In this document: one piece after another, positions 1 to 64,000 of the stretch
Numbering within the stretch: position 1 is the stretch's first letter
How the letters are laid out: each line of letters starts with the position of its first letter
Virus record (IMG/VR): IMGVR_UViG_3300047445_000314
Coordinates: 35,207-99,206 of that record
DNA length: 64,000 nucleotides
Direction: 5' to 3' (one strand)
Origin: a virus
The notes under the pieces: model-generated
Seen by the model: only the letters and a program-made list of their open reading frames with translations
Told to the model about the DNA's origin: nothing
The model's database searches: none
Translations under genes and position numbers: made by a program

Positions 1-1
1 G

Positions 2-199
2 TCCGACTTTGAACCCGACGAAGTACACTACACACACCGTATCATGGCCTTGCAAGAAACAGGCGAGGAAGTATTCTACTCGTATGCGACCGAACGCACC
101 GCAGCGCGCAAGATCACCGAAGCGCACAGGCAGCATGTCGAATGGCGTCGCGTATGGTCCGAAGCACTCCCCCGCCATGGCGCACCACGTAGCATCTAA
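2..199 (+). CDS. Hypothetical protein, 5' partial
   Basis: The second reading frame is open from the window edge to a TAA at 197-199 and gives a 65-residue C-terminal fragment rich in Glu, Arg, Thr and His. I recognise no domain. An ATG at 44 could start a complete 51-residue protein, but the frame keeps the same codon bias upstream of it, so a gene cut by the window edge is the better reading. Confidence 0.6.
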   Translation, partial: SDFEPDEVHYTHRIMALQETGEEVFYSYATERTAARKITEAHRQHVEWRRVWSEALPRHGAPRSI

Positions 200-255
200 G
201 CGGCGCGCAGGGTCTACTAAGCGCGCTCCCTTCCTTCCATACATTGGAGAACATC

Positions 256-378
256 ATGAAAAACATAGTCGCCCTTGTCATCGCTACCGCATCCGGCGCA
301 ATGATCTACCTTACTGCCTCCGGTATCCATGACAGTATCATCCGGGTTGCGCAGGCAGTCGTTATTGCAGCACACTAA
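256..378 (+). CDS. Small membrane protein (40 aa)
   Basis: A 40-codon frame with a ribosome site GGAGA at 246-250 and a start at 256. The product begins Met-Lys-Asn and then runs into a hydrophobic stretch (Ile-Val-Ala-Leu-Val-Ile-Ala-Thr-Ala) followed by a second mildly hydrophobic part, so it should sit in the inner membrane. No family is recognised. It is followed after 22 bases by another small secreted or membrane protein, and the two may be co-expressed. Confidence 0.5.
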   Translation: MKNIVALVIATASGAMIYLTASGIHDSIIRVAQAVVIAAH

Positions 379-400
379 CAATTACAAAAGAGAGAATATC

Positions 401-559
401 ATGTTGCTTACCGCTTGCATTATCTTCGCCCTTATCATGTCCTTACCCGCTATCAATGCGGCGCACGCTCAGCTTGCCATTGTCAAACAGCAGCGCAATT
501 ACGACAGCGAATTGCAGCGCGACAAATTTGCACGCGGCAAGTTGCACGAGGAAAAGTAG
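401..559 (+). CDS. Small exported protein (52 aa)
   Basis: Start at 401 behind AGAGAG. The first about 23 residues form a hydrophobic signal-like segment ending in Ala-His-Ala, a plausible signal peptidase I site before Gln. The remainder is short, charged and Gln/Lys/Arg-rich, ending Glu-Glu-Lys. The likely location is the periplasm or inner membrane facing out. Function unknown. It is the last gene before a 550-base gap. Confidence 0.5.
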   Translation: MLLTACIIFALIMSLPAINAAHAQLAIVKQQRNYDSELQRDKFARGKLHEEK

Positions 560-575
560 TTCCAAACGACAATTA

Positions 576-617
576 TCCTATGCTCGGTATTCCCACACGG
601 AAAAATTGAGCATAGGA
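576..617. repeat. Perfect 10-bp inverted repeat downstream of small exported gene
   Basis: TCCTATGCTC at 576-585 is exactly repeated in inverted form (GAGCATAGGA) at 608-617 with a 22-base loop, then an A-rich run. It begins 17 bases after the stop of the preceding gene, so it may terminate or stabilise that transcript. There is no T-run after the stem, so it is not a classical intrinsic terminator; an operator is an alternative. Confidence 0.5.
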
Positions 618-752
618 AATAAAAAATTTCTCATATCGACGGGCGGTGAGCGTTTTTTGTACCTACAGAGTTTTCAACTACCCTTATCAGTTTCTTCTCC
701 CAGTATTCCCTCTTCCCCCAGCCAGCGTCATGGTCTTCTCTTGCACAGTTCA

Positions 753-823
753 TGACCGGGATCACGACCGGGTACGGGTATGCGTTTATGGCCGGGTACA
801 TTGACCGGGATCGCGTCCGGGTA
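753..823 (+). repeat. Direct repeats with CCGGGT motif
   Basis: Two 22-bp copies, 753-774 and 802-823, differ at two positions and start 49 bases apart; each begins TGACCGGGATC and ends CCGGGTA. Two extra GGCCGGGT half-motifs lie at 790-797 and 862-869. The second copy overlaps the spacer of the promoter at 801-829, so the array looks like an operator. The surrounding gap 560-1112 otherwise holds only pyrimidine-rich sequence, one weak short frame and a second promoter. Confidence 0.6.
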
Positions 824-829
824 TATAGA
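801..829 (+). promoter_or_regulatory. Sigma70-type promoter TTGACC-17-TATAGA
   Basis: TTGACC at 801-806 and TATAGA at 824-829 are separated by 17 bases. It lies inside the CCGGGT repeat array, so a regulator binding those repeats could block or assist it. It would transcribe the early genes from about 836 onward. Confidence 0.6.
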
Positions 830-882
830 AAAATTTTGAAAAGGGCTGTGTCTCGGTACTTGGCCGGGTTGCGCGGAGGTAC

Positions 883-1065
883 ATGAAAATTTGCGCGTGG
901 ACGTCAGGGCCTGGATGCCGTTGCCTACCGTATCGCTACCTGCTGCGTGTCGTGCTCCCGCCGCTATCAGATTCTTTACTCCGTTACTTCACCGATAATT
1001 TCTACGTTGTTCCTACCTTGCTTTACTACGCTGGCGCGGAGGGCGTAGGATGGGCTATGCGATAA
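883..1065 (+). CDS. Possible small protein (60 aa)
   Basis: A GGAGG at 875-879 precedes the ATG at 883 by only three bases, and the promoter at 801-829 lies upstream. The product is hydrophobic in patches and has three cysteines near the N-terminus, but its codon use is unlike neighbouring genes and no family is recognised. It may be a leader region without a gene. Confidence 0.3.
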   Translation: MKICAWTSGPGCRCLPYRYLLRVVLPPLSDSLLRYFTDNFYVVPTLLYYAGAEGVGWAMR

Positions 1066-1066
1066 T
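1058..1066 (+). promoter_or_regulatory. Extended -10 promoter (TGCGATAAT)
   Basis: TG at 1058-1059 with GATAAT at 1061-1066 forms an extended -10 element; I see no good -35. It lies 47 bases upstream of the gene at 1113. Confidence 0.35.
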
Positions 1067-1112
1067 GGGATGTACCAAAAATTCGACGGTTGTCTATTTA
1101 AAGGAGGAGCAC

Positions 1113-1454
1113 ATGATCTACAACAAAGAAAAGATAGAGGCCATCTTGGCGGATGCAGAGACCGGCACCGATGGCGAGGGCCGGTTATTCCTGATACAGC
1201 AAGAGAAGATAGCGGCGCGGCTGGCAGGGATCGGCTTCATGGATACGCTCGACTGGAAAAAATGCGACGTTGAAATGCCGACCGAACTAGGCCAGGCCTA
1301 CTTCGTCGTACGCCAATACCCGAACGGCGTCCTACGTTTGCGCACCTTGCCGTGGCTTGCATCCCTTGATGGTGATGAGCATTTCTACAGCCCTACAGGC
1401 TTAGGCAAGGATATCCTGTGGGCCGAGATACCGGAGATTGAACTACCCTTCTAA
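1113..1454 (+). CDS. Hypothetical protein (113 aa)
   Basis: The start at 1113 has a near-perfect AAGGAGG at 1101-1107. The N-terminal 45 residues are charged and helical (many Lys, Glu, Ala); the C-terminal half has aromatic residues and looks like a small mixed fold. I recognise no domain. It is the first gene of a run reaching 1845, its stop (1454) overlapping the ribosome site of the next gene. Confidence 0.7.
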   Translation: MIYNKEKIEAILADAETGTDGEGRLFLIQQEKIAARLAGIGFMDTLDWKKCDVEMPTELGQAYFVVRQYPNGVLRLRTLPWLASLDGDEHFYSPTGLGKDILWAEIPEIELPF

Positions 1455-1464
1455 GGAGCACAGC

Positions 1465-1845
1465 ATGATCAAGGTCAATTACCTACGTCGGCGCAGGGTG
1501 GCCGAGAAGTATCTGGAACAGGAACAGCAGACCGCCGCCGTTACGGCTACCACCTCAGAAGCCCAGGTAGCAGGCTGCACCGGCAAGCAGGGTTACGAGA
1601 CCCGCAGTGACGCCGCGCGCTCACTGGAGCATGTCCGGCATGCCAAGCGGCTGGGCAGTACCACCAAGGTCCGCATCTACCAATGCGCGACGTGTAACAA
1701 GCACCATATCGGTGGCTACATGCCAGCCGTCATGCACAAGACACCGAGGAGGACGCGCCAGGAGTTGCTGGAGGCAGCCATGGCCGAGGTCGAGGAGATA
1801 CGCCAGGATAGCCTGGTCACTAGCGATACGGTAGAAACTACGTAG
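1465..1845 (+). CDS. Small zinc-ribbon-like phage protein (126 aa)
   Basis: Start 1465 follows AAGGAG at 1453-1458; the frame is open further upstream but without a better site. The N-terminus is basic (five Arg/Lys in residues 8-14). The middle has a Tyr-Gln-Cys-Ala-Thr-Cys segment followed by His-His, a pattern common in small phage proteins in which a Lys/Tyr/Ala-rich helix precedes a CxxC knuckle, so metal and nucleic acid binding are plausible. The C-terminus is an acidic helix. Function unknown. Confidence 0.65.
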   Translation: MIKVNYLRRRRVAEKYLEQEQQTAAVTATTSEAQVAGCTGKQGYETRSDAARSLEHVRHAKRLGSTTKVRIYQCATCNKHHIGGYMPAVMHKTPRRTRQELLEAAMAEVEEIRQDSLVTSDTVETT

Positions 1846-1885
1846 CAGCCCAGCAACAGATATATCCACAATATGTACAAAATAG

Positions 1886-1916
1886 TTGTACCGAGGACAT
1901 AATGTCATGGTACAAT
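1886..1916 (+). promoter_or_regulatory. Nested dyad overlapping an extended -10 (TGGTACAAT)
   Basis: TTGTACC at 1886-1892 and GGTACAA at 1909-1915 are perfect inverted arms enclosing a second dyad (GACAT/ATGTC). A further GTACAA lies at 1875-1880. TACAAT at 1911-1916 preceded by TGG makes an extended -10. The same TTGTACC and TGGTACAAT elements occur at 48231-48281. It likely drives the gene at 2010, with the dyad as operator. Confidence 0.5.
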
Positions 1917-2009
1917 AGGGACTATTCCCTAGCGTAATCACCAGACATATACCAGCCCATGCAGTTTAACCTCACGTCGGTGGTTTACGGCGTATTTACG
2001 GAGATTATC

Positions 2010-2669
2010 ATGATTGGTTTCAGCTTATCCTTCTGGTTGCCGGGTAACTTCAACACCGGCCGCGCGCTACTCAACTTCCTGCTGTGGCTTTTTGCAATTG
2101 ATATCAAATACGACCCCGACCAGCGCAGCTTGATGCTGGTAGCCCGCTTGACCGGGGTCGAGCTGACCGTACGCATCGCCGGGGTAGACCGGGAGCTGGC
2201 ACCCACTATACACGACGAAAACAGGGTCGATGGGCACCAAAAAGCAGCCGAAGAGTTCATCGAAAACATCAAAAAAGGCGCAGAAAGTAGTCAAAAATAC
2301 GCGGAAAGCAGCCAAAACACCGATAAAAGCACCAAAATACGCGTCAGAGCGGTCGATAACGATGGAAATGTGCGCGCCAGCACAGAAACACACGAAAACG
2401 GAGGCAAAGGAGGGCCAGTCACCGATGCACCGAAATGGGCGCGCGAGCTGATGCGCAAGGGTGCGTCGCTGATCCTGATGAACCGCAACATCGTTGACGA
2501 GCAGGAGTACAGCTTCCGACTACCCATCCCCGCCAGCGCGCTGGCCCTGGAGATCGGCTCGGTGGCGGTATTCGGCACCGAAGACAACCATATCCTGTGC
2601 AAGGTCACCGGCTACCGCGAGGAAGAGGATGACGGCAGGCTATATTACTACACGAAAACTAAGCTGTAA
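2010..2669 (+). CDS. Membrane-anchored hypothetical protein (219 aa)
   Basis: I choose the ATG at 2010 because GGAG at 2000-2003 precedes it; an in-frame ATG at 1959 has no convincing ribosome site. The N-terminus (about residues 1-32) is hydrophobic and may insert in the membrane. Residues about 70-110 are Lys/Ser/Gln-rich and probably disordered, and the C-terminal about 80 residues form a compact domain with several aromatic residues. No family recognised. It is followed nine bases later by a Cys-rich small protein. Confidence 0.65.
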   Translation: MIGFSLSFWLPGNFNTGRALLNFLLWLFAIDIKYDPDQRSLMLVARLTGVELTVRIAGVDRELAPTIHDENRVDGHQKAAEEFIENIKKGAESSQKYAESSQNTDKSTKIRVRAVDNDGNVRASTETHENGGKGGPVTDAPKWARELMRKGASLILMNRNIVDEQEYSFRLPIPASALALEIGSVAVFGTEDNHILCKVTGYREEEDDGRLYYYTKTKL

Positions 2670-2678
2670 GGAGGTAGC

Positions 2679-3032
2679 ATGCCTATCACTCACGAAAAAC
2701 CGTTGACGCTAGAACAGATCGAAACGCAGATCGCCTGTCACAGCAAGGTGGTTCAGAAATGGCGCGACCATCTGGATGAGTACCACCGCAACTCCACGAT
2801 AGCCTGCCCGACCTGCAAGCAGGAGCACAAGTTGCGCGACCTCATCTATCTCCAAACCCACTACTACCATGACCCGGTAGGCTGTATCGGTGGGGATTAC
2901 TGGAGCAACGACGAGGGGCAGGCGGACTGTATCACGCCGGGCTGCAAGGCGCGCTGGCGCTTCTACAACAATCCCGATGTCGTTGCTAAGAAGAAGTATT
3001 TCGGAAAAGTAGTGGACGTCTACGACAAGTAG
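2679..3032 (+). CDS. Cys-rich hypothetical protein (117 aa)
   Basis: Strong ribosome site AAGGAGG before 2679. An N-terminal helix with His/Lys/Glu is followed by Cys-Pro-Thr-Cys (about residue 43) and later single cysteines near residues 69, 84 and 89, which could make one or two zinc sites. The C-terminus is aromatic and basic. A structural zinc or nucleic-acid-binding role is an inference; the family is unknown to me. Confidence 0.65.
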   Translation: MPITHEKPLTLEQIETQIACHSKVVQKWRDHLDEYHRNSTIACPTCKQEHKLRDLIYLQTHYYHDPVGCIGGDYWSNDEGQADCITPGCKARWRFYNNPDVVAKKKYFGKVVDVYDK

Positions 3033-3050
3033 TTTGCAATCAACTTCAAA
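3033..3050 (-). repeat. 18-bp palindromic site, copy 1
   Basis: TTTGCAATCAACTTCAAA. It lies just past the stop of the preceding gene and ends 8 bases before the ATG at 3059, so its last A's merge with the ribosome site AAAGGA. Strand gives the orientation of the TTGATTGCAAA half. Confidence 0.85.
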
Positions 3051-3058
3051 GGAAAACC

Positions 3059-3274
3059 ATGCTGCGACTTACCTACCATAAAAACCGCAAATTCGTGAAG
3101 GTCGGCGACGCCGTGTATGACACCGAAGACCAGCCCGTCACCGTACGCGAGATTGTCCGGCCCGACGCCGTGCAATGGCCCGAAGGGCGGGTAGCCCTGG
3201 AGTGCGTCAAGACCGGCGTGATCGCCTTGTACGATGTCAGCATTATCCGTGCCCACTGGAAAGAAGAAGCATGA
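3059..3274 (+). CDS. Hypothetical protein (71 aa)
   Basis: Start at 3059 with AAAGGA supplied by the end of the palindromic site. The product looks like a small beta-barrel: alternating Val/Asp/Val residues, no cysteine motif, and an ending Lys-Glu-Glu-Ala. No family recognised. It overlaps the cupin gene by four bases (ATGA), so the two are translationally coupled. Confidence 0.65.
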   Translation: MLRLTYHKNRKFVKVGDAVYDTEDQPVTVREIVRPDAVQWPEGRVALECVKTGVIALYDVSIIRAHWKEEA

Positions 3275-3810
3275 AACTCTTTGACTACATCGTCGACCGC
3301 CTGATCGCGCGGGCGCAAAAGACACCCTACTTTACTCTACCCGGCTACATGGAACGTTTCTGGCTAGTACCCTATACCCGCGTCGGCTCGCACAGCGCGA
3401 TGGATGGCGTCGGTCCGGTCTCACCATGGAAGCGCCCGCTCTCGCGCGCCGTCCAGCTCCTCAATATCGCCGCGCGCATCCACCACATCCTGCGCTCCGA
3501 CCTGGACCGCCACATGCACAACCACCCATGGTGGTATGTCACCGTTATCTTGCGCGGCGGCTACTACGAGGTCACCCCGCTATACGATATGTGGGGCGAT
3601 TACGTCTGCGATATCCGCGAATGGCACGGACCCGGCAGCGTCCTGTTCCGGCGCGCAAATTCTCTGCACCGGATAGAGATACCGGCAGGACAGACGGCAT
3701 GGACTTTGTTCATCACCGGCAAGTACAGCAATAGCTGGGGCTTCGCGGAGGACATGGACCGGCCCGACGAGATCACGCCGTACAGAGAGTATCTAGACGC
3801 CAAGAAATAA
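3271..3810 (+). CDS. Cupin-fold protein (179 aa)
   Basis: Start 3271 overlaps the previous stop. The middle carries the cupin signature: Arg-His-Met-His-Asn-His-Pro-Trp-Trp, then Ile-Leu-Arg-Gly-Gly-Tyr-Tyr-Glu, and about 50 residues later Ser-Leu-His-Arg-Ile-Glu before Trp-Thr-Leu-Phe-Ile-Thr-Gly. These histidines are the usual metal ligands of the double-stranded beta-helix. Related cupins occur in many phages without known substrate. The first about 55 residues are a separate N-terminal extension. Metal binding is likely; the reaction is unknown. Confidence 0.75.
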   Translation: MKLFDYIVDRLIARAQKTPYFTLPGYMERFWLVPYTRVGSHSAMDGVGPVSPWKRPLSRAVQLLNIAARIHHILRSDLDRHMHNHPWWYVTVILRGGYYEVTPLYDMWGDYVCDIREWHGPGSVLFRRANSLHRIEIPAGQTAWTLFITGKYSNSWGFAEDMDRPDEITPYREYLDAKK

Positions 3811-3829
3811 AAGCCGCAAGTAGTCCGAT

Positions 3830-3847
3830 TTTGCAGTTAATTGCAAA
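3830..3847. repeat. 18-bp palindromic site, copy 2
   Basis: TTTGCAGTTAATTGCAAA with a TA centre. It ends 10 bases before the ATG at 3858, directly beside the ribosome site AAAGAGG. Confidence 0.8.
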
Positions 3848-3857
3848 GAGGCACGCG

Positions 3858-4193
3858 ATGGACAGTATGCTACACCTCCTTAGAGGGCTGGTTATCCCAG
3901 TATTCAAGCATGTCCACCGCGCGCTCGACCAGCGCCGCAAGCCTGCCGGACACGCGCTGGATGCACGCCTGGTCGCGGCGATCCGCTGGGATTATGAACA
4001 CGGTGCGATGAGCAAATGCGCGGTGGCGCGCAAGTACCGGCTGGTGGTCGGCCGCAACAACGTCCTTGGCATAGTCAATGGGCGGGTCCGGCCGGAAGTA
4101 GTTGCCAAACAGGACGATCTGGCATGGAGCAAACGAACATGGAACAGCGACCCGAGCAGTGGACGGAACATAGTACGAGGAGGGAAGCAATGA
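3858..4193 (+). CDS. Putative DNA-binding (HTH-like) protein (111 aa)
   Basis: I prefer 3858, which has AAAGAGG upstream, over an in-frame ATG that lies inside the palindromic site. Residues about 45-90 contain a Leu-Val-Ala-Ala-Ile-Arg helix, then Ser-Lys-Cys-Ala-Val-Ala-Arg-Lys-Tyr, resembling the trihelical HTH of resolvase/transposase families. The C-terminus is basic and Ser-rich. DNA binding is an inference; the target is unknown. Confidence 0.55.
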   Translation: MDSMLHLLRGLVIPVFKHVHRALDQRRKPAGHALDARLVAAIRWDYEHGAMSKCAVARKYRLVVGRNNVLGIVNGRVRPEVVAKQDDLAWSKRTWNSDPSSGRNIVRGGKQ

Positions 4194-4375
4194 ACATCTC
4201 GATGTACAACCCTGATTTCAACCTGCGCGTCAACTGGACATATCTATGGCGCAAGTTGCATTGCCTGAACGCGATGGATCAATGGACCAACTGGGAACGG
4301 CACTACGAGCGCGACGTCGACGCCGGGTACTGTCTTGATCGCTACAACCTGGAGGATGCATTATGGAAGAATTGA
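4190..4375 (+). CDS. Hypothetical protein (61 aa)
   Basis: Start 4190 follows AGGAGGGA and overlaps the previous stop (ATGA). The product is unusually aromatic (four Trp, six Tyr) with charged residues between, suggesting an amphipathic helical protein. It overlaps the next gene by 13 bases. No family recognised. Confidence 0.6.
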   Translation: MNISMYNPDFNLRVNWTYLWRKLHCLNAMDQWTNWERHYERDVDAGYCLDRYNLEDALWKN

Positions 4376-4716
4376 AATCAATTGCAAACGACGAGGAATT
4401 CACACGGCTTTTTCAAGATCTACTCCTGTATGAATCCCCATTCCAGCTCTCGGTGCGTACAGCACTCCTTACTAACTACATCGACCAGCGCACCGCCAAG
4501 CGCATCGAAGAAGAAGTCGAGCGGTATAGCCACACCCGTCGCTGCGTCGACTTGTCCAAGTTGGAAATCCCGCTGACCTTTTGCGGGGAGGACATGGTGC
4601 GCCTCAAGGACGTCGCGACCTTGTGCCAGGATAGTCCGGATATGTTCGTCCTGGATGATAGCCAGCCGCTCTACAAATACGAGCCGCCCAGGCTGGACCC
4701 GGATTGGGGGGATTGA
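4363..4716 (+). CDS. Hypothetical protein (117 aa)
   Basis: Start 4363 lies within the end of the previous gene behind GGAGG. Mostly helical with a Pro-rich C-terminus (Pro-Pro-Arg-Leu-Asp-Pro-Asp). The palindromic site at 4371-4388 is embedded in codons 3-9 and encodes Leu-Lys-Ser-Ile-Ala-Asn. No domain recognised. Confidence 0.65.
   Translation: MEELKSIANDEEFTRLFQDLLLYESPFQLSVRTALLTNYIDQRTAKRIEEEVERYSHTRRCVDLSKLEIPLTFCGEDMVRLKDVATLCQDSPDMFVLDDSQPLYKYEPPRLDPDWGD
4371..4388 (-). repeat. 18-bp palindromic site, copy 3 (inside gene start)
   Basis: ATTGAAATCAATTGCAAA. It begins eight bases after the ATG at 4363 and is translated. Confidence 0.8.
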
Positions 4717-4718
4717 GC

Positions 4719-4964
4719 ATGGAAAATTTGAAACCAATTGCATATATCACCCAGCGTGAAGGAGTAAGCATGGATATCGACGAGTACATCCGGGGGCTGT
4801 CCGACGAGGAACTGCGCGAGGCGGTTGTCACGGTCAGGGAGGATTTGGCGGAAGCCGCCGCCGACCATAACGGCTCGGAATGGCACGAGGCCTGCTTCGC
4901 GGCGGCCATGATTGTCGCGCTGGAAGTCGAGCGGCGCGGGATGGTTTTGAACGTAATACACTAG
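4719..4964 (+). CDS. Hypothetical protein (81 aa)
   Basis: Two starts are possible: 4719, whose codons 3-9 lie in a palindromic site, and 4770, which has a much better GAAGGAG at 4758-4764 and would give 64 residues. The shared part is an acidic helical protein (Asp-Ile-Asp-Glu-Tyr-Ile-Arg-Gly-Leu) with conserved-looking Glu-Trp-His-Glu-Ala-Cys. Small phage proteins of this build are common; the function is unknown. Confidence 0.6.
   Translation: MENLKPIAYITQREGVSMDIDEYIRGLSDEELREAVVTVREDLAEAAADHNGSEWHEACFAAAMIVALEVERRGMVLNVIH
4727..4744 (-). repeat. 18-bp palindromic site, copy 4 (degenerate)
   Basis: TTTGAAACCAATTGCATA. It lies eight bases after the ATG at 4719, the same offset as copy 3 from its gene start. 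Confidence 0.65.
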
Positions 4965-4973
4965 GAGAGTAAA

Positions 4974-5978
4974 TTGAACGCAGAACAGATCAAGGACGCG
5001 CGTGAGGCATTGGACAGCATGGATGACTACGCGCGCATGGAAACCGGTATTAATGCCATCGGCCCGCGCAATGTATTAGAGGCGTTTATCGCTTCGGCGG
5101 AGGCCACCATTGACGCGTCGGACGATCTGTCTGCGCAAATGGACGCGGCGGAGGAGCGAGCATCCTTGTACGATGACGATCTGCGCGACGCGATCAAGAC
5201 CGATGTGATGAACAGCTTCTACGCGGGGGTGGCCTGGGCGCGCGCAAACCCCCTCCCCGCACCTGTATCTCTAGCCGAGCGGTTAGGCAAACAATGGGAG
5301 GAAAATCGGCAATTCGACCGCGATGCTATCAAGGCAACGCTTACCAAATTGGAGTCCACCTTTCAGGCGCAGCAGGGCTGTCACTTCCCCCTGTGCGAAT
5401 CCCCGGAAGAACAGCAGACTATCGCAGCCCAAGTGCATGCCGAGCTATATACCGGGGCGCAGGATGGTCCGGGTACACCATCCGCGCGCTTAGGCGGCAT
5501 CCTCTCAAGACTGTCGGAGATTTTTCCTGATCTGCACAATCAGTTTGCAGCAGCGCCGCCAGAGATTGCCTATCTTGAGCGAATAGCAGCCCTCCAGTCG
5601 CAGCAGGATATTGCCCATTGCCGTGATATTACAGTGGCATACGCAATCCGGGACTGGTACGCAACGCAATGGCCGGAACGTGATTTTTGTGTCGAACACA
5701 CCGATCTGGTAAAGGCAATTGCAGCCCTCAAAGCGCAGCAGGGATCATGCGACGAATGCGGGAAGAAGCAGGCTGATGGCTGGGCGCTTTACTGCGTTGA
5801 ATGTGGCGCGCTGGCGCAGCAGGGTTGTAGCTTTCCCCTCTGTGAATCAGCGGAGGAACAGCAGCGCATTGCGGCACAAGTACAACATCTACTCTACAAC
5901 GCCAAGATCGAAAACGTGCATTTGCGCGTGCGCGCTGAGAAAGCAGAGGCGGCGCTGGCGGCACGGGAGGGTAAATGA
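4974..5978 (+). CDS. Hypothetical protein with duplicated Cys module (334 aa)
   Basis: A TTG start at 4974 follows AGGAGAG. The N-terminal about 120 residues are acidic and helical. A module of about 30 residues, Ala-Gln-Gln-Gly-Cys-x-Phe-Pro-Leu-Cys-Glu-Ser followed by Glu-Glu-Gln-Gln-x-Ile-Ala-Ala-Gln-Val, occurs at about residues 131 and 281. Between them is a second Cys cluster (CxxC, then CxxC, around residues 258-275) typical of a zinc ribbon. The C-terminus is a coiled coil. The duplicated module suggests internal duplication; function unknown. Confidence 0.65.
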   Translation: MNAEQIKDAREALDSMDDYARMETGINAIGPRNVLEAFIASAEATIDASDDLSAQMDAAEERASLYDDDLRDAIKTDVMNSFYAGVAWARANPLPAPVSLAERLGKQWEENRQFDRDAIKATLTKLESTFQAQQGCHFPLCESPEEQQTIAAQVHAELYTGAQDGPGTPSARLGGILSRLSEIFPDLHNQFAAAPPEIAYLERIAALQSQQDIAHCRDITVAYAIRDWYATQWPERDFCVEHTDLVKAIAALKAQQGSCDECGKKQADGWALYCVECGALAQQGCSFPLCESAEEQQRIAAQVQHLLYNAKIENVHLRVRAEKAEAALAAREGK

Positions 5979-6187
5979 ACAACCTTCGATACTACATCGA
6001 TCCCGACCTGCTGGAGAAAGAGAAAGCCATGTACACCGAGGTAGTAATAGGTGGCAACGGCTTCTTTGCAGGCTGCAAGATATATATTGACCCTACGTTG
6101 CCGATCGACACCATTGAATGGCGCGGGGCTAACCGCGTACGCCTGAACATCCGTACAGGCGAAATCACTGTAACGGAAAGGGAATAA
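5975..6187 (+). CDS. Hypothetical protein (70 aa)
   Basis: The start overlaps the previous stop by four bases (ATGA). A small beta-rich protein: Tyr-Thr-Glu-Val-Val-Ile-Gly-Gly-Asn-Gly-Phe-Phe and later Arg-Val-Arg-Leu-Asn-Ile-Arg. No family recognised. It is translationally coupled to the 334-residue protein and followed three bases later by another small gene. Confidence 0.6.
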   Translation: MNNLRYYIDPDLLEKEKAMYTEVVIGGNGFFAGCKIYIDPTLPIDTIEWRGANRVRLNIRTGEITVTERE

Positions 6188-6190
6188 ATC

Positions 6191-6436
6191 ATGACACTCG
6201 ACGACCTGCGCAACAGCTACCCTTACACCGCCTCCCGGCGCAAAACCACGCGCCATCAGTTTGTACTGACCACCGAGCAGCTTTGCCAATTGCGCAAAGT
6301 ACACGAGGACCTGGGCGAAAAGGAGATCAACCTGCACCTGTGGTGGGCGCAGCTAGGGGAGCAACTCGGTTTCAAATGGTGGACCATGAAAGTGGTCACC
6401 GCGCAGCCGCTGACCTTTACGGCGGAACTTAGTTAA
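6191..6436 (+). CDS. Hypothetical protein (81 aa)
   Basis: Start 6191, three bases after the previous stop. Basic N-terminus (Arg-Arg-Lys-Thr-Thr-Arg-His), a Gln/Glu helix and a Trp-Trp-Ala-Gln-Leu-Gly-Glu segment. A degenerate relative of the palindromic site (TTTGCCAATTGCGCAAA, 6282-6298) lies inside. Function unknown. Confidence 0.6.
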   Translation: MTLDDLRNSYPYTASRRKTTRHQFVLTTEQLCQLRKVHEDLGEKEINLHLWWAQLGEQLGFKWWTMKVVTAQPLTFTAELS

Positions 6437-6506
6437 TTCTCTTTCGGAAAGAACCTGCTTGCCATAAAATACAGGTTCCGACCGAAGTGCATCCCAAGAG
6501 GTTGCC

Positions 6507-6683
6507 ATGAAGAAGTTACTGAATGTCCTGTACCGCGCGAGTCTCCGGGTAGATATGCTGGCGGCTACCGCCACCGATAGCCTCATTGACTGGCTTAACA
6601 ATCCCAGCTCCGACCGCTGGGTCGATCGCTTTATCCTCGGCACCCTGGTGGCTATTGTCACCGTCGTCGCGGTTCTCTGGTGA
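6507..6683 (+). CDS. Small membrane protein (58 aa)
   Basis: Start 6507 behind AAGAGG. The C-terminal about 18 residues (Phe-Ile-Leu-Gly-Thr-Leu-Val-Ala-Ile-Val-Thr-Val-Val-Ala) form one membrane helix; the N-terminus is amphipathic and basic. The gap before it (6437-6506) holds a 6-bp inverted repeat AACCTG/CAGGTT flanking a TAAAAT. A membrane role is likely, but no family is recognised. Confidence 0.55.
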   Translation: MKKLLNVLYRASLRVDMLAATATDSLIDWLNNPSSDRWVDRFILGTLVAIVTVVAVLW

Positions 6684-6690
6684 GACGACC

Positions 6691-6858
6691 ATGAAACCAC
6701 CGCAAAACGGCACCCAGGACGAGTTCAGTGAGGCCTCGCTACGTACCCTGACCACCGCCAAGCCCATGTCCAGGGAAGAACATAAAGCCATCCAGCAACA
6801 ACGTATCAAAGCCCGCCGCGACAACGAGGACCGGGCCATGGAAAGGGAAATAAAATGA
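6691..6858 (+). CDS. Hypothetical protein (55 aa)
   Basis: Start 6691, seven bases after the previous stop, with no strong ribosome site. The product is highly charged (Lys-Ala-Arg-Arg-Asp-Asn-Glu-Asp-Arg) and helical in its second half, with a Gln-Gln-Gln tract. It overlaps the next gene by four bases. Function unknown. Confidence 0.5.
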   Translation: MKPPQNGTQDEFSEASLRTLTTAKPMSREEHKAIQQQRIKARRDNEDRAMEREIK

Positions 6859-7061
6859 TGCCGATGCCTGCCCCGATCACCACCGCCACCTATTGCCGGG
6901 AATGCGCGAAGCGGCTCACATCGCTTTCCGCAGAGACACACTACGTACGTTGCCGTGGCCGCAACCCATACAACCGGGCATGGGAGACCAAAAATATCCC
7001 CATGCCTTTTTGCGATGCAGCATGTTTTAAGAAGTACCAGCGCAGCGCCGACGAAGATTGA
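6855..7061 (+). CDS. Zinc-finger-like small protein (68 aa)
   Basis: ATGA overlap with the previous gene. Cysteines are spaced CxxC near residue 14, then one near 33, and Cys-Asp-Ala-Ala-Cys near 53-57, consistent with a treble-clef or ribbon zinc site. The ending Lys-Lys-Tyr-Gln-Arg is basic. A nucleic-acid or protein contact role is inferred; target unknown. Confidence 0.6.
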   Translation: MMPMPAPITTATYCRECAKRLTSLSAETHYVRCRGRNPYNRAWETKNIPMPFCDAACFKKYQRSADED

Positions 7062-7074
7062 AATTGATTGCAAC
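7057..7074 (+). repeat. 18-bp palindromic site, copy 5
   Basis: ATTGAAATTGATTGCAAC. It overlaps the stop codon of the 6855 gene and ends 15 bases before the ATG at 7090. Confidence 0.8.
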
Positions 7075-7089
7075 TCCAAGGAGAGCAGC

Positions 7090-7389
7090 ATGGACAGCGA
7101 AGAGGGGCGGGGCGGCATACGGATCATCCGTACGCTGGTATGTAGCGGATGTACGATGTGTTGCGTCGCCGACCCAGTTACCGGCAAGCCCAAGCAGAAC
7201 CTGCACTACCTATCCTGCGAGGATATCACCGAGGGTAGCGGTCAGCGCCTGGCCATGACCAATGAGGGGCAGCATAGCCACGCCGAGTTCCTGTTCAACG
7301 CGTATTGGGGTACGCTGGATTGGCATCAGCACGTCAGCCGTATCGTTGCCTCTGAGATATGGCACGCCTCCGCTGATCATCTCAAATAG
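7090..7389 (+). CDS. Cys-rich hypothetical protein (99 aa)
   Basis: Start 7090 with AAGGAGAG upstream. Residues about 18-25 read Cys-Ser-Gly-Cys-Thr-Met-Cys-Cys, a dense cysteine cluster, and there are several later His residues including His-Gln-His. This could bind zinc or a metal cluster. No family recognised. Confidence 0.6.
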   Translation: MDSEEGRGGIRIIRTLVCSGCTMCCVADPVTGKPKQNLHYLSCEDITEGSGQRLAMTNEGQHSHAEFLFNAYWGTLDWHQHVSRIVASEIWHASADHLK

Positions 7390-7401
7390 CCACCGACGAT
7401 A

Positions 7402-7434
7402 TATAATTGTTCTATGGGAATCATTGAACATAGA
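7402..7434 (+). promoter_or_regulatory. TATAAT -10 followed by a 6-bp hairpin
   Basis: TATAAT at 7402-7407 is a consensus -10; no clear -35. TCTATG at 7411-7416 and CATAGA at 7429-7434 form an inverted repeat at the expected transcript start, before AGGAGA at 7440. It could be an operator or a leader hairpin. Confidence 0.4.
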
Positions 7435-7449
7435 CAACCAGGAGATAAC

Positions 7450-7704
7450 ATGCCGACACCCTATTTTTGCAGTAACCGCTCGCGCCCCGACCCGGCGCGC
7501 AAGCTCCTGGTACAAGATGGGTACATCACCGTCCGCGTGGCGGGATTGCACGGAGTCGTTACCTTGCGTCAGCCCAATATGGTTGAGGTAGCGTGCCCAA
7601 ATACTACCGATTGCCAGTATGACCGGAGCGCACTGGATGCGCGCTGCGCAGGCTGTAACAATGCTCCCCATTTGCGCATCCCGCAGCATGAGGTGACAGC
7701 ATGA
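7450..7704 (+). CDS. Cys-rich hypothetical protein (84 aa)
   Basis: I choose ATG 7450, with AGGAGA at 7440-7445, over an upstream in-frame ATG at 7414. It has five cysteines, including Cys-Pro-Asn-Thr-Thr-Asp-Cys and Cys-Ala-Gly-Cys near the C-terminus, so zinc binding is likely. It overlaps the next gene by four bases. Function unknown. Confidence 0.6.
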   Translation: MPTPYFCSNRSRPDPARKLLVQDGYITVRVAGLHGVVTLRQPNMVEVACPNTTDCQYDRSALDARCAGCNNAPHLRIPQHEVTA

Positions 7705-8456
7705 GCGAAGACCACGACAAGGCTACCCAGTTCGCCCTGACTTTAGGCGACACGCTCTCGGACAGCACGGTCGCCACGGTGATCGGCGCGGAGTTTCCGT
7801 CGCTCTCCAACGTAGCCAGGACCGACGAGCTGTTCCGTGCCGGGTATGTCTCCGGCAGTCATGATACCTACCTGCAAATCCAGCCGCGCTGCGCCGAGAT
7901 GGGGCGGGTACTGAAAAACATGTATCTGATGCTTCAGAAGATGATCCCGGCGCAGGACAACCTGGAACATCTGAACGACCTGATCGCCTTGCGCTGCGAG
8001 ATCGCAGGCTACCTGGTCAGCGAGAGCGAGAGCATCCTGCTTGCGGCGCGCTTGAAACTGGCGCGCATGTCCGGCGTACCGCAGGAATACGTGGATGGTA
8101 CGGTACTTATCTCCGATATCCCGCCCGACGCCCTGCAAGAGATCGGCCGCATCATGGCCAAAGCCAACCCGCGTAGCTGGTCGATCTTTGCACTGAGTAA
8201 CGGCGAGCAAGGCAAGAATGGCAACCTGACCTACGAGGAGATGCAGCACAATTGCCACAACGGTCGGCAGTACACCATGCCGGACAAGAGCGCCTTTCCC
8301 GAGCAACTAAAACGCTTCGGGGCCGGGCAGGTGCGTCATGTGCGCAAGATGTACCGCGACGTGCAAGCCAGCATGCAGCGCTACCAGGACATCCATGAAA
8401 GCGATGCCAAAGTCGTCACCGACAGCGTTCTACAGCGCGCGGGCCAGAAAGGATAG
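7701..8456 (+). CDS. Hypothetical protein (251 aa)
   Basis: ATGA overlap with the preceding gene. A largely helical, acidic protein without transmembrane segments or cysteine motifs. The centre (residues about 90-145) has long Leu/Ala/Glu helices and the C-terminus a further helical pair ending Arg-Ala-Gly-Gln-Lys-Gly. I recognise no family. Together with the next two genes it forms one tightly spaced unit. Confidence 0.65.
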   Translation: MSEDHDKATQFALTLGDTLSDSTVATVIGAEFPSLSNVARTDELFRAGYVSGSHDTYLQIQPRCAEMGRVLKNMYLMLQKMIPAQDNLEHLNDLIALRCEIAGYLVSESESILLAARLKLARMSGVPQEYVDGTVLISDIPPDALQEIGRIMAKANPRSWSIFALSNGEQGKNGNLTYEEMQHNCHNGRQYTMPDKSAFPEQLKRFGAGQVRHVRKMYRDVQASMQRYQDIHESDAKVVTDSVLQRAGQKG

Positions 8457-8459
8457 GCC

Positions 8460-8915
8460 ATGCTGCAAGTCGACACAATCGAGAGGATGAAGGGCGGGCA
8501 TTTAGTCAGCCATTATCTCTTATCCTCCTACGCCTACTACCTGATGTCGGCCTCGCCCTTGAGCGACGCCGCCTTCGACCGGCTCTGCGCGCGCCTACTG
8601 CGCGAGTACGACACTATCGAGCATCCACACAAGCACATCATCGACAAGGAACACCTGCAAGCCGGGACCGGCTACTACCTGCGCGACGAGGACTACCCGC
8701 GCATGGTCACCTCCGGCATGGATGCCTATCTCGCCAAGTGTGCCTCCGGCCAGATGGCCAAGGATTTGGAACCGTATCTTCTGCCGACCGGCACCGCCCG
8801 GCCCTCGCCGCGCGTGGCGCGCACCCCCCGGCCGTCCGTAGCACCTGCCCCCGTCGTAGTAATACCCGCACCTGCACCAACTCGTATCCGTCGCACACCG
8901 AGAGGAACATCATGA
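8460..8915 (+). CDS. LigA Ia-domain-like small protein (151 aa)
   Basis: Start 8460. Residues about 15-65 (Tyr-Ala-Tyr-Tyr-Leu-Met-Ser-Ala-Ser-Pro-Leu-Ser-Asp-Ala-Ala-Phe-Asp) resemble the N-terminal Ia helices of NAD-dependent DNA ligases (Tyr-Tyr, then Pro-x-x-Ser-Asp-x-x-Tyr-Asp), seen in many short phage proteins that lack the catalytic domain. The last about 45 residues are a Pro/Arg/Ala/Val-rich tail. No adenylation motif KxDG is present, so it is not a ligase. NAD-site binding is speculative. Confidence 0.55.
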   Translation: MLQVDTIERMKGGHLVSHYLLSSYAYYLMSASPLSDAAFDRLCARLLREYDTIEHPHKHIIDKEHLQAGTGYYLRDEDYPRMVTSGMDAYLAKCASGQMAKDLEPYLLPTGTARPSPRVARTPRPSVAPAPVVVIPAPAPTRIRRTPRGTS

Positions 8916-9367
8916 ACCGCACCGTCCACAGCATCATGCACCGTCCTATTTCCACCTTCGCACAACAACTGATCGACAAAACGGAGAAACCCATGGCACG
9001 CATCACCTATGACGGCCTGTTGTTGCAGGCGCACATCGCCCCCGGCACCACCATGACGCTAGTACAGATCGCCACGGACTTATTCATGGTGGAGGAGGAC
9101 CGCGAACCGAGCAAGGTCGCCATGTGCCGGGCGCGCAGGGCCGCGTTGAACCTGGTCACCATGGGGCAGGCCACCGCCCACCCCAGCAGACACGACATGA
9201 CCCGCATACGCTCCGTCGCGCCGCAGGGCACGCAGTTATCCGCCCTGATGAACCTCGGCGTGCGGCAGGCGATCACCCACCGCCTGGAAGACGAGGATGC
9301 CGCAGCGGACCTGTCCTATCCGGACGTTGCCATAGAGACCCAAGTGGTCGCGCCAGCCACCCCATAA
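8912..9367 (+). CDS. Hypothetical protein (151 aa)
   Basis: Start 8912 with GAGAGGAA upstream and ATGA overlap. The middle (residues about 50-85) resembles a winged-helix arrangement: Thr-Leu-Val-Gln-Ile-Ala-Thr-Asp-Leu, a basic Arg-Arg-Ala-Ala-Leu-Asn-Leu-Val helix and a loop. The C-terminus is acidic and Pro-rich. A DNA-binding function is possible but weakly supported. Confidence 0.55.
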   Translation: MNRTVHSIMHRPISTFAQQLIDKTEKPMARITYDGLLLQAHIAPGTTMTLVQIATDLFMVEEDREPSKVAMCRARRAALNLVTMGQATAHPSRHDMTRIRSVAPQGTQLSALMNLGVRQAITHRLEDEDAAADLSYPDVAIETQVVAPATP

Positions 9368-9380
9368 AACAGCCGGGCTA

Positions 9381-9389
9381 TGCTATAAT
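9381..9389 (+). promoter_or_regulatory. Extended -10 promoter TGCTATAAT
   Basis: A perfect extended -10 (TG, one base, TATAAT) in the gap 9368-9433; no clear -35. It would transcribe the gene at 9434. Confidence 0.55.
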
Positions 9390-9433
9390 GTACCCAATGA
9401 AGCAGTAATCCACCCCCACCACGAGGAGCGCAT

Positions 9434-9829
9434 ATGCAAGTCGCAAAAACAAACAAGCAGCAAGCAGAGATCGACGAAATTTTCGCGATGATGGAGCAGG
9501 CCATCCGCCTGAATGACTACGGCTCGGACGACTTGCTGTATATGGTCGCCGACCTGATCCCGGTCAACCCGACGCTGGCCTCGGCGATTGCGCAACATGC
9601 GGGAGACTTCATGAAAAACGACGCAGTCGCCGGAGAGACCACCTGGACCGATATCGTGGTCGAGGCCTACCGCCGCGCTTTGTTCGACCTGGAAAAGTCG
9701 CCGCTGTACGGCACCGGCTACATGGTCAATAAGATTGACGCCATGCGCGCCTTCGTCACCCATTACATCAGCAACCACTCCCTGGAAGCGTCCGGGGGCG
9801 GTCATGCCGTCGCCGAGCACGTACAGTAA
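9434..9829 (+). CDS. Hypothetical protein (131 aa)
   Basis: Start 9434 after GAGGAGC. An all-helical acidic protein (Ile-Asp-Glu-Ile-Phe-Ala-Met-Met-Glu) with a Gly-Gly-Gly-His ending. No family recognised. It is the first gene after a strong extended -10 promoter and lies ahead of a small membrane protein and the M15-like protein. Confidence 0.6.
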   Translation: MQVAKTNKQQAEIDEIFAMMEQAIRLNDYGSDDLLYMVADLIPVNPTLASAIAQHAGDFMKNDAVAGETTWTDIVVEAYRRALFDLEKSPLYGTGYMVNKIDAMRAFVTHYISNHSLEASGGGHAVAEHVQ

Positions 9830-9838
9830 GGAAGCAGC

Positions 9839-9970
9839 ATGAAAAAGCACGTACTCCCCATCGCCGTCATCGCCGCACTGGCTATCTCAGCCTACATCGA
9901 GGTCGGCCTGTGGCGCGAATGCCGTCAGACAGGCAGCATCCTGTATTGCATGCGCGTATTGGGTAATTAA
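9839..9970 (+). CDS. Small membrane protein (43 aa)
   Basis: Start 9839 with AAGGAAG upstream. Met-Lys-Lys-His followed by a hydrophobic helix (Val-Leu-Pro-Ile-Ala-Val-Ile-Ala-Ala-Leu-Ala-Ile) and a short tail with two cysteines. It could be a signal-anchored inner-membrane peptide with a periplasmic disulphide. Function unknown. Confidence 0.5.
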   Translation: MKKHVLPIAVIAALAISAYIEVGLWRECRQTGSILYCMRVLGN

Positions 9971-9993
9971 AGGTAAAATAGCAGGAGGGTTCC

Positions 9994-11061
9994 ATGCAAT
10001 TCGATCCAACAAAAATCAGAGTATCGAAACACTTCATTCTTTCAGATTTTCTGGGCAACCATAGCGTGTACACGCGCGGCATACCGAACATGCTGGACCC
10101 GCACGACCCGGAACTCCCCCTGAAGATGGCCAACCTGCACGCACTGTGCGACGAGTTCCTGGAACCGTTTTTGGAGCAGGCCGGGCCGTTGTCGATCTCG
10201 TACTCCTACATCACACCGGAGCTGTCCGATGAAATTGTCCACTATCAGGATTCCCGTAAGCCGTCTCATCACCAATTCAACCTTGGCGCGGCGGCAGATA
10301 TTATCTCCCACGAATGGGTCAACGCCGACCCCGAAGACGACAGCGCCACCAGCGCGCCAGTTATGCTGGCTCATGAAATTGCCAGCAGTGGGTACCCTCT
10401 CTCCCGACTCATTACCTATTCGGAGTCGCCGTATCTTTGCGTTGCTGTATCGGCATCCGAAGTTGCGGAAGGCAAGCCGCGTGGCGCGTTCTATGAAAAT
10501 CGCTACACCGGCCACAAAGGCGAGAAGCCTGACTACCGCAAGTACCCGTCACCGGCTGCAAAGCATGGCGCGCTGGCGGCTCTTGTAAAGGAAGGCCTCT
10601 CCCACGGCTGGCGCGGGCAGGGCTACCCCAGTTACCATGGACACGGCCGCCGCCAGTACCATCATATCCGGGTATCCGACTACAGCATGCTCTCCGACTG
10701 GCTATTCGATTTGCAATCAGTTGCAAACGGCGCGAAAAACATCCCGAACGTACAGAATCCCAACTTGATGGAATCCTTCTACCTCGCGGGCGATCTATAC
10801 GACAGCCTGATCAAGGAAGGCGGTCACAACCGCTACTCGATCATCAGCGGGTATGTCGATCACGCCAACCCGTCCTTCGTGAAGGAAAACGACTGGGCGC
10901 GGGGCCAGGGCTGGTTCACCGTAGTCATGCCGGAAGGGGTGGAGGTCGCGCAGGTGATGACGAACATGACCCCTGCCACCGCCACCCAGCCGATCTGGGA
11001 GCACGCCTATATACAGGACATGGGCGAGGGCAAGATGCGGGTCCATTTCCAACAACAATGA
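9994..11061 (+). CDS. Peptidase M15-like domain protein (355 aa)
   Basis: Start 9994 after AGGAGGG. Residues about 10-240 resemble the Peptidase_M15_3 / D-Ala-D-Ala carboxypeptidase fold: an N-terminal Phe-Ile-Leu-Ser-Asp-Phe-Leu segment, Ser-Tyr-Ile-Thr-Pro-Glu-Leu, then His-His-Gln-Phe-Asn-Leu-Gly-Ala-Ala-Ala-Asp, which matches the zinc-ligand HxxGxAxD motif. A distal His-His pair (about residue 225) could supply the last ligand. A separate C-terminal domain of about 110 residues follows after a linker encoded by a palindromic site. It may cut peptidoglycan cross-links or be a repurposed fold; it is not near the lysis cassette. Confidence 0.65.
   Translation: MQFDPTKIRVSKHFILSDFLGNHSVYTRGIPNMLDPHDPELPLKMANLHALCDEFLEPFLEQAGPLSISYSYITPELSDEIVHYQDSRKPSHHQFNLGAAADIISHEWVNADPEDDSATSAPVMLAHEIASSGYPLSRLITYSESPYLCVAVSASEVAEGKPRGAFYENRYTGHKGEKPDYRKYPSPAAKHGALAALVKEGLSHGWRGQGYPSYHGHGRRQYHHIRVSDYSMLSDWLFDLQSVANGAKNIPNVQNPNLMESFYLAGDLYDSLIKEGGHNRYSIISGYVDHANPSFVKENDWARGQGWFTVVMPEGVEVAQVMTNMTPATATQPIWEHAYIQDMGEGKMRVHFQQQ
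10710..10727 (-). repeat. 18-bp palindromic site, copy 6 (in gene)
   Basis: TTTGCAATCAGTTGCAAA, translated as Leu-Gln-Ser-Val-Ala-Asn between the two domains of the M15-like protein. Confidence 0.85.
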
Positions 11062-11074
11062 AAGAGGGACGGAT

Positions 11075-11455
11075 ATGGTGGTAAGGGAGCGGGTAAAGAA
11101 GTCGAAGACCACGGCGCGCGCACCACGACGCTGGCCGGACATGGATAGATTCGACATAGCGCGGCGGCGCAAGCCCGCGATACAGGGCGGACTATCCTCC
11201 ACCGTCCTATACGAGGACAAGGGTTACGTGGATATCCGCTTCAACACGTACCTGATCCATACGGTCGGTATTCGGATGCCGCGCGGGGTCTCCGCGCAGG
11301 ACCCAGCCTTCATGCTGGTCCGCTACAACAAGATCAGGGAAGAGTTTCAATTGCTCGCGCAGTATCTCAACGAAATAGGCCAGAATAACGAGCAATACTA
11401 TATACTCAGCATGCAGGAGTTGCCCAAGTGGCTGCTCAGGGTAAAACCGCTTTAA
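11075..11455 (+). CDS. Hypothetical protein (126 aa)
   Basis: Start 11075 following GGGACGG. The first about 30 residues are strongly basic (Arg/Lys-rich) and likely disordered, followed by a compact domain with Tyr-rich strands and a Gln/Leu helix. Possibly nucleic-acid binding through its basic tail. No family recognised. Confidence 0.6.
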   Translation: MVVRERVKKSKTTARAPRRWPDMDRFDIARRRKPAIQGGLSSTVLYEDKGYVDIRFNTYLIHTVGIRMPRGVSAQDPAFMLVRYNKIREEFQLLAQYLNEIGQNNEQYYILSMQELPKWLLRVKPL

Positions 11456-11489
11456 TTACGAACAACCCCGGTAAAAGGAACAATACACA

Positions 11490-11858
11490 ATGGCAACCAT
11501 TCGCAGGGCACCGCGCCCCTCCGCGCCGGTAGCAGAACCATCACCAGAAGCCCTCAAGCCTCCCGCCCCGCCATCGCGCGCGGAACTGCTCGGCGCTACC
11601 AAGGAAGATGGTGAGATCGGCTCCAGCCGGGTTGACTACGTTGCCGTCATCCAACGCTACCAGGACAAGGTGTCCAATCGCGGTACGGCCATTCGCGCAA
11701 AATGCGTCGAGTGCTCGGGCGGGGCTTTGTCCGAGGTGCGCGATTGCCCGATCACCAAATGTGCGCTGTGGCCATATAGGATGGGCACCGACCCGAATAA
11801 CAAAAAGACCGCAGCCAAGCTGGCCAAGGGTATCGACAACGAGGAGGATGAGGAATGA
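11490..11858 (+). CDS. Conserved phage Cys-motif protein (122 aa)
   Basis: Start 11490. After a Pro/Ala-rich N-terminus (residues 1-45) comes Ala-Ile-Arg-Ala-Lys-Cys-Val-Glu-Cys-Ser-Gly-Gly, then Glu-Val-Arg-Asp-Cys and Lys-Cys-Ala-Leu-Trp-Pro-Tyr-Arg-Met-Gly. This four-cysteine pattern is one I recognise from small conserved proteins of many phages and prophages, probably a zinc knuckle; the role is not established. It overlaps the dNMP kinase gene by four bases. Confidence 0.7.
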   Translation: MATIRRAPRPSAPVAEPSPEALKPPAPPSRAELLGATKEDGEIGSSRVDYVAVIQRYQDKVSNRGTAIRAKCVECSGGALSEVRDCPITKCALWPYRMGTDPNNKKTAAKLAKGIDNEEDEE

Positions 11859-12556
11859 GCTATAACAAGGATCGCGGCCAGAAGGTGCCGATGATAATCG
11901 GGATGTACGGCCTACCGCGCAGTGGCAAGGACACCGCCGCCGACTTGATGGTCAACGAGTTCGGTTTCGCGAAGGAGAGCTTCGCCAAGCCGTTGTACGA
12001 GGAAGTGGCCGCCGCCTTCAACGTCACGATTGAGAACCTGCAATCGAGCGCGTGGAAGACTTACGAGGCACCCGAGCTGTCATTGTATAACTGCAATGAT
12101 CATGACTTTGTCGATGCCATCCGCGCCATCGAGCTGTTCTACGGCATGAATTCGTCGGAGCATGAGCAGGCGTTCGACAAATTCGAGTACAGCCCGCGCA
12201 CCTCGCGCTTCATCCTGCAACGCTGGGCCACCGAGTACCGGCGCGCAGACGACCCGCTGTATTGGGTATGGAAGATGCGGGAACGGCTGGTCCCGTTGCT
12301 GGAGGCGGGCCGCGACGTGGTCATCGCCGACCTGCGCGAGGAGCCGGAAGTTCAGCTCCTGCTCGGCCACGCCACCGCGCTGGGTCTACCGATCCGCATC
12401 CTGGAAGTCACGCGCGAGGGCACGGTATCCAATGGGCATAGTTCGGACAACGCCCTGCCGCGCCACTACATCCACACTACCATCCGCAATGACCATCTCG
12501 ACGAGTATCTGTCGACCATCCGCCGCACCATCAACAACGTCAGGAGAACCAAATGA
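11855..12556 (+). CDS. Deoxynucleoside monophosphate kinase
   Basis: A 233-residue P-loop kinase. Walker A Gly-Leu-Pro-Arg-Ser-Gly-Lys-Asp-Thr is near residues 19-27, followed by a Phe-Gly-Phe helix and Ser-Phe-Ala-Lys-Pro-Leu, typical of phage dNMP kinases (T4 gp1 type). Arg-Phe-Ile-Leu-Gln-Arg-Trp-Ala-Thr-Glu and Val-Val-Ile-Ala-Asp-Leu-Arg are the usual substrate-lid and Walker-B-like parts. It phosphorylates deoxynucleoside monophosphates to feed phage DNA synthesis, in the cytoplasm. ATGA overlaps on both sides place it in one unit with the next gene. Confidence 0.8.
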   Translation: MSYNKDRGQKVPMIIGMYGLPRSGKDTAADLMVNEFGFAKESFAKPLYEEVAAAFNVTIENLQSSAWKTYEAPELSLYNCNDHDFVDAIRAIELFYGMNSSEHEQAFDKFEYSPRTSRFILQRWATEYRRADDPLYWVWKMRERLVPLLEAGRDVVIADLREEPEVQLLLGHATALGLPIRILEVTREGTVSNGHSSDNALPRHYIHTTIRNDHLDEYLSTIRRTINNVRRTK

Positions 12557-13335
12557 GCACGAAAGAACCTAATATCATCACCCCCTTTCAGCGCGTCGCT
12601 GCAATGAATGTCGCGTTCGGCAATCCAGCAGGAGAGCCGGGCGACATCGACTGGGAGCGTATCCGCAAGCAATGTCTGAATATTCCGGACGAGGTCGGCG
12701 AGCTGTTCATTGCGCTTGGCTGCGACCCTACCCGCGTCAAGGCCATCCTGTATTCACTCAAGCGTTGCATGGACGAACGGCTCTGTACTACCGACCCGCT
12801 CGGCGTGCGCGATGCCTTGTGTGACATCAATGTCTTCTCCAACGGTGCGCACCATCTGATGGGGATCGACGCCGACCGCGACATGCACAGCGTCATCGAC
12901 GGCGTGATGACCCGGTTTATCAAAGATGATGACGACCAAGCAGCTACCATCGAGAAACACAGGGCGCTCGGAGTCACGCACGTCTATTTCGAGGGCGACT
13001 ATCCGACCATGATCATGAAATCGGCGCTCGACCAGCCCGACGCGCCGAAAGGCAAGTTCCTGAAATCCGCCAGCTATGCCGAACCGGTGTTCTACGATCC
13101 GCTCGCGGAACAGAACCTGCGCGGCTTCATGTCGGTAGTAGACACCGATGATTATTTTGCTTTCCCCTGCGCCGACCTGGTCACCCAGCCGGAAGCCGCG
13201 CAGGCCGACATCGGCAACGTAGTTAACGGCCACCTGGTACTCGGCAAGCCGATATTTGCCGACGCTCTGGACCTTCACCGCACGCGCTTCGGCAGCGGCT
13301 TTGAAGTTGATATTCCGAAATGTAGCCTGGACTAA
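12553..13335 (+). CDS. MazG/PRA-PH-like nucleotide pyrophosphohydrolase (260 aa)
   Basis: An all-alpha NTP pyrophosphatase-like protein: an N-terminal Phe-Gln-Arg-Val-Ala-Ala-Met-Asn helix, Asp-Glu-Val-Gly-Glu-Leu, then Asp-Ala-Leu-Cys-Asp-Ile and Asp-Arg-Asp-Met, resembling the acidic metal-binding ExxE/ExxD helices of the MazG/HisE superfamily. The Gly-Lys-Phe-Leu-Lys-Ser-Ala-Ser-Tyr segment is also seen in phage members. The C-terminal about 80 residues are an added domain. It probably hydrolyses a (d)NTP and, coupled to the dNMP kinase, tunes the nucleotide pool. Confidence 0.65.
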   Translation: MSTKEPNIITPFQRVAAMNVAFGNPAGEPGDIDWERIRKQCLNIPDEVGELFIALGCDPTRVKAILYSLKRCMDERLCTTDPLGVRDALCDINVFSNGAHHLMGIDADRDMHSVIDGVMTRFIKDDDDQAATIEKHRALGVTHVYFEGDYPTMIMKSALDQPDAPKGKFLKSASYAEPVFYDPLAEQNLRGFMSVVDTDDYFAFPCADLVTQPEAAQADIGNVVNGHLVLGKPIFADALDLHRTRFGSGFEVDIPKCSLD

Positions 13336-13347
13336 ATTACAGTCCTA

Positions 13348-13365
13348 TTTGCAATTGATTGCAAA
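13348..13365 (+). repeat. 18-bp palindromic site, copy 7 (perfect arms)
   Basis: TTTGCAATTGATTGCAAA: both 8-bp arms perfect with a TG centre. It sits between the MazG-like stop and the terminator. Confidence 0.9.
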
Positions 13366-13375
13366 GCATGTTACG

Positions 13376-13400
13376 AAAGCCGCCTTCGGGGCGGCTTTTT
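13376..13400 (+). terminator. Intrinsic terminator
   Basis: AAAGCCGCC and GGCGGCTTT form a 9-bp stem with a 5-base loop followed by a T-run. It ends the early transcript before the structural genes. Confidence 0.85.
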
Positions 13401-13402
13401 TA

Positions 13403-13432
13403 TTGCCCGCAGTATAGACTCTGCGGTATGAT
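13403..13432 (+). promoter_or_regulatory. Promoter TTGCCC-18-TATGAT for the structural region
   Basis: TTGCCC at 13403-13408 and TATGAT at 13427-13432, immediately after the terminator and before the SNase and portal genes. Confidence 0.5.
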
Positions 13433-13473
13433 CGCCTCCATTGATTTTAGTCATCTTGGCGAGGGGATCGGAA

Positions 13474-13827
13474 ATGCCAACAGATAGTGTATATAGCGCG
13501 GAAGTAATGGACGTCTTCTCCGGCGACGACCTGGTCCTCATGGTCGACCTCGGCGTGGAAGGCTTGCACAAGCGCCAGCGCGTCCGCCTGTACGGCGTCG
13601 ACACCCCCAACGCGGTCAATGCGGGCCAGGACACCGACGCGGGCAAGGTCCGCGCGCTGATCCGCAGCATGACTCGCGACCGCAAGGTCACCCTCACCGT
13701 CCACTCGCGCGTCGGCACAAGCTGGGTAGGCACCGTCCTGGTCCACACCCGCGACGGGGACATCCAGTTGAACCAGTTCCTGATCGAGCGCGGCTTCTCC
13801 TATCAACGTGAAAAGAGCGCACCATGA
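13474..13827 (+). CDS. SNase-fold protein (117 aa)
   Basis: I choose ATG 13474, with GAGGGG at 13461-13466, over an upstream TTG at 13441. The staphylococcal nuclease OB-fold signature Arg-Leu-Tyr-Gly-Val-Asp-Thr-Pro is clear at about residues 38-45, and Gly-Lys-Val-Arg-Ala-Leu and Asn-Gln-Phe-Leu-Ile-Glu-Arg-Gly-Phe follow as in the family. The residue after Asp-Thr-Pro is Asn where the catalytic Glu is expected, and the Gly-Arg near the second catalytic Arg is replaced by Trp-Val-Gly. It may therefore bind rather than cut nucleic acid. ATGA overlap with the portal gene. Confidence 0.7.
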   Translation: MPTDSVYSAEVMDVFSGDDLVLMVDLGVEGLHKRQRVRLYGVDTPNAVNAGQDTDAGKVRALIRSMTRDRKVTLTVHSRVGTSWVGTVLVHTRDGDIQLNQFLIERGFSYQREKSAP

Positions 13828-15443
13828 GCAATAACCGTATCACCCGCACCGCGCGCCCGAGTAAGGAACGCAGCATCACTGCCACCGCGCGCACCATCAC
13901 CATCAACCGCGCCGACCATTCGACCAGCAACCAGTCGGTATATGTCGACCAGATGGAAGCCATCCTGAATGGCTCCGGCATGGCGGGCACCGTCCTGCCA
14001 ACGCCATTCGACATCCCGCAGCTCTACCAGATGATCAGCCGCTCCTCCATGCTGCCACAGTGTATCGACGCAATGGTGGTCAACACGGTCGAGTCCGGCT
14101 GGGAGGTCAAGCCGCTGTCGAAAAAGATCACCGTCGATCCGGACGAGGAGGACGAGCTGGAATCGTTCGTCACCCGCGCCAATACCGAGGAATCGCTGGC
14201 AGGCGTGATGAGCAAGGTCGTGCGCGACCGCGAATCGGTCGGCTTCGGCTTCATGGAGGTGATCCGCGACCGGGGAGGCAATATCTCGTTACTGCGTCAC
14301 GCCCCCTCGCTGACCACGCGCCTGACTGCGCGCCACCAGAAGGAGGTGCCGGTCAAGTACGACGTGCCGCGCGGCAAGCGTACCGCCGTGGTTACCGAAT
14401 ACAAGCTGTTCCGCAAATATGTGCAACTTGTCGGCGGTAAGCTGATCTTCTTCCGCGAATTCGGCGACCCACGCAAGATGGATTCGGTCACGGGGGCCTT
14501 CGAGGGCGAGCCTGGCTTCCCTCTTGGTGACGTCAAACTAGCCACCGAGATTTACCACACACGACTACCTTCCAACGACGCCTACGGCCTACCGCGCTGG
14601 CTGAGCCAGATACCGTCGATGATCGGTTCGCGCGAGGCCGAGGAAGTGAATATGAGATTTTTCGAGGACAACACCATCCCGCCCGCGATGATCACCGTCT
14701 CCGGTGGACGGCTGACCGCCGCCTCGTATCAGGAAATTCAGCGCGTGATCAACACCGGCACTGGTAAGGAGCGTCAGAACAAGATGATCCTGATCGAGGC
14801 GGTGGGTGATGGCGACACCATAGACAAAGGTGCCTCGCCGATCACGATCCACATTGAAAAGCTCACCAGCGAGCGCCCCTCCGACGGCCTGTTCAAGACT
14901 TACAAGGAAGGCAACCAGGCCGACCTACGCAGCTCGTTCCGCCTGCCGCCGATCTCGGTCGGCATGTCGCAGGACGCCAATTTCGCCACGGCGAATGTCA
15001 GCCAGTTTGTAGCCGAGGCACAAGTATTTGCACCGGCCCGCCAGCGCGAGGACGAGGCGCTGAACAACCTGATCGTGCATGGACGTAATGGTCTGCGCCT
15101 GAAAACCGTGAAACTGGTGGCCCGGCCGCCGTCGATCTCCTCGCCGGAGATGACGATGAAAGCATTGACCGCGCTGAACGTCATGGGCGCGGTCACGCCG
15201 CGCTCGGCGCAGATCGTCGCCAACGCGCTGTTGCAGATCGAGCTGCCGCCGTATCCGGAAAAAGGCGAGGATGGCTACGAGGACTGGATGGACATGCCGA
15301 TGCCGCTTTCCATGAAAGCGTCGGGCGCGGCGGAGGTCCCGGCCAACACGCATGATGAGCAGGCAGGCAAGGACGCGGCGGGTAAAGCCCTAGAGGCTAA
15401 CGGCAATGTCGCCCCGGCCTCGCCGGAACACGGCCAGGAGTAA
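13824..15443 (+). CDS. Portal protein, PBSX/XkdE-like family (539 aa)
   Basis: Length and layout fit PBSX-family portals: an N-terminal segment with Ser-Met-Leu-Pro-Gln-Cys-Ile, an acidic insertion, a long helix with Phe-Gly-Phe-Met-Glu-Val, the conserved Ile-Tyr-His-Thr-Arg-Leu-Pro and Tyr-Gly-Leu-Pro-Arg-Trp, and a stem segment with Phe-Arg-Leu-Pro-Pro. It forms the dodecameric ring at one capsid vertex through which DNA passes. The C-terminal about 60 residues are Ala/Glu-rich. No terminase gene precedes it, which is unusual. Confidence 0.85.
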   Translation: MSNNRITRTARPSKERSITATARTITINRADHSTSNQSVYVDQMEAILNGSGMAGTVLPTPFDIPQLYQMISRSSMLPQCIDAMVVNTVESGWEVKPLSKKITVDPDEEDELESFVTRANTEESLAGVMSKVVRDRESVGFGFMEVIRDRGGNISLLRHAPSLTTRLTARHQKEVPVKYDVPRGKRTAVVTEYKLFRKYVQLVGGKLIFFREFGDPRKMDSVTGAFEGEPGFPLGDVKLATEIYHTRLPSNDAYGLPRWLSQIPSMIGSREAEEVNMRFFEDNTIPPAMITVSGGRLTAASYQEIQRVINTGTGKERQNKMILIEAVGDGDTIDKGASPITIHIEKLTSERPSDGLFKTYKEGNQADLRSSFRLPPISVGMSQDANFATANVSQFVAEAQVFAPARQREDEALNNLIVHGRNGLRLKTVKLVARPPSISSPEMTMKALTALNVMGAVTPRSAQIVANALLQIELPPYPEKGEDGYEDWMDMPMPLSMKASGAAEVPANTHDEQAGKDAAGKALEANGNVAPASPEHGQE

Positions 15444-15446
15444 GCC

Positions 15447-16022
15447 ATGGCCCATAAATTCATCCGGCGCGACGGCGAGGGCTGGGAGCAGGTGGTCATG
15501 GCGGAAATCCTGATCCCCGACACACCCAACACCTATGGCGACATCTACACCCACGCCGCCATCAAGGAATTCGCCTACCAGTTCGCCATGCAAGGTTACG
15601 GTATCGACGTCAACCACAATCAGGATGACGTCACCGGCAAGGTGTACGTGGTCGAGAGCTTCATCGTGCGGCCGGGCGACCCGGACTTCATCGAAGGCTC
15701 GTGGGTGGTGGCCATGAAAATTCTCGATCCGGATATCTGGCAAAAAGTGCTCGATGGCGAAATCAATGGCTATTCCTTTGAAGCACTGGTTACAATGCTG
15801 CCTATTCAGATCGACAACTTGCGTAATCGCATCATCACCGGCATCACGCATCCCGACCTGTTCGACGGACACACGCATACCTACTCGGTGGTGGTGGATA
15901 CGCTGAACAAGCCGGTGTCGGGCGGGACTGGCGTCACGGATGGGCATTCGCATAATATCAGCACCCATACGTTTACGGATATTGCCGATGCTCACTCGCA
16001 CCGGTTCGATGTAATTGAATAA
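15447..16022 (+). CDS. XkdF-like head maturation protease (191 aa)
   Basis: Gly-Trp-Glu-Gln-Val-Val-Met-Ala-Glu-Ile-Leu, Pro-Asp-Thr-Pro-Asn-Thr-Tyr-Gly-Asp, Val-Asn-His-Asn and Gly-Tyr-Ser-Phe-Glu-Ala match the XkdF family; the His and Ser are the likely catalytic pair. The C-terminus is rich in His (His-Thr-His, His-Ser-His, His-Ser-His-Arg). It would process the scaffold and capsid during head assembly. The conserved Ser-Leu-Val-x-x-Pro-Ala-Asn segment that ends single-gene XkdF proteins is found instead at the start of the next gene. Confidence 0.75.
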   Translation: MAHKFIRRDGEGWEQVVMAEILIPDTPNTYGDIYTHAAIKEFAYQFAMQGYGIDVNHNQDDVTGKVYVVESFIVRPGDPDFIEGSWVVAMKILDPDIWQKVLDGEINGYSFEALVTMLPIQIDNLRNRIITGITHPDLFDGHTHTYSVVVDTLNKPVSGGTGVTDGHSHNISTHTFTDIADAHSHRFDVIE

Positions 16023-16051
16023 CGCATTTACGTAATTTAAGGAGAAGTGAT

Positions 16052-17551
16052 ATGACCAGCAAACGCATTGCCCGCAGCGCAGCCGGTAACCTCGTCAAGG
16101 TGGACACGCCGGAATTCCTGAGCCTGGTCGGCAAGCCCGCCAACCAGCGCCCGTTCCAGATCATCCGTTCGGCCCGCCCAGCCAAGGCCAAGCGCGGCGA
16201 GGACGCGGTCCTGATGATCACCTTCCCAGATGACTACACCGAGGAAGACGCCGCCGCCGCGCTGGAGAGCTTCGGCATGGAAGGCTACACCCTGGTGGTC
16301 GAGGAGACGCTGTGCTACGCCTACCGCAGCGATTTGCAATCAGTTGCAAAAGTCCAGGAACTGAAGCCCACCACGGTACGCCTGACCTCGGACGGCGTCA
16401 CGGCACACATCGATCCGGCGCAATACCAGCCGAAATCGGGCAGCGAAGGCACCGGCATTGGCGTGTGCCGTTACGAATTCACCAAAACCACGTTCGATAA
16501 TGACAAAATTATTGCGTGGGGTAATCAAAATGGTGTTGACATTTCCGTCGACGCCATCGAGAATTCGTCCAGCGATGTGATTTCGGTTTCCCGCGCGCAA
16601 CTTACCGAGGGTACCGAGGTCCGCAGGATGGAGCTGGAGGCAGGTGTCACCGCCGTCATCGTCCGCACCGATGGCATGCAGATCATCGACGGCGCGATCA
16701 AGATTCCGGACGGCTTTGTCGCCGTGGTCAATGAAGCAGCCTACGGCAACTGGGGCTGGGGTCAGATGGACTTCTACGCAGCCAGCGCCGACCGCGCCTT
16801 CTGCGAAGAGATGGAAGACGCGGCGTGGCGTCTGCGGGATGTGATGAGCAACATCATGTTCTACAACCAGCTTCCGCTGGATACCCGCAAGCAACTGGTG
16901 ACGCGGTGCTTGCAGCAATATGGACAGTTCATCTCGGATGCAATGGATGCGCTGCCCCGTCAAGTTTTGCTGCTCGCCAGTCGCGCAGATTCCATTAAAC
17001 GAAAGGATGTTGACATGACTATCGATGCCGTGAAAGCCCAGCAAGAACTGGACAAGATCGTCGCCAAACGCGCCGCCGATGAAAAAATCGCCCAGGATGC
17101 CGCCGATAAGGCTGCCGCCGAGAAAGCAGAAATCCAGCGCGCCGCTGACGAGAAAATCGCCACCGACAAGGCTGCTGCTGACAAGGCCACCGCCGACGCG
17201 GTCTCGCTGACCATGACCCGCGCCGACCTGGACAAGATGATCGCCGACGCCGTGGCCAAGGCTACCACCGCCGCGCCTGCTGTCACGACCGAAACCGCCG
17301 TACGCAGCGAAGCCACCACCACGACTACCACGACTCCTGCTACCGCAGAAGCTCCGGTCGCCATCACCCGTGCCGATCTGGAAGCCCTGCTGGCTGCCGC
17401 CGTCGCCCCGCTGGCGGAAAAGGTCGGCCGCCTGGAAGGCACCACCATCGTCCGCAGCGCGGATGGCAACGAAACTGCCGCTGTGACCGCTACCGAGAAG
17501 AGAAGTGTCTTCCGTGGCATCTTCAACAATCTGACCGGCACCCCCGAGTAA
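16052..17551 (+). CDS. Scaffold-like head protein with coiled coil (499 aa)
   Basis: Start 16052 after AAGGAG. It begins with Phe-Leu-Ser-Leu-Val-Gly-Lys-Pro-Ala-Asn, the segment normally C-terminal in XkdF proteases. Residues about 100-310 hold two mixed domains; about 325-385 is an Ala/Asp/Lys/Glu coiled coil; a Thr-rich linker follows and a second short helix ends the protein. The coiled coil between protease and capsid genes is the usual position of the scaffold. A palindromic site at 16333 encodes a linker near residue 94. Confidence 0.7.
   Translation: MTSKRIARSAAGNLVKVDTPEFLSLVGKPANQRPFQIIRSARPAKAKRGEDAVLMITFPDDYTEEDAAAALESFGMEGYTLVVEETLCYAYRSDLQSVAKVQELKPTTVRLTSDGVTAHIDPAQYQPKSGSEGTGIGVCRYEFTKTTFDNDKIIAWGNQNGVDISVDAIENSSSDVISVSRAQLTEGTEVRRMELEAGVTAVIVRTDGMQIIDGAIKIPDGFVAVVNEAAYGNWGWGQMDFYAASADRAFCEEMEDAAWRLRDVMSNIMFYNQLPLDTRKQLVTRCLQQYGQFISDAMDALPRQVLLLASRADSIKRKDVDMTIDAVKAQQELDKIVAKRAADEKIAQDAADKAAAEKAEIQRAADEKIATDKAAADKATADAVSLTMTRADLDKMIADAVAKATTAAPAVTTETAVRSEATTTTTTTPATAEAPVAITRADLEALLAAAVAPLAEKVGRLEGTTIVRSADGNETAAVTATEKRSVFRGIFNNLTGTPE
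16333..16350 (-). repeat. 18-bp palindromic site, copy 8 (in gene)
   Basis: TTTGCAATCAGTTGCAAA, identical to copy 6 and in the same reading frame relation (Leu-Gln-Ser-Val-Ala-Lys). Confidence 0.85.
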
Positions 17552-17593
17552 CCTGGCGCGTAGCATCTTTTCACCTTACTAACGGAGTAACAA

Positions 17594-18538
17594 ATGACCA
17601 CTAGCACCGAACGCCTGCTGCGCGCCGATATTGCGCTGTCCAACCTGGCCTCCAACGGCGGCCTGCTTCTGCCTGAACAGGCCAACCAGTTCATCGACTT
17701 TGTCGTTGAGCAACCAACCATGCTGGCCCAAGTGCGTCAACAGCGCATGAACGGCCCGCAAATGAAAATCAACCGTTTGGGCTTCGACTCGCGCATCATG
17801 CACGCCGCGACCCAGACCGGTGGCCAGAACGACTCCGGCTCGAACGATCGCTGGCTGGCCGCTGCCAAACGCAGCAAGCCGCTGTCCTCGCAAATCCAGC
17901 TCGACACCAAGGAATACATCGCTGAAGTACGTATCCCGTACGAAGTGATGGAAGACAACATCGAGCAGGGCAATTTCGAGGAACACGTCCTGCGCCAGAT
18001 GGCCGCCCGCGCCGCGCTGGACTTCGAGGAGTTCGCTATCTTCTCCGACACCGGCTCCGGCGACGCCGACCTGCTGGTACAGGATGGCTGGCTGAAACGC
18101 ATCACCTCGAACGTGCTGGACAACGCCTCGGCCGGTCCGAAGGACTCGATGGTGACCGCCGCCCTGCTGGCTATCCCGCAGCGCTACCTGCGCAACCTGC
18201 CAGCGATGCGCATGTTCTTGTCGATCGCCAACAAGATCAAGTTCCAGGCCGACCGCATCAACCGCATCGGCGCGCTGGGTGACCAGTCGGCGGTAGCCAA
18301 CGTGGACCTGTACTCGCAGGGCGTGAAGATCGAGCCGACCGCCACCATGGCCTCGGATGGCGTCGGTGCGAAGGGCATCTTCACCTACCCGCAAAACCTG
18401 GTGTTCGGCATCCAGCGCCAGATCACCGTGGAAACCGACAAAGATATCCGCTCGCGCGAATACATCATTGTGGTTACCGCACGTATCGCGCTGCAAGTCG
18501 ATGACCAGGTCGGCGCGCTGAAGCTGATCAACGTCTGA
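17594..18538 (+). CDS. Major capsid protein, HK97 fold (314 aa)
   Basis: Start 17594 after ACGGAGTAA. The order protease, scaffold, this protein and a terminator places it as major capsid. It has an N-terminal arm, a region with Leu-Leu-Leu-Pro-Glu-Gln-Ala-Asn-Gln-Phe, Ala-Glu-Val-Arg-Ile-Pro-Tyr-Glu-Val-Met-Glu-Asp-Asn (a hallmark of this HK97-fold subfamily, seen in E-loop and P-domain), Arg-Ala-Ala-Leu-Asp-Phe-Glu-Glu, and a C-terminal strand with Ile-Val-Val-Thr-Ala-Arg. A strong terminator follows, as expected for a highly expressed gene. Confidence 0.85.
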   Translation: MTTSTERLLRADIALSNLASNGGLLLPEQANQFIDFVVEQPTMLAQVRQQRMNGPQMKINRLGFDSRIMHAATQTGGQNDSGSNDRWLAAAKRSKPLSSQIQLDTKEYIAEVRIPYEVMEDNIEQGNFEEHVLRQMAARAALDFEEFAIFSDTGSGDADLLVQDGWLKRITSNVLDNASAGPKDSMVTAALLAIPQRYLRNLPAMRMFLSIANKIKFQADRINRIGALGDQSAVANVDLYSQGVKIEPTATMASDGVGAKGIFTYPQNLVFGIQRQITVETDKDIRSREYIIVVTARIALQVDDQVGALKLINV

Positions 18539-18557
18539 TCAACGGCAGCCGGTAATA

Positions 18558-18598
18558 GAAGGCGGGTACGGGCTTGGTCCATGCCCGCCTTTTTTGTT
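18558..18598 (+). terminator. Intrinsic terminator after capsid gene
   Basis: AAGGCGGG and CCCGCCTT arms enclose an 18-base loop and are followed by a T-run. It lies immediately before palindromic copy 9. Confidence 0.75.
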
Positions 18599-18615
18599 TT
18601 GAAATTGATTGCATA
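18598..18615 (+). repeat. 18-bp palindromic site, copy 9
   Basis: TTTGAAATTGATTGCATA, abutting the terminator T-run and 23 bases upstream of the ATG at 18639. Confidence 0.85.
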
Positions 18616-18638
18616 ATTTACGACAAAGGATAGGTATA

Positions 18639-19013
18639 ATGAAAACCCTGAAAATGAGCGGCCTGGACAACTACATCTCCCCTGTGACCAAATTCACCAC
18701 CATCACCCGCGACAAGGTGTTGCGTGTGGACGACAGCGATGCCGAGCGCATGCTGCAAGGTGAGGAGTGGAACACGACCAAAGGTATCTACCCGCACTTT
18801 GAAGTCGTCGGCGACGATGTGCGGCCGGACTACGATTTCACCACCGCGACCGTCACGGAAGTAACCACAGCACCGGTCGCGCCGCTGGTCCTGGATACCG
18901 CAGCCTTCCTGGAGGAGTCGACCGCAGAGACTGACGACCCGGCACCGGCCCCCGCCGTGGTAAAGGGCAAGAGCCAGCGCGTGGCCCGCAAGTCCGCCTC
19001 CGCTACCGCCTAA
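18639..19013 (+). CDS. Hypothetical head-region protein (124 aa)
   Basis: Start 18639 with AAAGGATAGG upstream. The first 60 residues form a small domain (Arg-Val-Asp-Asp-Ser-Asp-Ala-Glu-Arg-Met-Leu), then a Thr/Pro/Ala-rich tail ending basic. Small accessory proteins of this kind often lie between capsid and connector genes; the precise role (for example head decoration or completion) is unknown. Confidence 0.6.
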   Translation: MKTLKMSGLDNYISPVTKFTTITRDKVLRVDDSDAERMLQGEEWNTTKGIYPHFEVVGDDVRPDYDFTTATVTEVTTAPVAPLVLDTAAFLEESTAETDDPAPAPAVVKGKSQRVARKSASATA

Positions 19014-19028
19014 GCAAAGAGACCCGCC

Positions 19029-19691
19029 ATGCCCTATCTGATCGATCCTACCGCTGCGGCAGCCTCCATCGGTGCCAAGTGCACCGGCTCGGTCGGGCCG
19101 GATGACAGCGCGCTGCTGAATATCCTCAACTACCTGCTACCACGGGTAGAAGATGCGATGGGTGTGGCATCCCTGACCTTCGGTGAAACGGTCGATACCT
19201 TCGACCTTCCCGTGCTGGCCAGCGGCGTGCAACCGCGCGATGCCAGGTTGCGCCTATCCAACGGCTATGTGGAAAATTCCGAGGATTTCCCGGTCACGAT
19301 CACAGGTCCGGACGGTTTGCCGGTCAGCACCTGGTCGATCGACCTCCGTCTGGGCGTGGTGATCCTGGCAGCAGGCTGGAAAGCCGGTAGCTACACCGTC
19401 ACTTACAGTGCCGGTTTCAGCACGCCCGAGGTGGACCCGGACATCGACCCGCCACTCACTCCGCTGTTTGAGGATGTGCCGCTGTGGATCGAGGGCGTGG
19501 TCGTCACCTTGCTGGTGCAATGGTACCGCGTCAATCAGAAGGTATTAAAACTGCCGGACAACGTGCGCTACGGCGAGCTGATGGTGCCGTTGCAGAAAGA
19601 TATCACCACCCGCGTCTACATGCGCTACCAGCGCCCGCGCGATTGCGTGTGGCCGGTGAACTCCACCCGCGCGGACGGTATGCGCGTATGA
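19029..19691 (+). CDS. Head-tail connector/adaptor protein (220 aa)
   Basis: An N-terminal helical part (Ile-Leu-Asn-Tyr-Leu-Leu-Pro-Arg-Val-Glu-Asp-Ala-Met-Gly) is followed by a beta-rich insertion and a C-terminal helix with Leu-Leu-Val-Gln-Trp-Tyr-Arg. This layout and its place after the capsid fit adaptor proteins that bind under the portal (HK97 gp6-type). It overlaps the next gene by four bases. Confidence 0.65.
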   Translation: MPYLIDPTAAAASIGAKCTGSVGPDDSALLNILNYLLPRVEDAMGVASLTFGETVDTFDLPVLASGVQPRDARLRLSNGYVENSEDFPVTITGPDGLPVSTWSIDLRLGVVILAAGWKAGSYTVTYSAGFSTPEVDPDIDPPLTPLFEDVPLWIEGVVVTLLVQWYRVNQKVLKLPDNVRYGELMVPLQKDITTRVYMRYQRPRDCVWPVNSTRADGMRV

Positions 19692-20197
19692 GCGAAGACA
19701 CCAAATTTGTACAGGGTGCGGCCAAGCTATCGCAGCGCATCGCCACCATCCGTGACCGGCTGGCGTTGCCGGTCATGGTTGAGCAGATCGGTAAGCGCCT
19801 ACTGGAGCGTACCTGGGACCGCTTCGACAAGCAGGTGGACCCGGACGGCGTCAAATGGAAGAAGCTGGAGGACAGCACGCTGGAGCGGCGTGCGCGGGCA
19901 GGCATCACCTCGAATGAGATTCTAAAACGTTCGCGCCGCCTGCGCGAATCAATCAAGATCATCAAGGGTGGTGCAGGCTCCACCTTCTTCAATACCGGCG
20001 CGGGTCTGCGCATCGGTATCGACCCATCGGCCACCGGCACGCGCGGTGAGTCCATGGCTGCCTATGCCGCTGTCATGCAGCGCGGTGACAACAAACATGG
20101 CACAAAGCCACGGCGTTTCCTGGGTATCGGCGCGCTGGACGTCAAATCGGTCGATAGCCTGCTGCGCCGCGCGGGCGACAATGCAGTGGAGGAATAG
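19688..20197 (+). CDS. Virion morphogenesis protein, Mu gpG-like (169 aa)
   Basis: Start at 19688 (ATGA). Gly-Lys-Arg-Leu-Leu-Glu-Arg-Thr-Trp-Asp-Arg-Phe, Asp-Pro-Asp-Gly-Val-Lys-Trp-Lys and Leu-Arg-Glu-Ser-Ile match phage morphogenesis proteins of the Mu gpG/P2 gpS type, which complete the tail or head-tail joining. Arg/Lys-rich. It is placed correctly between the connector and the gp37-like protein. Confidence 0.75.
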   Translation: MSEDTKFVQGAAKLSQRIATIRDRLALPVMVEQIGKRLLERTWDRFDKQVDPDGVKWKKLEDSTLERRARAGITSNEILKRSRRLRESIKIIKGGAGSTFFNTGAGLRIGIDPSATGTRGESMAAYAAVMQRGDNKHGTKPRRFLGIGALDVKSVDSLLRRAGDNAVEE

Positions 20198-20199
20198 AG

Positions 20200-20703
20200 A
20201 TGAACTTGCTGAACCGCGACATGGACATGATCGAGCGCATGGAGAGCGATCTGGTCCAGAAGGTACAAAGTGCCTACCAGTCGGTGCCTGACCTGCACCC
20301 AAACGTGCATGGTGTTTTCTCGCTCGACAATCTGGAAGCCATGCTGGCGACCGACCTGTGCCAGCACATCGGCGTCGGTATCGGCTACCTGGAAACCAAG
20401 CCGCACCGTCCCCCGGAACAGAATACCAACGCTGCGCGCGGCAGCAGCGGTCTGATGGCGTTGTTCTCGTATCTGATCATCCTGGCGGTACCCACCGAGG
20501 AAGCGTGCGGTACCAGGCATAACGCGACCAAGCTGCTGACCTTGCTGCGCGCGGGTATCCAAGGCTCGTTCGTCACCGACGACGCCGCCAACCGCGCATG
20601 GACCTTTGTCGGCGAAAAACCTGAAATTAGTGCTTCCACGAAAGACATGCTGTACTATTCGCAGGTATGGCAAATTGCCTTACCTATTGCAGGTAACCCG
20701 TAA
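20200..20703 (+). CDS. Mu gp37-like tail terminator candidate (167 aa)
   Basis: The first half is helical (Met-Ile-Glu-Arg-Met-Glu-Ser-Asp-Leu-Val-Gln-Lys-Val), followed by a Leu-Phe-Ser-Tyr-Leu-Ile-Ile-Leu strand and a helical Asn-Ala-Thr-Lys-Leu-Leu-Thr-Leu-Leu-Arg. The pattern fits the DUF1834/Mu gp37 family, in the position of tail terminator proteins that cap the tail tube. It follows the gpG-like gene after two bases. Confidence 0.65.
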   Translation: MNLLNRDMDMIERMESDLVQKVQSAYQSVPDLHPNVHGVFSLDNLEAMLATDLCQHIGVGIGYLETKPHRPPEQNTNAARGSSGLMALFSYLIILAVPTEEACGTRHNATKLLTLLRAGIQGSFVTDDAANRAWTFVGEKPEISASTKDMLYYSQVWQIALPIAGNP

Positions 20704-20721
20704 CTCAACTGGAGAATCATC

Positions 20722-21489
20722 ATGACTCGTCCTATCCCAACCAGCTACTACTACTCCGGTCAAGGTCGTCTGCTGATCGGTAAACGCAACGCCACGACCG
20801 GCGCAGGCGAAAACTTCATCGCGGTCGGCAACGTCACCTCGCTGACGGTGGATATCGCCACCACCAAGTTCGAGCACAAGGAATCGATGTCGGGCAACCG
20901 CTCGATCGACGCCACCGTGATCACCGAGCAGAAGGGTACCTTCAAGTTCTCGACCGAATCGCTGTCGCTGGACAACCTGGCGCTGGGCCTGTACGGCACC
21001 AAGCTCACCACCACCTCGGGCGCGGTCACCGCCGAGACGCACACCTACGAAGCAGGCCACATCATCGCGCTGAAGAAGCCGAAGGTCTCGGCCGTGATCG
21101 TCAAGGTTGGCGCGACCACCTGCGTACTGGGCACCGACTATGACATCGACACCGACTTCGGCACGATCTACCCGATCGCTACCTCGACTCTGATCGTCGA
21201 TGCTGCCGTGGTCAGCGTGGACTACACGGCTGGTGCCGTGGACCGCATGGACGCCTTCACCACCGGCACCGCGCCGGAGCGCTTCCTGCGCTTCGAGGGC
21301 CTGAACACCTACGACGGCAAGCTGGTCCTGCTGGAAGTGTTCCGCGCGGCAGTCGATCCAATGACCGGCCTGGAATACATCAACCAGGACTTCGGCAAGG
21401 CTGACTTCTCCGGCAACATCCTGCTGGACTCGCTGGTCACCGGCTCCGGCTCGAAGTACTTCCGCGAATACCAGTTCGCTGGTACCTAA
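20722..21489 (+). CDS. Major tail (tube) protein (255 aa)
   Basis: Beta-rich, with Tyr-Tyr-Tyr-Ser-Gly-Gln-Gly-Arg-Leu-Leu-Ile-Gly near the N-terminus and Phe-Glu-His-Lys-Glu-Ser-Met-Ser-Gly, typical of siphovirus tube proteins in which this loop packs between rings. A middle Thr/Val-rich insertion (about residues 95-180) may be an exposed domain. It is followed by a terminator, as expected for a highly expressed gene. Confidence 0.8.
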   Translation: MTRPIPTSYYYSGQGRLLIGKRNATTGAGENFIAVGNVTSLTVDIATTKFEHKESMSGNRSIDATVITEQKGTFKFSTESLSLDNLALGLYGTKLTTTSGAVTAETHTYEAGHIIALKKPKVSAVIVKVGATTCVLGTDYDIDTDFGTIYPIATSTLIVDAAVVSVDYTAGAVDRMDAFTTGTAPERFLRFEGLNTYDGKLVLLEVFRAAVDPMTGLEYINQDFGKADFSGNILLDSLVTGSGSKYFREYQFAGT

Positions 21490-21515
21490 GCCCCTGCGGG
21501 CGGATAGCAGCATCC

Positions 21516-21550
21516 AAGGGGAGAGGGCTTCGGCTCTTTCCCCTTTTTTC
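21516..21550 (+). terminator. Intrinsic terminator after tail tube gene
   Basis: A 13-base G-rich arm pairs with a C-rich arm (two G-U pairs) around TTCG and is followed by a T-run. Confidence 0.75.
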
Positions 21551-21566
21551 ATTTCAGGAGAACGCC

Positions 21567-21830
21567 ATGACCAGCATCAAAAATGCAATTGATTGCAAAG
21601 AGACCGAATACGTACTGACGGCGGTTGCCCCTTGTCAAGTATCTGGTGTAGACTTCGCCCCAGGTGCCACGATCCGTACACGCAACCAAGGTAGCCGGGA
21701 TTACTTGGTCGACACGGGCGCGGCAGTGGAGGAGAAAGTAGAAAACGTAGACGTACCGGAGACACGACAGGTGTCCGAGGTTGCCGCAACATCACCCACC
21801 GCGCGCGGTCGCATTGGCCGTAGCCGGTAA
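21567..21830 (+). CDS. Hypothetical tail-region protein (87 aa)
   Basis: Start 21567 after TTCAGGAG. A small beta domain followed by a Val/Glu-rich linker and a basic C-terminus (Arg-Gly-Arg-Ile-Gly-Arg-Ser-Arg). A palindromic site covers codons 6-11. Function unknown. Confidence 0.6.
   Translation: MTSIKNAIDCKETEYVLTAVAPCQVSGVDFAPGATIRTRNQGSRDYLVDTGAAVEEKVENVDVPETRQVSEVAATSPTARGRIGRSR
21582..21599 (+). repeat. 18-bp palindromic site, copy 10 (in gene start)
   Basis: AATGCAATTGATTGCAAA, 15 bases into the 21567 gene and read as Asn-Ala-Ile-Asp-Cys-Lys, a different frame from most in-gene copies. Confidence 0.8.
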
Positions 21831-21863
21831 TTTGTACCAACTGGATATAACAGGAGCATGATC

Positions 21864-22508
21864 ATGGTAGAAACGAACGCAGAAACCAACGCAGGCGGTC
21901 AGTACGTCCAGTCCACCCCGACGCCCTCCACCGGGCCTGCCGTGGCCGAGATCGCGGTGTCGCTGGAGACCATCGTCGACGAGATGTTCGCCGGTAGCCG
22001 CATGTCCTACACGCTCAAGAACGGCCGCACCGTTAATTTCCATACGGCAGTGTTCAAGCAGATTGCCACCGTTACGCGGCTGTTCCAGAACCTGTGCAAC
22101 AACATCCCGCGCGAGCAGTTCATCGACCTGATCGCCACCATGGCGCATGAACAAATCAAGGCGATGGCGGCGGGTAAAGGCATCAACGACATCAACCTGA
22201 ACACCACCGAGTTAGTGGAAAAGGCCTTCGGCCAGCAATCGATCGTGCTGACCCTGTTTGCGTCCTGCATGGACTTCCTACCCGAGGCCATGCCCAACTT
22301 CTGCGATATCACCGAGGACGAGTTCAATCACCTGGAGATCGAGGACGCCATCATGGTGTGCCTGGGTGTGATCGGGATGAACTACGGTTTTTTTACCCAG
22401 AGCTTGCCCCGGCTGTTCAAGACCGTCATCGGCGGATGGTCGAAAAAGAACGCCGCCGCCAGCACGGTCGCAAGCCTGTACGCACCCGCGACAAGCACGG
22501 CAAAGTAA
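21864..22508 (+). CDS. Tail assembly chaperone G (214 aa)
   Basis: Start 21864 because CAGGAG at 21851-21856 is correctly spaced; the ATG at 21858 is too close. A helical acidic protein located between the tube and tape measure genes, the standard position of lambda gpG-like chaperones. Near codon 176 lies a run of seven T's where ribosomes can slip -1 to make the longer GT product. The zero frame stops at 22506. Confidence 0.8.
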   Translation: MVETNAETNAGGQYVQSTPTPSTGPAVAEIAVSLETIVDEMFAGSRMSYTLKNGRTVNFHTAVFKQIATVTRLFQNLCNNIPREQFIDLIATMAHEQIKAMAAGKGINDINLNTTELVEKAFGQQSIVLTLFASCMDFLPEAMPNFCDITEDEFNHLEIEDAIMVCLGVIGMNYGFFTQSLPRLFKTVIGGWSKKNAAASTVASLYAPATSTAK

Positions 22509-22774
22509 TTTCCCCCGAAAAGGGGATGGACTTCGGTCTGTGGGTCCGCGATACGGTACAGAAGCTGGTGAGCCATCATCATCGTCTACAGGACATCGCG
22601 GAGTACCCACTGGACCGTGTAGTCACCCTCCTGGATGCGATCGACAGGGTCGATGCTAGGGCAAGGCTGGCGTTCGTCACCGACATGAGTGCAGTAGTGG
22701 GCGGTATGTTCGGTAGCGGAGACCATCTCAGCGAGCATATCGAGGACCTGACCGACGTATCTAAAGGAGAGTAA
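21864..22774 (+). CDS. Tail assembly chaperone GT fusion by -1 frameshift
   Basis: If ribosomes slip back one base on TTTTTTT at 22388-22394, reading continues Tyr-Pro-Glu-Leu-Ala-Pro and on to a stop at 22772-22774, immediately before the tape measure gene. The fusion would be about 303 residues. The T part is basic with Arg-Arg-Met-Val-Glu-Lys-Glu-Arg-Arg-Arg and then helical, resembling T domains that bind the tape measure while G binds tube monomers. No independent start with a good ribosome site exists for the second frame. Confidence 0.75.
22388..22394 (+). other. Programmed -1 ribosomal frameshift site
   Basis: Seven T's read in the zero frame as T-TTT-TTT, fitting the X-XXY-YYZ slippery pattern. 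It joins G and T, as is general in siphovirus tail operons. Confidence 0.7.
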
Positions 22775-22775
22775 C

Positions 22776-25700
22776 ATGGCTGACAGCCAACTCAACGTAA
22801 CCATCCAGGCACGCGATGAGCTAAGCCCCGACTTGAACCGGCTGGAATCGAAGCTGATCCGGTTTGTCGGGGCGGTTACCTCTGCGCTGGCTGCCATCAA
22901 GATTTCCGGACTCCCTATCTCCACCGCAGGCGATCTGGAGCGCGAGCTGGCGAACGTCAAAAAGACGACTGGATTCACTACCACCCAGATTCTCGACCTG
23001 AATGACGGCTTGCTCAAGCTGTCCCTGCATAGCGACCAGTCCGCCTTAAACCTCGCAAAAATCTCCTCCGCCGCAGGCCAGCAAGGTCTCGGCGGGGCTG
23101 GTGTAGCAGGTGTGCTGAAGTTCACTGATTCGATCGCGCGCATGGCTTCGGTGCTGGATATCGAGGTGGGCAAGGCCGGGTCCGACATGGGCAAGTTGCT
23201 CAACATTTTCAAGATCGATATCAACGACGTTGAAAAGGCGGCGTCCGGTTTCAACGAAGTCACCAACCACGGTGCTATCAACGCAGGCAACCTGCTGGAT
23301 GCCGTCAAGCGCATCGGTGCCGCAGCAGGCTCGATCAATGCCACGCCGCTGGAAAACCTGCGTGACGCTATCACGCTCGGCGCTACCGGCATCGAGCTTG
23401 GTCTGTCGCCCGAGGTAGTCGGCACCTCGTTCACCAAAATTCTCGTGCAGCTCAAGACCAAGCGTGCGGATATTATCAAGGCGCTGTCCAGGGCGGAAGG
23501 CAAGCCCGTCACCGAGGATGAATGGCTGGCGGATGTAGAGAAAAGCGGAATAAACGCCTACCTGCGCCTCACCAAGGCACTGCGCACCTTCACCGGGGCG
23601 GGCCAGGCGGAGCTGATCAGCAGGACGCAAGGTCAGGGCCGTATCTTCGGTCTAGGTGACAAGGCACTGCAAGACGTCAACGACGATCTGATACGAAAGA
23701 ATCGTGCCAACGCAGCCAAGGGGATCGACACCGGTACCTCCGCGCTGCGCGAGCAACAGACCGTCTTGAATACGTTCAATGCACAGGTCGAGACGCTTAA
23801 AAATAGCCTATTTAAGCTCGCGGCGGACGGTGGCCAGCCACTGCTCGCCGTCCTGACCAAGTATGTCGGACAACTCGCGTTAGCACTACAGGCTCCCGGT
23901 ATGCGCGCCTTTATCGGTGCTGTCGTCAAATCCTTCGGCGACATGATCGATCTGGCCGTCTCCCTTACTAAGGCCGTCTCGGCGCTTGGTATCAACTGGG
24001 AGAACTTCATCAAGGTGGTGAAGGTACTACTGACGGTCAAGGCCGTATCGTATTTCCTGAATCTGGCGACTAGCCTGCCAATCATATCCGGCCTGCTCAA
24101 AAAGGTCACGGCAGACACAGCAGCGGTCGGCGCGGCAGCGACAGGTGCAGGAGCGGCCGTTGGCGCGTCCAACGCCAAACAGATGAACTCCTGGGAGGCG
24201 CTGCGTGCGTCAGTCAAAAAGACTGCTGACGCCTACCGCACTGCTTCCGCCGAGCGTATCGCCGCCGCTGAGAAGGAGGCTGCGGCAACAGCCGCATTAG
24301 CCGCGAAGGCGGCTGCCTCCTTTGCCGAAAAAGATGCTGCTATCGTCGCCGCATATCAGACCAAGGTGGCGAAGTCCGCCGCTGCGGCGTCACAGAAGCA
24401 GTCGCAGCCCGCACTGAATCAAGCCCGCGTTAGCTTGAATACCGCGCAAGGTGCGGTAGCCGCTGCGATCACGTCAGGCAATGCAGCCATACAAAATGGC
24501 GACGCCGCCCTGGCCAATGCCACCAATACCGGTCAAGTAGGAGTGGACAAGGCGGTCGCTATCGGCCAGGCAAAGCGCGCGGCGGCACTGAAGGAGCATG
24601 AAGCGCAGATGGCCGCTATTGAGGCGGAGGCGCGCGGCAAGCGTACTGCGGTCGATAAGGAAGCCAAAGCCTTTGCGCTGGCACAAGAGGAGGCCTTCTA
24701 TACTAAGCAGCTTGCCTCATTAAAGGTGGCGGACGCCAAACGCATCCAGCAGGCCAAAGTCGCGGCGGATGCGTTGCTGCTCACCACCACGCAGCGGGTG
24801 GAGCAAGAGATACTGGCAGAAAATGCCAAATTACTGGCGATGCAGAAGGGCGCGGCGCAGGCGAACATCGCCAATGTTATTGCAATAAAAAATGCCGAGC
24901 AACTTGCTAAGCTGCGCGCCAACGCAGCAGCAGGTATCCTGCCGATCGTACCCACCACGGGTCCTGGATTGGGCGGAGGTCCGGCACCTGCCTCGCCTAC
25001 CCCTCTACCACGCGCGCCTGCTGGCGGACTTTTCGCGGGGTTGAGCAAGCTCGAAGTATTGGCTGTTGGACTGACGGCGGTAGGTAATGCCCTGAAGTTT
25101 GTCCTAAGATGGCTGGGTCCGGTCTACCTGGGCTTTATCATCCTGGGTAGCATCGCCGACGCGCTAGGCTGGGTAGACATACTGCCCAAAGCCCTGCGCA
25201 ATCTTGGCGACTGGCTAGGCTTCAGCAGCGAGGCTGCGCGTAAAGAGGCGCAGGCGATGGAGGAATCAACCGCTGCAATGAAGCGCAAGAATGACCGCAT
25301 CAAGGAGCAGGTAGACCAGTACAAGGAGCTGTTGCTGATCAACGGCAAGCTCGACAAGAACAAGTCCGACGACGTCACCAACAAGATCAAGCTGAATACC
25401 GACGCCAAGACCAAGGCGCAAGGGGTGGATCAGCTTGGTGCGTTGTTGAGTGCAGCGCGGCTGGTGAATACCGACGCACTGACAGAGGCCAGCGCACAGC
25501 CTGCTGTGGATGCCGCGAAGAAGAATGAACTAGACGCGTTTCCTGCCAAGATTGCTAAGGCCAAGGCGGAGTTGGCTCAACTGCAAAAATCGCTGCAAGA
25601 CTCCAACACGGAGACTGCTGGGTTTTTTGCTACTGCTGTCGAGAAACGTACTGTCGAGCTGAAGACGATAGAGGACGCCTACGCAATCGCCTCTGGTCAT

Positions 25701-28235
25701 GCCAAACAACTGGGCCTGGATTCGACCAATGCAGTCAAGGCCGGGGTGGAGGACTCCAGCGAGGCGCTGGCGGTGTTCGTCAATAAAACCACCAGCATCT
25801 TCACAGACGCCAGCGCCATTATCTTCACACAGATGGTGGTCCCTCTTATCGAAGCACGCGATGCTCGCGATAAGCTGCTAGTCGATATTGCAGAGCAGCA
25901 GAAGATACTCGACAACCCCGGCGCAAGCAAACAGGACAAGAAAGAGGCCACTGAACGGCTGGCAGAGTACAACGAGCAGCTTAAGGCCGCTAAGGAGACC
26001 TTCCGCCTGTTCGGCGTGGCGATTAGCGATGTCAGCAAAAAGATAGCCGAGATGAAGGGCGTTCCGCAGAATGTCCTGGACTCGGTCGCCCTCGTACTGG
26101 GGATTGCAAATACCAAAGAAGTGACGCTCGCCTCCGCGAAGGCTATCAAGACGGAGCTTGCCACCGCCAAGCAGCAGGGCACCCCATTGACCGGTGCCGA
26201 TGCAGGTAAGACGCTGGATAAGCCGAAGGCGACCGGCAGCAACACGGTTGATCCAAAGGGTGGAGAGAGTGAAGCGCGTAAGCTGGCGAAAGCGAAGGCC
26301 GACCTTATCCGCGCCCAACTAGAGGCAGAAGCTGCGATAAAAAAGCAAGCCAACGACAATGCCTTGCAAGAGGACCAGCGCCGGTTCGATCGTGGTCTGA
26401 TCGATCTGAGGGAGTTCTACCGGGAAAAGGCGCGAATCGACACCAACAACCTGAATATCGAGATCAACCTGAAGCAGGATGAGATCGACAATAAGCTGAA
26501 GGAACGCGGCGATAAGTCATTCAAGGAATCCGACCGTGTCAAGATCGACAAAGAACTGGCTATCTTGCGAGGACAGAAGGCGGTTCTGATATCCAGGGTC
26601 AACGAGATACCAGCACAGACTGCGGAAACGATCCGCAGGGCGGTAAAAACCTTCAATGAAGGGGTATTGGCCGACAAGCTCAACCTGGTCAAGGCCTTCG
26701 GCCTGGATGACGCCGAACAGGCAATGAAGGACCAATTTACCCTGATCGAGAGCCAGATCGAGGAGCGTATCCAGACATTGGAGACCGCGTTGTCGAAGAA
26801 GCGGCCAGGTATTACACGCGGCCTCATCGACGGTCTCAAGCTGGATGCGCTGGTTAAAGCTATCGACCCGCTTTTGCAATCAATTGCAGATCGGGCGCGC
26901 TTGACCGCCGACGCGGTGCAGAATGCCTTTAACCGTATCGCCTTCCTGCGCAATCAGGGAAAGGTCACCGATAAGCAAGTCGAGCAGTTCACCAATCTGG
27001 CCAACGCGGAACAGGCGGTGGCGATCCAGCGACAGATCGACGATACCGAACGCCTGATCGCAATCAATAATCGCGAGATCGAGACCAAGATGCTTGCGGC
27101 AGGTGCTACCCGCGAGAATATCCGTGCGGCCATCGAGCAGGATGTCGCTTACCAGCAGAATATCAATGCACTGGACGGCCTGAAGCTGAAGTACCAGGAG
27201 TTGACGGCGGTAGTCGACGAGACGGCGACATCAATCAACCATGCGCTGGAAGCGGGTATCAGCAATTCGCTAACCAATGCGATGAGCCGCAGCTTTGGTG
27301 GCATCCGCCGCATGCTGGGCAACCTGCTGACCGACCTCGGTCATGCGATCCGCGAATCCGTCGCCAAGGAATTCTCCCAGACCATCATCAAGGATGTGCT
27401 CGGTGGCGGCGGCACGGGTGGTATCGGCGGCTTCTTCTCCGGTCTATTGCGGGGGGCTGGCGACGGCCCGAAGGCGCTGATCGATAAGGACAAGCTGGGT
27501 CGCACCAAGGATAGCGCGATGTACGTCCGGCTGGCCGACGCGCAGGATGCGCTGGTCAACCCACAAGGGCAAGGCCAGGACAGCGCGTTCGGCCCTACCC
27601 CCAACGGCGAGACGCTGAGCCTCAAGGATTTCAGTAAGGAGACCCAGGACGCGGTCGGTGCGGCGGAGGACGGCGCTACCAAGATACTCGCCAGCGCCGG
27701 TAATGTGTTCGCCGAGCGCGGCCTGCAAGGCGTGGTAGAGCAGGGTATCGGCAGCGTCAAGAAATCGCTGGTGAGCGGCGTATTGAACCTGTCCAACGAT
27801 ACCAAGGGCGGCGGTATATTCGGGGATTTCTTCAAGGCGGTCGGTAGTACCTTTAAAGAAGCACTAAAGGGTATCGGTGATCTGCTCGGTTCTGCTTTAT
27901 CGGGGGTGGGAGGCATTCTCAGCGGTGTATTCCACACGGGCGGCGTGGTCGGTGAAGGCTCCGCCATGGCAACCGTGTCGCCTATGGTGTTTGCCAATGC
28001 GATACGCTACCATACTGGTGGCCTGGCAGGGTTGAAGCCGAATGAGGTACCTGCCATCCTGCAAAAAGGGGAAGAGGTATTGACCGCGAACAGCCCACGC
28101 CACCGCGACAACATTGCCGTGGCACCGAAGGCACCACCGGTCAACTTGCAATTGTCGGTACATCCGGACGCGCTGAACATGACCTTGCGCGACTGGTTCG
28201 AGTCAGAGCTGGCGCGCATTCACGCCAACCGGTAA
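22776..28235 (+). CDS. Tape measure protein (1819 aa)
   Basis: The longest gene, directly after GT. The N-terminus carries the TP901-type tape measure region (Leu-Ala-Asn-Val-Lys-Lys-Thr-Thr-Gly-Phe, repeated Ala/Gly-rich helices). Hydrophobic segments at about residues 410-445 and 760-800 could insert in the host membrane during DNA injection. Residues about 480-740 and 1170-1400 are long Ala/Lys/Glu coiled coils. The C-terminus has Gly-Gly-Val-Val-Gly-Glu-Gly, His-Thr-Gly-Gly-Leu and Glu-Val-Pro-Ala-Ile-Leu-Gln-Lys-Gly-Glu-Glu, a common tape measure ending. At about 0.15 nm per residue the tail would be about 270 nm. A palindromic site lies in the coiled-coil region. Confidence 0.9.
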   Translation: MADSQLNVTIQARDELSPDLNRLESKLIRFVGAVTSALAAIKISGLPISTAGDLERELANVKKTTGFTTTQILDLNDGLLKLSLHSDQSALNLAKISSAAGQQGLGGAGVAGVLKFTDSIARMASVLDIEVGKAGSDMGKLLNIFKIDINDVEKAASGFNEVTNHGAINAGNLLDAVKRIGAAAGSINATPLENLRDAITLGATGIELGLSPEVVGTSFTKILVQLKTKRADIIKALSRAEGKPVTEDEWLADVEKSGINAYLRLTKALRTFTGAGQAELISRTQGQGRIFGLGDKALQDVNDDLIRKNRANAAKGIDTGTSALREQQTVLNTFNAQVETLKNSLFKLAADGGQPLLAVLTKYVGQLALALQAPGMRAFIGAVVKSFGDMIDLAVSLTKAVSALGINWENFIKVVKVLLTVKAVSYFLNLATSLPIISGLLKKVTADTAAVGAAATGAGAAVGASNAKQMNSWEALRASVKKTADAYRTASAERIAAAEKEAAATAALAAKAAASFAEKDAAIVAAYQTKVAKSAAAASQKQSQPALNQARVSLNTAQGAVAAAITSGNAAIQNGDAALANATNTGQVGVDKAVAIGQAKRAAALKEHEAQMAAIEAEARGKRTAVDKEAKAFALAQEEAFYTKQLASLKVADAKRIQQAKVAADALLLTTTQRVEQEILAENAKLLAMQKGAAQANIANVIAIKNAEQLAKLRANAAAGILPIVPTTGPGLGGGPAPASPTPLPRAPAGGLFAGLSKLEVLAVGLTAVGNALKFVLRWLGPVYLGFIILGSIADALGWVDILPKALRNLGDWLGFSSEAARKEAQAMEESTAAMKRKNDRIKEQVDQYKELLLINGKLDKNKSDDVTNKIKLNTDAKTKAQGVDQLGALLSAARLVNTDALTEASAQPAVDAAKKNELDAFPAKIAKAKAELAQLQKSLQDSNTETAGFFATAVEKRTVELKTIEDAYAIASGHAKQLGLDSTNAVKAGVEDSSEALAVFVNKTTSIFTDASAIIFTQMVVPLIEARDARDKLLVDIAEQQKILDNPGASKQDKKEATERLAEYNEQLKAAKETFRLFGVAISDVSKKIAEMKGVPQNVLDSVALVLGIANTKEVTLASAKAIKTELATAKQQGTPLTGADAGKTLDKPKATGSNTVDPKGGESEARKLAKAKADLIRAQLEAEAAIKKQANDNALQEDQRRFDRGLIDLREFYREKARIDTNNLNIEINLKQDEIDNKLKERGDKSFKESDRVKIDKELAILRGQKAVLISRVNEIPAQTAETIRRAVKTFNEGVLADKLNLVKAFGLDDAEQAMKDQFTLIESQIEERIQTLETALSKKRPGITRGLIDGLKLDALVKAIDPLLQSIADRARLTADAVQNAFNRIAFLRNQGKVTDKQVEQFTNLANAEQAVAIQRQIDDTERLIAINNREIETKMLAAGATRENIRAAIEQDVAYQQNINALDGLKLKYQELTAVVDETATSINHALEAGISNSLTNAMSRSFGGIRRMLGNLLTDLGHAIRESVAKEFSQTIIKDVLGGGGTGGIGGFFSGLLRGAGDGPKALIDKDKLGRTKDSAMYVRLADAQDALVNPQGQGQDSAFGPTPNGETLSLKDFSKETQDAVGAAEDGATKILASAGNVFAERGLQGVVEQGIGSVKKSLVSGVLNLSNDTKGGGIFGDFFKAVGSTFKEALKGIGDLLGSALSGVGGILSGVFHTGGVVGEGSAMATVSPMVFANAIRYHTGGLAGLKPNEVPAILQKGEEVLTANSPRHRDNIAVAPKAPPVNLQLSVHPDALNMTLRDWFESELARIHANR
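26873..26890 (-). repeat. 18-bp palindromic site, copy 11 (in tape measure gene)
   Basis: TTTGCAATCAATTGCAGA, translated Leu-Gln-Ser-Ile-Ala-Asp. Confidence 0.8.
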
Positions 28236-28258
28236 CACTAGGTAAAACAGGAGGTACT

Positions 28259-28477
28259 ATGTCCATTACAATCCATCCACAAGCCATCCGCCCCGACGCC
28301 ACCGCTGTGGCGGTGCTGCGCGGTCCGGCCAACGTCAGCGTGATCTGGTCGTTGACCGGAGCAGGCACACTCACACACGCGTCGGAGCGGACGGACGGGC
28401 AAGGTATCGCTACTGCCTTATTTACGCCCAGTGCCGCTGACCAGACGGCGATCATCTCCGCGCAGTACGCTGAATAA
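28259..28477 (+). CDS. Small Ig-like virion protein (72 aa)
   Basis: Start 28259 after AGGAGG. A single beta-sandwich-like unit: Trp-Ser-Leu-Thr-Gly-Ala-Gly-Thr-Leu followed by Asp-Gly-Gln-Gly-Ile-Ala-Thr-Ala-Leu-Phe, resembling bacterial Ig-like domains with the Asp-Gly-x-Gly/Ala turn. The same pattern ends the next gene product. Probably a small tail-tip subunit. Confidence 0.6.
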   Translation: MSITIHPQAIRPDATAVAVLRGPANVSVIWSLTGAGTLTHASERTDGQGIATALFTPSAADQTAIISAQYAE

Positions 28478-28486
28478 GGAGAGGCA

Positions 28487-29653
28487 ATGTCAATTGATCT
28501 CTACTATCACCGTCCCACGGATAGTGGCGCGTGGCTGACCGGTATGCTATGGCTGGATACGGTCGGCGTATGTACCCTGATCGCGTCGGCGGAAGGGCAG
28601 CCCAACCTATATGGCATCCTGCAACTTGATGGTAGCTGGGATACGCGTAGCGTCAGCATCTATACCCCGCCCGACACGGCGCAGGCCTGGTTCGGCCCCG
28701 ACCTGTCCCTCAAAGAATCCATGGTGATGGTCACACAAAAGGTGATCATCACCGGCACCAGTGATCTGTTCAAATGGGACTACGAGGCGTTCTATATGGA
28801 GCCGCGCACCGGTTCGATACGCTACAGCGGCGGTGCTCCGCTCCAGCTCAATAGTGACACCATGCACGAAGAGTATGCCGCCCCTTTCACGGGTGGTGCA
28901 CTGCCCTCCCAGATCAAAGGCTTTCTAGGCGCGACGGCGGATCGCCTGCTATTCCACGGCCTGCTGCGCAACCTTGGCCTGGAGCCACCCTACACGCATG
29001 AGGACGTCTGTCTATTCAGCTTCCCGCGCAGCGCCAGCGAAGTGCAGGCGTTCACTATGGAAGCAGTACTGGTACCCGCGCAGATCGGCGTCGGTACGGT
29101 GCCGACCGTGTCATTCGCCAGCATGTCGTTGTCGGATACGGCAGGCGCTTGCTGGATCACCTTGGTCGCCAGCTATACCAGTGGACCGGCGCGCGCCTTG
29201 ATGCTGAAGTATGACCATGTTAATCAGGTGATCCTTGACAAGACCTACGCGCCGAGCGTGTCACCAACCGATATGTTCGACAATGTCAAGGGCGTGTGGT
29301 GGAGCGAGCGCTTCCAGGTCTTCGTCGGCGTGGAGCGCACCAATATCAACCTGTACGCGCGCCAGCGGGTGCCCTACGCGCTGAGCAACCCCGCGCTAAC
29401 CGGCACCTTGTCTGCAGGTAAGTCAGGCAAGATACGGGTAAAAGTTACTAGCGACTTGCCGGTTGTCTACCCACTCGCTACCAGTGGCGAAGTGTGCGCA
29501 GGTACGCAGGTAGCCTGGTCCAGCAGCACCGCAGGCGTCTTCTCCCCTACCGTGAGTATTACAGGCGCGGATGGCTATGCCGAAACCACGTTCTACCCGG
29601 ACCTTGGTATCACGGGTAGCTGCAACATTACCGCCACCGTTGTGTTCCCATAA
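28487..29653 (+). CDS. Tail-tip protein with C-terminal Ig-like domain (388 aa)
   Basis: Start 28487 after AGGAGAGG. The first about 290 residues are beta-rich with many Trp/Tyr/Thr and may form a propeller-like or receptor-contacting domain. The last about 85 residues are Ig-like (Val-Ala-Trp-Ser-Ser-Ser-Thr-Ala-Gly, then Asp-Gly-Tyr-Ala-Glu-Thr-Thr-Phe-Tyr). Placed between tape measure and baseplate genes, it is likely displayed at the tail tip. No family name is certain. Confidence 0.6.
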   Translation: MSIDLYYHRPTDSGAWLTGMLWLDTVGVCTLIASAEGQPNLYGILQLDGSWDTRSVSIYTPPDTAQAWFGPDLSLKESMVMVTQKVIITGTSDLFKWDYEAFYMEPRTGSIRYSGGAPLQLNSDTMHEEYAAPFTGGALPSQIKGFLGATADRLLFHGLLRNLGLEPPYTHEDVCLFSFPRSASEVQAFTMEAVLVPAQIGVGTVPTVSFASMSLSDTAGACWITLVASYTSGPARALMLKYDHVNQVILDKTYAPSVSPTDMFDNVKGVWWSERFQVFVGVERTNINLYARQRVPYALSNPALTGTLSAGKSGKIRVKVTSDLPVVYPLATSGEVCAGTQVAWSSSTAGVFSPTVSITGADGYAETTFYPDLGITGSCNITATVVFP

Positions 29654-29655
29654 TC

Positions 29656-32562
29656 ATGATCAAACAAGTCTTCCTCTCGGATATCCTGCCGTACGAGCAC
29701 TACTACCAGCCAGCTCCTGGGTTCTACCCGTCAGACAACGATGTGCCGTTGACACCCAAGGAGGAGTACTTCTGGCGCGGGACCAGGTTCACCAAGAAAC
29801 GGCCCGGCAAAATATTCACCAGCGTACACTACATGGCCGTGGGGCCGCTCGACAACCAGCGCAACCCGCTGCGGCGCTGGGCGCAGTCGGTCACGATCCT
29901 GGGTATTAATTTTATGGAGGCGGTTCCGAAAACGACACCGACCGGGGATTTCGTCATCTGGGTCGTGGCCACAGTGGCGACGGACTACTGGCCAGCATGG
30001 GATATCATCGGATGGGAGATCGACGGCGCTACCGGTGAGTTCATCCGCTTTACGGATTCGACCTCGAACATGGGTACCATCGACTTTAGGTGGGCCAAGA
30101 TGGGCCGCAATCTGCAAATGATCGTCAATCGCGGCTTTGTCGGATTCGGTAATTACTACAGCCTGCACGCGGTCAACCCGAACAACGGCGACCCGTTCGG
30201 CAACGGCACCGAGATCGATCTGACCCGGTTTGTCGGCTGGGATAATAATTTTATTTGCTTCGATATCCAGCAGGACGTCGCCTTGATTGTCACCTCCGAT
30301 ACGCCACCAAGCTGCATCTCCGTGCACCACTTCTCCACCGGGGAGTTGATCCGCCATGTCCCTGCCTCCGGCATGCCTGTTGACGCGCACTGGGAAGACC
30401 AGAACCGCGCCTATGTCGTCTCCTCTACCGGCGTGATCACGCTGATCGATTTCGTTACCGGCGAGACCATGTCGGCCACCCAGCTTGATCTGCCTGGCAA
30501 TCCATGGAAGACCGGATATGACCGGTTCCTGAAGCGATTGTTGTTCATCGAGCGGACTCCAGACGCCTACGGGACCGGAGCCAGCACCCTGCGCGTCAAA
30601 GGCTACCGCAACCTGCCAGTGGAGACCCGCATCACCAAGCCAGTACCTCTAGCGCGCCCACGCGTCGGCAGCCGTACGCCGTTCGTTGCGCGTATCGTCG
30701 GCAGCATCGGCGAATCTATCGGCGGGCCGAACGTCACCGCATCGCTCGACAACGGTAACGGCACGCTGATCGACCAGGTGTGTCCATCCGATGGCTACGG
30801 CTACACTCGTTTTAATGTGACCGGCGTGACCGCAGGCGCGGGTACCTTGACCCTGTCGTGCAATGGCAGCGCCAGCACCTTTACGACACCTTCCTATGTA
30901 CATACCATGGTGGTGAAGCTCGACAGCTTGTTCTACCTCGGCAAAGAATACTACCTGCCAGAGCCGATCAATACCTCGTACATCGCCACCGCCCCGGACA
31001 GTACCATCCATGACGTGGCTGTGGGGCTGGCGCAGTCGGTCAACCAGGCCCCGCGCCGCGCCGTTTCCGGCTACGTGACCGGGGATGCGGATGGCGAGGT
31101 ACAAGGCACGATCACCGATGCGGAAGGGCACACCGCCGCGCTGTCAGGAAATGTAGACAGTGGCTTCTTCTTTGGTTTTATTCCTGGCGGCGACCTGATG
31201 GGGCACATCACCGGCACGGTCACCGGGTTCAATGGCGGGACCGGCAGCGGCACCCTGGTAGGGGATATTGTCACCGCGTCGGCAGGCAGTGACACCGTCA
31301 CCATCACGGGCGTGCCGCCCGGCTCGCGCGCTGTCCTTACCGCGCGCAATCTACCTGACCCGCAGGAAGACAAAGTACTACTCGGTGATGGTGAGCCGCA
31401 ACGTAATCCGTTCGGCGGTAACGTCTTAGAGCAGTGGCAGCTCGATCCTATCATAACCGGCCCTAATATCGGTACCCCTAAGCTGTGGAACGGTACGCAT
31501 TTTGTCGCAGTCAATGGCTTTGGTCGCTCAGTAAATGCTGCTGGCCCACTATGGCTGAGCACAGACGGTCTCAACTATACGCAGATGTCTTACACCGATT
31601 CAGAAGTCTTATTCGATGTATTGATCTGCATAGATGGCAGGTATTTTGGCTCCAGGCAGTCGCCGGGGTGGGTGCACATTTACTACTCAGATGACCTGAT
31701 GCACTGGACCAAGGGCGAATTTGGCATATACCCGAGTGGTACCGATTGGGATAGTGGTAGTGTAATCGTCGATATCATTAAGGTAGGCAGTACACTGGTT
31801 GCCCTTCGTAAAAATAACGAGATCATGACCAGTACCGATAACGGCGCTACGTGGGTGCATCGTATCAACGTGGTTACTCCGCTTGATTTGCGATGGCAGC
31901 TCACTAATACGCTTAATTTCGAGACCCTGTCCATAGCCTACGGTAATGGCGTGTGCGTCGTGATAGGGTCGCCAGGTATCGGAGGTAGCCCCATCGCCTC
32001 TAACCATATTTTCTCATTCTCCAGCTTCGACGGCCCCGTAACCGAAACCATCTACCCTTACCCTATTCCAAAGGATATCTGCTTGTACCAGGTGCGATTC
32101 ATTGATGGGTACTTCTATGCGATAGGGGCTAGGTTAGTTGTCACTGTTCCCCCCTATCTGGAAGGCTACAGTGTCGCCGCGCCGTGGATTCTACGCGGCA
32201 CAAATGGCGTGGACTGGACGGACGTCACACCCTACCCCGCCCTGGCGCGCAGCGAGCAGATGAAAGGCTCCGACGCCGACCGCATCTTCCGCATGGACAG
32301 CGGTCTGTTCGTCATCGTGGGCTGGGCCATGATACTAACCAGCCCTGACGGCATCACCTGGACGGAACACCCGCGCGTTGGTTTTGAGATGATGGGAGGG
32401 GCTTCTAATGGAACGATTATCGCGCTCAAGGAACATGATTGGACCGACCCCATACCTGGTGCCCTCTATCAGCAATTTATAATCAGGTTCAACATGACCA
32501 TCTACGACCCCGCCACGGAGGCCTACACGCCGCCTCTCGGTAGCATCTACGACGGGCCGTAA
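29656..32562 (+). CDS. Large tail protein with propeller, Ig-like and Asp-box domains (968 aa)
   Basis: The N-terminal about 310 residues look like a beta-propeller of quinoprotein type (repeated Trp-Glu/Ile-Asp-Gly-Ala-Thr-Gly-Glu units). An Ig-like domain follows (Asn-Val-Thr-Ala-Ser-Leu-Asp-Asn-Gly), then a Gly/Thr-rich beta segment. From about residue 620 five Asp-box-like motifs occur: near 635 (Ser-Thr-Asp-Gly-Leu-Asn-Tyr), 677 (Ser-Asp-Asp-Leu-Met-His-Trp), 726 (Ser-Thr-Asp-Asn-Gly-Ala-Thr-Trp), 848 and 895 (Ser-Pro-Asp-Gly-Ile-Thr-Trp). Asp-boxes mark sialidase-like propellers, so surface-sugar recognition is likely; catalytic Arg/Tyr residues cannot be assigned. Confidence 0.65.
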   Translation: MIKQVFLSDILPYEHYYQPAPGFYPSDNDVPLTPKEEYFWRGTRFTKKRPGKIFTSVHYMAVGPLDNQRNPLRRWAQSVTILGINFMEAVPKTTPTGDFVIWVVATVATDYWPAWDIIGWEIDGATGEFIRFTDSTSNMGTIDFRWAKMGRNLQMIVNRGFVGFGNYYSLHAVNPNNGDPFGNGTEIDLTRFVGWDNNFICFDIQQDVALIVTSDTPPSCISVHHFSTGELIRHVPASGMPVDAHWEDQNRAYVVSSTGVITLIDFVTGETMSATQLDLPGNPWKTGYDRFLKRLLFIERTPDAYGTGASTLRVKGYRNLPVETRITKPVPLARPRVGSRTPFVARIVGSIGESIGGPNVTASLDNGNGTLIDQVCPSDGYGYTRFNVTGVTAGAGTLTLSCNGSASTFTTPSYVHTMVVKLDSLFYLGKEYYLPEPINTSYIATAPDSTIHDVAVGLAQSVNQAPRRAVSGYVTGDADGEVQGTITDAEGHTAALSGNVDSGFFFGFIPGGDLMGHITGTVTGFNGGTGSGTLVGDIVTASAGSDTVTITGVPPGSRAVLTARNLPDPQEDKVLLGDGEPQRNPFGGNVLEQWQLDPIITGPNIGTPKLWNGTHFVAVNGFGRSVNAAGPLWLSTDGLNYTQMSYTDSEVLFDVLICIDGRYFGSRQSPGWVHIYYSDDLMHWTKGEFGIYPSGTDWDSGSVIVDIIKVGSTLVALRKNNEIMTSTDNGATWVHRINVVTPLDLRWQLTNTLNFETLSIAYGNGVCVVIGSPGIGGSPIASNHIFSFSSFDGPVTETIYPYPIPKDICLYQVRFIDGYFYAIGARLVVTVPPYLEGYSVAAPWILRGTNGVDWTDVTPYPALARSEQMKGSDADRIFRMDSGLFVIVGWAMILTSPDGITWTEHPRVGFEMMGGASNGTIIALKEHDWTDPIPGALYQQFIIRFNMTIYDPATEAYTPPLGSIYDGP

Positions 32563-32618
32563 TCCTGTACAGCCGGGCAGGGCCGTAGTATCCTGTCGCG
32601 GGCTAAGTAGTAACTGCG

Positions 32619-32636
32619 TTTGAAATTGATTGCAAA
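32619..32636 (+). repeat. 18-bp palindromic site, copy 12
   Basis: TTTGAAATTGATTGCAAA, the full consensus, 27 bases before the ATG at 32664. Confidence 0.9.
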
Positions 32637-32663
32637 TATTTGTAGGTATATCGAGGGAACGGT

Positions 32664-33194
32664 ATGACGACCATCACCAGCTTTGCGAACTTCACTATAC
32701 TGGCCACCACCCCCGTCACTGAGGAGGTGGCGATACGTGTGCTGCCTCTCGGGTCCAGCGCGGCAGGTACCGGTCGCCTGGTGCACCCAACACTGGGTAC
32801 GCTGGATTACCCGTACTCCCCGGACCAGTGGGAAGGTTTCGACACCGACCTGATCGTGCCGCCGATCTGGGCCTCCACCACTACCCTGACCGGCGCAGCT
32901 AATACGCTCTGGGGCGGATCGATCCAGGACGTGCAACCGGTAGAGCATTGGAACAGCGACATCTCCATGCCGATGGAGTTTGTGCGAATGTTGGTCAATT
33001 TCTGGATGAACCCACCCGCGCCGGAGGATAGCTATGTGGTATGGTCGCCCTCCTACGCCAACGACCTGTCGTATAATGTCATCCTCACCTCGGTCGGCTC
33101 GGCGGGCGGCGAGCTGTCCCTGAACTACGTCTCGCGCAAGGGCTGGTTGCAGGGCGAGCTGGTGCTTAAAATGCGGGTGGTGAGCCGTGCTTAG
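32664..33194 (+). CDS. Tail protein (176 aa)
   Basis: Start 32664 after GAGGGAAC. Beta-rich, Trp-containing (Trp-Gly-Gly-Ser-Ile, Met-Asn-Pro-Pro-Ala-Pro), located directly ahead of the hub-like protein and overlapping it by eight bases. Position suggests a distal tail or tail-tip ring component. I do not recognise the family. Confidence 0.55.
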   Translation: MTTITSFANFTILATTPVTEEVAIRVLPLGSSAAGTGRLVHPTLGTLDYPYSPDQWEGFDTDLIVPPIWASTTTLTGAANTLWGGSIQDVQPVEHWNSDISMPMEFVRMLVNFWMNPPAPEDSYVVWSPSYANDLSYNVILTSVGSAGGELSLNYVSRKGWLQGELVLKMRVVSRA

Positions 33195-34647
33195 CGTATG
33201 GGAGGCCCTGCCGCTGAACGCCACGGTGACGGCGCGGGTATTCCGTCACCCCACCGCGTCGCCTGCCGAAGTACTGGCAGGCACAGCCACGGACGGCGTG
33301 GAACTGACCGCCATGGTTGAATCGATCACGCACACCTCCAGTGAGCTGTCGATCCGGCTGCGCTGGCATATGGAGCTGTATGCGGCGGGCCAGCAGCCGT
33401 GCGTGCGCGAGGTGCTTGAAGTGCGCATGAATGACCGGCCGCTGTGTATTGCCATCACGGACACCATCAACGACTACGGCGAATCGCGCGGTGAGCGCAG
33501 GATGACCGTAGTAGCCCGCTCGCGCGATAGCTCGCCGCTGTGGCGGCAGTCCAAGATCGCCACCTCGTCCTACTCCATGACGACGGACTTGAGTAGCATC
33601 GCGCGGGAGATACTAGGCTTTCTGCACATGACGGACGCGGAAATCGACATGCCGTCCTCGCTTGGCGTCTTCACCGTGCATACCTCGACCCAGATGGCCG
33701 ACATGACTGCCTGGGAGATGCTGACCACGCTCATGCAACCCAGCGGCATCGAACCATATGTCGATGCGCTAGGGCGCTTCAAGACCGTCTCGCGTGGCTT
33801 CAGCCGCAGCGCGACACATATCCTGTCGGCGGACCGTATCATATCGATCGGCGGCGTGCGCTCGATCGCACCCACCACCAAGGTGCGGGTAAAATGGCTG
33901 GACCCGAACCTGAGCAAGACGTTCAATACCGAACAGAAGCTGGCTGACGCCACCATCACCGCTGGTTTCTTCCAGGCCACGCAGGAGAAGGACGTGTACT
34001 TCAGCGACGACCAGTTGCAGCGCGCAGACGATTGCCGATTAGTAATCAAGCAGTCCTGCAACAGCGGGCCGATGGATGTCGCCAGCGAGGAGTTCACTAT
34101 GGTCTCACAGACACAGGGGCGCATCACGCTCACCACCGTACCGTGGGTGTCACTGGCTGCATTGGGGGCCATGTACGTTATGGCGCGTACCGGCGATGTC
34201 GGGGATATCGCTCCGCCATTCGGCGGCATCACGGTCACGGTCGGGCGCAGGCTGCACGCCATTGCAGAGGTTGCGCTGATGCTGATCATCATGAGTATCG
34301 GTACCGGTGTCTACGAAATCTGGGGCACGCCGTTTGACTACGTCCACGCCACCAACACCACCATTGCCTACTCGGAGACCGCACCCGACTGGGCGGAATC
34401 GATCATGGAGATCAGCAACGACTTCGTCATGAACGAGGAGATGGCGCAAGGGCTGGCGGTGCGCGAGCTGGTTTATGCCTGCCTTGCGGCGAATTCGTAC
34501 ACCATGGCCCTGGTCGACGACCCGAGTATTGAGCGCGGAGATATCCTGGAAATGCCGGATAGTTCGCGCTTTTACGTAACGGACTACAGCCGCGAGACCG
34601 GACGCGGCAAGCCGCACACCTTTTCGGTCACTGGTTTCCGTATATAG
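33187..34647 (+). CDS. Baseplate hub-like tail protein (486 aa)
   Basis: A GTG start at 33187 lies inside the previous gene. The N-terminal half has domains with Leu-Glu-Val-Arg-Met-Asn-Asp-Arg-Pro-Leu and Asp-Tyr-Gly-Glu-Ser-Arg-Gly-Glu-Arg-Arg-Met-Thr-Val-Val-Ala, typical of the beta-barrel insertion of Mu gp44/T4 gp27-like hubs. The middle contains Ala-Trp-Glu-Met-Leu-Thr-Thr-Leu-Met-Gln, and the C-terminus a further beta domain. It likely forms the trimeric hub at the tail tip that the tape measure contacts. Confidence 0.6.
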   Translation: MLSVWEALPLNATVTARVFRHPTASPAEVLAGTATDGVELTAMVESITHTSSELSIRLRWHMELYAAGQQPCVREVLEVRMNDRPLCIAITDTINDYGESRGERRMTVVARSRDSSPLWRQSKIATSSYSMTTDLSSIAREILGFLHMTDAEIDMPSSLGVFTVHTSTQMADMTAWEMLTTLMQPSGIEPYVDALGRFKTVSRGFSRSATHILSADRIISIGGVRSIAPTTKVRVKWLDPNLSKTFNTEQKLADATITAGFFQATQEKDVYFSDDQLQRADDCRLVIKQSCNSGPMDVASEEFTMVSQTQGRITLTTVPWVSLAALGAMYVMARTGDVGDIAPPFGGITVTVGRRLHAIAEVALMLIIMSIGTGVYEIWGTPFDYVHATNTTIAYSETAPDWAESIMEISNDFVMNEEMAQGLAVRELVYACLAANSYTMALVDDPSIERGDILEMPDSSRFYVTDYSRETGRGKPHTFSVTGFRI

Positions 34648-34655
34648 GAGCAGCT

Positions 34656-35177
34656 ATGTCCATACTGACCTACCTCATCGACGCGAACATCCAGGACCTG
34701 AAGGATGAGTTCGACGCCAAGACGCTGACGCGGCCCTCGCTTACCTTGTCCGATGGCCTGAACAAGTCGTATTGCGTGGACCTGGACATCGGGCAAAAGA
34801 ATCCGCTGCGCAACGTCCCTATCGCATCCGGTAGCAAGGATGCCTACTATGCCGATGTCGGCTCGGCGGTGCGGGTGCGGCGCTCGGCGTCCGGCTGGTT
34901 TGAAGTCATCGGGCTATCCAAGCGCATGCCTGGTACTTTCACGGAGGTGCCCGTTACCATTCCGCAATTCCGCTTCGGCCCGCAGACGGTCTACGGTGGC
35001 AGCCCGGTCCCGATCTCGTCGGGCGGCGTCGTAGTCGGTACGCCCGTGGCGTCCGGTATCACCTCGCGCATCCTCGCCTATTCTGAGCTGGAGCCATATG
35101 GCAGTATCCCCTATGGATCGGTCGCCTTCTACCGCGCCGGGGTATTCATCGGCTACGACCTGTCCTCCGTTGCATAA
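34656..35177 (+). CDS. Baseplate/tail-tip protein (173 aa)
   Basis: Start 34656 after AGGAGC. The N-terminus is helical (Leu-Ile-Asp-Ala-Asn-Ile-Gln-Asp-Leu-Lys-Asp) and the rest beta-rich, Gly/Ser/Val-rich. It follows the hub-like gene by eight bases and precedes the fibre genes. A role linking hub and fibres is inferred. Confidence 0.5.
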   Translation: MSILTYLIDANIQDLKDEFDAKTLTRPSLTLSDGLNKSYCVDLDIGQKNPLRNVPIASGSKDAYYADVGSAVRVRRSASGWFEVIGLSKRMPGTFTEVPVTIPQFRFGPQTVYGGSPVPISSGGVVVGTPVASGITSRILAYSELEPYGSIPYGSVAFYRAGVFIGYDLSSVA

Positions 35178-35208
35178 CACCGGTACACACTGATTAAGGC
35201 ACACCATC

Positions 35209-36426
35209 ATGGCTATCTCCATTCAGACCCTCGAAAACGGCGATATGAACTATATTGCCAAGCACAACGCCAACTATACCAACATCAAATTTGCACTGGA
35301 GGCGCTGGCGCGGCAATCCACCAGTACCACCTTGCAAGCTAATCTTACCGCCCCGCTGGGCTTCGAGGCGGCGTTCGGTAACACATTGACGGTGATCGGT
35401 GCGCATAGCTATGAGCATATCCTGGGATCGGGGCCTGGCTCGCTGGTAACGTTCACCGTCGCGGCAGGCTACGCATGGATTCAGTCGCTGCGCGCGGTGG
35501 TCTCCCAAGTCACCAGCACCGATATCGACTTTTCCGGGCTGACGCCAGGCACCTACTATATCCATCTGGATAGCGCTGGCGTGCCGTACCGGGATACCAT
35601 CCCCACGGAAGCCTTGTACAGCGTCGAGATGAGCGGGGACTATGGCGGATTCCCTATTATAGGGACCGTCACCTTACTCGCCTCCGTCGCCTGGGCGGCA
35701 CCGGACTGGATCGCCGCGCGCAACAGCACCCAGCTTGGCGTTACCTACCTTACCCTGGATGAGCGCCTGGAAGCGGGTGAGGCGCTGGCGAAGCAGGGCA
35801 GCGACGCGATGACTGCGTTAGGTGGTAAACTGACCAAGAGCGTCGCGGGAGGCTCCAATATTACGCTTACGACCAGTGAGGCGAAGGCAGCGTATATGGA
35901 ATTTACCGGCGCATTGACAGGGAATATACAAGTTATTTTCCCTGTCAGCAGCGCGTACCCGCGTATCCTGAACGTCAAAAATAGTACGACAGGGGCCTAC
36001 ACCCTGGAATGTATCGGCACCTCCGGCACAGGTAAGAAAGTAGCGCAAGGGTACAGCACCTTCCTACACCGTGAAGCAAGCCTGATTGAGCGCGCCAACA
36101 CGGACGCCTATACCGTGGCGGCGATAGTCCCGTACGCCTCGACCATTACCTTGGACTGGTCGATGTATGACACGGCGCATATCACCCTGACCGGTAACGC
36201 CACCATCACGCACACCAACGCGCGCCCCGGCCAGAAAGTCCTGTTGTACTTGGCCCAGGATGGTACCGGAGGTCACACCGTCACCTGGACTTCGGAAGTA
36301 CAATATGGCAATGACGTCAGCGGTATTGCCCTGAGCAGCGCGGCGAGTAAGACCGACGAAGTCGGTTTCAGCTACAACTGGGTCGCCAGCAAATACAATG
36401 TGGTCTCTGTGGCGCGCGGGTACTGA
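35209..36426 (+). CDS. Tail fibre / appendage protein (405 aa)
   Basis: The N-terminal part has a helix that should attach to the baseplate. At about residues 220-275 lies a domain of the type Leu-Thr-Thr-Ser-Glu-Ala-Lys, Glu-Phe-Thr-Gly-Ala-Leu-Thr-Gly-Asn-Ile-Gln-Val-Ile-Phe-Pro, found in many phage fibre proteins. The C-terminal about 90 residues (Ile-Thr-Leu-Thr-Gly-Asn-Ala-Thr, Gln-Asp-Gly-Thr-Gly-Gly-His-Thr-Val-Thr-Trp) match a widespread fibre C-terminal beta domain. Probably trimeric. Confidence 0.7.
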   Translation: MAISIQTLENGDMNYIAKHNANYTNIKFALEALARQSTSTTLQANLTAPLGFEAAFGNTLTVIGAHSYEHILGSGPGSLVTFTVAAGYAWIQSLRAVVSQVTSTDIDFSGLTPGTYYIHLDSAGVPYRDTIPTEALYSVEMSGDYGGFPIIGTVTLLASVAWAAPDWIAARNSTQLGVTYLTLDERLEAGEALAKQGSDAMTALGGKLTKSVAGGSNITLTTSEAKAAYMEFTGALTGNIQVIFPVSSAYPRILNVKNSTTGAYTLECIGTSGTGKKVAQGYSTFLHREASLIERANTDAYTVAAIVPYASTITLDWSMYDTAHITLTGNATITHTNARPGQKVLLYLAQDGTGGHTVTWTSEVQYGNDVSGIALSSAASKTDEVGFSYNWVASKYNVVSVARGY

Positions 36427-36444
36427 TACAGGGACCGGCGCGGG

Positions 36445-36462
36445 TTTGCAATCAATTTCAAA
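36445..36462 (-). repeat. 18-bp palindromic site, copy 13
   Basis: TTTGCAATCAATTTCAAA, 11 bases before the ATG at 36474. Confidence 0.9.
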
Positions 36463-36473
36463 CGGGACACACG

Positions 36474-39023
36474 ATGATCTACTATAGTGATTTCGAGGGT
36501 GGCAGCAATAAGAACGGCGGGACGTCCTTCGCCGTATTGGCCACAGGCAGCGATGGGGTCACCAGCGCCACCTTCGGCAGTGTCAACTTCAACTCAGCCT
36601 CCGCGACCTTCAACAGCGGCATGGTCGGGCACAAGCTGGCGATCTGGGACGCCACGTACCAGCAGGCGGTGTATTGCGACATCACCGCCTATGTCAACTC
36701 GCATAATCTGACGGTATTCGTGGATGATAACGCCTTCGGCAGCCTGAGCGGTACCACCGGTTTTTCGTTCAATGTTGGAGGTCGTTGGAAGATCGGTGAC
36801 CGTAACCGCACCAACCCGGCCGACATCAACGGCAACCTGGATGGCGACCCCACCTTGATCCCGTATGTACCTGGCGATGAAGTGCGCGAAATGGCCAGTC
36901 CCTACCCGCATTCACTCGGGGCGGCGCAGTGGACCAACGATAGCGCGGTAGTCACCATATCCGCGCAGGTTGCCAAGAAAGTAGATGATTGCACCGCCGC
37001 CTGGACCGCCGCCAACGGCGCGTCCGCCTCGACCAGCTCATTCAACCGTATCGTCGGTGCCTCCACCTCGTCCAACCTGACCTTCCCGTCCAGCCGCACC
37101 GCCAGCACCAAGTATTTCTACAAGGCGCTATCCAGCACACTAGACCTGTCGGCATGGTCGCGTATTTGCATGTGGATGCGCACCACCAACGGCTCGGCCA
37201 ATAGCACCGGGGATATGCAGCTCTGCCTGTGCTCCGACACCAGCGGCAACACGGTGGTGGCGTCGGCGACCATCCCGAAAGTACCAATTGGTAGCCTGTG
37301 GTATCCACAGATCGTGGACTTCGGCGGCGCACTGCCTAGCAGCGTGGCATCGATCGCCATCTACAGCGGCACCACCCTGCCTAACTCCGGCCAGGCGTTT
37401 GCACTGAATAACATGATCGCCGTCAAGGCAGCGGGCGACGCCCAAGAGTTCACCTTGTCGAATCTGCTGGGTAAAGTACACAATACCTACTGGCAGCCGT
37501 CGCACGCCTACAGCGCGAGTGCCATTCGCAAACCGACCGTGACCCACCGCAACGGTTTCCGCTACCAGATCAGCAGCGCAGGCACCTCGTCGGCAACGGA
37601 GCCAACCTGGCCGACCGTCCTGGGTGGCGTGGTCACGGACGGCACCGCCGAATGGACCTGCGAGGGGCCGGAAGATACCTGGTACCCGATCCTGTACGTG
37701 GACGCCTCCGGGTCCAGCACCATAGCGCGGCTGGACTACGGCACCAACGAAAGTAACCCGACCACCGGCACCGGGCTGGATTATGTGTACACCGAAACGG
37801 AAAGTATCGACACCTACGTGCGCGAGCCAGTGCAGCTTCGTACCGTCAACATCAGCTATGGCTGGTTCGCCGCGCCGGTATTCGGGTCGGACCGCAGCCA
37901 CTGCGTCATATCGGGAGGCTGGAACCGCACTGACATGACCACCCGCGATGGCGAGTCATGGTTCGACGGTAATCTCGCCATCACCAACACGGTGCGCGTA
38001 GGTGGCTACCACATCGACGTGGACAACATCAACGCGGTGCGCGGTGCTGGTTCCGCCATCTTCTACAAAGGCGGGGCGATGACCAACTGCCATGGCGTCG
38101 GCAGCGCTAACGGTTTTGACGTGCAGGACTCCTCCGGTAGCATCACCGGGGCTGTCGCCAACCGCAATTTTAACCAAGGCGTACGCGCCGTGCCGAATGC
38201 TTCGACGCAGACCGTGACGACGAATGTCAACCTGAACCGCGTGCGCGCGGACGGCAACCGTGGCGCGGGCATCCACTTGACCGGGGCCAGCAACAGCACG
38301 CTCTGGGCGCGACGCAACGGCGTCTACTATGGTTCAGGGGATGCACTGTGCGGAGTCGTCATCGAGAGCAGGGTGTCGTATGATATCGTGATCCGCGACC
38401 TGCACACCGCCGACAACGGTAGCGGCGGGTTCGGCCCTGGTATTAGCTACAGCACCAGCGGAGCACCCGCACCAAAGGTGACGCTGATTAACCCGGTCAT
38501 GACGGAGTCGGCACCGCTGCCGGGTGTCACCGGAGGATATCTCGGTACGCGGCTGGCGGTGGTCAACCTGAATGGCGCGGGCGGTAGTACCGTCTACGGC
38601 AGCAGTACCACCCTGGAGCAGGACACCAGCAACCGCCATACCGGCTCAGGTGTTGCCTGGAAGGTCACCATGGCGTCCGGGTACGGCGATTATTCAAAAG
38701 AATTCCCCTTCTCCAGCCGATTCAATGTCGCCGTCTCCAGTGGCTCGGTGACGGTCGGGGTCTGGATCAAGCGTGGCCACAGCTCGGCGGGGGTGGCCTT
38801 GCGGGCGCTGGGCGGCTTTGTTGCAGGCGTCGCGGCCGATGTTGTCACGGTGGCCGCAGGCACAGTCAACACCTATGAGCAGCTTACCGTCACCGTGACG
38901 CCTACCCAATCCGGGGTAGTGCCTATCGAGTTGCAGTTCTATAGCAACCTGACCGACGCGGAGGTTGCGGCGCACAGCCACCCATCGCTGGTGACCTATT
39001 TTGATGACATGACGGTGAGCTGA
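36474..39023 (+). CDS. Tail spike with right-handed beta-helix (849 aa)
   Basis: The N-terminal about 150 residues are a beta domain, residues about 160-470 a Ser/Thr/Gly-rich beta-sandwich region, and about 490-690 a run of short Asn/Gly/Val turns (Ala-Asn-Gly-Phe-Asp-Val, Asn-Arg-Gly-Ala-Gly-Ile-His-Leu, Ser-Thr-Leu-Trp-Ala-Arg-Arg-Asn) that suggests a pectate-lyase-like right-handed beta-helix, common in spikes that bind or cut polysaccharide. The last about 140 residues look like a jelly-roll carbohydrate-binding domain ending Phe-Asp-Asp-Met-Thr-Val-Ser. Catalytic residues cannot be assigned by eye. Confidence 0.65.
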   Translation: MIYYSDFEGGSNKNGGTSFAVLATGSDGVTSATFGSVNFNSASATFNSGMVGHKLAIWDATYQQAVYCDITAYVNSHNLTVFVDDNAFGSLSGTTGFSFNVGGRWKIGDRNRTNPADINGNLDGDPTLIPYVPGDEVREMASPYPHSLGAAQWTNDSAVVTISAQVAKKVDDCTAAWTAANGASASTSSFNRIVGASTSSNLTFPSSRTASTKYFYKALSSTLDLSAWSRICMWMRTTNGSANSTGDMQLCLCSDTSGNTVVASATIPKVPIGSLWYPQIVDFGGALPSSVASIAIYSGTTLPNSGQAFALNNMIAVKAAGDAQEFTLSNLLGKVHNTYWQPSHAYSASAIRKPTVTHRNGFRYQISSAGTSSATEPTWPTVLGGVVTDGTAEWTCEGPEDTWYPILYVDASGSSTIARLDYGTNESNPTTGTGLDYVYTETESIDTYVREPVQLRTVNISYGWFAAPVFGSDRSHCVISGGWNRTDMTTRDGESWFDGNLAITNTVRVGGYHIDVDNINAVRGAGSAIFYKGGAMTNCHGVGSANGFDVQDSSGSITGAVANRNFNQGVRAVPNASTQTVTTNVNLNRVRADGNRGAGIHLTGASNSTLWARRNGVYYGSGDALCGVVIESRVSYDIVIRDLHTADNGSGGFGPGISYSTSGAPAPKVTLINPVMTESAPLPGVTGGYLGTRLAVVNLNGAGGSTVYGSSTTLEQDTSNRHTGSGVAWKVTMASGYGDYSKEFPFSSRFNVAVSSGSVTVGVWIKRGHSSAGVALRALGGFVAGVAADVVTVAAGTVNTYEQLTVTVTPTQSGVVPIELQFYSNLTDAEVAAHSHPSLVTYFDDMTVS

Positions 39024-39024
39024 C

Positions 39025-39339
39025 ATGACCAAAACCACCACCGATCTAGGTACACTCGACTTTGCCATGGCGGGCGAGCCATTTCTGGATGGCTCGGCGA
39101 CCGGCACTACACCGGATACGCTGGACTACGCAAAAGGAGGCGAGCCATTCTACGGTGCCCCTCCCGCTGGCAGCGGGTTGCCGGATACTGCCCTGGTTGC
39201 CGAGTTATCCATGACCATGACCACTTCAGCCAGCCTGACCACGGCGATCGCATTGTCCGCCTCTTTTACCGTGGACCTGACACTGGGCGTCCTCTTCATC
39301 AACCTTGGCAGCAGCGCCAAGATGGAAATCATTTTCTAA
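39025..39339 (+). CDS. Small fibre-associated protein with repeated LDYAxxGEPF motif (104 aa)
   Basis: Start 39025, one base after the previous stop. Leu-Asp-Phe-Ala-Met-Ala-Gly-Glu-Pro-Phe and Leu-Asp-Tyr-Ala-Lys-Gly-Gly-Glu-Pro-Phe-Tyr-Gly are two copies of a motif I know from small phage tail-fibre genes. The C-terminus is hydrophobic and Thr/Leu-rich. Probably a connector or cap. Confidence 0.6.
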   Translation: MTKTTTDLGTLDFAMAGEPFLDGSATGTTPDTLDYAKGGEPFYGAPPAGSGLPDTALVAELSMTMTTSASLTTAIALSASFTVDLTLGVLFINLGSSAKMEIIF

Positions 39340-39348
39340 GGAGTAACT

Positions 39349-39738
39349 ATGTCCAACATGACCACCTACAGCAAGGGCGAGCTGATCAAGCACCTGTTCC
39401 GCAGCGGCTCGATGACCAAACCCTCCGCGCTGTATGTCGCACTGTTCGTCGGCGGTACCGAGGTCTCTGGTGGCGGCTACGCACGCGTCGCCCACGGTCC
39501 TAGCGACAGCACCTGGGCCGACCAGACTTCCGGCGATGGGCGTACCGCCAATATCGGTGCAATCACCTTTCCTTCCCCCACGGCATCATGGGGGGTTGTC
39601 ACCGCCTGCAAGATCATGGATGCCTCGACTGGCGGCAACGCGCTGGCCAGCGGTAACCTGGCGGCAGCCAAGACGGTCAACAATGGTGACCCCGCTCCTA
39701 CCTTCGCGGATGGCGTCCTGGTCGTCGTATTCTCTTAA
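39349..39738 (+). CDS. Tail-associated protein of the LYVALF family (129 aa)
   Basis: Start 39349 after AAGGAG. Leu-Tyr-Val-Ala-Leu-Phe-Val-Gly-Gly-Thr-Glu-Val-Ser-Gly-Gly-Gly-Tyr-Ala-Arg, then Trp-Gly-Val-Val-Thr-Ala-Cys-Lys-Ile and Gly-Asp-Pro-Ala-Pro-Thr-Phe, match a widespread phage structural family near tail fibres. The exact role (tip attachment or fibre cap) is not settled. Confidence 0.7.
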   Translation: MSNMTTYSKGELIKHLFRSGSMTKPSALYVALFVGGTEVSGGGYARVAHGPSDSTWADQTSGDGRTANIGAITFPSPTASWGVVTACKIMDASTGGNALASGNLAAAKTVNNGDPAPTFADGVLVVVFS

Positions 39739-39753
39739 TTATAAGGAAACATC

Positions 39754-40215
39754 ATGTGGACCTTTCTTGACGTACTCCGGGTGGACGAGGTGGCAGGCGG
39801 ATGGCGCGCGCTGTTGCGCATGGACAATAACGGCATCGTGGATACCGTGTTGATCCCTTCACCTACCGAAGTGCTGCGCATCCCTCCTACCGACATCGAG
39901 TTGCGTATCCTGGGGGAGCATGCGGCGATCATGCGCAACGCCGAAGCGGCGCGGCCAACCGGCTGCCATATGACGTTATCCCAGTTCCGCAGCCGGTTCA
40001 CGCTGGAGGAGCGCATCGTACTGGACAATATCGAACAGCACCCCAGCCTGAGCGACGCGCAGAAGGCGCGCGTCAGGGCGCACATGACGGATATCCTGAC
40101 GGCGGATGTACCGATCAATCCCGGTAGCAACGTAATTGCCGACGCGGTGTTCTATTTCGAGTTTGTCGCCCTGCTCACCCATGAACGGGCACTGGTTATC
40201 CTGGGTCTGTCCTGA
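39754..40215 (+). CDS. Hypothetical tail-region protein (153 aa)
   Basis: Start 39754 after AAGGAAAC. The N-terminal half has beta and Trp residues (Gly-Trp-Arg-Ala-Leu-Leu-Arg-Met) and the C-terminal half is helical (Leu-Ser-Asp-Ala-Gln-Lys-Ala-Arg-Val-Arg-Ala-His). Chaperone-like roles for fibre assembly are possible but unproven. Confidence 0.5.
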   Translation: MWTFLDVLRVDEVAGGWRALLRMDNNGIVDTVLIPSPTEVLRIPPTDIELRILGEHAAIMRNAEAARPTGCHMTLSQFRSRFTLEERIVLDNIEQHPSLSDAQKARVRAHMTDILTADVPINPGSNVIADAVFYFEFVALLTHERALVILGLS

Positions 40216-40236
40216 TATTTTCTAGGAAGCAAGGAA

Positions 40237-40266
40237 TTGTGGCTTGCCGTCAGCGCGTGTTATATA
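40237..40266 (+). promoter_or_regulatory. Promoter candidate TTGTGG-18-TATATA
   Basis: In the gap after the 40215 stop. Palindromic copy 14 lies 13 bases downstream, between the promoter and the next gene. Confidence 0.4.
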
Positions 40267-40279
40267 CTGGCGGCATTAT

Positions 40280-40297
40280 TTTGAAATTGATTGCAAT
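40280..40297 (+). repeat. 18-bp palindromic site, copy 14
   Basis: TTTGAAATTGATTGCAAT, 24 bases before the ATG at 40322 and just after a promoter, so well placed to act as an operator. Confidence 0.85.
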
Positions 40298-40321
40298 TTC
40301 GCTATACATAGAGAGGATGTT

Positions 40322-40627
40322 ATGCCTACCCCATTGACCACCCCGCTCGTCACTCCGCCCTCGGAGAAGCACACGCTTGCTGCCAACGTGGCCAAACTGA
40401 TCGGCGGCGGTAACGAGCCGATCACGGTGCATATCCCAACTGGCACCTCGGCTACTGTCTATACGACCTGCTGCCTGAGTTCGGAAATCAACGCGGATAC
40501 CGCCGACTGGGTCGAGTGGCCGAACGGCGTCAAGGCCGGACCGTTCATGGATGCCTTGTTACACCGTGTCACCGCCATCAAGGTGCTCTCGGTGGCGGGT
40601 GGTGTCATTTACTTCAAGAGGAACTGA
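40322..40627 (+). CDS. Hypothetical fibre-region protein (101 aa)
   Basis: Start 40322 after AGAGAGG. Thr/Pro-rich N-terminus then a beta domain with Cys-Cys; ends Ile-Tyr-Phe-Lys-Arg-Asn. Small protein between fibre genes with no family that I recognise. Confidence 0.55.
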   Translation: MPTPLTTPLVTPPSEKHTLAANVAKLIGGGNEPITVHIPTGTSATVYTTCCLSSEINADTADWVEWPNGVKAGPFMDALLHRVTAIKVLSVAGGVIYFKRN

Positions 40628-40629
40628 TC

Positions 40630-41136
40630 ATGGGTATCTGGGGTTCTGAAGATACGGGCGGCGCTGGTGCTGAAACCTTCACGGAGTTGACCGATGCACC
40701 AGGTATGATCTCACCGAACGCGGTGATTTGTGGGGACGATACGGGAGAAGCCTTGAAGAACTCATACCTAACCTACGAAGAAAACAACGACGAGCGTATC
40801 CTGCATCTGCACGCCCATGCAACAGGTGGTGGTGAGATGGGCATGGTGTCCGACTCGGATGTTGCGAAGTCGATGTCTTACGTAGACGACACGATAGCGC
40901 AGTTATGGGTACAACACGGTATCGCTGCAAATCTCTCACTTAGCGCCCGTCCCGATGGCTCCGTAGAAATGGCATTGCAAGCCGGGCAATTCAAGATGTT
41001 CGGACTCGATGTGGAAGCCACCGACGCGACCGCCACCATGACTGTCGACGGGGTCGAATACAGTATCGCCAAAGCTATCAAAGTAAAGATCGGTACCGAT
41101 ACCTTCTTCTGGCCGCTGTTCGGGCCAGTAGCTTAG
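40630..41136 (+). CDS. Hypothetical fibre-region protein (168 aa)
   Basis: Start 40630, two bases after the previous stop. Acidic N-terminus (Trp-Gly-Ser-Glu-Asp-Thr-Gly-Gly), a His-rich turn (His-Leu-His-Ala-His), then a helix and a beta C-terminus. Some phage fibre proteins contain similar Leu-Thr-Asp-Ala-Pro segments. Function unknown. Confidence 0.55.
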   Translation: MGIWGSEDTGGAGAETFTELTDAPGMISPNAVICGDDTGEALKNSYLTYEENNDERILHLHAHATGGGEMGMVSDSDVAKSMSYVDDTIAQLWVQHGIAANLSLSARPDGSVEMALQAGQFKMFGLDVEATDATATMTVDGVEYSIAKAIKVKIGTDTFFWPLFGPVA

Positions 41137-41164
41137 CTAATTTTATTTCATTTAAGGAACTATC

Positions 41165-41740
41165 ATGGAAAAAGCAAACGCAGCAGCATCCGCAGCAGCA
41201 ATGGTACAACGCGGTGCCGGTATGGCCGAACAATGTGATGCCCACGGTTTTTATACCGTCGAGTGCTACGGTGCGGATGGCAAGCTGAAATGGACCGATG
41301 CCATCGACAACCTGGTCACCACGCAAGGCAAGAATGATGCCTTGGATAAATATCTGGCAGGCTCCTCCTACACCGCGACCTGGTACATGGGCCTGATCTC
41401 GTCCACCTCGTATTCGGCGGTGGCGGCCGGTGATGTAGCAGCCCAGATCAATGGTACCAATGGCTGGAAAGAAGCGGGCACGGCCAACGCGCCAACGTAT
41501 TCGCAATCGACGCGCCCGGCCCCGGCCTTCTCGTCGGCTTCTGCTGGCTCGAAATCGACCTCCTCGGCGGTGGCCTTCTCGATCACTGGCACTGGCACCG
41601 TTAAAGGTTGCTTCCTGGACAGTTCTTCGACCAAGGACGGCACGGCGGGCGTACTGTACTCGGCGGGTCTGTTCTCTGGCGGCGACAAAGCTGTCGGCAA
41701 TGGCGATACCTTGTCGGTGACCTATACCGCCTCGCTGTAA
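41165..41740 (+). CDS. Conserved phage structural protein (191 aa)
   Basis: Start 41165 after TTAAGGAAC. [12 protein letters not shown], [10 protein letters not shown], Tyr-Met-Gly-Leu-Ile, and the C-terminal [12 protein letters not shown] match a widespread phage protein family found near tail fibres or capsid genes. It is probably on the virion surface; the precise site is unknown. Confidence 0.7.
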
Positions 41741-41743
41741 GTT

Positions 41744-41761
41744 TTTGCAGTCAAGTGCAAA
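41744..41761 (-). repeat. 18-bp palindromic site, copy 15 (degenerate)
   Basis: TTTGCAGTCAAGTGCAAA, beginning four bases after the stop of the 41165 gene and running into the hairpin below. Confidence 0.7.
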
Positions 41762-41794
41762 GCCGCGCATGGCTATCCGGTCATAGCGCGGCTT
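41759..41794 (+). terminator. Hairpin, possible terminator
   Basis: AAAGCCGCGC pairs with GCGCGGCTT (one end mismatch) around an 18-base loop. The following bases are CGTCTT rather than a T-run, so termination would be weak. Confidence 0.5.
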
Positions 41795-41823
41795 CGTCTT
41801 ATGCCCTGTGCTGAAAGCGACAA

Positions 41824-42423
41824 ATGACCTCGATCTCTACTCCAAGCAAGACACAAGGGACATCCCTGTTATCCCTCCAATCAATCGCAGCGAACAACAC
41901 CGTTGTCGGTACTGAAGTCGATGTGACCGGGAAATTCGCTGGCGTGATCTTCATCCACTTCGGCCGGACTACTACCACCGCACCCGGCTCCGGCGTTTCG
42001 TTCCGTATAGAAGTGGCGGACAAAGCGTCGGGCGGAAATCACTGGTATCCGTTGACCAACGTCATCACGAACATTGCAGCGTGTAATGGGCCTACCAATA
42101 CCAGCACCAGCGGGGCGGCGCAAACAGTCTCCTCGAACACTGGATTCGTAGCGCAGGATATCTGTTGTATTGCGCCGACGACGGTAGCCAATACGGAATG
42201 GGCGCGGCTCGTGTCGATTTCCGGCTCCGTGCTGACGATGGAAGAAACCATCGCCGGTTCGCACACGACTGGCAACACGTACAACAAAGCGGAAATGTAC
42301 GCCATTCCGCTGGACCTGTCGGGCATTGGCCGCCTGCGCGTGGTCGCTGACGGCTCCGCCCACAATCAGGCGTTCCGCTGCGAAGCGTTCCTGAATACGC
42401 TCGACTCCGTGAGCAGCACATGA
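41824..42423 (+). CDS. Hypothetical virion protein (199 aa)
   Basis: Start 41824 (overlapping TGACC) with only a weak ribosome site. Beta-rich, with Val-Asp-Val-Thr-Gly-Lys-Phe-Ala-Gly and Phe-Ile-His-Phe-Gly-Arg, then a jelly-roll-like C-terminus ending Leu-Asn-Thr-Leu-Asp-Ser. It overlaps the next gene by four bases. It may be a fibre cap or adhesin, but no family is recognised. Confidence 0.5.
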   Translation: MTSISTPSKTQGTSLLSLQSIAANNTVVGTEVDVTGKFAGVIFIHFGRTTTTAPGSGVSFRIEVADKASGGNHWYPLTNVITNIAACNGPTNTSTSGAAQTVSSNTGFVAQDICCIAPTTVANTEWARLVSISGSVLTMEETIAGSHTTGNTYNKAEMYAIPLDLSGIGRLRVVADGSAHNQAFRCEAFLNTLDSVSST

Positions 42424-45035
42424 TCGCTTACCCGACCGCCTTGGCTGCGCGCCAGCGCCCTCCACCGGGCAGTCGCGCATTTCGTCAGACGACAAGTGGG
42501 GGACTGTGGCTGCCTAGCAGCCACGGCGGGGTAACGGATGCCATGGGCAACAGCCCTCCGGCCAAAGTGATCGGCGGCGTCACGTATGTGCAGGGGCCAT
42601 TCGGTGCCCCGGCGCTGAAATTCGATAACGCAACGGGCTACGTCGATTGCGGACTAAACGGCAACACGACGTTCAACTGGGCGACACCTAATGCATTCCT
42701 GTATCGTCCGCGCACCTTTTGGGCATGGGTGCGGCGACCGTCGTCCTCCAGCGTGGGGCCAGTCTTTTCAAAGGGTAACAATTCACCCAACTCCGGCTGG
42801 AGCATGTCGGTTACGACGACAGGGTTGCGCTTTGGCTGGGTGGGTTCGAGCAACGGTGCGCACACTACCTCGAACGTCCTGAGCGTAGGGGATTGGCACC
42901 TTATCGCCATCGCCTGGGACGGCGGCGCGGGGGCTATCTCCGACCTTAGCGGCACACCATTTATCGGCGGCATGTCCATCTATCTGGACGGTGTATGGCA
43001 GGGCGCTCCGAACACAGGCTCTTGGGAGGCCAATGGCTCGCAGAACAGCCTTGACCAATTCAATCTGTGGATAGGGCAGGCCCAATATGTCGGCGGCTCA
43101 GGCGGCGCAATCAGCCAATGGGCCGACCTGGAGATTGACCATTGGGGTCTCGACTATCGTGTCTATAGCCCTGAAGAAATCGCGGACCTGTATCGACGGC
43201 CTTTCAGGTCCTTCGCGCCTAGTCCTATTTTCAGAAAACTAATCCCTACGTCTGTAAACTACACGGACTCAGTTACCGAAGTCTCCACGGCCAGTGACAG
43301 TAGCGGCGCAACGGTGGCATTCGCGGTCAGCGCCACTGAGGCGGCCACGGCCAGCGACAGCGATGCAGGTACGATGGCAGCCACGGTGTCCTCGTCCGAG
43401 ACTGGCACGGCCACAGAGTCCAGCGCCAGTACGCTGGCTGCGGTCGGTAGCGTAACGGAGAGTGCAAGTGCAGCCGACACCGCTGACAACACTGCCGTGC
43501 AACTTGCCAATGCCGCCGAACTAGGCAATGCGCTCGACATCGAGACGGCCAGCTATATCGGCGTCGTCATCGACTCGTCCGAGTCGGTGGACTCCAGTGA
43601 GCTAACGAGCGCTACTGCTGTCTCGCTAGTGGCTATAGCGGAAAGTGCAGCGGCGCTGGATGCTGGCAGCGCTACTATTGCCACCTCGGTAGCCATGGTG
43701 GAAGCCGCCTCGGCAGGCGTGCAATCAATTGCAAACGCCGAGTATCTGATCGCAGAATCCGCCAGTGCCTCAGACAGCATCAATTCCCATAACGCCGCGA
43801 TTAGCAGCGCGAGCGAGTCTGCGAACGCCATGGCGGACGCATCGGCGACGGGCGGGGCGGTAGTCTCTGTGGTAGAAACCAATGCTGCCTCCACGACCAG
43901 TGTTGCAGGTAAGACCACCCGCGCGTTCGTCACGGAAGCCGCGTCGGCTGCCACGACGCAGGGTGCAACCAAAACCACCTCCGCCGCGAATGTGGCTACC
44001 GCCACTGCCAGCGACGATGACAACGCCACGACCAAGCTCAAGCTCGCTAAGAAAAGCATTGACGAGTCGGCGAACGCCACCACCACCCAGGCACTCGGTC
44101 CGTACACCACCACCGCCAACCGTGATGAGGTGGCCAGCTCCGCCGTGGTCTCCAGCGCCAGCTATATCGGCCTGGTACAGGTCACCAACGAGGCGACGGT
44201 AGCTGATAGCGTCGAGGATGTCACTGCGCAGTTCCACGTAGATGGCGAGGGCGAGTCCGCCAGTGCTACCGACGACCTGGATGCCGTTATCGACAGCCAG
44301 TTCTCCGTGGCCGAGCCTACGGTGGCCGGTGATCAGTTCGATGCCATCTCGGATACGAATGTCGGGCAGGAGGACGCAGCCAGTGCAGTCGATACAGCCT
44401 CGCTGATCTGGGTAGGTGCGGCGGAGGCCGTCGAAGCCGCGTTTGCTATCGACAGCGCCAACGGTGTCGTAGTCGTACAGCCTGCCAGCTTCCATATCGA
44501 AAGCGCGCAGGCGTTGGATAGCGTCAGTGCTGAGCGTATCGTCAATACTGAGATCAACGAGCCGACCGACAATCTGACGGAAGCACTGGACACCAGCGAC
44601 CGGACTATTGCAACCTTCGCTGATATCGAGGAAATCGACCCGAACGCGGCGGACCAGTCGGCTACCTTGCTCGGTATCGGCCGTGTGACGGAAGCGGCCA
44701 ATTTGACGGACGCCTGTGACTGCGTCGTGATATTTGCCGCCATGCAGGAAGAGTTCGCGGAGGCTGACGACATCGACATTGCCTTTGGCTTGCTGGTAGC
44801 GCTGGAGACAGAGCATGCCAGCGCGATCGATAGCCTGTTGTCGACGGTAGGCATTAGCAGGCAGATCACCGAACATGCGGTAGCCGTGGATAGCGCGCAG
44901 GGCTATCTCAAGACCGCCGCGCCCGCGATACGGGTGTGGGAGGTTCCAGGACAGGACCGTAATCTGGTACTATCCGGCAGCGACCGGACATGGGAAGTGC
45001 CGGGGCAGGATCGCGCGTGGGACATACCCGATTAA
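42420..45035 (+). CDS. LamG-like adhesin with about 20-residue repeats (871 aa)
   Basis: The first about 270 residues resemble a LamG/concanavalin A-like sandwich (Tyr-Val-Asp-Cys-Gly, Trp-His-Leu-Ile-Ala-Ile-Ala-Trp-Asp-Gly, Ser-Ile-Tyr-Leu-Asp-Gly-Val-Trp). From about residue 280 to 830 the protein is built of roughly two dozen about 20-residue units with consensus Glu-Ser-Ala-x-Ala-x-Asp-Ser followed by a hydrophobic stretch. The C-terminus has two Trp-Glu-Val-Pro-Gly-Gln-Asp-Arg copies. A long repetitive stalk on a sugar-binding head fits a fibre. Palindromic copy 16 sits in one unit. Confidence 0.65.
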   Translation: MIAYPTALAARQRPPPGSRAFRQTTSGGLWLPSSHGGVTDAMGNSPPAKVIGGVTYVQGPFGAPALKFDNATGYVDCGLNGNTTFNWATPNAFLYRPRTFWAWVRRPSSSSVGPVFSKGNNSPNSGWSMSVTTTGLRFGWVGSSNGAHTTSNVLSVGDWHLIAIAWDGGAGAISDLSGTPFIGGMSIYLDGVWQGAPNTGSWEANGSQNSLDQFNLWIGQAQYVGGSGGAISQWADLEIDHWGLDYRVYSPEEIADLYRRPFRSFAPSPIFRKLIPTSVNYTDSVTEVSTASDSSGATVAFAVSATEAATASDSDAGTMAATVSSSETGTATESSASTLAAVGSVTESASAADTADNTAVQLANAAELGNALDIETASYIGVVIDSSESVDSSELTSATAVSLVAIAESAAALDAGSATIATSVAMVEAASAGVQSIANAEYLIAESASASDSINSHNAAISSASESANAMADASATGGAVVSVVETNAASTTSVAGKTTRAFVTEAASAATTQGATKTTSAANVATATASDDDNATTKLKLAKKSIDESANATTTQALGPYTTTANRDEVASSAVVSSASYIGLVQVTNEATVADSVEDVTAQFHVDGEGESASATDDLDAVIDSQFSVAEPTVAGDQFDAISDTNVGQEDAASAVDTASLIWVGAAEAVEAAFAIDSANGVVVVQPASFHIESAQALDSVSAERIVNTEINEPTDNLTEALDTSDRTIATFADIEEIDPNAADQSATLLGIGRVTEAANLTDACDCVVIFAAMQEEFAEADDIDIAFGLLVALETEHASAIDSLLSTVGISRQITEHAVAVDSAQGYLKTAAPAIRVWEVPGQDRNLVLSGSDRTWEVPGQDRAWDIPD
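43718..43735 (-). repeat. 18-bp palindromic site, copy 16 (in repeat unit)
   Basis: CGTGCAATCAATTGCAAA, translated as Val-Gln-Ser-Ile-Ala-Asn in a unit of 18 rather than 20 residues. Confidence 0.8.
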
Positions 45036-45045
45036 CCAAGGAACC

Positions 45046-45378
45046 ATGATGACTACTACTCCTACTTTTGGATTCACCAAGCGCAACGACGGTTTCTGGT
45101 GGGCCGACCCGATCGACCCCAGCGACGTCGTCGATTTTCCGGTGAGCTTTCGCACGCTGCTGGGGCCGGAAGACACCATCGATACGGCCAATCTCAGCAA
45201 TGCCGTCAACGGCAAGAACATCACGATTGAGAACCGTACCGTCTTCGACACCCACGGCGTCACGGTCTGGGTCAAGCAGGGCGTGCGCCGCACCACCGCC
45301 GAGGTGCGCATCACTGTCAATACGACGGCGGGGCGGACGCTGGAGCGCACCTTCAAGATCGAGGTCAAGGATTTGTAG
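45046..45378 (+). CDS. Small fibre-associated beta protein (110 aa)
   Basis: Start 45046 after AAGGAACC. Asp-Val-Val-Asp-Phe-Pro-Val-Ser-Phe, then Asp-Thr-Ile-Asp-Thr, Gly-Val-Thr-Val-Trp and Arg-Thr-Leu-Glu-Arg-Thr-Phe-Lys-Ile-Glu-Val, resemble a conserved phage Ig-like family found near fibre genes. It is the last virion gene before the lysis cassette. Confidence 0.65.
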   Translation: MMTTTPTFGFTKRNDGFWWADPIDPSDVVDFPVSFRTLLGPEDTIDTANLSNAVNGKNITIENRTVFDTHGVTVWVKQGVRRTTAEVRITVNTTAGRTLERTFKIEVKDL

Positions 45379-45398
45379 GAATATACCGACACGCCTAG

Positions 45399-45416
45399 TT
45401 TGCAATTAATTACAAA
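45399..45416. repeat. 18-bp palindromic site, copy 17
   Basis: TTTGCAATTAATTACAAA with a TA centre, ending three bases upstream of the -35 of the lysis promoter. Confidence 0.8.
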
Positions 45417-45419
45417 AGA

Positions 45420-45448
45420 TTGCATCTAGGCACCCTTATGCTTAAAAT
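45420..45448 (+). promoter_or_regulatory. Lysis promoter TTGCAT-17-TAAAAT
   Basis: TTGCAT at 45420-45425, TAAAAT at 45443-45448, spacer 17, preceded by TGC giving an extended -10. Palindromic copy 17 abuts its upstream side. Confidence 0.6.
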
Positions 45449-45471
45449 ACGGGCAACCAAGGGAGAAGGCC

Positions 45472-45966
45472 ATGACCGCACAGGGACCGACGCAAACCAC
45501 CGCCAATACGGCCACCACCGGCACACCTGCTGATTTCCACATCACCGATATCCCGTTCGGCGGCACCGTCGTCACCAGTATCATGTCGGCCATGGCCGCC
45601 GTCCTGTGGGTACGCCGCAAGCTCAGCAAGGACAATGTCGAGCTGGCCAAGGACAGGGTCGAGGCCTCCGTGTTGCAGACCATCTCGGCCGAGCGCGACC
45701 GCGCCGTCCTGGCTGCCGAGAAGGCCTGGCAGACTAGAGCCGAGGACGCCAAGCTAATCGGTCAGCTCAACGGTGAAGTCAAGCACCTGTCGCATATGAA
45801 CTGCGACCTGATCAAGGAAGTGGAAAACCTGCGCAACGACTTCCAGCAGCTCCGCGAAGTTATCTTGTGTTTGTTGCCAAGGGTCATTAACATGGACATT
45901 TCCGACACGCCGTACACGCCGGAACAATTGATGCTCCTGTTGCGCCAGCCAAGGACCACGCCATGA
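45472..45966 (+). CDS. Membrane-anchored coiled-coil protein, lysis cassette (164 aa)
   Basis: Start 45472 after GGGAGAAGG. A 40-residue Thr/Ala-rich N-terminus, one membrane helix (Gly-Gly-Thr-Val-Val-Thr-Ser-Ile-Met-Ser-Ala-Met-Ala-Ala-Val-Leu) and then a Glu/Lys/Ala coiled coil for about 80 residues. First gene of the lysis unit; it could be a holin partner or an antiholin. It overlaps the endolysin gene by four bases. Confidence 0.55.
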   Translation: MTAQGPTQTTANTATTGTPADFHITDIPFGGTVVTSIMSAMAAVLWVRRKLSKDNVELAKDRVEASVLQTISAERDRAVLAAEKAWQTRAEDAKLIGQLNGEVKHLSHMNCDLIKEVENLRNDFQQLREVILCLLPRVINMDISDTPYTPEQLMLLLRQPRTTP

Positions 45967-46448
45967 TCTCCGTCAACCTGCAAGCGTTTTTGGATACGAT
46001 CGCGCACAGCGAAGGCACGTCGACCAGTGCCGCCACCCGCAACAACGGCTACGACGTGATCGTCACGGGCGCGGACGGCAAGGCGGAAGTGTTTACCGAC
46101 TACAGCACGCACCCGTTCGCCACTGGACGCAAATCCAAGGTGATCAACAGCCGTGGCTTGACCTCGAACGCGTCCGGCCGCTACCAGTTCATGCTGCGCG
46201 ACTGGGCGCACTATCAGGCGCAATTGAGGTTGCCCGACTTTGGCCCCGCATCGCAGGACAAGTGGGCGATCCAGTTGCTGCTCGAATGCGGCGCGTTGAA
46301 GCTGATCGAGGCGGGCCGCTTCGACCTGGCGGTGGCCAAGTGTGCACACCTATGGGCATCCTTGCCAGGGGCGGGCTACAGTCAGCATGAGAATCTGCTG
46401 GCCAACCTGCGCGGGGTCTACACCAAGGCGGGCGGGGTACTGGCATGA
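45963..46448 (+). CDS. Endolysin, lambda R-like transglycosylase (161 aa)
   Basis: Starts at the ATGA overlap. The sequence Ile-Ala-His-Ser-Glu-Gly-Thr near residues 12-18 holds the catalytic Glu; Phe-x-Thr-x-Tyr-x-x-His-Pro, Asn-Ala-Ser-Gly-Arg-Tyr-Gln-Phe, Ser-Gln-Asp-Lys-Trp-Ala and Ala-Ser-Leu-Pro-Gly follow as in lambda R. It cleaves the glycan strands of peptidoglycan. No signal peptide is visible, so it needs a holin. Confidence 0.85.
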   Translation: MISVNLQAFLDTIAHSEGTSTSAATRNNGYDVIVTGADGKAEVFTDYSTHPFATGRKSKVINSRGLTSNASGRYQFMLRDWAHYQAQLRLPDFGPASQDKWAIQLLLECGALKLIEAGRFDLAVAKCAHLWASLPGAGYSQHENLLANLRGVYTKAGGVLA

Positions 46449-46822
46449 GCGGCTTTACTATTGAACCGATGATCATCGTCCTGGCATTGGCGGCGGTGGT
46501 CATCGGCATCTCGTTCTACCACGCGCACCGCAAACCCGATTTCAATTTCAATGCCTTCGACCTGATCATGACGGATGGCAGCATCGACCGGGTCGCGCTG
46601 GCCTTCATGCTGGTCCTGGCGGTGACCACCTGGATCATGCTCGATCTGCAAATCAAAGGCAAGATGACCGAAGGCTATCTGACCTCCTACGGCGCAATGT
46701 GGGTGGTACCGCTGGTAGCCAAGGTCGTCTTCAACAAGACCGAATTGCCTACGCCAACCCCGCTAGTTGCCCAGAATCCCGCGCCCCCCGCGCCAACCGA
46801 CACCCCACCGCAAGGCAGCTAA
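46445..46822 (+). CDS. Putative holin (125 aa)
   Basis: ATGA overlap with the endolysin. Two clear membrane helices (about residues 8-25 and 49-67) and a third less hydrophobic segment near 78-94, with Thr-Asp-Gly-Ser-Ile-Asp-Arg-Val-Ala-Leu-Ala-Phe and Val-Thr-Thr-Trp. The C-terminus is Pro-rich and charged. Size and position fit a holin that opens the inner membrane and releases the endolysin. Confidence 0.65.
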   Translation: MSGFTIEPMIIVLALAAVVIGISFYHAHRKPDFNFNAFDLIMTDGSIDRVALAFMLVLAVTTWIMLDLQIKGKMTEGYLTSYGAMWVVPLVAKVVFNKTELPTPTPLVAQNPAPPAPTDTPPQGS

Positions 46823-46824
46823 TC

Positions 46825-47412
46825 ATGGGCACCCTTCTGATGCTGTACAGGAACAAGAAGCTCATTGCCTATGCCTTGCTGGTGATCGGTCTGGTACTCG
46901 GTGCACTTGCTTATCGCGCCAGCCTGATCAATGACGGCAAGGTCGCGGGCCGGGCCGAGGTACAAGCCCTGTGGGACAAGGACAAGGCCGCGCTGGCACT
47001 CGCCGAAGAGAAGGCCTACCAGCAGCGGGTGACCGAAAACAAGGTGGAAGCGGCCAAACAACTGGAAGCTAATCTAAGCAATGAGAGGACACACCATGAA
47101 GAACTGGCTAAGCTACGCGCTGATTTGTCTACTGACCGCATGCTGCGCGGACCCCGTCTATGTGGTCCGGTCGTTGCCGGAGAAACCAAAGCCAGTCGCC
47201 CCCGCGAGCGCGACGAACCCGATCCCGGCGTCGGGGCATTTCCGTCTGACGTTGAACGAGATATTAAGTCGCTGATCTGGGAGATGGAAGTAGTCGCGTC
47301 CACCGCGCGTTCCTGCCAGCAGTTCGTCAAGGACAATGGCATGTGGCCTGCGGCGGCGGAACCAACCCCTGCCTCCGAGCCTACTACCCCAATACCTGCC
47401 CCTACGCAATAA
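46825..47412 (+). CDS. Rz: Rz-like inner-membrane spanin (195 aa)
   Basis: Start 46825, three bases after the holin stop. An N-terminal membrane helix (Leu-Ile-Ala-Tyr-Ala-Leu-Leu-Val-Ile-Gly-Leu-Val-Leu) is followed by a long coiled coil (Ala-Leu-Ala-Glu-Glu-Lys-Ala-Tyr) and a Pro-rich C-terminus, the standard i-spanin layout. With Rz1 it fuses inner and outer membranes at the end of lysis, so the host is Gram-negative. Rz1 is embedded in the +1 frame. Confidence 0.75.
   Translation: MGTLLMLYRNKKLIAYALLVIGLVLGALAYRASLINDGKVAGRAEVQALWDKDKAALALAEEKAYQQRVTENKVEAAKQLEANLSNERTHHEELAKLRADLSTDRMLRGPRLCGPVVAGETKASRPRERDEPDPGVGAFPSDVERDIKSLIWEMEVVASTARSCQQFVKDNGMWPAAAEPTPASEPTTPIPAPTQ
47096..47275 (+). 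CDS. Rz1: Rz1-like outer-membrane lipoprotein spanin (59 aa)
   Basis: Start 47096 after GAGAGGAC, in the +1 frame within Rz. Met-Lys-Asn-Trp-Leu-Ser-Tyr-Ala then Leu-Leu-Thr-Ala-Cys, a lipobox whose Cys is lipidated; the rest is Pro-rich as in Rz1. The nested architecture matches lambda. Confidence 0.75.
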   Translation: MKNWLSYALICLLTACCADPVYVVRSLPEKPKPVAPASATNPIPASGHFRLTLNEILSR

Positions 47413-47437
47413 AATAGTTAGCCAAAATCCCCTATAG

Positions 47438-47446
47438 TGGTATGAT
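47438..47446 (+). promoter_or_regulatory. Extended -10 candidate TGGTATGAT
   Basis: TGG followed by TATGAT at 47441-47446 in the gap before the 47492 gene; the -35 would be TTAGCC at 47418-47423, which is weak. Confidence 0.4.
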
Positions 47447-47491
47447 CCTGCTTGCGCGCAGTAGACCCCATAACCCTATAGGAGCAGCATC

Positions 47492-48124
47492 ATGACCCTT
47501 TCTACCATGCCAGTACCACTGTCCCACGGCCTGCAAAATACCGCAGCCGACGACGTTGTCAAGGAATTGCGTGGCCTGACCCAGTCCCTGCTGGCCGGTA
47601 CCACCGCCAACACGACCATCGCCCTGGCCGCGATCCGCACCGAAGACACCTTGATCGGCGCGCTGAACAACAACGCCGGTACCATCACCGACATCCTGTC
47701 GACCATGTCGATCAACGACTGCCGCGCCTCCGGCACCGTCACCGCCGCCTCCGCCGTTGCCGCCGACACCGTCACCGTGGATGGCCGCGTCTATACCGCC
47801 GTCGCCAACGGCGTCACCCCGGCCTTCGGCCAGTTCTCGGTCGGTGCCACCGACGCCGCCTGCGCCACCAACCTGGCCGCCGCCATCAACCTGGGCGAGC
47901 AGGCCGACACCACCAGCAAGGTGACCGCATCGGCAGCCTCAGCCGTGGTGACCATCACGGCGCGCGCGGAAGGCACGGGTGGCAATGCCATCACCCTGGC
48001 TACGTCGAACAACACCCGCCTGGCCAAGTCCGGCACGGTACTCGCGGGTGGCACCGCTACCGGTGGCGTGAAGTCGACCGGCGCGACCAACCAGATCATC
48101 CTGACCTGGTTCAACAAGCACTAA
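47492..48124 (+). CDS. Putative virion/decoration protein (210 aa)
   Basis: Start 47492 after AGGAGC. The first about 75 residues are helical. The C-terminal about 130 residues contain Asp-Thr-Val-Thr-Val-Asp-Gly-Arg-Val-Tyr-Thr-Ala-Val, Ala-Thr-Asn-Leu-Ala-Ala-Ala-Ile-Asn, Val-Val-Thr-Ile-Thr-Ala-Arg and Gly-Gly-Asn-Ala-Ile-Thr-Leu, a beta-sandwich domain common in phage structural proteins. Very regular Ala/Thr/Val codons suggest strong expression. It is isolated after the lysis genes and before a terminator. Confidence 0.6.
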   Translation: MTLSTMPVPLSHGLQNTAADDVVKELRGLTQSLLAGTTANTTIALAAIRTEDTLIGALNNNAGTITDILSTMSINDCRASGTVTAASAVAADTVTVDGRVYTAVANGVTPAFGQFSVGATDAACATNLAAAINLGEQADTTSKVTASAASAVVTITARAEGTGGNAITLATSNNTRLAKSGTVLAGGTATGGVKSTGATNQIILTWFNKH

Positions 48125-48189
48125 GAGCAGGTGAAGCGACCGGTGAAGCTACCCGCCTAGCCGAATCGCGGTACCCTAGTCGTACCCCG

Positions 48190-48217
48190 AAAGCCTCCTC
48201 ACACAGGGGGCTTTTTT
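48190..48217 (+). terminator. Intrinsic terminator after late genes
   Basis: AAAGCCTCCT pairs with AGGGGGCTTT (one G-U pair) around a CACAC loop, followed by a T-run. Confidence 0.85.
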
Positions 48218-48230
48218 ACGTCCGTATATT

Positions 48231-48281
48231 TTGTACCACATGGCCCGTGGCGTATCGGGTAGCAGTACATTATGGTACAAT
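48231..48281 (+). promoter_or_regulatory. Promoter with TTGTACC...TGGTACAAT elements
   Basis: TTGTACC at 48231-48237 and GGTACAA at 48274-48280 are inverted arms, as at 1886-1915; TACAAT at 48276-48281 with a preceding TG is an extended -10. It starts transcription toward the AAA+ ATPase gene, and palindromic copy 18 lies 10 bases downstream. Confidence 0.5.
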
Positions 48282-48291
48282 TGGTTTCCCG

Positions 48292-48309
48292 TTTGAGATT
48301 GATTGCAAA
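48292..48309 (+). repeat. 18-bp palindromic site, copy 18
   Basis: TTTGAGATTGATTGCAAA, just past the -10 of the ATPase promoter, an operator-like position. Confidence 0.85.
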
Positions 48310-48373
48310 TAATTCCAATACGGATTGGCTCCTGCCGCGACGACAAATCGCACCTATATAAAGGTTGAACGTT

Positions 48374-50047
48374 ATGATCCTTACGACCACCCAAGACAAC
48401 TCGGAACACGCGCTCATGTCGGAGCTGTACAAGATGGCCGACGCCGGGGCCTCCGTGCTCCAGGTCCGCACTCGCGAAGTGATGCGCGGGGCGATGACAC
48501 TGCGCCGCAACATCCTCCTGTCCGAACACAGCGAATACCGCGAATGGGACGCCATCAATGGCTTCCGCAGCTTCACCCGCGAGGATTACGTCAGCCATAT
48601 CAAGGCGGGCGACCAGAAGGACTTCATGAGCGCGCTGGAGGAGCCGCTGGGCGAATTGCGCAACACCTCCTCGTCGATTAACAGCAAGCGCGATACGGTT
48701 CATTATTACATATTCGTTGACCCGCATCCCTATCTGGCCAACAACCCGGTCGCCACCGAGCTGGTCCAGCAATACGCGGCGATGCTGCCCTCCACCAATG
48801 TTTGCATCATCTTTGTCACCCCCGACGTCACGCTGGATGGCATCACGGCAGGCACCTTGCTCATCTCCGACATGAGCACGCCCAGCGCGGAGGAGTTGCA
48901 GGACGTCCTGGTCAAGATCATCGAAAAGGCGGAGGGCGATTTCAAGGACGGCAGCGAACTGTCCGATGAGGATATCCGCCGCCTGTCCGTTCTCGGGCTG
49001 GGGCTGTCCCTCTACGAGTTCGAGACCTACGCGGCGATTGCCATCATTGACGCGAATCAGAAGGACCATGACGCGATCACTTTTGAGGTGATGTCGGATG
49101 GGATTGCCCTCGGCAAGACGGCGGTGGTCAAGCAGTCCGATATCCTGGAGCTTATGGCTGGCGCGAACATGGCCGACGTCGGCGGCATGAACCGCCTCAA
49201 GGACTGGGTCGCCTCGCGCGCCGATTGCTACTCGGACGAGGCCAAGGCCTTCGGTATCGAGCCACCCAAGGGCGCGGTCGTGGTAGGCGTACCTGGCGGC
49301 GGCAAGTCGCTGGTTGCCAGGGCTACCGCCTCCGAGCTTGGCGTGCCATTAGTCCGCATGGATTTTTCCCGCATCTTCTCCAAGTACATCGGCGATAGCG
49401 AGAGCCGCATCCGCTCCGCGCTGAAGATGGTCGAGCAGATGGCTCCCTGCGTCCTCTTCCTCGATGAGCTGGACAAGGGCCTTGGCGGCAGCGCCAACGG
49501 CGGCGGCGATTCCGGCACCTCCTCGCGCGTGCTTGGCTCCTTCCTCTCCTGGCTACAGGATAACACCGCGCCGGTCTTTGTCATGGTCACCGCCAATCGC
49601 GTCGACGGCCTGCCTCCGGAACTCCTGCGGCGCGGCCGGTTCGATCAAATCTTCTCGGTCGGCCTACCCACCGACAAGGAACGGCTGGAAGTACTGGATA
49701 TCCACCTGCGCAAGCGTAATAAGACTACGACGTTCAGCAAGGAAGACCTGTTCGAGTTTACGGCGGCCTCGCGCGACTATGTCCCTGCCGAGATCGAATC
49801 GTCGGTCAAGGATGCGCTGATCATGGCCTTTAACGAAAAAACCACCGTCAAGATGGCGCATATCTTGCGCTCCCTGAAAGACATGGTGCCGATGTCGAAG
49901 TCGAACGCGGATGCCATTGCCAAGATCGTGGCATGGGCGCGGGATAACGCCACCCCGGTTAACTACGATGCGACCACGGACGCACCACTTGTCAACCTCG
50001 GACTGACGCGGCGCGTGGCAACCAACCGCACCCGCCCGACGCGGTAA
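48374..50047 (+). CDS. Ycf46-like AAA+ ATPase (557 aa)
   Basis: I choose ATG 48374, with AAAGG at 48360-48364, over TTG 48365. The N-terminal about 230 residues resemble Ycf46-type proteins (Val-Arg-Thr-Arg-Glu-Val-Met-Arg, then Glu-Trp-Asp-Ala). The AAA core has Walker A Gly-Val-Pro-Gly-Gly-Gly-Lys-Ser near residue 305, Walker B Cys-Val-Leu-Phe-Leu-Asp-Glu-Leu-Asp near 358, a sensor-1 Asn in Thr-Ala-Asn-Arg, and Arg-Arg-Gly-Arg-Phe-Asp near 418, the FtsH/Cdc48-class second region of homology. It should be an active hexameric ATPase. The C-terminus ends with a short Thr/Arg/Pro tail. It heads a block containing DUF1257 and DUF2997 genes. Confidence 0.8.
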   Translation: MILTTTQDNSEHALMSELYKMADAGASVLQVRTREVMRGAMTLRRNILLSEHSEYREWDAINGFRSFTREDYVSHIKAGDQKDFMSALEEPLGELRNTSSSINSKRDTVHYYIFVDPHPYLANNPVATELVQQYAAMLPSTNVCIIFVTPDVTLDGITAGTLLISDMSTPSAEELQDVLVKIIEKAEGDFKDGSELSDEDIRRLSVLGLGLSLYEFETYAAIAIIDANQKDHDAITFEVMSDGIALGKTAVVKQSDILELMAGANMADVGGMNRLKDWVASRADCYSDEAKAFGIEPPKGAVVVGVPGGGKSLVARATASELGVPLVRMDFSRIFSKYIGDSESRIRSALKMVEQMAPCVLFLDELDKGLGGSANGGGDSGTSSRVLGSFLSWLQDNTAPVFVMVTANRVDGLPPELLRRGRFDQIFSVGLPTDKERLEVLDIHLRKRNKTTTFSKEDLFEFTAASRDYVPAEIESSVKDALIMAFNEKTTVKMAHILRSLKDMVPMSKSNADAIAKIVAWARDNATPVNYDATTDAPLVNLGLTRRVATNRTRPTR

Positions 50048-50085
50048 AATAGAACGAAATAATCAGGAGAACCCAGGAGCAGACT

Positions 50086-50712
50086 ATGACAGACATCAGC
50101 AACCAGCGCATCCGCCTTGGCTTTGGCAAGGTAAATCTCAAGACCAGCGCCATGACTCTCGCCGCCCTGCGCCTGCGCCCGCCGTTCCTGAAGGATTCCG
50201 CCATCTCCTCCGGCCGCCGCGAGACGGGCAGCATGACCAGCCATCCGGTGTCGCGCATCCCGCAGGTACACGGCAGCATGTACCAGGACTATGTCACGCA
50301 CCAGAACGGCACCATCGTCATGTTGCAGGCATCCTGGACGCGCGGCGGGGTCAGGATACGCGACGGCGCGGTCCTGCTCCGCCTACGCCGAGAAGCCGCC
50401 TTGCTCAACGTCACGGCCATGCTACCGCACAGCCTGGAGTCGCAGATCGGCGACCGCATGTCGGTCTTCGAGGGGCGGGCCGACCTGCTCTCGCCGGACG
50501 AGGCGGCCATGTACAAGGTCGGTATCCCGCGCCGTTTCGTCGACAACTTCTTTGACCTGGAAGAAGTCGAAGAGTGCTTCATCGTTACGCAGGTCAGCGC
50601 AGCCATCGCCGATCGGCCTGAAGTCTCCCTGGTTGCCACCGCCGAGGGCGTGGTCGTCCGGGAAGTGCAAGCAGCCCCCACCCGCAGAATGAATTTAAAG
50701 AAAAGGACATAA
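50086..50712 (+). CDS. Hypothetical protein (208 aa)
   Basis: Start 50086, 38 bases after the ATPase. The N-terminus is basic (Lys-Val-Asn-Leu-Lys-Thr, Arg-Leu-Arg), the middle has Arg-Gly-Gly-Val-Arg-Ile-Arg and a Leu-Leu-Arg-Leu-Arg-Arg-Glu helix, and the C-terminus is beta/helical with many acidic residues. No family recognised. Its position suggests a partner of the AAA+ ATPase. Confidence 0.55.
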   Translation: MTDISNQRIRLGFGKVNLKTSAMTLAALRLRPPFLKDSAISSGRRETGSMTSHPVSRIPQVHGSMYQDYVTHQNGTIVMLQASWTRGGVRIRDGAVLLRLRREAALLNVTAMLPHSLESQIGDRMSVFEGRADLLSPDEAAMYKVGIPRRFVDNFFDLEEVEECFIVTQVSAAIADRPEVSLVATAEGVVVREVQAAPTRRMNLKKRT

Positions 50713-50713
50713 C

Positions 50714-51067
50714 ATGAGCGCTCTTAGCATACAGCCTATGACCGACCTGGAGAGGCACAACGTTTTCCAGACCAATCTGCTCCTTGCGGTAGGGCTACGC
50801 GATACGTTGGTCGATGACCTGATAGGCAGAGCGGGCGTGCCTTTCGCCTACCTCAGAATTCGCGCCATCGTCATCGGCCAGTACTTCGGCGAATTGCATG
50901 TCGATTTTGAAAAGGAAGACGTCCTGTACTACATCAAGATCGATGTCGCGACGATGGAGTTGAAGTTCTACCGTTACAACGGCGCACACCGTGAGCGCTG
51001 GTCGGTGCGCGTCAAGGTACTCGGGCTGTGCACCACCATTGACCGCGTCCTGTCCTACGTTAAGTAG
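50714..51067 (+). CDS. Hypothetical protein (117 aa)
   Basis: Start 50714, one base after the previous stop. A small mixed alpha/beta protein with Tyr-Leu-Arg-Ile-Arg-Ala-Ile-Val-Ile-Gly-Gln-Tyr-Phe and Leu-Tyr-Tyr-Ile-Lys-Ile. No recognised domain; in the same transcription unit as the ATPase. Confidence 0.55.
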   Translation: MSALSIQPMTDLERHNVFQTNLLLAVGLRDTLVDDLIGRAGVPFAYLRIRAIVIGQYFGELHVDFEKEDVLYYIKIDVATMELKFYRYNGAHRERWSVRVKVLGLCTTIDRVLSYVK

Positions 51068-51083
51068 TAGTCAATCCGCGTCA

Positions 51084-51101
51084 TTTGCAATCAATTTCAA
51101 A
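51084..51101 (-). repeat. 18-bp palindromic site, copy 19
   Basis: TTTGCAATCAATTTCAAA, the reverse complement of the consensus, merging with the ribosome site AAAGGGAGG and ending 13 bases before the ATG at 51115. Confidence 0.9.
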
Positions 51102-51114
51102 GGGAGGAAGTATC

Positions 51115-51330
51115 ATGGAAATCGAACTGAAATTCGCCGACTCAAAAATGCTCAACGCGCTGGGTTACGACGAAGACACACAGACCATGGCGGTACGCTT
51201 CAAGAATGGTGACGTATGGCACTATTCGCCAGTACCTGCGGAGGCCTTCGAGACCATCCGCGACGCCCATTCGGTCGGGCAGGCGTTCCTGGCGATCCGC
51301 GACCAGTACCTGGCTACCAAGCAGGAATAA
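51115..51330 (+). CDS. KTSC-domain protein (71 aa)
   Basis: Start 51115 after GGGAGGAAG. The whole protein matches the KTSC domain: Leu-Gly-Tyr-Asp-Glu-Asp-Thr-Gln-Thr-Met-Ala-Val-Arg-Phe-Lys-Asn-Gly, Trp-His-Tyr-Ser-Pro-Val-Pro, and Ser-Val-Gly-Gln-Ala-Phe. KTSC is a small domain found alone or fused in bacterial and phage proteins; its binding partner is not settled. It lies between the AAA+ ATPase and DUF1257 genes. Confidence 0.75.
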   Translation: MEIELKFADSKMLNALGYDEDTQTMAVRFKNGDVWHYSPVPAEAFETIRDAHSVGQAFLAIRDQYLATKQE

Positions 51331-51332
51331 TC

Positions 51333-51674
51333 ATGGCTACCTATAAACAGGAACGACTAGACGCATTCATCCTGCGCGCCGGGTACCCCTACGGGTGGAA
51401 CAGCCTTGTGGTATGGGCACGCAAGATGGCCGAGCAAGCAGTCGCAGAACAGGATGGCGGCCCACCCTACGGCCCGATCGACTACACCCTGAAAGCAGGC
51501 GATATCGTGTACAACCAATCCTGGGGCGACGGACAGATGTCGCTGGAGATCGTGGACGTTAATTGGGCGTTAAAGGCCGCAGCAGTCCGGCTCGCTCCGC
51601 GCGGCGGCATCGTCGTGTGGCCAGTCGGTAATCTGTCTCGTCAGATATTCGTTACGCACAGCGGACAGGGATAG
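51333..51674 (+). CDS. Hypothetical protein (113 aa)
   Basis: Start 51333, two bases after the KTSC stop. An N-terminal helical half and a beta-rich C-terminus (Gly-Asp-Ile-Val-Tyr-Asn-Gln-Ser-Trp, Gly-Gly-Ile-Val-Val-Trp-Pro-Val-Gly) that may form a small barrel. Function unknown. It ends before a promoter and the DUF1257 gene. Confidence 0.55.
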   Translation: MATYKQERLDAFILRAGYPYGWNSLVVWARKMAEQAVAEQDGGPPYGPIDYTLKAGDIVYNQSWGDGQMSLEIVDVNWALKAAAVRLAPRGGIVVWPVGNLSRQIFVTHSGQG

Positions 51675-51711
51675 CCCGCATACTGAAGGCGCGGCCGGTC
51701 CACCAACACGC

Positions 51712-51717
51712 TATAAT
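51712..51717 (+). promoter_or_regulatory. TATAAT -10 upstream of DUF1257 gene
   Basis: A consensus TATAAT, with no clear -35, in the gap 51675-51752. Confidence 0.45.
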
Positions 51718-51752
51718 AAGTCATCACCACCTCACATATATAGGAGCAACCC

Positions 51753-52196
51753 ATGTCACATACAACGAGCATAAAGGGTATCCAGATCATGGATATCGTC
51801 GCACTGGAGGCCGCCGTCAAGGAACTGGCCGCGTCGGGTTTGAAAATCAGCCTGGTCAAGGACGCCACCCCGCGCGCCTTCTACAGCAATCAAGCCGGGA
51901 TGGGAAAAGCCGACTATGTCGTCAAGCTGCTCGACGCCAGTTACGATATCGGCCTGTACAAGCAGGAGGACGGCTCGTACCAGCCGCGCACCGACTTCTT
52001 CGGTGGCAGCGTCGTCAAGGTCCTGGGCGCGCAGGCTTCCAAGAAAGAAAATGCTGAGCAAGCCAAGCTCGGCAAGCTGATGCAGATGTATGGCATCCAT
52101 GCCGCCACCATGAAGGCCAAGAAACAGGGCCTGACGGTACGCCGCGTCACCGGCAACGACGGCGTGGTCAAGTTGACGGTAGCCGGGTTCGCATAA
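51753..52196 (+). CDS. DUF1257 / Ycf35-like protein (147 aa)
   Basis: Start 51753 after TAGGAGC. The pattern is that of DUF1257: Met-Ser-His at the start, Leu-Glu-Ala-Ala-Val-Lys-Glu-Leu, Tyr-Asp-Ile-Gly-Leu-Tyr, Asp-Gly-Ser-Tyr, Asp-Phe-Phe-Gly, and a C-terminal Met-Tyr-Gly-Ile-His-Ala-Ala and Gly-Leu-Thr-Val. DUF1257 (Ycf35) is known in cyanobacteria and some phages, commonly beside DUF2997 and a Ycf46-like ATPase as here. Biochemical function is not established. Confidence 0.8.
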   Translation: MSHTTSIKGIQIMDIVALEAAVKELAASGLKISLVKDATPRAFYSNQAGMGKADYVVKLLDASYDIGLYKQEDGSYQPRTDFFGGSVVKVLGAQASKKENAEQAKLGKLMQMYGIHAATMKAKKQGLTVRRVTGNDGVVKLTVAGFA

Positions 52197-52207
52197 GGAG
52201 CAACATC

Positions 52208-52399
52208 ATGAAGACAGTTGAGATCACGATCCAACCAGACGGCGAAGTCAAAGTCGACGCCATTGGCTTTGCCGGGGTCGGCTGCAAGAAAGCCACCACC
52301 GAATTGATTGAAGTCCTGGCGGGCGGCGGGTCGACCGACACCAAGCCCAAACCGGATTTCTACGCCACCAACCCGGTCGGTACCAAGATCAAGGGATAG
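52208..52399 (+). CDS. DUF2997 protein (63 aa)
   Basis: Start 52208, 11 bases after the DUF1257 stop. Ile-Thr-Ile-Gln-Pro-Asp-Gly-Glu-Val-Lys-Val, Gly-Phe-Ala-Gly-Val-Gly-Cys and Pro-Asp-Phe-Tyr match DUF2997, a small domain that often accompanies DUF1257. The Cys after Gly-Val-Gly is the most characteristic residue. Probably forms a complex with DUF1257 and the AAA+ ATPase (inference). Confidence 0.75.
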   Translation: MKTVEITIQPDGEVKVDAIGFAGVGCKKATTELIEVLAGGGSTDTKPKPDFYATNPVGTKIKG

Positions 52400-52401
52400 C
52401 C

Positions 52402-52761
52402 ATGACCAGTCACGAAATCAGTGAGCGCACCCGCGCCGCCCTGAACCGTCTCTGCAAGTGGCGGTCGGTATTTGCCGGGTGGCAATTGGGTACCCGCGAC
52501 CAGGAAGACCCGGAATGTCAGGCGGTCAAGGACCACCGCGAATTATCCATGCTTCTGCGCGCGGAGGTCAGCGCGCTGGTCGCCACCCTGGTCCAGAAGG
52601 GTGTGTTCACGGTGGACGAGTTCAACACCAATCTGGAAAAAGAGGCAGTCACCATGGATGTGGAAAACGAACAGCGCTTCCCCGGCTTCAGTTCAATCGC
52701 GCAAGGCATATCCATGTCGATGCCGGAGGCGGCAGAGACGATGAAGAACTGGCCCAAGTAG
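52402..52761 (+). CDS. Conserved hypothetical protein (119 aa)
   Basis: Start 52402. A helical protein with Leu-Cys-Lys-Trp-Arg-Ser-Val-Phe-Ala-Gly-Trp, Leu-Leu-Arg-Ala-Glu-Val, Lys-Gly-Val-Phe-Thr and Arg-Phe-Pro-Gly-Phe, which I have seen as a conserved pattern in phages. No function known. Two bases separate it from the DUF2997 gene, so it probably belongs to the same unit. Confidence 0.6.
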   Translation: MTSHEISERTRAALNRLCKWRSVFAGWQLGTRDQEDPECQAVKDHRELSMLLRAEVSALVATLVQKGVFTVDEFNTNLEKEAVTMDVENEQRFPGFSSIAQGISMSMPEAAETMKNWPK

Positions 52762-52779
52762 GGATACACAGGAGGTAGC

Positions 52780-53154
52780 ATGGCGCGACGCTTACGGCTA
52801 GGACGGGGTACGGAAAAGGATAGGACGCTTATAGACCCTCCCGCGCCGAAGGAACCACCTGAATGGCCGCACCCGATACCTCCCGACCCTCCCGATGCAC
52901 GGCGGCGGCATCAATGGCCGCCTGAACGTATAGCCACTCCCGCTGGTAGCTGCTTGCATGGCGAGGTGGCTATAGAGCGGAGATATGTGGAGTATGCAGA
53001 GTCTGGTCAGGTAACCCAGCGCATAGTGACCGGCCAGGAGATCGTCATCACCTTGCGCGGGGAGGGTAATCATATCGCCATCCTGGAAGATGCCTTGCGC
53101 CAGCTTCGTGATAACCCGGACAGTTTTAATTTCACGGTACGCGCATCCTTATAG
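52780..53154 (+). CDS. Hypothetical protein (124 aa)
   Basis: Start 52780 after AGGAGG. A basic, Pro-rich N-terminal half (Pro-Pro-Asp-Pro-Pro) and a C-terminal mixed domain (Ile-Val-Ile-Thr-Leu-Arg-Gly-Glu-Gly-Asn-His-Ile). No family recognised. Confidence 0.55.
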   Translation: MARRLRLGRGTEKDRTLIDPPAPKEPPEWPHPIPPDPPDARRRHQWPPERIATPAGSCLHGEVAIERRYVEYAESGQVTQRIVTGQEIVITLRGEGNHIAILEDALRQLRDNPDSFNFTVRASL

Positions 53155-53163
53155 GAGAGACCC

Positions 53164-53376
53164 ATGTGTTGGCCTGATGATTACCAGTATCTGCGCCTGC
53201 GCCGCCATAACGGTTGCCAGGACGTCCCACGCCCGCCCGACCACGCCAGCGGCCCCTTCATGACGTACGAGAACCGTACCTGGATGAGCGGCTTGATTGT
53301 CACCCGCCGCGACGGTGCGAAGGCTTGTATCTATACACCCCTACCTGGCACCCCCACGCTCGATTGGGACGAGTAA
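53164..53376 (+). CDS. Hypothetical protein (70 aa)
   Basis: Start 53164 after AGGAGAG. Basic Arg/His-rich N-terminus (Leu-Arg-Leu-Arg-Arg-His-Asn-Gly) and an aromatic C-terminus ending Asp-Trp-Asp-Glu. No domain recognised. Confidence 0.5.
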   Translation: MCWPDDYQYLRLRRHNGCQDVPRPPDHASGPFMTYENRTWMSGLIVTRRDGAKACIYTPLPGTPTLDWDE

Positions 53377-53406
53377 GATAGGGGTAGGACTACACGAGGG
53401 ATGGGT

Positions 53407-53424
53407 TTTGCAATCAATTTCAAC
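53407..53424 (-). repeat. 18-bp palindromic site, copy 20
   Basis: TTTGCAATCAATTTCAAC, 11 bases before the ATG at 53436 and directly upstream of GGAGAG. Confidence 0.85.
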
Positions 53425-53435
53425 CGGAGAGAATA

Positions 53436-53780
53436 ATGAAGACACGTTTTACAACAATCGACTTCGCGGAGGACGGCACAGTGGAGGCCATGAACCGGGA
53501 CGAATTCAACATAGGCTTCCTGGGCAAGCAGAGCATCCAACGCGCCAGCGAGATCAAATTCAACGAGGCAACCCAAAGCTGGAATATTTGCTTGCCGGAT
53601 GACGATGACCGATGCTGGGTAGCAATACCGGAAGCTACCGGCTTTGCCTCGTATAACGTGGCGCGCGATGTCGAGGTGTTCTGGTTGGAGACCGCGCGCC
53701 GAGTCGGCGTCAACCCTACCAGTATGGAGGGTATCCGGATACTCCAGGCAGCCAAGGACCTGAGCCGCGTCCTGGCATAG
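53436..53780 (+). CDS. Hypothetical protein (114 aa)
   Basis: Start 53436 after GGAGAG. A small mixed protein with Asn-Ile-Cys-Leu-Pro-Asp-Asp-Asp-Asp-Arg-Cys and a C-terminal helix. Last gene of the accessory block; a terminator follows. Function unknown. Confidence 0.55.
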   Translation: MKTRFTTIDFAEDGTVEAMNRDEFNIGFLGKQSIQRASEIKFNEATQSWNICLPDDDDRCWVAIPEATGFASYNVARDVEVFWLETARRVGVNPTSMEGIRILQAAKDLSRVLA

Positions 53781-53815
53781 CAATGGTCTAGCGGCACGCC
53801 GCATGCCGTGAATAT

Positions 53816-53843
53816 GAGCCGATCCGCGTGGTCGGCCTTTTTA
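53816..53843 (+). terminator. Intrinsic terminator
   Basis: GCCGA and TCGGC (plus neighbouring pairs) form a stem, followed by CCTTTTTATT. Confidence 0.7.
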
Positions 53844-53928
53844 TTTGCGCCCGTTCCCGCATCAAACACCCGATGACATAAACCTGCCAAGTAGGAAATA
53901 ATCCACAGCAACTATTCCATAGACAATA

Positions 53929-53956
53929 TTGACACAGGTCATTAATTCGTGATAGG
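53929..53956 (+). promoter_or_regulatory. Promoter TTGACA-16-GATAGG for the replication module
   Basis: A perfect -35 TTGACA at 53929-53934 and GATAGG at 53951-53956. It stands between the terminator and the first gene of the replication module. Confidence 0.65.
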
Positions 53957-53996
53957 ATGTTTGTATCGACACATTCCTGATGTCACGGAGGCTACT

Positions 53997-54308
53997 ATGG
54001 GTATGAGTATCACGCAGGCATACGCGCACAAGGTCGCGCAGATGCCCAAACTACAGCACGCCGCCGTGCGCGTTGGCTTATGGATCGCTGTGGTCGCCGA
54101 GAAAACGGGCGGCTTCCCGGTGAACGTCCACCACACCAATATGATGAACGGGTACAACAAGGACGGCGTCACCGTTCCCGGTATCTGCTTCCGTCCGCCG
54201 ACCGTGCGCCAGTCCCTGGCCGCGCTGCAAGAGGCGGGCATCCTCACCGTGGTGGATATCGAGTCGCGCTACGCGCACCCGATGAAGTCCTGCACGCTGA
54301 ACCTGTAA
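53997..54308 (+). CDS. Winged-helix-like protein (103 aa)
   Basis: Start 53997 after CGGAGG. The C-terminal half reads Thr-Val-Arg-Gln-Ser-Leu-Ala-Ala-Leu-Gln-Glu-Ala-Gly-Ile-Leu-Thr-Val-Val-Asp-Ile, a recognition helix and wing typical of a winged HTH. The N-terminal half has Gln-His-Ala-Ala-Val-Arg-Val-Gly-Leu-Trp-Ile-Ala and a His-His. It is the first gene of the replication transcript and may bind the origin or its own promoter. Confidence 0.6.
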   Translation: MGMSITQAYAHKVAQMPKLQHAAVRVGLWIAVVAEKTGGFPVNVHHTNMMNGYNKDGVTVPGICFRPPTVRQSLAALQEAGILTVVDIESRYAHPMKSCTLNL

Positions 54309-54334
54309 TAAACAAAACGCGTTCCACAAAAGGA

Positions 54335-54367
54335 AAAGCCCCGGAGCGGCAAACTCCGAGGCTTTCA
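54335..54367. other. Hairpin between winged-helix gene and initiator-like gene
   Basis: AAAGCC and GGCTTT with inner GGAG/CTCC arms pair over an about 8-base loop. No T-run follows, so it could attenuate or protect the transcript rather than end it. Confidence 0.5.
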
Positions 54368-54395
54368 GCCCCACCTCCCGTAACGAGGCAGAACC

Positions 54396-55781
54396 ATGAA
54401 ACATGCGTTATCTTACCACGATTATCGTGCGTTGTGCTCATTCGCTGAGCAAAAAGATGAAAATATCTGCAAACAATATAGCAGCACGATGGATGCGCTG
54501 TTCACCTATTGGACCAAAACACTCGGCCACGACAAGATTTGCGTACTTGGCTTCGTCCTGTCCAGGACGTTGAAGTATGGCAAAGCGGTTGCCGCGATCC
54601 CGTTCCCGGCCTTCCTGGGTGGCGTGGTCAGCGAGGAGTACCAGCGCTCGATCACCAGCGCCCTGAATATTTCCAAGAATACACTTCGCAACGTCCTGAA
54701 GGAATTGGTGGAGGATGGTTTCCTGCACGCATTTTTCCCGGAGAAGCGGCGCGGAGTGGTAGACAACTTCACCCGGTTTTTTGAGATTGATTTCAAAAAG
54801 TTGCAACGCCTGACGTCGAAAGGTAGCAGCATCATGGGCATATTGCGTACTCCGAAATCCGCGAAATCGCCTGTGGCGGGTAGGGAAAATAGTAAGGAAA
54901 ACACCCCTGAAAAGTCCGTTTTACGACTCCCAAAATTGGGAGGCCTAAGTAGTATTCATAAGATACCTAAAGGTATCTATACCGCATCGCCTGCGGCTCG
55001 CGGGACCGGCCTGGAAGATGAACAACCAGAAACAAATATCGAACAACCTGTCCCTACCGTTCGTCGCTTGACCCGTACCCGCCCTGCGGCTGCTACCCCG
55101 ATCGCTACCCAGCCTACCCCTGCACCGCTATCCGGCGTCGCCAGCCTGATCCAGCGCGTCCACCAGATGCAGCAAGAGTTTCGCGACCGGCGTGCCGCCA
55201 AGGTGCGCTCCGCCAAAGGCGCTACCTCCGCCGCGCTGCAACAGCAGCAGGTGCAAGCCATGCTCGATAGCGCGATGGCCAAGTATTTCCCCAACTCACC
55301 ACGCATGGCGATCACCGGTAAAGCCTTCGGTGCCATGCGGAATCATCTGAAGCGCTCCGCGCCGGAGGACCTGGACGATTTCATCAATTGGACGATCCGT
55401 AGCTGGTCCGAGCTGGCGCAGCAGCACTCCCGCAGCGCCCGTAAAAACTTGGGAGACAGCACGAAAGCGAAGTTCGAGCCGTTGCCGTTTGCACCCAATT
55501 TCAATTCCTTCGGCTACCGCCTGCCCTACTTCCTGGCCTGCTACGTCAGCCGTAAGGCCGAGACCGCCGCGCTCGGTTCCCGTGATACCCGGCAGGATGA
55601 GTTGCTGGAGCGTACCAAACGCGCATTGGCCCACACCCGGCAGGAGATCGTCAGCCTGCGCGCGGTGGCGCAGAAAGCCCAGCAGGAGGCACGCGAGCGT
55701 CGCTCTGCTACCACGCGTATCCATGAGACAAGTTATGATAACGATATCCCCGCATGGGATGATTCCGAGGAGAATGAATAA
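54396..55781 (+). CDS. Replication initiator / helicase-loading protein (461 aa)
   Basis: Start 54396 after CGAGGCAG. The N-terminus (residues about 80-130: Ser-Ile-Thr-Ser-Ala-Leu-Asn-Ile-Ser-Lys-Asn-Thr-Leu, Leu-Lys-Glu-Leu) is a winged-helix like phage O/DnaD-type initiators. A linker rich in Thr, Pro and Arg, including Arg-Leu-Thr-Arg-Thr-Arg-Pro-Ala, follows. Then come a helical domain (Ile-Gln-Arg-Val-His-Gln-Met-Gln-Gln), a Ser/Arg/Ala region and a final coiled coil. A palindromic site is inside. It should bind the origin and hand over helicase; the following gene is a loader-like protein. Confidence 0.65.
   Translation: MKHALSYHDYRALCSFAEQKDENICKQYSSTMDALFTYWTKTLGHDKICVLGFVLSRTLKYGKAVAAIPFPAFLGGVVSEEYQRSITSALNISKNTLRNVLKELVEDGFLHAFFPEKRRGVVDNFTRFFEIDFKKLQRLTSKGSSIMGILRTPKSAKSPVAGRENSKENTPEKSVLRLPKLGGLSSIHKIPKGIYTASPAARGTGLEDEQPETNIEQPVPTVRRLTRTRPAAATPIATQPTPAPLSGVASLIQRVHQMQQEFRDRRAAKVRSAKGATSAALQQQQVQAMLDSAMAKYFPNSPRMAITGKAFGAMRNHLKRSAPEDLDDFINWTIRSWSELAQQHSRSARKNLGDSTKAKFEPLPFAPNFNSFGYRLPYFLACYVSRKAETAALGSRDTRQDELLERTKRALAHTRQEIVSLRAVAQKAQQEARERRSATTRIHETSYDNDIPAWDDSEENE
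54780..54797 (+). repeat. 18-bp palindromic site, copy 21 (in gene)
   Basis: TTTGAGATTGATTTCAAA, translated Phe-Glu-Ile-Asp-Phe-Lys at the end of the winged-helix domain. Confidence 0.75.
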
Positions 55782-56365
55782 TGGCCGAGCATCCGAACAT
55801 CATCAAACTGCGCACCGCAGGCATCCCCGCCTACGTCTACGGCTGGACCCTGGAAATGAAAGGCTACGCGGGTCTGCAAGAACTCATCAGCGCCCGTGAA
55901 TACTTGCAGAATGGGGTTCTCAAGAACTTTTTCCTGAACGCAGGAAACCTTCTGGTCAAGGCACAGCACGGCATCGAGAGCAACGCGGTCATCGCTTGCA
56001 ACCTGATGGCGAAGCATCTCTGTCTATCCGGCGTACCGGTCTGTGTCACTTCAGTTACCGGCATTCTGAATGAAAACCGTCGTAGGCTGGATGCCCGTGA
56101 TCAGTCCGAGCAGTACCGGGCCGTATTCGGGAAAGGCTATCTGGTGATCCCCGACTTCGTACTCTCTGATATTTCAGGTATCTGGACCGAAGATGCATTA
56201 CGCGCCGTAGCAGATACCTTGATGGCGCACGTCCAGTACGGCGGTGGTCTTGTCCTCGGCGGCAAGGATTATCCAGAGCACATTGCGGCGGTGCTGGGCT
56301 ACGATCTGCACACACTACTCCAACACGCGTTCGCGTACTACCCAGTCAACCAAGGACAAGCATGA
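55781..56365 (+). CDS. Helicase-loader-like protein with degenerate P-loop (194 aa)
   Basis: TAATG overlap with the initiator gene. Strand-loop-helix Asn-Leu-Leu-Val-Lys-Ala-Gln-His-Gly-Ile-Glu-Ser-Asn-Ala-Val lies where DnaC-type loaders have a Walker A; the Gly-Lys-Ser/Thr is missing. A Tyr-Leu-Val-Ile-Pro-Asp stretch near residue 125 is Walker-B-like. The size and order (initiator, loader, helicase) fit a DnaC-like role, but ATP binding is doubtful, so it may be an ATP-independent chaperone. Confidence 0.6.
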   Translation: MAEHPNIIKLRTAGIPAYVYGWTLEMKGYAGLQELISAREYLQNGVLKNFFLNAGNLLVKAQHGIESNAVIACNLMAKHLCLSGVPVCVTSVTGILNENRRRLDARDQSEQYRAVFGKGYLVIPDFVLSDISGIWTEDALRAVADTLMAHVQYGGGLVLGGKDYPEHIAAVLGYDLHTLLQHAFAYYPVNQGQA

Positions 56366-57618
56366 GTGACGGCCTCAAGGTGCTTAGTTCTATCATCGCC
56401 AGCGGTAGTTCCGGCGCGCTCCTCCGTCTTGACCGCGAATCACTGGTCGGCAACGAGGTGGATGCCTTTGATTTCATGCGCGGCCACTTCCGTTCCTACC
56501 GCGAATTGCCACTGGCACAGACGGTGCAGACCGAAACCGGCATCCGCCTGCCAATTGCCAATGAGCCGCTACAGTTCTATATCGACTCGGTTGATGACCG
56601 GCACACCTACAACCAGATACGCGACCACTACGCCACCTTGCGCGAACAGCTCACCGGACGCGACATGGAGGCGGTCCGCGACACGGTAGGCTTGATGTCG
56701 CGCTCGGTACGCGGCAGGGTCCGCAATACGACCGTGGTCAGCATGGGCGAGGGTCTGGGGGAGGTTATCCACCGGCTCGATACCACGCGCGGCTATGGCG
56801 GTATGACAGGGGTTACGTCGGGCTGGGAAGGTTGCGACAGCATTACAGGCGGCTACCAGAATTCCGACCTGATCACCTTTGTCGGCAGGCCGGGTCTCGG
56901 CAAAACCTACGTGTTGCTCAAGCAGACGATTGCGGCGCACCTTGCAGGCCACAGCGTTCTATTCGTGACCACCGAGATGGGAACAGAACAGATTGCCCGC
57001 CGCTACGCCTCGCTGGTATTAGGGATCAACCCCGAGACCCTGAAGACGAACATGATCTCGACGTACATGGAGCGGCGTATCCGCGCGCTGCAAGCCGAGA
57101 TGCTGGCCGACGTCGGTTTCAAGGTATTCTCAGTCGGCATGGGGGCCAAGGTGTCGGCGATAGAAGGCCTGATCGAAGAGTTCGGACCGGATGCCGTCTA
57201 CCTGGATGGTACCTATCTGTTGCACCCGACCGCGAAAGGCAAGATGAACCGCATCGAGCGGGTGGGTGAAGTATTCGATGAACTGAAAGGCCTGACCATC
57301 TCCACTGGCATACCCATCATCAACACGATGCAGTATAATCGACAGGCAGGCAAAGACGGCAAAGACGGTTCACTAGAGAACATTGGTTTTACCGACGCGG
57401 TCGGCATGCACAGCTCTGTCGTAGCAGGCTTGCGCCACGGCCCCAGCACGAACCCCAAAGACTCCCGCGCACTGGACTTCATGAAAGGACGCGAAGGCGA
57501 GAGTGGCGTCGTTAATATCCATTTCAAGTTTGCCCCTGTTAATTTTGGCGAGATGCCACCGGAAGATATCGAGGCGGCAGCCGCCGAAGCCGGTGACGAG
57601 AGCGTGTGGACAGCATAA
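56362..57618 (+). CDS. DnaB-like replicative helicase (418 aa)
   Basis: ATGA overlap with the loader-like gene. The RecA-like core has Walker A Gly-Arg-Pro-Gly-Leu-Gly-Lys-Thr near residue 175, Phe-Val-Thr-Thr-Glu-Met-Gly, Walker B Ala-Val-Tyr-Leu-Asp-Gly near 278, and a Gln-Tyr-Asn-Arg sensor. The N-terminal about 150 residues are a helical domain. A SF4 helicase of this length fits the phage DnaB family that unwinds DNA at the fork. Confidence 0.85.
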   Translation: MSDGLKVLSSIIASGSSGALLRLDRESLVGNEVDAFDFMRGHFRSYRELPLAQTVQTETGIRLPIANEPLQFYIDSVDDRHTYNQIRDHYATLREQLTGRDMEAVRDTVGLMSRSVRGRVRNTTVVSMGEGLGEVIHRLDTTRGYGGMTGVTSGWEGCDSITGGYQNSDLITFVGRPGLGKTYVLLKQTIAAHLAGHSVLFVTTEMGTEQIARRYASLVLGINPETLKTNMISTYMERRIRALQAEMLADVGFKVFSVGMGAKVSAIEGLIEEFGPDAVYLDGTYLLHPTAKGKMNRIERVGEVFDELKGLTISTGIPIINTMQYNRQAGKDGKDGSLENIGFTDAVGMHSSVVAGLRHGPSTNPKDSRALDFMKGREGESGVVNIHFKFAPVNFGEMPPEDIEAAAAEAGDESVWTA

Positions 57619-57627
57619 GGAATAACC

Positions 57628-57837
57628 ATGGACTATCTACTTGAAATCCCCGAAGGCTCGCGCTGGCGGCACTACAAGAATCAGGCCATCTACAAGGTCT
57701 TGATGCTGACCAATACGCAATCGAACGACCAGAAGACCTACACCACCACCGTTGTGTATGAGGGGCCGAATGGCTATCGCTGGAGCCGCCCCGCGTATGA
57801 CTGGCACCGCAGCATGACCCGCGTGGTGGCGGCGTAA
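57628..57837 (+). CDS. DUF1653-like small protein (69 aa)
   Basis: Start 57628 after AAGGAATAA. Gly-Ser-Arg-Trp-Arg-His-Tyr-Lys-Asn-Gln-Ala-Ile-Tyr-Lys-Val-Leu and later Val-Val-Tyr-Glu, Trp-Ser-Arg-Pro, Ser-Met-Thr resemble the DUF1653 pattern (Tyr-Arg-His-Tyr-Lys, ending Arg-Pro). A small barrel; role unknown. Confidence 0.6.
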   Translation: MDYLLEIPEGSRWRHYKNQAIYKVLMLTNTQSNDQKTYTTTVVYEGPNGYRWSRPAYDWHRSMTRVVAA

Positions 57838-58064
57838 TGGATATCTACAGCGATCTGCGCATTCCGTTCAGCACCGCCGTATGGTTGCGCACCCACAAAT
57901 TTAGTCCTCTCGCCGTGGCCGTATCGCGCCGTTTGAAGTTGATTGCAAATGCTCGGGTAGAGATAGCATCGCTTGAATGCCAGCTCGATATTCACGACAA
58001 AGAATTGCAGAAGCTACTGGACGAAGCAAACACAAAGCTGGAGGAGTCGGCCAATGGCTATTAA
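57837..58064 (+). CDS. Hypothetical coiled-coil protein (75 aa)
   Basis: TAATG overlap with the previous gene. The C-terminal half is a coiled coil (Leu-Gln-Lys-Leu-Leu-Asp-Glu-Ala-Asn). Palindromic copy 22 encodes Leu-Lys-Leu-Ile-Ala-Asn in the middle. It overlaps the DNA polymerase start by 11 bases. Confidence 0.6.
   Translation: MDIYSDLRIPFSTAVWLRTHKFSPLAVAVSRRLKLIANARVEIASLECQLDIHDKELQKLLDEANTKLEESANGY
57932..57949 (+). repeat. 18-bp palindromic site, copy 22 (in gene)
   Basis: TTTGAAGTTGATTGCAAA, in the frame Leu-Lys-Leu-Ile-Ala-Asn. Confidence 0.85.
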
Positions 58065-60852
58065 CGAAAAGCTCTGCGACGGCTGCCCGATCCAAGGGGA
58101 ACATCAACCCGCCAACGCGGTCGGGCCGGAGAACGCCAAGTTCCTGGTCGTGGTCGATGTCCCCAGCGCGGCGGGTGCCAAAGAGAAACGATTACTTGCC
58201 CCCGGCACCTTGAAGGTGTTCGCGGAGGAGATGCAGGAGATCGGCTTCGGCAAGGATGACTTCCGTTTCTTCCCGTCCTGCCTGTGCCCGTACAACCCGG
58301 ACTCGATGACCAACAAGACGAAGAAGGCGATCCACAAACACTGCCGCCAGCACTTCGTCGACGAGGTATTCACCAATCACCCGGACGCCCTGATCCCGCT
58401 CGGCGCGGCAGCAGCTACCCATGCGTTCGGGCGCGACACCAAGATCACCAAGGTGCGCGGCCTGGGCAACCAAAGCGAAGAGTTCCATATACCCATCTTC
58501 CCGCTGCTCTCCCCGGCGCAGGTGGTGTTCTATCCACAGAACCGCCCCATCTTCCGCGCCGACGTGCAATCCTTCGCGCGCTTTTTTGACCACGGCTATG
58601 ATGCCGCGTCCGGCAGCGTCGAGCATGGCGAGTACACCTTTGTCGACGACCTGCAATTCCTGATCGACATGGACCCGGAACTGCTCGCGTTCGATACGGA
58701 GAACACCGGCCTGCGCTGGTACGCCCAAGGTTGTGATGTCCGCACCTACGACGCGGCCCGCCATAAGGGCAACCAGGAATTCAAACCACGCGCACAGATA
58801 CTCACCATGCAGTTTTGTGTGGAGCCGGGGAAGGCCTATGTTCTGAAATGGGACCATCCAGAAGACCCGATCCCCGAGGCGCGCAAGGCCAAGCTGCGCA
58901 ACCAGATACGCCAGTTGCTGTGCAAGCCGGAGCGTATCATCGTTGGTCAGAATCTGAAATACGACGCGGTGTATCTATGGAAGACGGAAGGCATCCGCAT
59001 CCGTGTCGGAGGCGACACCCTCATGCTGGCGACCTTGCTGGACGAGAACGCCATGGAGCGCAACCTGGACGTGCTTACCAAAATCCATTTGCCAGCCTAC
59101 GCTGGCTACGCCGACTTGTTCAACGCCACCTACGACAAGAGCCGCATGTGGGAAGTCCCACTGCACGAGATACGTGGCTACGGCGGCGGTGACGCCGATG
59201 TCTGCTACCAGATATATGAAATCCTGGAGGCGCAGGTCATGCAGGACGAGCGGCTGTGGGCGCACTACCTGCGTGTTTCGTTACCCGGCCTGAACGGCTT
59301 TGTCGGCCTGGAGGCGCGCGGCATGCACGTCGATACCGGTGGCGCGATGGAAGAGTTCCGGCAATACATGGTGACCGAGGTCGAACGGCAGCGGGTATCT
59401 ATCGTCGCGCAGATACCGCGCCAGATCAAGCTGGATCACATCAACCTGAAAGCGTTCAAGGGCAAGCCGGAAAAAGCCCTGGCATTGTCGCGGCCAGGGC
59501 TTTTAAAAGACATTCTATTTACTCATCCGAATGGCTTTAAATTAAAACCCAAGGTCTTTACTAAGACCACTACTAAGCTACCGGACCACCTGAAAGAACC
59601 TAGTGTCTCCTCCAAGGACCATCTGCCGTTTTTCTTTGATACCTGTCCGTTCACCTTCGAGCTGGCCGAATATGTCAAAAATGAACGGCTGCTCACCACC
59701 AACGTGGTCGGCTTTAAGAACAAGTACGTGGTCGACGACATGGTCAGGCCTACGTATGGACTGTCAAAAGCTGTTACTGGGCGCACTAACAGCGACGATC
59801 CGAACGGGCAAAACTATCCCAAGCGCGGCAAGATGGCCAAGACCTACGGCAAGCAGTTCGTGGCTCCGCCCGGCTACTTCATGATCGCGCCCGACTTGTC
59901 ACAAGCCGAGCTGCGCATCGCCGCGTCGATGGCCAACGAAAAGACCATGATCGAGATTTACAAGGCGGGCGGCGACATCCACCGCACCACCGCCGCCGTC
60001 GTGATGTCGATCGCCGATGCCGCCTTCGCGCGGCTGATGGAAGCGGTACAGAAGGATGCCCGCCAGAAGGCCAAGGCGGTGAACTTCGGCTTCCTGTTCG
60101 GCATGTGGTGGAAGAAGTTTATCGTGTACGCCAAGACCCAGTACGGCGTGGAGTTCACCGACAAGGAAGCTAAGGCTGTCCGCGAGAACTTCTTCAAAAA
60201 GTACAAAGGTCTGGAGCCATGGCACAACCGGGTCAAGGACTTCGCGTTGCAACATGGCTACGTGCGCTCCTATACCGGCCGCATCCGTCACCTGCCCATG
60301 GTCGACTCGTCCGAGGACTACATCGTGCAAGAGGCACTGCGCCAGGCCATCAACAGCCCGGTCCAGGAATGCGCCTCCTCGCTGGGCGTGATGGCGATCG
60401 GCCGCATGAACGAAGAAGTCGACTCACGCTACCTGCCTATCGTCGGCTTTATCCATGACTCGATCATCGGTTACGTGCGCAAGGAATATCTGGACTGGGG
60501 TTTGAAAACCATCAAGGGCTATATGGAGTCGAACCCGATGAAGGAATGGTTCAACAGCGAGATCAAGGTGCCGATTGTCGCCGACGCCTCCTTCGGGTTA
60601 AACTTCGGGGAGTTGATCGAATGCCCCGGCTTCAGGCTTGATGAACCCTACAATTTTCAGGGTTTAGTGGACAAGGAAGGCAGACCACTCGCGCAGGTGC
60701 CAGTACAGCGCACGCCACCGAATAACGGCAGGTTGACGAGATCAGTCTATACACTTGATACCGACCTGGAAGAGGAAATGACCGACATCATGACCACCGC
60801 GCTGGCGCGTTCGCGCCGGGTGCCACGGTCGTCACCGAGGAGAGCAGCATGA
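58054..60852 (+). CDS. DNA polymerase: UDG-like, 3'-5' exonuclease and PolA domains (932 aa)
   Basis: Start 58054 after GGAGGAG. N-terminal about 170 residues resemble family 4 uracil-DNA glycosylase (Cys-Asp-Gly-Cys, Ser-Cys-Leu-Cys, and a further Cys). The exonuclease has Phe-Asp-Thr-Glu-Asn-Thr near residue 212, Asn-Leu-Lys-Tyr-Asp near 300 and Asp-x-x-x-Tyr near 380. The PolA domain has motif A Pro-Asp-Leu-Ser-Gln-Ala-Glu-Leu-Arg near 612, motif B Arg-Gln-Lys-Ala-Lys-Ala-Val-Asn-Phe-Gly near 670, and motif C His-Asp-Ser near 799. It replicates the phage genome; a UDG-like domain on PolA is known in SPO1-type phages. Confidence 0.85.
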   Translation: MAINEKLCDGCPIQGEHQPANAVGPENAKFLVVVDVPSAAGAKEKRLLAPGTLKVFAEEMQEIGFGKDDFRFFPSCLCPYNPDSMTNKTKKAIHKHCRQHFVDEVFTNHPDALIPLGAAAATHAFGRDTKITKVRGLGNQSEEFHIPIFPLLSPAQVVFYPQNRPIFRADVQSFARFFDHGYDAASGSVEHGEYTFVDDLQFLIDMDPELLAFDTENTGLRWYAQGCDVRTYDAARHKGNQEFKPRAQILTMQFCVEPGKAYVLKWDHPEDPIPEARKAKLRNQIRQLLCKPERIIVGQNLKYDAVYLWKTEGIRIRVGGDTLMLATLLDENAMERNLDVLTKIHLPAYAGYADLFNATYDKSRMWEVPLHEIRGYGGGDADVCYQIYEILEAQVMQDERLWAHYLRVSLPGLNGFVGLEARGMHVDTGGAMEEFRQYMVTEVERQRVSIVAQIPRQIKLDHINLKAFKGKPEKALALSRPGLLKDILFTHPNGFKLKPKVFTKTTTKLPDHLKEPSVSSKDHLPFFFDTCPFTFELAEYVKNERLLTTNVVGFKNKYVVDDMVRPTYGLSKAVTGRTNSDDPNGQNYPKRGKMAKTYGKQFVAPPGYFMIAPDLSQAELRIAASMANEKTMIEIYKAGGDIHRTTAAVVMSIADAAFARLMEAVQKDARQKAKAVNFGFLFGMWWKKFIVYAKTQYGVEFTDKEAKAVRENFFKKYKGLEPWHNRVKDFALQHGYVRSYTGRIRHLPMVDSSEDYIVQEALRQAINSPVQECASSLGVMAIGRMNEEVDSRYLPIVGFIHDSIIGYVRKEYLDWGLKTIKGYMESNPMKEWFNSEIKVPIVADASFGLNFGELIECPGFRLDEPYNFQGLVDKEGRPLAQVPVQRTPPNNGRLTRSVYTLDTDLEEEMTDIMTTALARSRRVPRSSPRRAA

Positions 60853-61070
60853 CATCACGCAAACGATTCAAAAAGGCACTGGCGCGGATTATCCGCATGG
60901 ACCGCGACCTGTTCCTCGCCCCGCGCTACAAACCTAACACGCATGCCAGGATTGTCGCGGCGATGGCGGCAATCGGTAAAGGCAGGGTAATGGCTGGCCG
61001 AAAGGATGAGGCAATCGCCGCAATGAACGCCGCCCGCTATGCTCGCCACCAAACTTCGATACCGGACTAA
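60849..61070 (+). CDS. Hypothetical protein (73 aa)
   Basis: ATGA overlap with the polymerase. Basic, Ala-rich (Arg-Lys-Arg-Phe-Lys-Lys-Ala-Leu-Ala-Arg-Ile) with two short helices. No domain recognised. Confidence 0.55.
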   Translation: MTSRKRFKKALARIIRMDRDLFLAPRYKPNTHARIVAAMAAIGKGRVMAGRKDEAIAAMNAARYARHQTSIPD

Positions 61071-61072
61071 CT

Positions 61073-61219
61073 ATGATTACCGTAACCTATCAATATCCAG
61101 ACATGGAGCGGGAGGCGGAGAAGGAATTCACCGACCCGGCGCTGGCACACAAGCTTGTCCAGGATGTGACCGACAATGACGGCTGGGCCGAAGTTCTCTG
61201 GGACGGGGAGGAAGATTAA
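61073..61219 (+). CDS. Small acidic protein (48 aa)
   Basis: Start 61073, two bases after the previous stop. A 48-residue acidic protein (Asp-Met-Glu-Arg-Glu-Ala-Glu-Lys-Glu-Phe-Thr-Asp, ending Asp-Gly-Glu-Glu-Asp). It overlaps the next gene by one base. Function unknown. Confidence 0.55.
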   Translation: MITVTYQYPDMEREAEKEFTDPALAHKLVQDVTDNDGWAEVLWDGEED

Positions 61220-61500
61220 TGACACCTAACGAAATGACTGCCATGCGGAAGAAGTTTGAGGAGCAGGATGTCAGTGGCCATCCCGACTATACGTACAGCA
61301 TCGCCGCGCGCCGCTATGTCTGCAATTTTACCCAAGGGCGCTGGTTGAACTGGCAAACGGCGTGGGTGGCCGGGAAAAACTACAAACCGGGGCAGGACAG
61401 GCAGGAAACCCCCGCCCGCATCGTACAATCGACCGCACCACCGCCCGCCGCGACCACGACCGCCAACCCCGCTCGCCTGACGCGCACGCGCCCAGCATAG
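61219..61500 (+). CDS. Hypothetical protein with LTRTRP tail (93 aa)
   Basis: Overlaps the previous stop by one base. The first about 55 residues form an aromatic domain (Trp-Leu-Asn-Trp-Gln-Thr-Ala-Trp), followed by a Pro/Ala/Thr-rich tail ending Arg-Leu-Thr-Arg-Thr-Arg-Pro-Ala, the same motif as in the initiator-like protein. Function unknown. Confidence 0.55.
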   Translation: MTPNEMTAMRKKFEEQDVSGHPDYTYSIAARRYVCNFTQGRWLNWQTAWVAGKNYKPGQDRQETPARIVQSTAPPPAATTTANPARLTRTRPA

Positions 61501-61505
61501 CGCGC

Positions 61506-61511
61506 TATACT
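61506..61511 (+). promoter_or_regulatory. -10-like TATACT
   Basis: TATACT in a 37-base gap before the gene at 61538; no -35 seen. Confidence 0.3.
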
Positions 61512-61537
61512 AGAACCTACACCATAAAGGAGCCATC

Positions 61538-62071
61538 ATGGCAGCCGTACTCCGCCGCACCCCACCCGCGCCAGCGGTAGAAGCACCGCGCCGCATGATG
61601 CGCGTCTCGCGCCCCGGCCTGGTTGATGCCAAGTCCGTGGCCGCGCAGGAGAAGATCGAAAGCACGCTCAAAAACCATTTGCAATTGATTGCATATAACG
61701 CCAACCGCGCCGAGTATTTGCGCGCGTCAATCGCGGCCGAGTTGCTGTCGCTGGAAGAAGACACCAAGCGCCACGCAGCCATCTGCGAGAAAGCGCTGAA
61801 GGATGGCAAGCTGAAAGGCTGGACTACCGCCGACTGGGAATGCAAGTTCGAGGACACGCTAATCCGTGGCTCGCGCGAACCCAAGCTGGATGAAGTCTTG
61901 CTGGCGTTGGGCGAGGAGAACTTCCTGAAGGTGGTCAAGGTACAGATCACCGAGCTGAAGGAGTTCATGACGGACAACGAGATCAACGCAGTCTCGACCG
62001 TGGTACCCGCCACGCCGGGGCCAACCGTATTCAAGCATGGTCCGGTCGGGGTGAAGAAAGGCAAGAAATGA
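61538..62071 (+). CDS. Hypothetical protein (177 aa)
   Basis: Start 61538 after AAGGAGC. The N-terminus is Arg/Pro/Ala-rich (Arg-Arg-Thr-Pro-Pro-Ala-Pro) followed by an extended helical protein with Gln-Glu-Lys-Ile-Glu-Ser-Thr-Leu. Palindromic copy 23 encodes Leu-Gln-Leu-Ile-Ala-Tyr. It could be a helical architectural protein of the replication region. Confidence 0.55.
   Translation: MAAVLRRTPPAPAVEAPRRMMRVSRPGLVDAKSVAAQEKIESTLKNHLQLIAYNANRAEYLRASIAAELLSLEEDTKRHAAICEKALKDGKLKGWTTADWECKFEDTLIRGSREPKLDEVLLALGEENFLKVVKVQITELKEFMTDNEINAVSTVVPATPGPTVFKHGPVGVKKGKK
61678..61695 (+). repeat. 18-bp palindromic site, copy 23 (in gene)
   Basis: TTTGCAATTGATTGCATA, in the frame Leu-Gln-Leu-Ile-Ala-Tyr. 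Confidence 0.85.
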
Positions 62072-62244
62072 AATACTATATCGGACAGCGCGTCATCTTG
62101 AATGACAGTGAGATCGGCACCGTAGTGGCATCGGAAAATGACAAGCCACCTTACTTTGGTATCTGGGTTTTCTCCCCCGCCAAAGGGTATGCCTCCGACT
62201 ACGCGCTGACCAGCGTCAAGCCTTTGCCTGATGGGCAGTTGTAG
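62068..62244 (+). CDS. Small beta protein (58 aa)
   Basis: Start 62068 (ATGA overlap with the previous gene). A small beta-barrel-like sequence, Tyr-Tyr-Ile-Gly-Gln-Arg-Val, Gly-Thr-Val-Val-Ala, Phe-Gly-Ile-Trp-Val-Phe-Ser-Pro. Possibly an SH3- or OB-like fold; function unknown. Confidence 0.55.
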   Translation: MKYYIGQRVILNDSEIGTVVASENDKPPYFGIWVFSPAKGYASDYALTSVKPLPDGQL

Positions 62245-62252
62245 AGGCTGAC

Positions 62253-63263
62253 ATGGACCGCGAAAGCGTACACGATATTATCAAGGACGTGTTCGGGCCG
62301 AATACCGAGGCCAAGGACGTCGGCGAGTGGGTTTCAATTTGCTGTCCGCTATCAGAATACACGCACCCGCACGGACGCGACAACCATCCGTCCGCTGGTA
62401 TATCGGTTGACCCGGATGGCACCTCCATTTTCAATTGCTTTACGTGCAAAAACACCGGCCCGATCCACGCCATGCTGCGCAAGTACGCCGACTATACCGG
62501 CGAGGATTTGTCCGACTTGATCGATGAGCTGGAGGAGGAATCCTATCTAGGCCCGCGCACCTTGCAGACCTGGGACAGTCTGAAGGCCAAGAACGAGGCG
62601 GTGATCCAGATGCCGATTGACGAGGGTATTTTCATGAGCCTGTACGACTCGGCGGCGGGCCATCCGTACCTGAAGCAGCGCGGTATCTCGGACGCCACCG
62701 CGCGCAAGCTGGAGTTGTTGTTCGACCCGCGCGATCCCGCCGATGACGAGCCGCGCATCCTGTTCCCGATCCGGGGTATCGACGGCTTGCTGTATGGTTT
62801 TTCCGGCCGCGCCATCTATGGGGACGCCTTCCTTAAAGTGCGCGATTACCATGGATTCAAGAAGGCGCAGAATGTCCTGGGCGCGCACCTGATTGCACGC
62901 GACAACCCGGACAAGGTTCTGCTCGTTGAAGGGCTTTTTGATTACGCGTCCATGCACGAATGCGGCTATTACGGCGCGGCGGTCATGCACAGCACGCTGA
63001 CACAGGCACAGGCTGACATCTTCCGCGAACTGGGCAAGCCGACGTACCTGTTCTATGACAACCCGAAGATCGATAAGGCAGGGAGGGAGGGCGTCGAAAT
63101 AGCGGGCAAGATGCTAAGAGACTACGTGCCAACCATGCGCGTGCGCTATCCGGAGCTGGAGATCGAAGACGACAGCGAAGACGGGTATCATATGGTTAAG
63201 GACCCAGGCGACCTTATCCGCGAAGACGTGGAAGTCATGATCGAGGATGCGCGATTATATTGA
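62253..63263 (+). CDS. DNA primase, DnaG-type zinc ribbon and TOPRIM (336 aa)
   Basis: Start 62253. Cys-Cys-Pro-Leu near residue 29 and Cys-Phe-Thr-Cys near 62 form the zinc ribbon. A short central domain follows, then TOPRIM: Leu-Leu-Val-Glu-Gly-Leu-Phe-Asp near 223 and Phe-Tyr-Asp-Asn-Pro-Lys-Ile-Asp near 266. It is shorter than host DnaG and lacks a helicase-binding domain of normal size. It should make primers for lagging-strand synthesis, with the DnaB-like helicase nearby. Confidence 0.75.
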   Translation: MDRESVHDIIKDVFGPNTEAKDVGEWVSICCPLSEYTHPHGRDNHPSAGISVDPDGTSIFNCFTCKNTGPIHAMLRKYADYTGEDLSDLIDELEEESYLGPRTLQTWDSLKAKNEAVIQMPIDEGIFMSLYDSAAGHPYLKQRGISDATARKLELLFDPRDPADDEPRILFPIRGIDGLLYGFSGRAIYGDAFLKVRDYHGFKKAQNVLGAHLIARDNPDKVLLVEGLFDYASMHECGYYGAAVMHSTLTQAQADIFRELGKPTYLFYDNPKIDKAGREGVEIAGKMLRDYVPTMRVRYPELEIEDDSEDGYHMVKDPGDLIREDVEVMIEDARLY

Positions 63264-63300
63264 CTTATAGCCACCACACCGCTACTATGGAGTTGTCGTA

Positions 63301-63777
63301 ATGAAGCACGATATGTCGATAGATGTCGACTGGTTAGCGGACCGGCTCAAGCCACTTTTTGAAGGACAGCCAGTAGCATTGCAGCACCACACGCCGACCC
63401 GCGTGCGACCCAAGCGCGACCCCTATATCACCATCACGCCAGGCAGCTTACTCGGTTGGCCGCGCGAGGTATTCGTGGTATCGGTCATCGGCGAAGGTAG
63501 TTGCATGCTACGGCTGTACAGCAAACGGGAAGTGAGCAAGGCAAGGAAGGCGGGGCGCAAACTCAAGCCCAAGATCGCCGACCTGGTACGCGCCGGACTA
63601 TCGGCGAAATTAGCAGTCGTTTTAGTGACGACTTTACAGACCCTGATTGGGTTCACAAAGGAGAAAAGACATGGCAACAGCACGACGCAGCGCCCCAGCG
63701 CCCCGGCAAGACGATCCGCCAGCACGGCCAGCACGTTCGACCGGCCGCGACGGTGCACGCCCTTCCGCGAGGGGTGA
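63301..63777 (+). CDS. Hypothetical protein (158 aa as read)
   Basis: Start 63301 close to the previous gene. Beta-rich N-terminal part with Pro-Arg-Glu-Val-Phe-Val-Val-Ser-Val-Ile-Gly-Glu-Gly, then a Lys/Arg-rich helix. The last about 35 codons overlap the next gene out of frame, and the Ser/Thr/Arg-rich tail looks like a shadow of that gene. The real C-terminus may be shorter if there is a frameshift or sequencing error near 63600-63660. Confidence 0.5.
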   Translation: MKHDMSIDVDWLADRLKPLFEGQPVALQHHTPTRVRPKRDPYITITPGSLLGWPREVFVVSVIGEGSCMLRLYSKREVSKARKAGRKLKPKIADLVRAGLSAKLAVVLVTTLQTLIGFTKEKRHGNSTTQRPSAPARRSASTASTFDRPRRCTPFREG

Positions 63778-64000
63778 GCCAGCAGCCCCGGTACGTGCCA
63801 GCTATCGCGGCGCGGCGGGTATGCGCCAGATGGAAGAGGAACAGGTAGCGGCCGAGGCACGCAGCGAGGCGCGCAAGGCATCCTACGGCGCACCCTACCG
63901 CTACTTCTGCACGCCAGGAGAGAGCCGCGAGATCGTGATCGTCGACGAGAAACCGGACTTCTTCCGCCACGAGCACAACCTGCAAACGCGCGGCAGCAAG
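63671..64000 (+). CDS. Probable ssDNA-binding protein, 3' partial
   Basis: Start 63671 after AAAGGAG. A 45-residue Arg/Pro/Ala-rich tail leads into Gln-Met-Glu-Glu-Glu-Gln and Tyr-Arg-Tyr-Phe-Cys-Thr-Pro-Gly-Glu-Ser-Arg-Glu-Ile-Val-Ile-Val-Asp, then Phe-Phe-Arg-His-Glu-His. This start resembles phage ssDNA-binding proteins in which a Lys/Arg tail precedes a beta-strand and a His-containing loop. Cut off by the window end, so the call is provisional. Confidence 0.5.
   Translation, partial: MATARRSAPAPRQDDPPARPARSTGRDGARPSARGEPAAPVRASYRGAAGMRQMEEEQVAAEARSEARKASYGAPYRYFCTPGESREIVIVDEKPDFFRHEHNLQTRGSK

Follow-up and report, generated by a model that had tools for sequence, protein, structure and literature searches.

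A palindromic site with the consensus TTTG(C/A)AAT-N2-ATT(G/T)CAAA recurs about once per 2-3 kb along an entire phage genome, and lineage-specific versions of it occur throughout a clade of 80-120-kb phages. We propose that the sites are dispersed operators of a phage-encoded DNA-binding protein, for which our candidate is the unannotated protein family phrog_17202 (labeled DBP here), and that their main role may be to organize the phage genome. We give this explanation as a whole a probability of about 0.48, just short of even.

Results

A palindromic site is repeated along the genome

The window, which is the whole stretch of DNA analyzed here (64,000 nucleotides), extends from position 35207 to 99206 of a virus record that is 99,206 bp long. 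Searching the window with TTTGMAATTGATTGCAAA and allowing up to three mismatches revealed 37 strand-hits, corresponding to 25 distinct places (Table 1), while 100 dinucleotide shuffles of the window gave a mean of 0.05 strand-hits and a maximum of 1. A sequence-only reading had listed 23 copies and judged a chance origin unlikely. The near-zero shuffled counts favor that judgment and the motif is present at all 23 positions, but the total was too low, as the copies at 2091 and 55488 had been missed. The other 35 kb of the record also carries the motif, giving a record total of 53 strand-hits (0 in the reversed-sequence control), and a position weight matrix detected ~46 sites across the record. 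As had been noted for the window, genes face one way: all but one of the 180 genes called in the record are on the same strand.

Since the site is essentially palindromic, its "orientation" is nothing more than a central TG (18 sites in the record) or CA (23 sites). Thus, the earlier claim that sites occur in both orientations applies only to the central dinucleotide. The greater constancy ascribed to the TTGATTGCAAA half is partly an artefact of orienting each copy to match an asymmetric pattern, while the C/A variation at one position of one arm is real; more than half of the record's sites carry the A variant, which breaks a stem pair.

Sites were found both within and between genes. Although 88% of the record is coding DNA, 32 of its 46 sites fall between genes; in Stenotrophomonas phage DLP5, 26 of 36 sites lie within genes. 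Many sites are directly upstream of start codons. A promoter 3-11 bp downstream of the site was found for 0 of the 46 sites in the record and for 0-6 per genome elsewhere; with no record site at a promoter, we rejected an ordinary promoter-operator reading.

Table 1. Dyad sites and two reference genes, in window coordinates
Feature	Position	Strand	Context
Dyad site TTTGCAATTGATATCAAA	2091..2108		Within gene; absent from earlier list
Dyad site TTTGCAATCAACTTCAAA	3033..3050		Intergenic
Dyad site TTTGCAGTTAATTGCAAA	3830..3847		Intergenic
Dyad site ATTGAAATCAATTGCAAA	4371..4388		Gene overlap region
Dyad site TTTGAAACCAATTGCATA	4727..4744		Weaker; intergenic
Dyad site ATTGAAATTGATTGCAAC	7057..7074		Intergenic
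Dyad site TTTGCAATCAGTTGCAAA	10710..10727		Within gene
Dyad site TTTGCAATTGATTGCAAA, full consensus	13348..13365		Intergenic
Dyad site TTTGCAATCAGTTGCAAA	16333..16350		Within gene preceding major capsid gene
Major capsid protein gene	17594..18538	+	phrog_1623; 47% identical to Pseudomonas phage FBPa45
Dyad site TTTGAAATTGATTGCATA	18598..18615		Downstream of major capsid gene
Dyad site AATGCAATTGATTGCAAA	21582..21599		Within small gene
Dyad site TTTGCAATCAATTGCAGA	26873..26890		Within 1,819-aa gene (probable tape measure)
Dyad site TTTGAAATTGATTGCAAA	32619..32636		Intergenic
Dyad site TTTGCAATCAATTTCAAA	36445..36462		Intergenic
Dyad site TTTGAAATTGATTGCAAT	40280..40297		Intergenic
Dyad site TTTGCAGTCAAGTGCAAA	41744..41761		Intergenic
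Dyad site CGTGCAATCAATTGCAAA	43718..43735		Within gene
Dyad site TTTGCAATTAATTACAAA	45399..45416		Intergenic
Dyad site TTTGAGATTGATTGCAAA	48292..48309		~65 bp upstream of AAA-ATPase gene
AAA-ATPase gene	48374..50047	+	First gene of replication module
Dyad site TTTGCAATCAATTTCAAA	51084..51101		Intergenic
Dyad site TTTGCAATCAATTTCAAC	53407..53424		Intergenic
Dyad site TTTGAGATTGATTTCAAA	54780..54797		Within gene
Dyad site TTTGCACCCAATTTCAAT	55488..55505		Weak; within gene; absent from earlier list
Dyad site TTTGAAGTTGATTGCAAA	57932..57949		Within gene
Dyad site TTTGCAATTGATTGCATA	61678..61695		Within gene

Lineage-specific versions of the site occur in related phages

Megablast of the window's first 25 kb against GenBank phages found no near relative, and the major capsid protein gene served as the query for relatives. 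The site-bearing clade includes Pseudomonas phage FBPa45, DLP5, Rhodobacter phages RcZahn and RcTiptonus, Rhizobium phage TM16, Vibrio phage VHS1, and a Rhizobium plasmid. The dyad TGCAA-N4-TTGCA is present 26-54 times per genome in FBPa45, p7, DLP5, RcZahn, TM16, and two contig relatives. RcTiptonus has ~48 dyads under a relaxed pattern, and VHS1 carries a degenerate form, with 30 sites after re-scoring and a 22:8 bias in orientation. Equivalent sites were found in every adequately sampled clade member, and this conservation also favors the sequence-only reading.

Nearly all relatives that possess the gene preceding the major capsid gene have a site within it. Most of these sites align at columns 172-174, and two codon frames are represented, so that the position is kept across relatives while codon frame and peptide differ.

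Both arms of the site are altered between lineages (TTTGCAAT, TTTGAAAT, GGTGCAAT, GTGCAAG, and TTGCAAC). Because the arms change jointly, two protein subunits very probably occupy each site, one on each arm. RcZahn and RcTiptonus, which have the same Rhodobacter strain as isolation host, differ in the centre of the site (TTAA/TCGA), and two Rhizobium elements differ in both arms and centre; we rejected a host protein as the binder on these grounds. Since both arms vary jointly by lineage and one host genus hosts several variants, the sites are almost certainly bound by a phage protein.

The sites are evenly spaced

In ten genomes, the coefficient of variation (CV) of spacing was 0.47-0.65, compared to 0.95-1.28 under a null that preserves intergenic and coding site counts. 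Gaps shorter than 500 bp were depleted, with 18 observed in the pooled data versus 89.5 expected. The CV for VHS1, using its re-scored sites, was 0.46. Even dyads were also present in the DBP-bearing contigs G030, G034, G036, G042, and G044; evenness was not clear in G037 (P 0.15) and G041 (P 0.23). We dropped G031 as an example of the same architecture, as its dyads are clustered rather than even. Since the even grid is clade-wide and extends through genes as well as between them, it suggests a function at the scale of the genome and not at individual promoters. The literature that we searched contained no description of such evenly spaced, clade-wide palindromes.

DBP is a candidate for the protein that reads the sites

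Every site-bearing genome complete enough to include the relevant region encodes DBP, which was absent from the site-less relatives G007, G008, G009, G029, and Karimac, a co-occurrence that lies within one clade and partly reflects shared ancestry. An upstream site is kept at the DBP gene in 8 of 9 genomes and at the AAA-ATPase gene in 7 of 10, with values of 0-5 for other core genes. At most dyad-bearing DBP promoters, the dyad is 5-9 bp upstream of a TTGACA-like -35 box. The gene follows those for RecA, Cas4 exonuclease, and RuvC and lies between the recombination genes and terminase; in DLP5 it is located at 47761-48564, and in VHS1 it is VHS1086. When DBP alone was used for searches, most of the loci returned proved to have dyads of their own, some of them in CGCAAT or GGCAAT versions; the dyad was weak or absent at loci L164, L167, L168, L180, and L195. 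Together, these data suggest that DBP is probably the protein that reads the sites. Its absence from the window's record probably reflects the ~15 kb of phage genome that the record lacks. Thus, the evidence points where the sequence-only reading had pointed, to one phage-encoded protein that would act on double-stranded DNA and whose gene would lie outside the window. We rejected phrog_25619, a small core unknown encoded between helicase and RecA, as the binder, as it is also present in four of five site-less relatives.

DBP is predicted to be all-helical, with a core domain modeled at pLDDT 94. Comparison with Pfam gave no credible match, and sequence and fold searches of the PDB gave nothing significant; a resemblance to Raf1 alpha-helical domains was weak (E 2.2) and was not used. 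Of nine DBPs, two gave a weak match to the model of a Borrelia plasmid partition family (E 4.8e-5), which low-complexity sequence could explain. Covariation of a putative recognition helix with the site variant is only suggestive, with locus L183 a counterexample. DBP search of genome collections found no integrated or plasmid forms, and p7 was the sole match in PLSDB. A DLP5-like DBP is carried by 49 GenBank records.

Discussion

A model that would accommodate these observations is that DBP, itself regulated by the same site, occupies its sites at 2-3-kb intervals and serves as a sequence-specific organizer of the phage DNA, which is circular and often extrachromosomal, by bridging, looping, or compacting it. 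DBP would also tune the promoter of its own gene, along with a few in which a site precedes the -35 box by a fixed distance. Whether architecture rather than silencing is the main role is, judging from sequence, close to an even call. We hold more tentatively to a broader possibility, that the clade, which includes plasmid-like and lytic phages, has a new form of viral chromatin in which a DBP family reads evolving, near-regular palindromes and shapes the phage chromosome as nucleoid organizers do in bacteria.

The main rival to genome organization is silencing, in which DBP or another phage repressor at all sites would block RNA polymerase on the one-way genome, keep an extrachromosomal prophage quiet, and repress its own gene. 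DLP5 is temperate and has a phagemid state (PMC5834331, PMC7326821), VHS1 lysogeny is extrachromosomal (PMC3148565), and p7 is a plasmid, and these states fit silencing. Window sites lie mostly in short intergenic gaps, and the conserved site at the DBP promoter, together with the nearby Cas4-like gene, resembles the L5 repressor locus. However, L5-type stoperators are inactive when reversed, while the window sites show little orientation bias, and D29 stoperators are oriented by arm and uneven, unlike the palindromes. The predominantly genic location of DLP5 sites also argues against silencing, as do the position of DBP next to recombination genes, outside any lysogeny module, and the description of some clade members, such as UF_RH6, as lytic (PMC10281142). 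We regard silencing as unlikely, though still a serious competitor. The data also do not fit an integrating temperate phage whose conserved CI-type repressor reads the sites: among 20 genomes or records, none had a tyrosine integrase (PF00589, the integrase type searched), and a CI-type repressor is not conserved, as HTH_3 (PF01381) was present in just five. Partition or tethering, in which dispersed dyads would secure the inheritance of a plasmid-like prophage by pairing its copies or tethering it to host structures, appears distinctly less likely. Known centromere sites are usually clustered, while the dyads are spread evenly over 100 kb. ParA (PF13614) was detected in 0 of 20 genomes or records (control, 14 of 14), so the partition analogy drawn by the sequence-only reading fails in its classical ParABS form, although the lack of ParA, in elements of which three named members (p7, VHS1, and DLP5) are extrachromosomal, also means that some other inheritance device is needed. 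The Borrelia family match would fit such a role, but is weak and possibly due to low complexity, and VHS1 lysogens segregate unstably (PMC3148565).

The remaining alternatives are less probable still. The location of the DBP gene between recombination genes and terminase would fit a role for the sites as Chi-like recombination signals, as terminase-related packaging signals, or as a nuclease barrier, with the neighboring RecA/Cas4/RuvC or terminase genes making use of them. However, Chi-type signals are oriented and asymmetric, and these sites are palindromic, evenly spread, and unclustered at any packaging-like locus, making this role very improbable. Slightly less credible again is binding by the conserved ParB-N-domain proteins encoded beside terminase. 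These proteins occur in most site-bearing genomes (16 of 27 records gave a ParB_N match), and palindromes are bound by relatives of ParB, but by eye the phage proteins have SGHQR/GGHHR-type motifs, a methyltransferase-like C-terminus in one branch, and no obvious DNA-reading domain. As VHS1, with its 30 even sites, gives no ParB_N match, we rejected these proteins as the binder. Finally, palindromes can fold as RNA, and the frequent location of the sites just 5' of start codons could indicate RNA hairpins, or chance codon effects, instead of protein sites on DNA. We discount this reading almost entirely: several lineages are symmetric through the centre (TTGCAACGCGTTGCAA and TGCAATCGATTGCA), which leaves no loop, the common A variant disrupts the stem, and relatives read the same site in different codon frames. 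Hairpins were rejected on the centre symmetry and frame changes.

As the genome-organization model connects the repeated palindrome with one particular, unannotated family of proteins in the cultured phages DLP5, VHS1, and RcZahn, it is testable in existing laboratory systems. The site is also a marker for the clade in metagenomes, and its versions, paired with their proteins, form a natural set in which specificity has shifted.

Dispersed binding sites are already known in a few temperate phages. The stoperators of Cluster A mycobacteriophages (L5 and D29) are similar in having 20-30 copies of a short site per genome, a lineage-specific consensus, a site at the binder's own gene, and a Cas4-family gene nearby. 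However, they are 13-bp, asymmetric, monomer-bound, and oriented with transcription, and in our comparator run, those of D29 had a CV of 1.16-1.18 and 9-11 gaps <500 bp at 1-2 mismatches. Thus, the stoperator analogy drawn by the sequence-only reading holds for the dispersal of the sites, but not for their symmetry, lack of strong orientation, or even spacing. The SP-beta element SPBRE is likewise a conserved repeat in phage DNA, and its binder MrpR, also encoded by the phage, was found years after the element; SPBRE differs in having ~ten bound sites, in promoter regions, and a binder with a tyrosine-recombinase fold. Phage P1, a plasmid-like phage of similar size, has many C1 repressor operators, but the annotated ones are at promoters and very uneven, with five in the first 50 kb and gaps of 666 to 27,125 bp. 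ParABS systems also use palindromic sites, and ParB-N proteins occur in the same phages, but the phage sites are dispersed, ParA is missing, and VHS1 has sites without ParB_N. In MatP/matS, Noc/NBS, and SlmA/SBS, a dimeric reader of dispersed palindromes acts on the whole DNA. These systems belong to bacterial chromosomes, involve other protein families, and are much sparser, while the phage sites are denser and even.

Sites conserved across the clade

A palindromic 18-bp site, TTTG(C/A)AAT-N2-ATT(G/T)CAAA, had been listed at 23 places by the sequence-only reading, and all 23 are present in the window. Searching with TTTGMAATTGATTGCAAA (≤3 mismatches) yielded 37 strand-hits at 25 separate places, compared to 0.05 expected, in agreement with the claim that chance is unlikely. 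The motif continues throughout the rest of the record, and a weight matrix identified 46 sites in all 99,206 bp. With a single exception, the 180 called genes share one strand and, as claimed, sites occur in both orientations; however, since any palindrome with a two-base centre should show both, orientation alone is a near-uninformative argument.

The proposed phage-wide site is also kept in related phages. In IMG/VR relatives collected via the major capsid protein (52-58% identity), its sequence is lineage-specific and its arms co-vary (TTTGCAAT/ATTGCAAA, TTTGAAAT/ATTTCAAA, GGTGCAAT/ATTGCACC). Dyad searches without any preset sequence revealed matching architecture in Pseudomonas phage FBPa45 (GTGCAAGCGYTTGCAC), Rhizobium plasmid p7 (TTGCAACGCGTTGCAA), Stenotrophomonas phage DLP5 (TGCAATTGATTGCA), Rhodobacter phages RcZahn and RcTiptonus, and Rhizobium phage RHph_TM16. 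Exact TGCAA-N4-TTGCA reached counts of 25-52 in many records, while the reversed control gave approximately zero. Vibrio phage VHS1 carries a half-degenerate version, with 30 sites by its own matrix. Dyad and site searches found no such site in Streptomyces phage Karimac or the distant relatives L031, L032, and L034. Since elements from a single host genus, whether phages or plasmids, carry different variants, we argue that the binder is phage-encoded.

Spacing and position

Gaps between sites in ten genomes had coefficients of variation of 0.47-0.65, compared to 0.95-1.28 for random placement preserving intergenic and coding site counts; 18 gaps were below 500 bp, versus 89.5 expected. Five genomes retrieved through the candidate protein described below alone (G030, G034, G036, G042, and G044) were similarly even, each with its own dyads; dyads among protein-retrieved genomes include GGCAAT-N2-ATTGCC, TGACAT-N2-ATGTCA, and TTTGCAA-N3-TTGCAAA. 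Evenness was unclear in G037 (P = 0.15) and G041 (P = 0.23), and G031 was an exception, with clustered dyads.

In the gene preceding the capsid gene, a site occupies alignment columns 172-174 in the window, most relatives, and FBPa45, and is shifted slightly in some others. Because codon frames differ, it encodes DLQSVAK in some genomes and GAINCTD in others, which suggests selection at the DNA level. Whole-genome comparison revealed that site positions relative to orthologous genes agree above rotated controls; between G001 and G002, 18 of 29 mappable sites matched within 100 bp (6% expected). In DLP5, 26 of 36 sites fall within genes.

Additional sites and genes (G, genomes; L, loci compared)
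Feature	Location	Observation
CA-centred sites	window 3033, 36445, 51084, 53407	8-14 bp before start codons, overlapping into Shine-Dalgarno sequence
TG-centred sites	window	farther from start codons, mostly 15-41 bp
Tandem ParB-N-domain genes, window's branch	L119:7873-10303; L117:16568-18860; L130:7854-10193	upstream of terminase; second has methyltransferase-like C-terminal half (SGHQR motif), possibly for DNA modification
GGACC-N4-GGTCC	G041 (L234-L239); G042 (L224-L229)	strongly enriched second dyad, ~84 and ~45 copies
Repeated strong promoters starting TTGACAAACACT	p7 (NZ_CP071625; L118, L119) 747, 28148, 48467, 74812 and others	dyad at fixed upstream distance in a minority
TTGACAAAC	p7	12 copies
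TGTGA-N6-TCACA	G033 (L211-L214), distant contig with phrog_17202	17 at ≤1 mismatch, 1.4 expected; form equals bacterial CRP site
TGGATCGT-N2-ACGATCCA-like dyads	G031 (L206-L208), encodes distant phrog_17202 protein	not even

A candidate binding protein

The record starts within the large terminase gene and ends past primase, which suggests that ~15 kb with recombination, ParB-like, and terminase genes present in relatives is missing, and that this 99.2-kb record, despite its size, is a fragment. The sequence-only reading had envisaged one binding protein, possibly outside the window; comparison of the clade's core genes points to a candidate in this stretch. There, relatives encode a 270-450-aa protein (DBP) after RuvC, which matches only phrog_17202 and a few weak families, all "unknown function". 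DBP was present in all site-bearing genomes covering the stretch and was not found in site-less G007, G008, G009, G029, and Karimac. We rejected phrog_25619, another core unknown, which occurs in four of these five, and ParB_N, which VHS1 lacks despite having sites.

Among core genes, only DBP (8/9 genomes) and an AAA-ATPase (7/10) are preceded by a site in the majority of genomes. In DBP promoters, a gap of 5-9 bp usually separates the dyad from a TTGACA-like -35 box downstream of it; a minority of other promoters share this fixed geometry. Most loci retrieved by DBP similarity alone carry dyads. AlphaFold predicted a confident all-helical core (pLDDT 94, pTM 0.87), for which a PDB search returned no significant match. 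The presumed recognition helix contains K-RKA-[DE] in two independent CGCAAT lineages and DRTIR in GGCAAT phages. However, locus L183 pairs KRKAD with a TGCAAT site, so that the apparent tracking of site by helix is only suggestive. DBP is the likely, predicted binder of the dyads.

Possible functions

We tentatively favor (probability roughly 0.48) a role that depends on DNA length and acts at the scale of the genome, for instance in organising or compacting phage DNA, because spacing is regular, gene boundaries and orientation are ignored, and dyads in this record lie away from promoters. Stoperator-like silencing, which we consider less probable but a serious alternative, would fit the probable autoregulation of the DBP gene, its Cas4 neighbourhood, and the preference of this genome's sites for intergenic DNA; organisation and silencing could also be combined in one system. 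A role in partition seems less probable still. Twenty genomes contained neither ParA nor a tyrosine integrase, and no HTH_3 repressor was conserved across them. DLP5 has a phagemid state (PMC5834331, PMC7326821), lysogeny in VHS1 has been described as an extrachromosomal state (PMC3148565), and p7 is a plasmid; a lytic lifestyle is described for some clade members (PMC10281142).

Comparison with known systems

Full-text literature searches, whose coverage of subscription papers is sparse, returned no description of such sites, and the searchable text of the DLP3 and RcZahn papers does not mention them. Phage operators dispersed over a genome are already known; the novelty here lies in their even, grid-like placement, a palindromic code that differs by lineage, and a protein family that lacks annotation. 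Unlike these dyads, the stoperators of mycobacteriophage D29, run as a comparator, are unevenly spaced (coefficient of variation 1.16-1.18) and oriented by arm, and the annotated operators of P1 are likewise uneven.

Follow-up and report, generated by a model that had tools for sequence, protein, structure and literature searches.

A Ycf46-like AAA+ ATPase, a DUF1257 (Ycf35-like) protein and a DUF2997 protein are encoded in one direction on a 99-kb virus contig whose relative is Pseudomonas phage SM1. Cyanobacteria and many other bacteria share the same three-gene core with archaea, with plasmids and with dozens of other viruses, and this breadth argues that the genes form a real functional unit. 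In the best explanation we can offer, to which we give about an even chance, ATPase, DUF1257 and DUF2997 constitute a single portable functional module. Our best reading of what the module does is that it is an AAA+ remodelling machine to which DUF1257 and DUF2997 belong as dedicated partners, a proposal that we see as equally balanced between right and wrong. Both ycf35 and ycf46 are old plastid open reading frames. A literature search found no paper describing the ATPase-DUF1257-DUF2997 system; the literature mentioning ycf46 consists largely of plastid-genome surveys, and the portions of papers accessible to us gave no function for DUF1257 or DUF2997.

Organisation of the gene block

The window, by which we mean the whole 64,000-nucleotide stretch of the contig that was analysed, carries the block as a series of tightly spaced genes in the same direction, with a ribosome-binding-like run 5' of nearly every gene. 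The features are as follows.

48195..48210, + strand: weak terminator-like stem 5' of the ATPase gene, 5 pairs and a T-run (pattern scan)
48374..50047, + strand: Ycf46-like AAA+ ATPase, 557 aa; core member (Pfam AAA 1.3e-31)
50086..50712, + strand: orf208; syntenic homologues in the SM1-like phage lineage
50714..51067, + strand: orf117; not a conserved member, without homologue in related loci
51115..51330, + strand: KTSC-domain protein, 71 aa (Pfam KTSC 7e-15); not a conserved member
51333..51674, + strand: orf113; not a conserved member, without homologue in related loci
51753..52196, + strand: DUF1257 (Ycf35-like) protein, 147 aa; core member (Pfam PF06868 1.6e-6)
52208..52399, + strand: DUF2997 protein, 63 aa; core member (Pfam PF11211 5.8e-11)
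52402..52761, + strand: orf119; not a conserved member, without homologue in related loci
52780..53154, + strand: orf124; not a conserved member, without homologue in related loci
53436..53780, + strand: orf114; fifth cassette member, beyond the initially annotated coordinates; syntenic homologues
53818..53836, + strand: terminator-like stem 3' of orf114, 7 pairs and a T-run (pattern scan)

The block had been described as bounded by a terminator-promoter pair upstream and a terminator downstream. These boundaries are borne out in part. Both stems exist, but the pattern scan counted 11 terminator-like sites in the region against 9.5 +/- 3.5 in shuffles, which is near chance. It reported no promoter at 48276, where an extended -10-like TGGTACAAT can be seen by eye. 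No tRNA or Rfam family was found in the window. DUF1257 and DUF2997 are each present in one copy in the 99-kb record.

The initial annotation drew the block too wide. Its ATPase, orf208, DUF1257 and DUF2997 are conserved and, together with orf114, which it had left out, make up the phage cassette, which is flanked by lysis genes and DnaB/PolA genes in phages of Pseudomonas, Rhizobium, Aeromonas, Agrobacterium and Rhodobacter. The KTSC protein is correctly named; nevertheless, it was rejected as a module part along with orf117, orf113, orf119 and orf124, none of which has a homologue among 170 related loci, and most database phages that encode a similar KTSC protein are different from the cassette carriers. 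Syntenic homologues of orf208 occur in SM1, RHph_I4, L338C, HJ05, JP1, RcDurkin and the IMG/VR loci L010-L022, with 32-34% identity to SM1 and 15-20% to the others; it encodes a fast-evolving protein whose association with the cassette is confined to SM1-like phages, and none was found on the IncA/IncC plasmid loci. For orf114, the same phages have syntenic homologues, as do other viruses and four-gene operons of Verrucomicrobiota; a counterpart suspected by eye on IncA plasmids was rejected (hhalign probability 0.6%). The portion of the RcDurkin paper available to us yielded no discussion of the cassette.

The three core proteins

The assignment of the first gene to the AAA ATPases with intact Walker and Arg-finger motifs is borne out. 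From its ATG at 48374 (an alternative TTG lies at 48365), the protein carries Walker A (GVPGGGKS, 305), a pore-loop-like KYIGDSE (337), Walker B (VLFLDE, 360), sensor 1 (TAN, 406) and Arg fingers (RRGRFD, 419). The key residues are invariant in a nine-sequence alignment, and the pore-loop aromatic Tyr338 is conserved in some, not all, phage homologues. With Walker A/B, sensor 1 and the second-region-of-homology arginines present, the protein is a classic-clade AAA+ ATPase. Phage family PHROG 8638 covers almost the whole protein (5.6e-148 over residues 8-534) and is annotated in the database solely as unknown function. PDB relatives are Cdc48/VCP-like, and the AAA domain, Walker motifs, Arg fingers and pore-loop-like motif are common to Cdc48/VCP and Vps4-like remodellers; the window ATPase differs in having one recognisable AAA domain, and it scores 116 bits against a CDC48 subfamily cut-off of 803. 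It shares a C-terminal classic AAA domain with the Ycf46-type ATPases. Residues 103-528 are about 35% identical to cyanobacterial ATPases adjoining DUF1257, which are presumed rather than annotated Ycf46; the first ~100 residues do not align in this comparison.

The two small partners were also correctly identified, DUF1257 by Pfam PF06868 (28.8 bits, curated cut-off 22.2) and DUF2997 by PF11211 (42.5 bits, curated cut-off 24.1). The DUF1257 protein is 55% identical to that of SM1 and gives a confident AlphaFold model (pLDDT 93.8), for which a fold search of the PDB returned no match at E<=0.001 while in a viral library the one clear match was to a protein of 147 aa with 40% identity. The DUF2997 model is modest (pLDDT 70), shows a beta-beta-alpha arrangement with Cys26 near the helix start, and gave no match in a fold search. 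Cys26 is invariant in all 86 aligned sequences, which were retrieved by a profile that itself contains the cysteine, and it is the sole cysteine in 69 of them, the window protein included.

Co-occurrence across viruses, cells and plasmids

Co-occurrence across related phages, the test by which the initial annotation proposed to be judged, was found in phages and cellular genomes, among 80 virus contigs and on IncA/IncC plasmids, and the core is syntenic in six phages from five host genera. With phage-only profiles, DUF1257 and/or DUF2997 lay within 10 kb of the ATPase at 41 of 80 virus and 35 of 80 cellular loci, and every one of these matches shared the ATPase's strand (0 opposite-strand matches). 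With iterated profiles and full-flank loci only, a partner was present at 38 of 59 virus and 30 of 45 genome loci. The genome scan, which used a four-row alignment as query, also included 34 of 80 ATPase loci, a number of them on short contigs, where even iterated profiles showed no partner. Conversely, a search from DUF2997 in sampled genomes found the ATPase on most fetched stretches outside the oxygenic-cyanobacterial DUF2997-DUF1257 cluster, including all 7 Chloroflexota loci fetched well beyond the pair on the ATPase side. The gene trees correlate as well: Mantel r is 0.51-0.60 for viruses and 0.75-0.83 for genomes (0/999 permutations), values that include shared organismal descent.

DUF2997 was found on 586 plasmids, and on both of the two that were looked at (one IncA, one IncC) an AAA ATPase adjoins it. 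These plasmids carry AAA ATPase, DUF1257-like and DUF2997 genes in the same order as the phage core, with an ATPase of 487 aa and a DUF1257-like gene that, on IncA as in Actinobacteria, is visible by iterated profile only and not by Pfam.

A Ycf46-DUF1257-DUF2997 association had been claimed for cyanobacteria and phages alike. It holds for phages, whereas oxygenic cyanobacteria usually have DUF2997-DUF1257(-ferredoxin) and no ATPase within 10 kb. In the cyanobacterial/plastid cluster DUF2997-ycf35-fed7, DUF1257 adjoins DUF2997 together with a ferredoxin (PMC4284462); we saw the same adjacency in sampled cyanobacterial genomes, where DUF1257 matches the same Pfam model as the phage protein. The phage cassette shares this adjacency but includes the ATPase directly and lacks the ferredoxin, with no ferredoxin-type Pfam family above cut-off in the block. 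Since most sampled oxygenic cyanobacteria keep the pair and lack an ATPase within 10 kb of it, DUF1257 and DUF2997 may also act independently of the ATPase.

Proposed mechanism and alternatives

In our preferred reading, the Ycf46-like ATPase would assemble as a classic-clade AAA+ ring with a Cdc48/Vps4-like C-terminal domain and a weakly conserved N-terminal region, and would spend ATP on pulling at a protein or remodelling it. Its own partners, rather than independent enzymes, would be DUF1257 and DUF2997, the former a structured scaffold and the latter offering its single invariant cysteine as a reactive or attachment point. In the SM1-like lineage, the core has become fixed, together with orf208 and orf114, in one cassette that separates lysis from replication genes. 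We infer the physical complex, the ring, polypeptide remodelling, what the cysteine does and whatever target there is, such as a host or phage protein assembly; the remodelling complex on a host or phage target proposed in the initial annotation has the same standing.

Of the 30 full-flank genome loci having a partner, 24 include an NrdG-like Fer4_12 radical SAM gene, with ten members in the neighbour pool and an independent finding in Chloroflexota loci. This raises a different possibility, namely that DUF2997 serves as a small substrate or carrier and that its single cysteine is chemically modified, or is used by an iron-sulfur partner (the radical SAM protein or, for cyanobacteria, ferredoxin), with DUF1257 presenting it, the ATPase loading or releasing it, and phages and plasmids borrowing a redox partner from the host. 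The ferredoxin of the fed7 cluster and the invariance of the cysteine are in keeping with such a scheme. However, no Fer4_12 protein was found in the virus record, phage database loci, plasmid loci or the four-gene operons of Verrucomicrobiota. The radical SAM partner is therefore optional, and we consider this explanation unlikely.

A defence, superinfection-exclusion or counter-defence device seems improbable. Six cellular versions of the module share an operon with a UPF1-like helicase, Mokosh-like in kind (MkoA-like in loci L154 and L158), with PADLOC candidate genes adjoining; the module is carried by IncA/IncC plasmids and many viruses; and the AAA domain weakly matches the anti-phage ATPase IetA. 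Yet that match covers the AAA domain only, at 65 bits against an NCBIfam cut-off of 510, too low for an IetA-type ATPase, and the subtilisin-like protease partner of IetAS has no equivalent among the block proteins, which match no peptidase family. Toxin, nuclease and protease families are absent from the window block, and so are helicase families, in contrast to the Mokosh-like operons with their UPF1-like SF1 helicase. In isolated phages the module occupies one fixed place with replication genes rather than a variable accessory region, and the cyanobacterial copies seen lie outside any defence-like setting. As for AAA + DUF3150 neighbourhoods, DUF3150 had seven matches among neighbours in other viruses; the virus record gave 0, but so did the control genomes.

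The fixed position invites a further proposal, that the SM1-like cassette helps to load or turn over the DnaB/PolA replisome, whose genes follow directly downstream: the cassette has a fixed place 5' of the DnaB and PolA genes, both in the window and in the six phage-database loci and most of L010-L022. Shared descent alone could explain this order, however; DnaB was present in the fetched DNA of only 20 of 53 virus loci with a partner, essentially the SM1-like lineage, and IncA/IncC and cellular copies are sited elsewhere than DnaB/PolA, so we hold a replication-linked remodeller to be quite improbable. A chance neighbourhood of unrelated genes is true of KTSC, orf117, orf113, orf119 and orf124, but for the core it is refuted by conserved synteny, strand and tree correlation, and as an overall explanation its probability is negligible.

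Significance

Families of unknown function, two of them plastid open reading frames, thus join as one module in phages, IncA/IncC resistance plasmids, bacteria and archaea. Genetic tests are possible in isolated cassette phages, including SM1/PaMx31 (Pseudomonas aeruginosa), RcDurkin (Rhodobacter capsulatus) and L338C (Rhizobium), and the invariant single cysteine of DUF2997 offers one specific residue for mutation. More speculatively, and probably beyond what will prove correct, the module could represent a new and very widespread class of cysteine-dependent AAA+ machine, in which DUF1257 and an ATP-driven ring handle DUF2997 as a carrier or tag with a single cysteine, many cells couple it to a radical SAM enzyme, some lineages place it in defence-like operons, and phages and IncA/IncC plasmids have taken the machine over. 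If true, this would also account for the unassigned plastid genes ycf35 and ycf46.

Gene content and boundaries of the block

All four genes named in the initial annotation (AAA, KTSC, DUF1257 and DUF2997) are present with curated Pfam support, and the Walker (A and B) and arginine-finger motifs attributed to the ATPase were found in the window protein, together with sensor 1 and a pore-loop-like motif containing Tyr. The genes considered here are:

48374-50047, + strand, Ycf46-like AAA+ ATPase (core)
50086-50712, orf208
50714, orf117
51115-51330, KTSC
51333, orf113
51753-52196, + strand, DUF1257 (core)
52208-52399, + strand, DUF2997 (core)
52402, orf119
52780, orf124
53436-53780, orf114

Block genes share one direction and are tightly packed, with ribosome-binding-like runs ahead of most. 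The proposed boundaries, a terminator-promoter pair (48190/48276) and a terminator (53816), are less well supported: terminator-like sites exist but occur near shuffled frequency (11 observed versus 9.5 ± 3.5 in shuffled DNA), and the scan did not call the upstream promoter. Judged by the ATPase, the closest database phages belong to the Pseudomonas SM1/PaMx31 group (identity about 47%), and gene order downstream of the block (a 461-aa relative of SM1 gp034, DnaB helicase, DNA polymerase A) is that of SM1. The polymerase (57973-60852) has a uracil-DNA-glycosylase-like N-terminal segment (UDG 4.7e-5, just below the cut-off); SM1 annotation likewise describes a polymerase with such a segment.

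Co-occurrence and extent of the cassette

Co-occurrence across related phages, on which the initial annotation had staked its proposal, is present for the core genes. Among loci found by their ATPase, and with DUF1257 and DUF2997 profiles built from seven phage sequences and nothing else, one or both partners lay ≤10 kb away on the same strand in 41 of 80 virus loci and 35 of another 80 from GTDB genomes, and on the opposite strand in none of either set. Iterated profiles gave higher partner counts, with E-values inflated by the iteration. Gene trees of the three core families are correlated: Mantel r is 0.51-0.60 in viruses and 0.75-0.83 in genomes (0/999 permutations), although shared descent of the carriers accounts for part of this.

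The order ATPase - orf208 - DUF1257 - DUF2997 - orf114 is kept in phages SM1, RHph_I4, L338C, HJ05, JP1 and RcDurkin, where, as in the window, this cassette lies between lysis and replication genes; extra genes interrupt it in some of the compared phages. The block drawn at 48374-52399 holds for the ATPase, orf208, DUF1257 and DUF2997, fails for KTSC, orf117, orf113 and orf119, and misses the conserved orf114, which falls outside it. Because 0/170 related loci carry a homologue of KTSC, orf117, orf113, orf119 or orf124, these are ruled out as conserved members, and we read them as lineage-specific insertions. Nor is orf114 confined to phages: a compact operon of four genes, DUF1257 - DUF2997 - orf114-like - ATPase, is found in Verrucomicrobiota (L099, L121, L134, L157).

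For SM1 gp029 (DUF1257; L002:11226-11606), the annotation appears to place the start too far downstream: the frame is open from 11163, and the tblastn alignment covers the full protein from residue 1. Rhizobium bangladeshense p7 (NZ_CP071625.1, L090), a 109-kb "plasmid" record, carries the whole cassette with phage tail and lysis genes, and is probably a phage or phage-plasmid.

Distribution in plasmids and cellular genomes

AAA ATPase, DUF1257-like and DUF2997 genes occur in this order on one IncA and one IncC plasmid:

L091:7380-9540 and L172:6577-9165, plasmid blocks (one IncA, one IncC)

The IncA DUF2997 passes Pfam; its DUF1257-like neighbour does not, and is recognised by the iterated profile only. 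The IncA DUF2997 matches 586 plasmid records (tblastn), mostly conjugative and nearly all at 95-99% identity, and the IncC papers checked gave no role for it.

In the reverse search of evenly drawn genomes from five phyla, few Pseudomonadota (2/299), Actinomycetota (2/150) or Bacillota (2/200) had DUF2997, and each of these three counts takes in the genome on which the sample was centred; it occurred in 8/101 Chloroflexota and 34/59 Cyanobacteriota. The ATPase and a DUF1257-like gene are present with DUF2997 in seven Chloroflexota loci (L205-L211) and accompany the other actinobacterial (L214) and pseudomonadotal (L213) matches. At Chloroflexota L216 and L217 DUF1257-DUF2997 is present and the ATPase absent from the fetched stretch; neither neighbour was seen at the other Bacillota match (L212). 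In oxygenic cyanobacteria, DUF2997-DUF1257 stands alone in most sampled loci, in agreement with the published DUF2997-ycf35-fed7 cluster (PMC4284462).

Among module neighbours, DUF3150 matches 7/116 in other viruses (L024-L078, pooled), and an HSP70-like gene follows the module in an Anaerolineae genome (L104:5846-7477).

Functional interpretation

The module may serve radical chemistry: an NrdG-like radical SAM gene (Fer4_12) occurs with it in 24 of the 30 full-flank genome loci having a partner. No Fer4_12 protein was found anywhere in the virus record (IMG/VR; 99,206 bases, the window being bases 35,207-99,206). It may also act in conflict, as suggested by six cellular operons:

L132, L154, L156, L158, L159, L163, helicase-type operons (e.g. 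L154:2860-12996)

These genomes (Bacteroidales, Neptunomonas, Methanococcoides, Bacillus tianshenii, a spirochaete and another Bacteroidota) share the order ATPase, ~1,040-1,160-aa protein, two large proteins, DUF2997 and a distant DUF1257-like gene, with an NrdG-like radical SAM gene downstream in five of the six. Where it was checked (L154 and L158), the ~1,040-1,160-aa protein is a UPF1-like helicase resembling Mokosh MkoA, and one large L154 protein has a very weak PLD-like match. This operon is a candidate defence-like system of Bacteroidota, Gammaproteobacteria, Bacillota, Spirochaetes and an archaeon, and in L158 and L163 it has PADLOC candidate genes upstream. In the window, the block proteins gave no match to such a helicase or to a radical SAM family. 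A replication role may also be considered, but the DnaB/PolA link among viruses is essentially limited to the SM1-like lineage (20/53 partner-containing loci), which argues against a replication-specific function.

By sequence, the AAA domain of the window ATPase is Cdc48/VCP-like, scoring far below subfamily cut-offs. The DUF1257 model is confident (pLDDT 93.8), with no PDB fold match at E≤0.001, and the DUF2997 model, beta-beta-alpha, is modest (pLDDT 70). In the 86-sequence DUF2997 alignment, Cys26 is kept in all 86 and is the sole cysteine in 69, and Gly12 and Gly23 are near-invariant. No published description of the system was found in the open-access literature searched, an absence that does not prove that none exists.

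That the ATPase, DUF1257 and DUF2997 act together is well supported. The likeliest mechanism, which we hold with moderate confidence, is the remodelling machine proposed initially, in which the ATPase would remodel a protein using ATP, with DUF1257 and DUF2997 serving as its partners.
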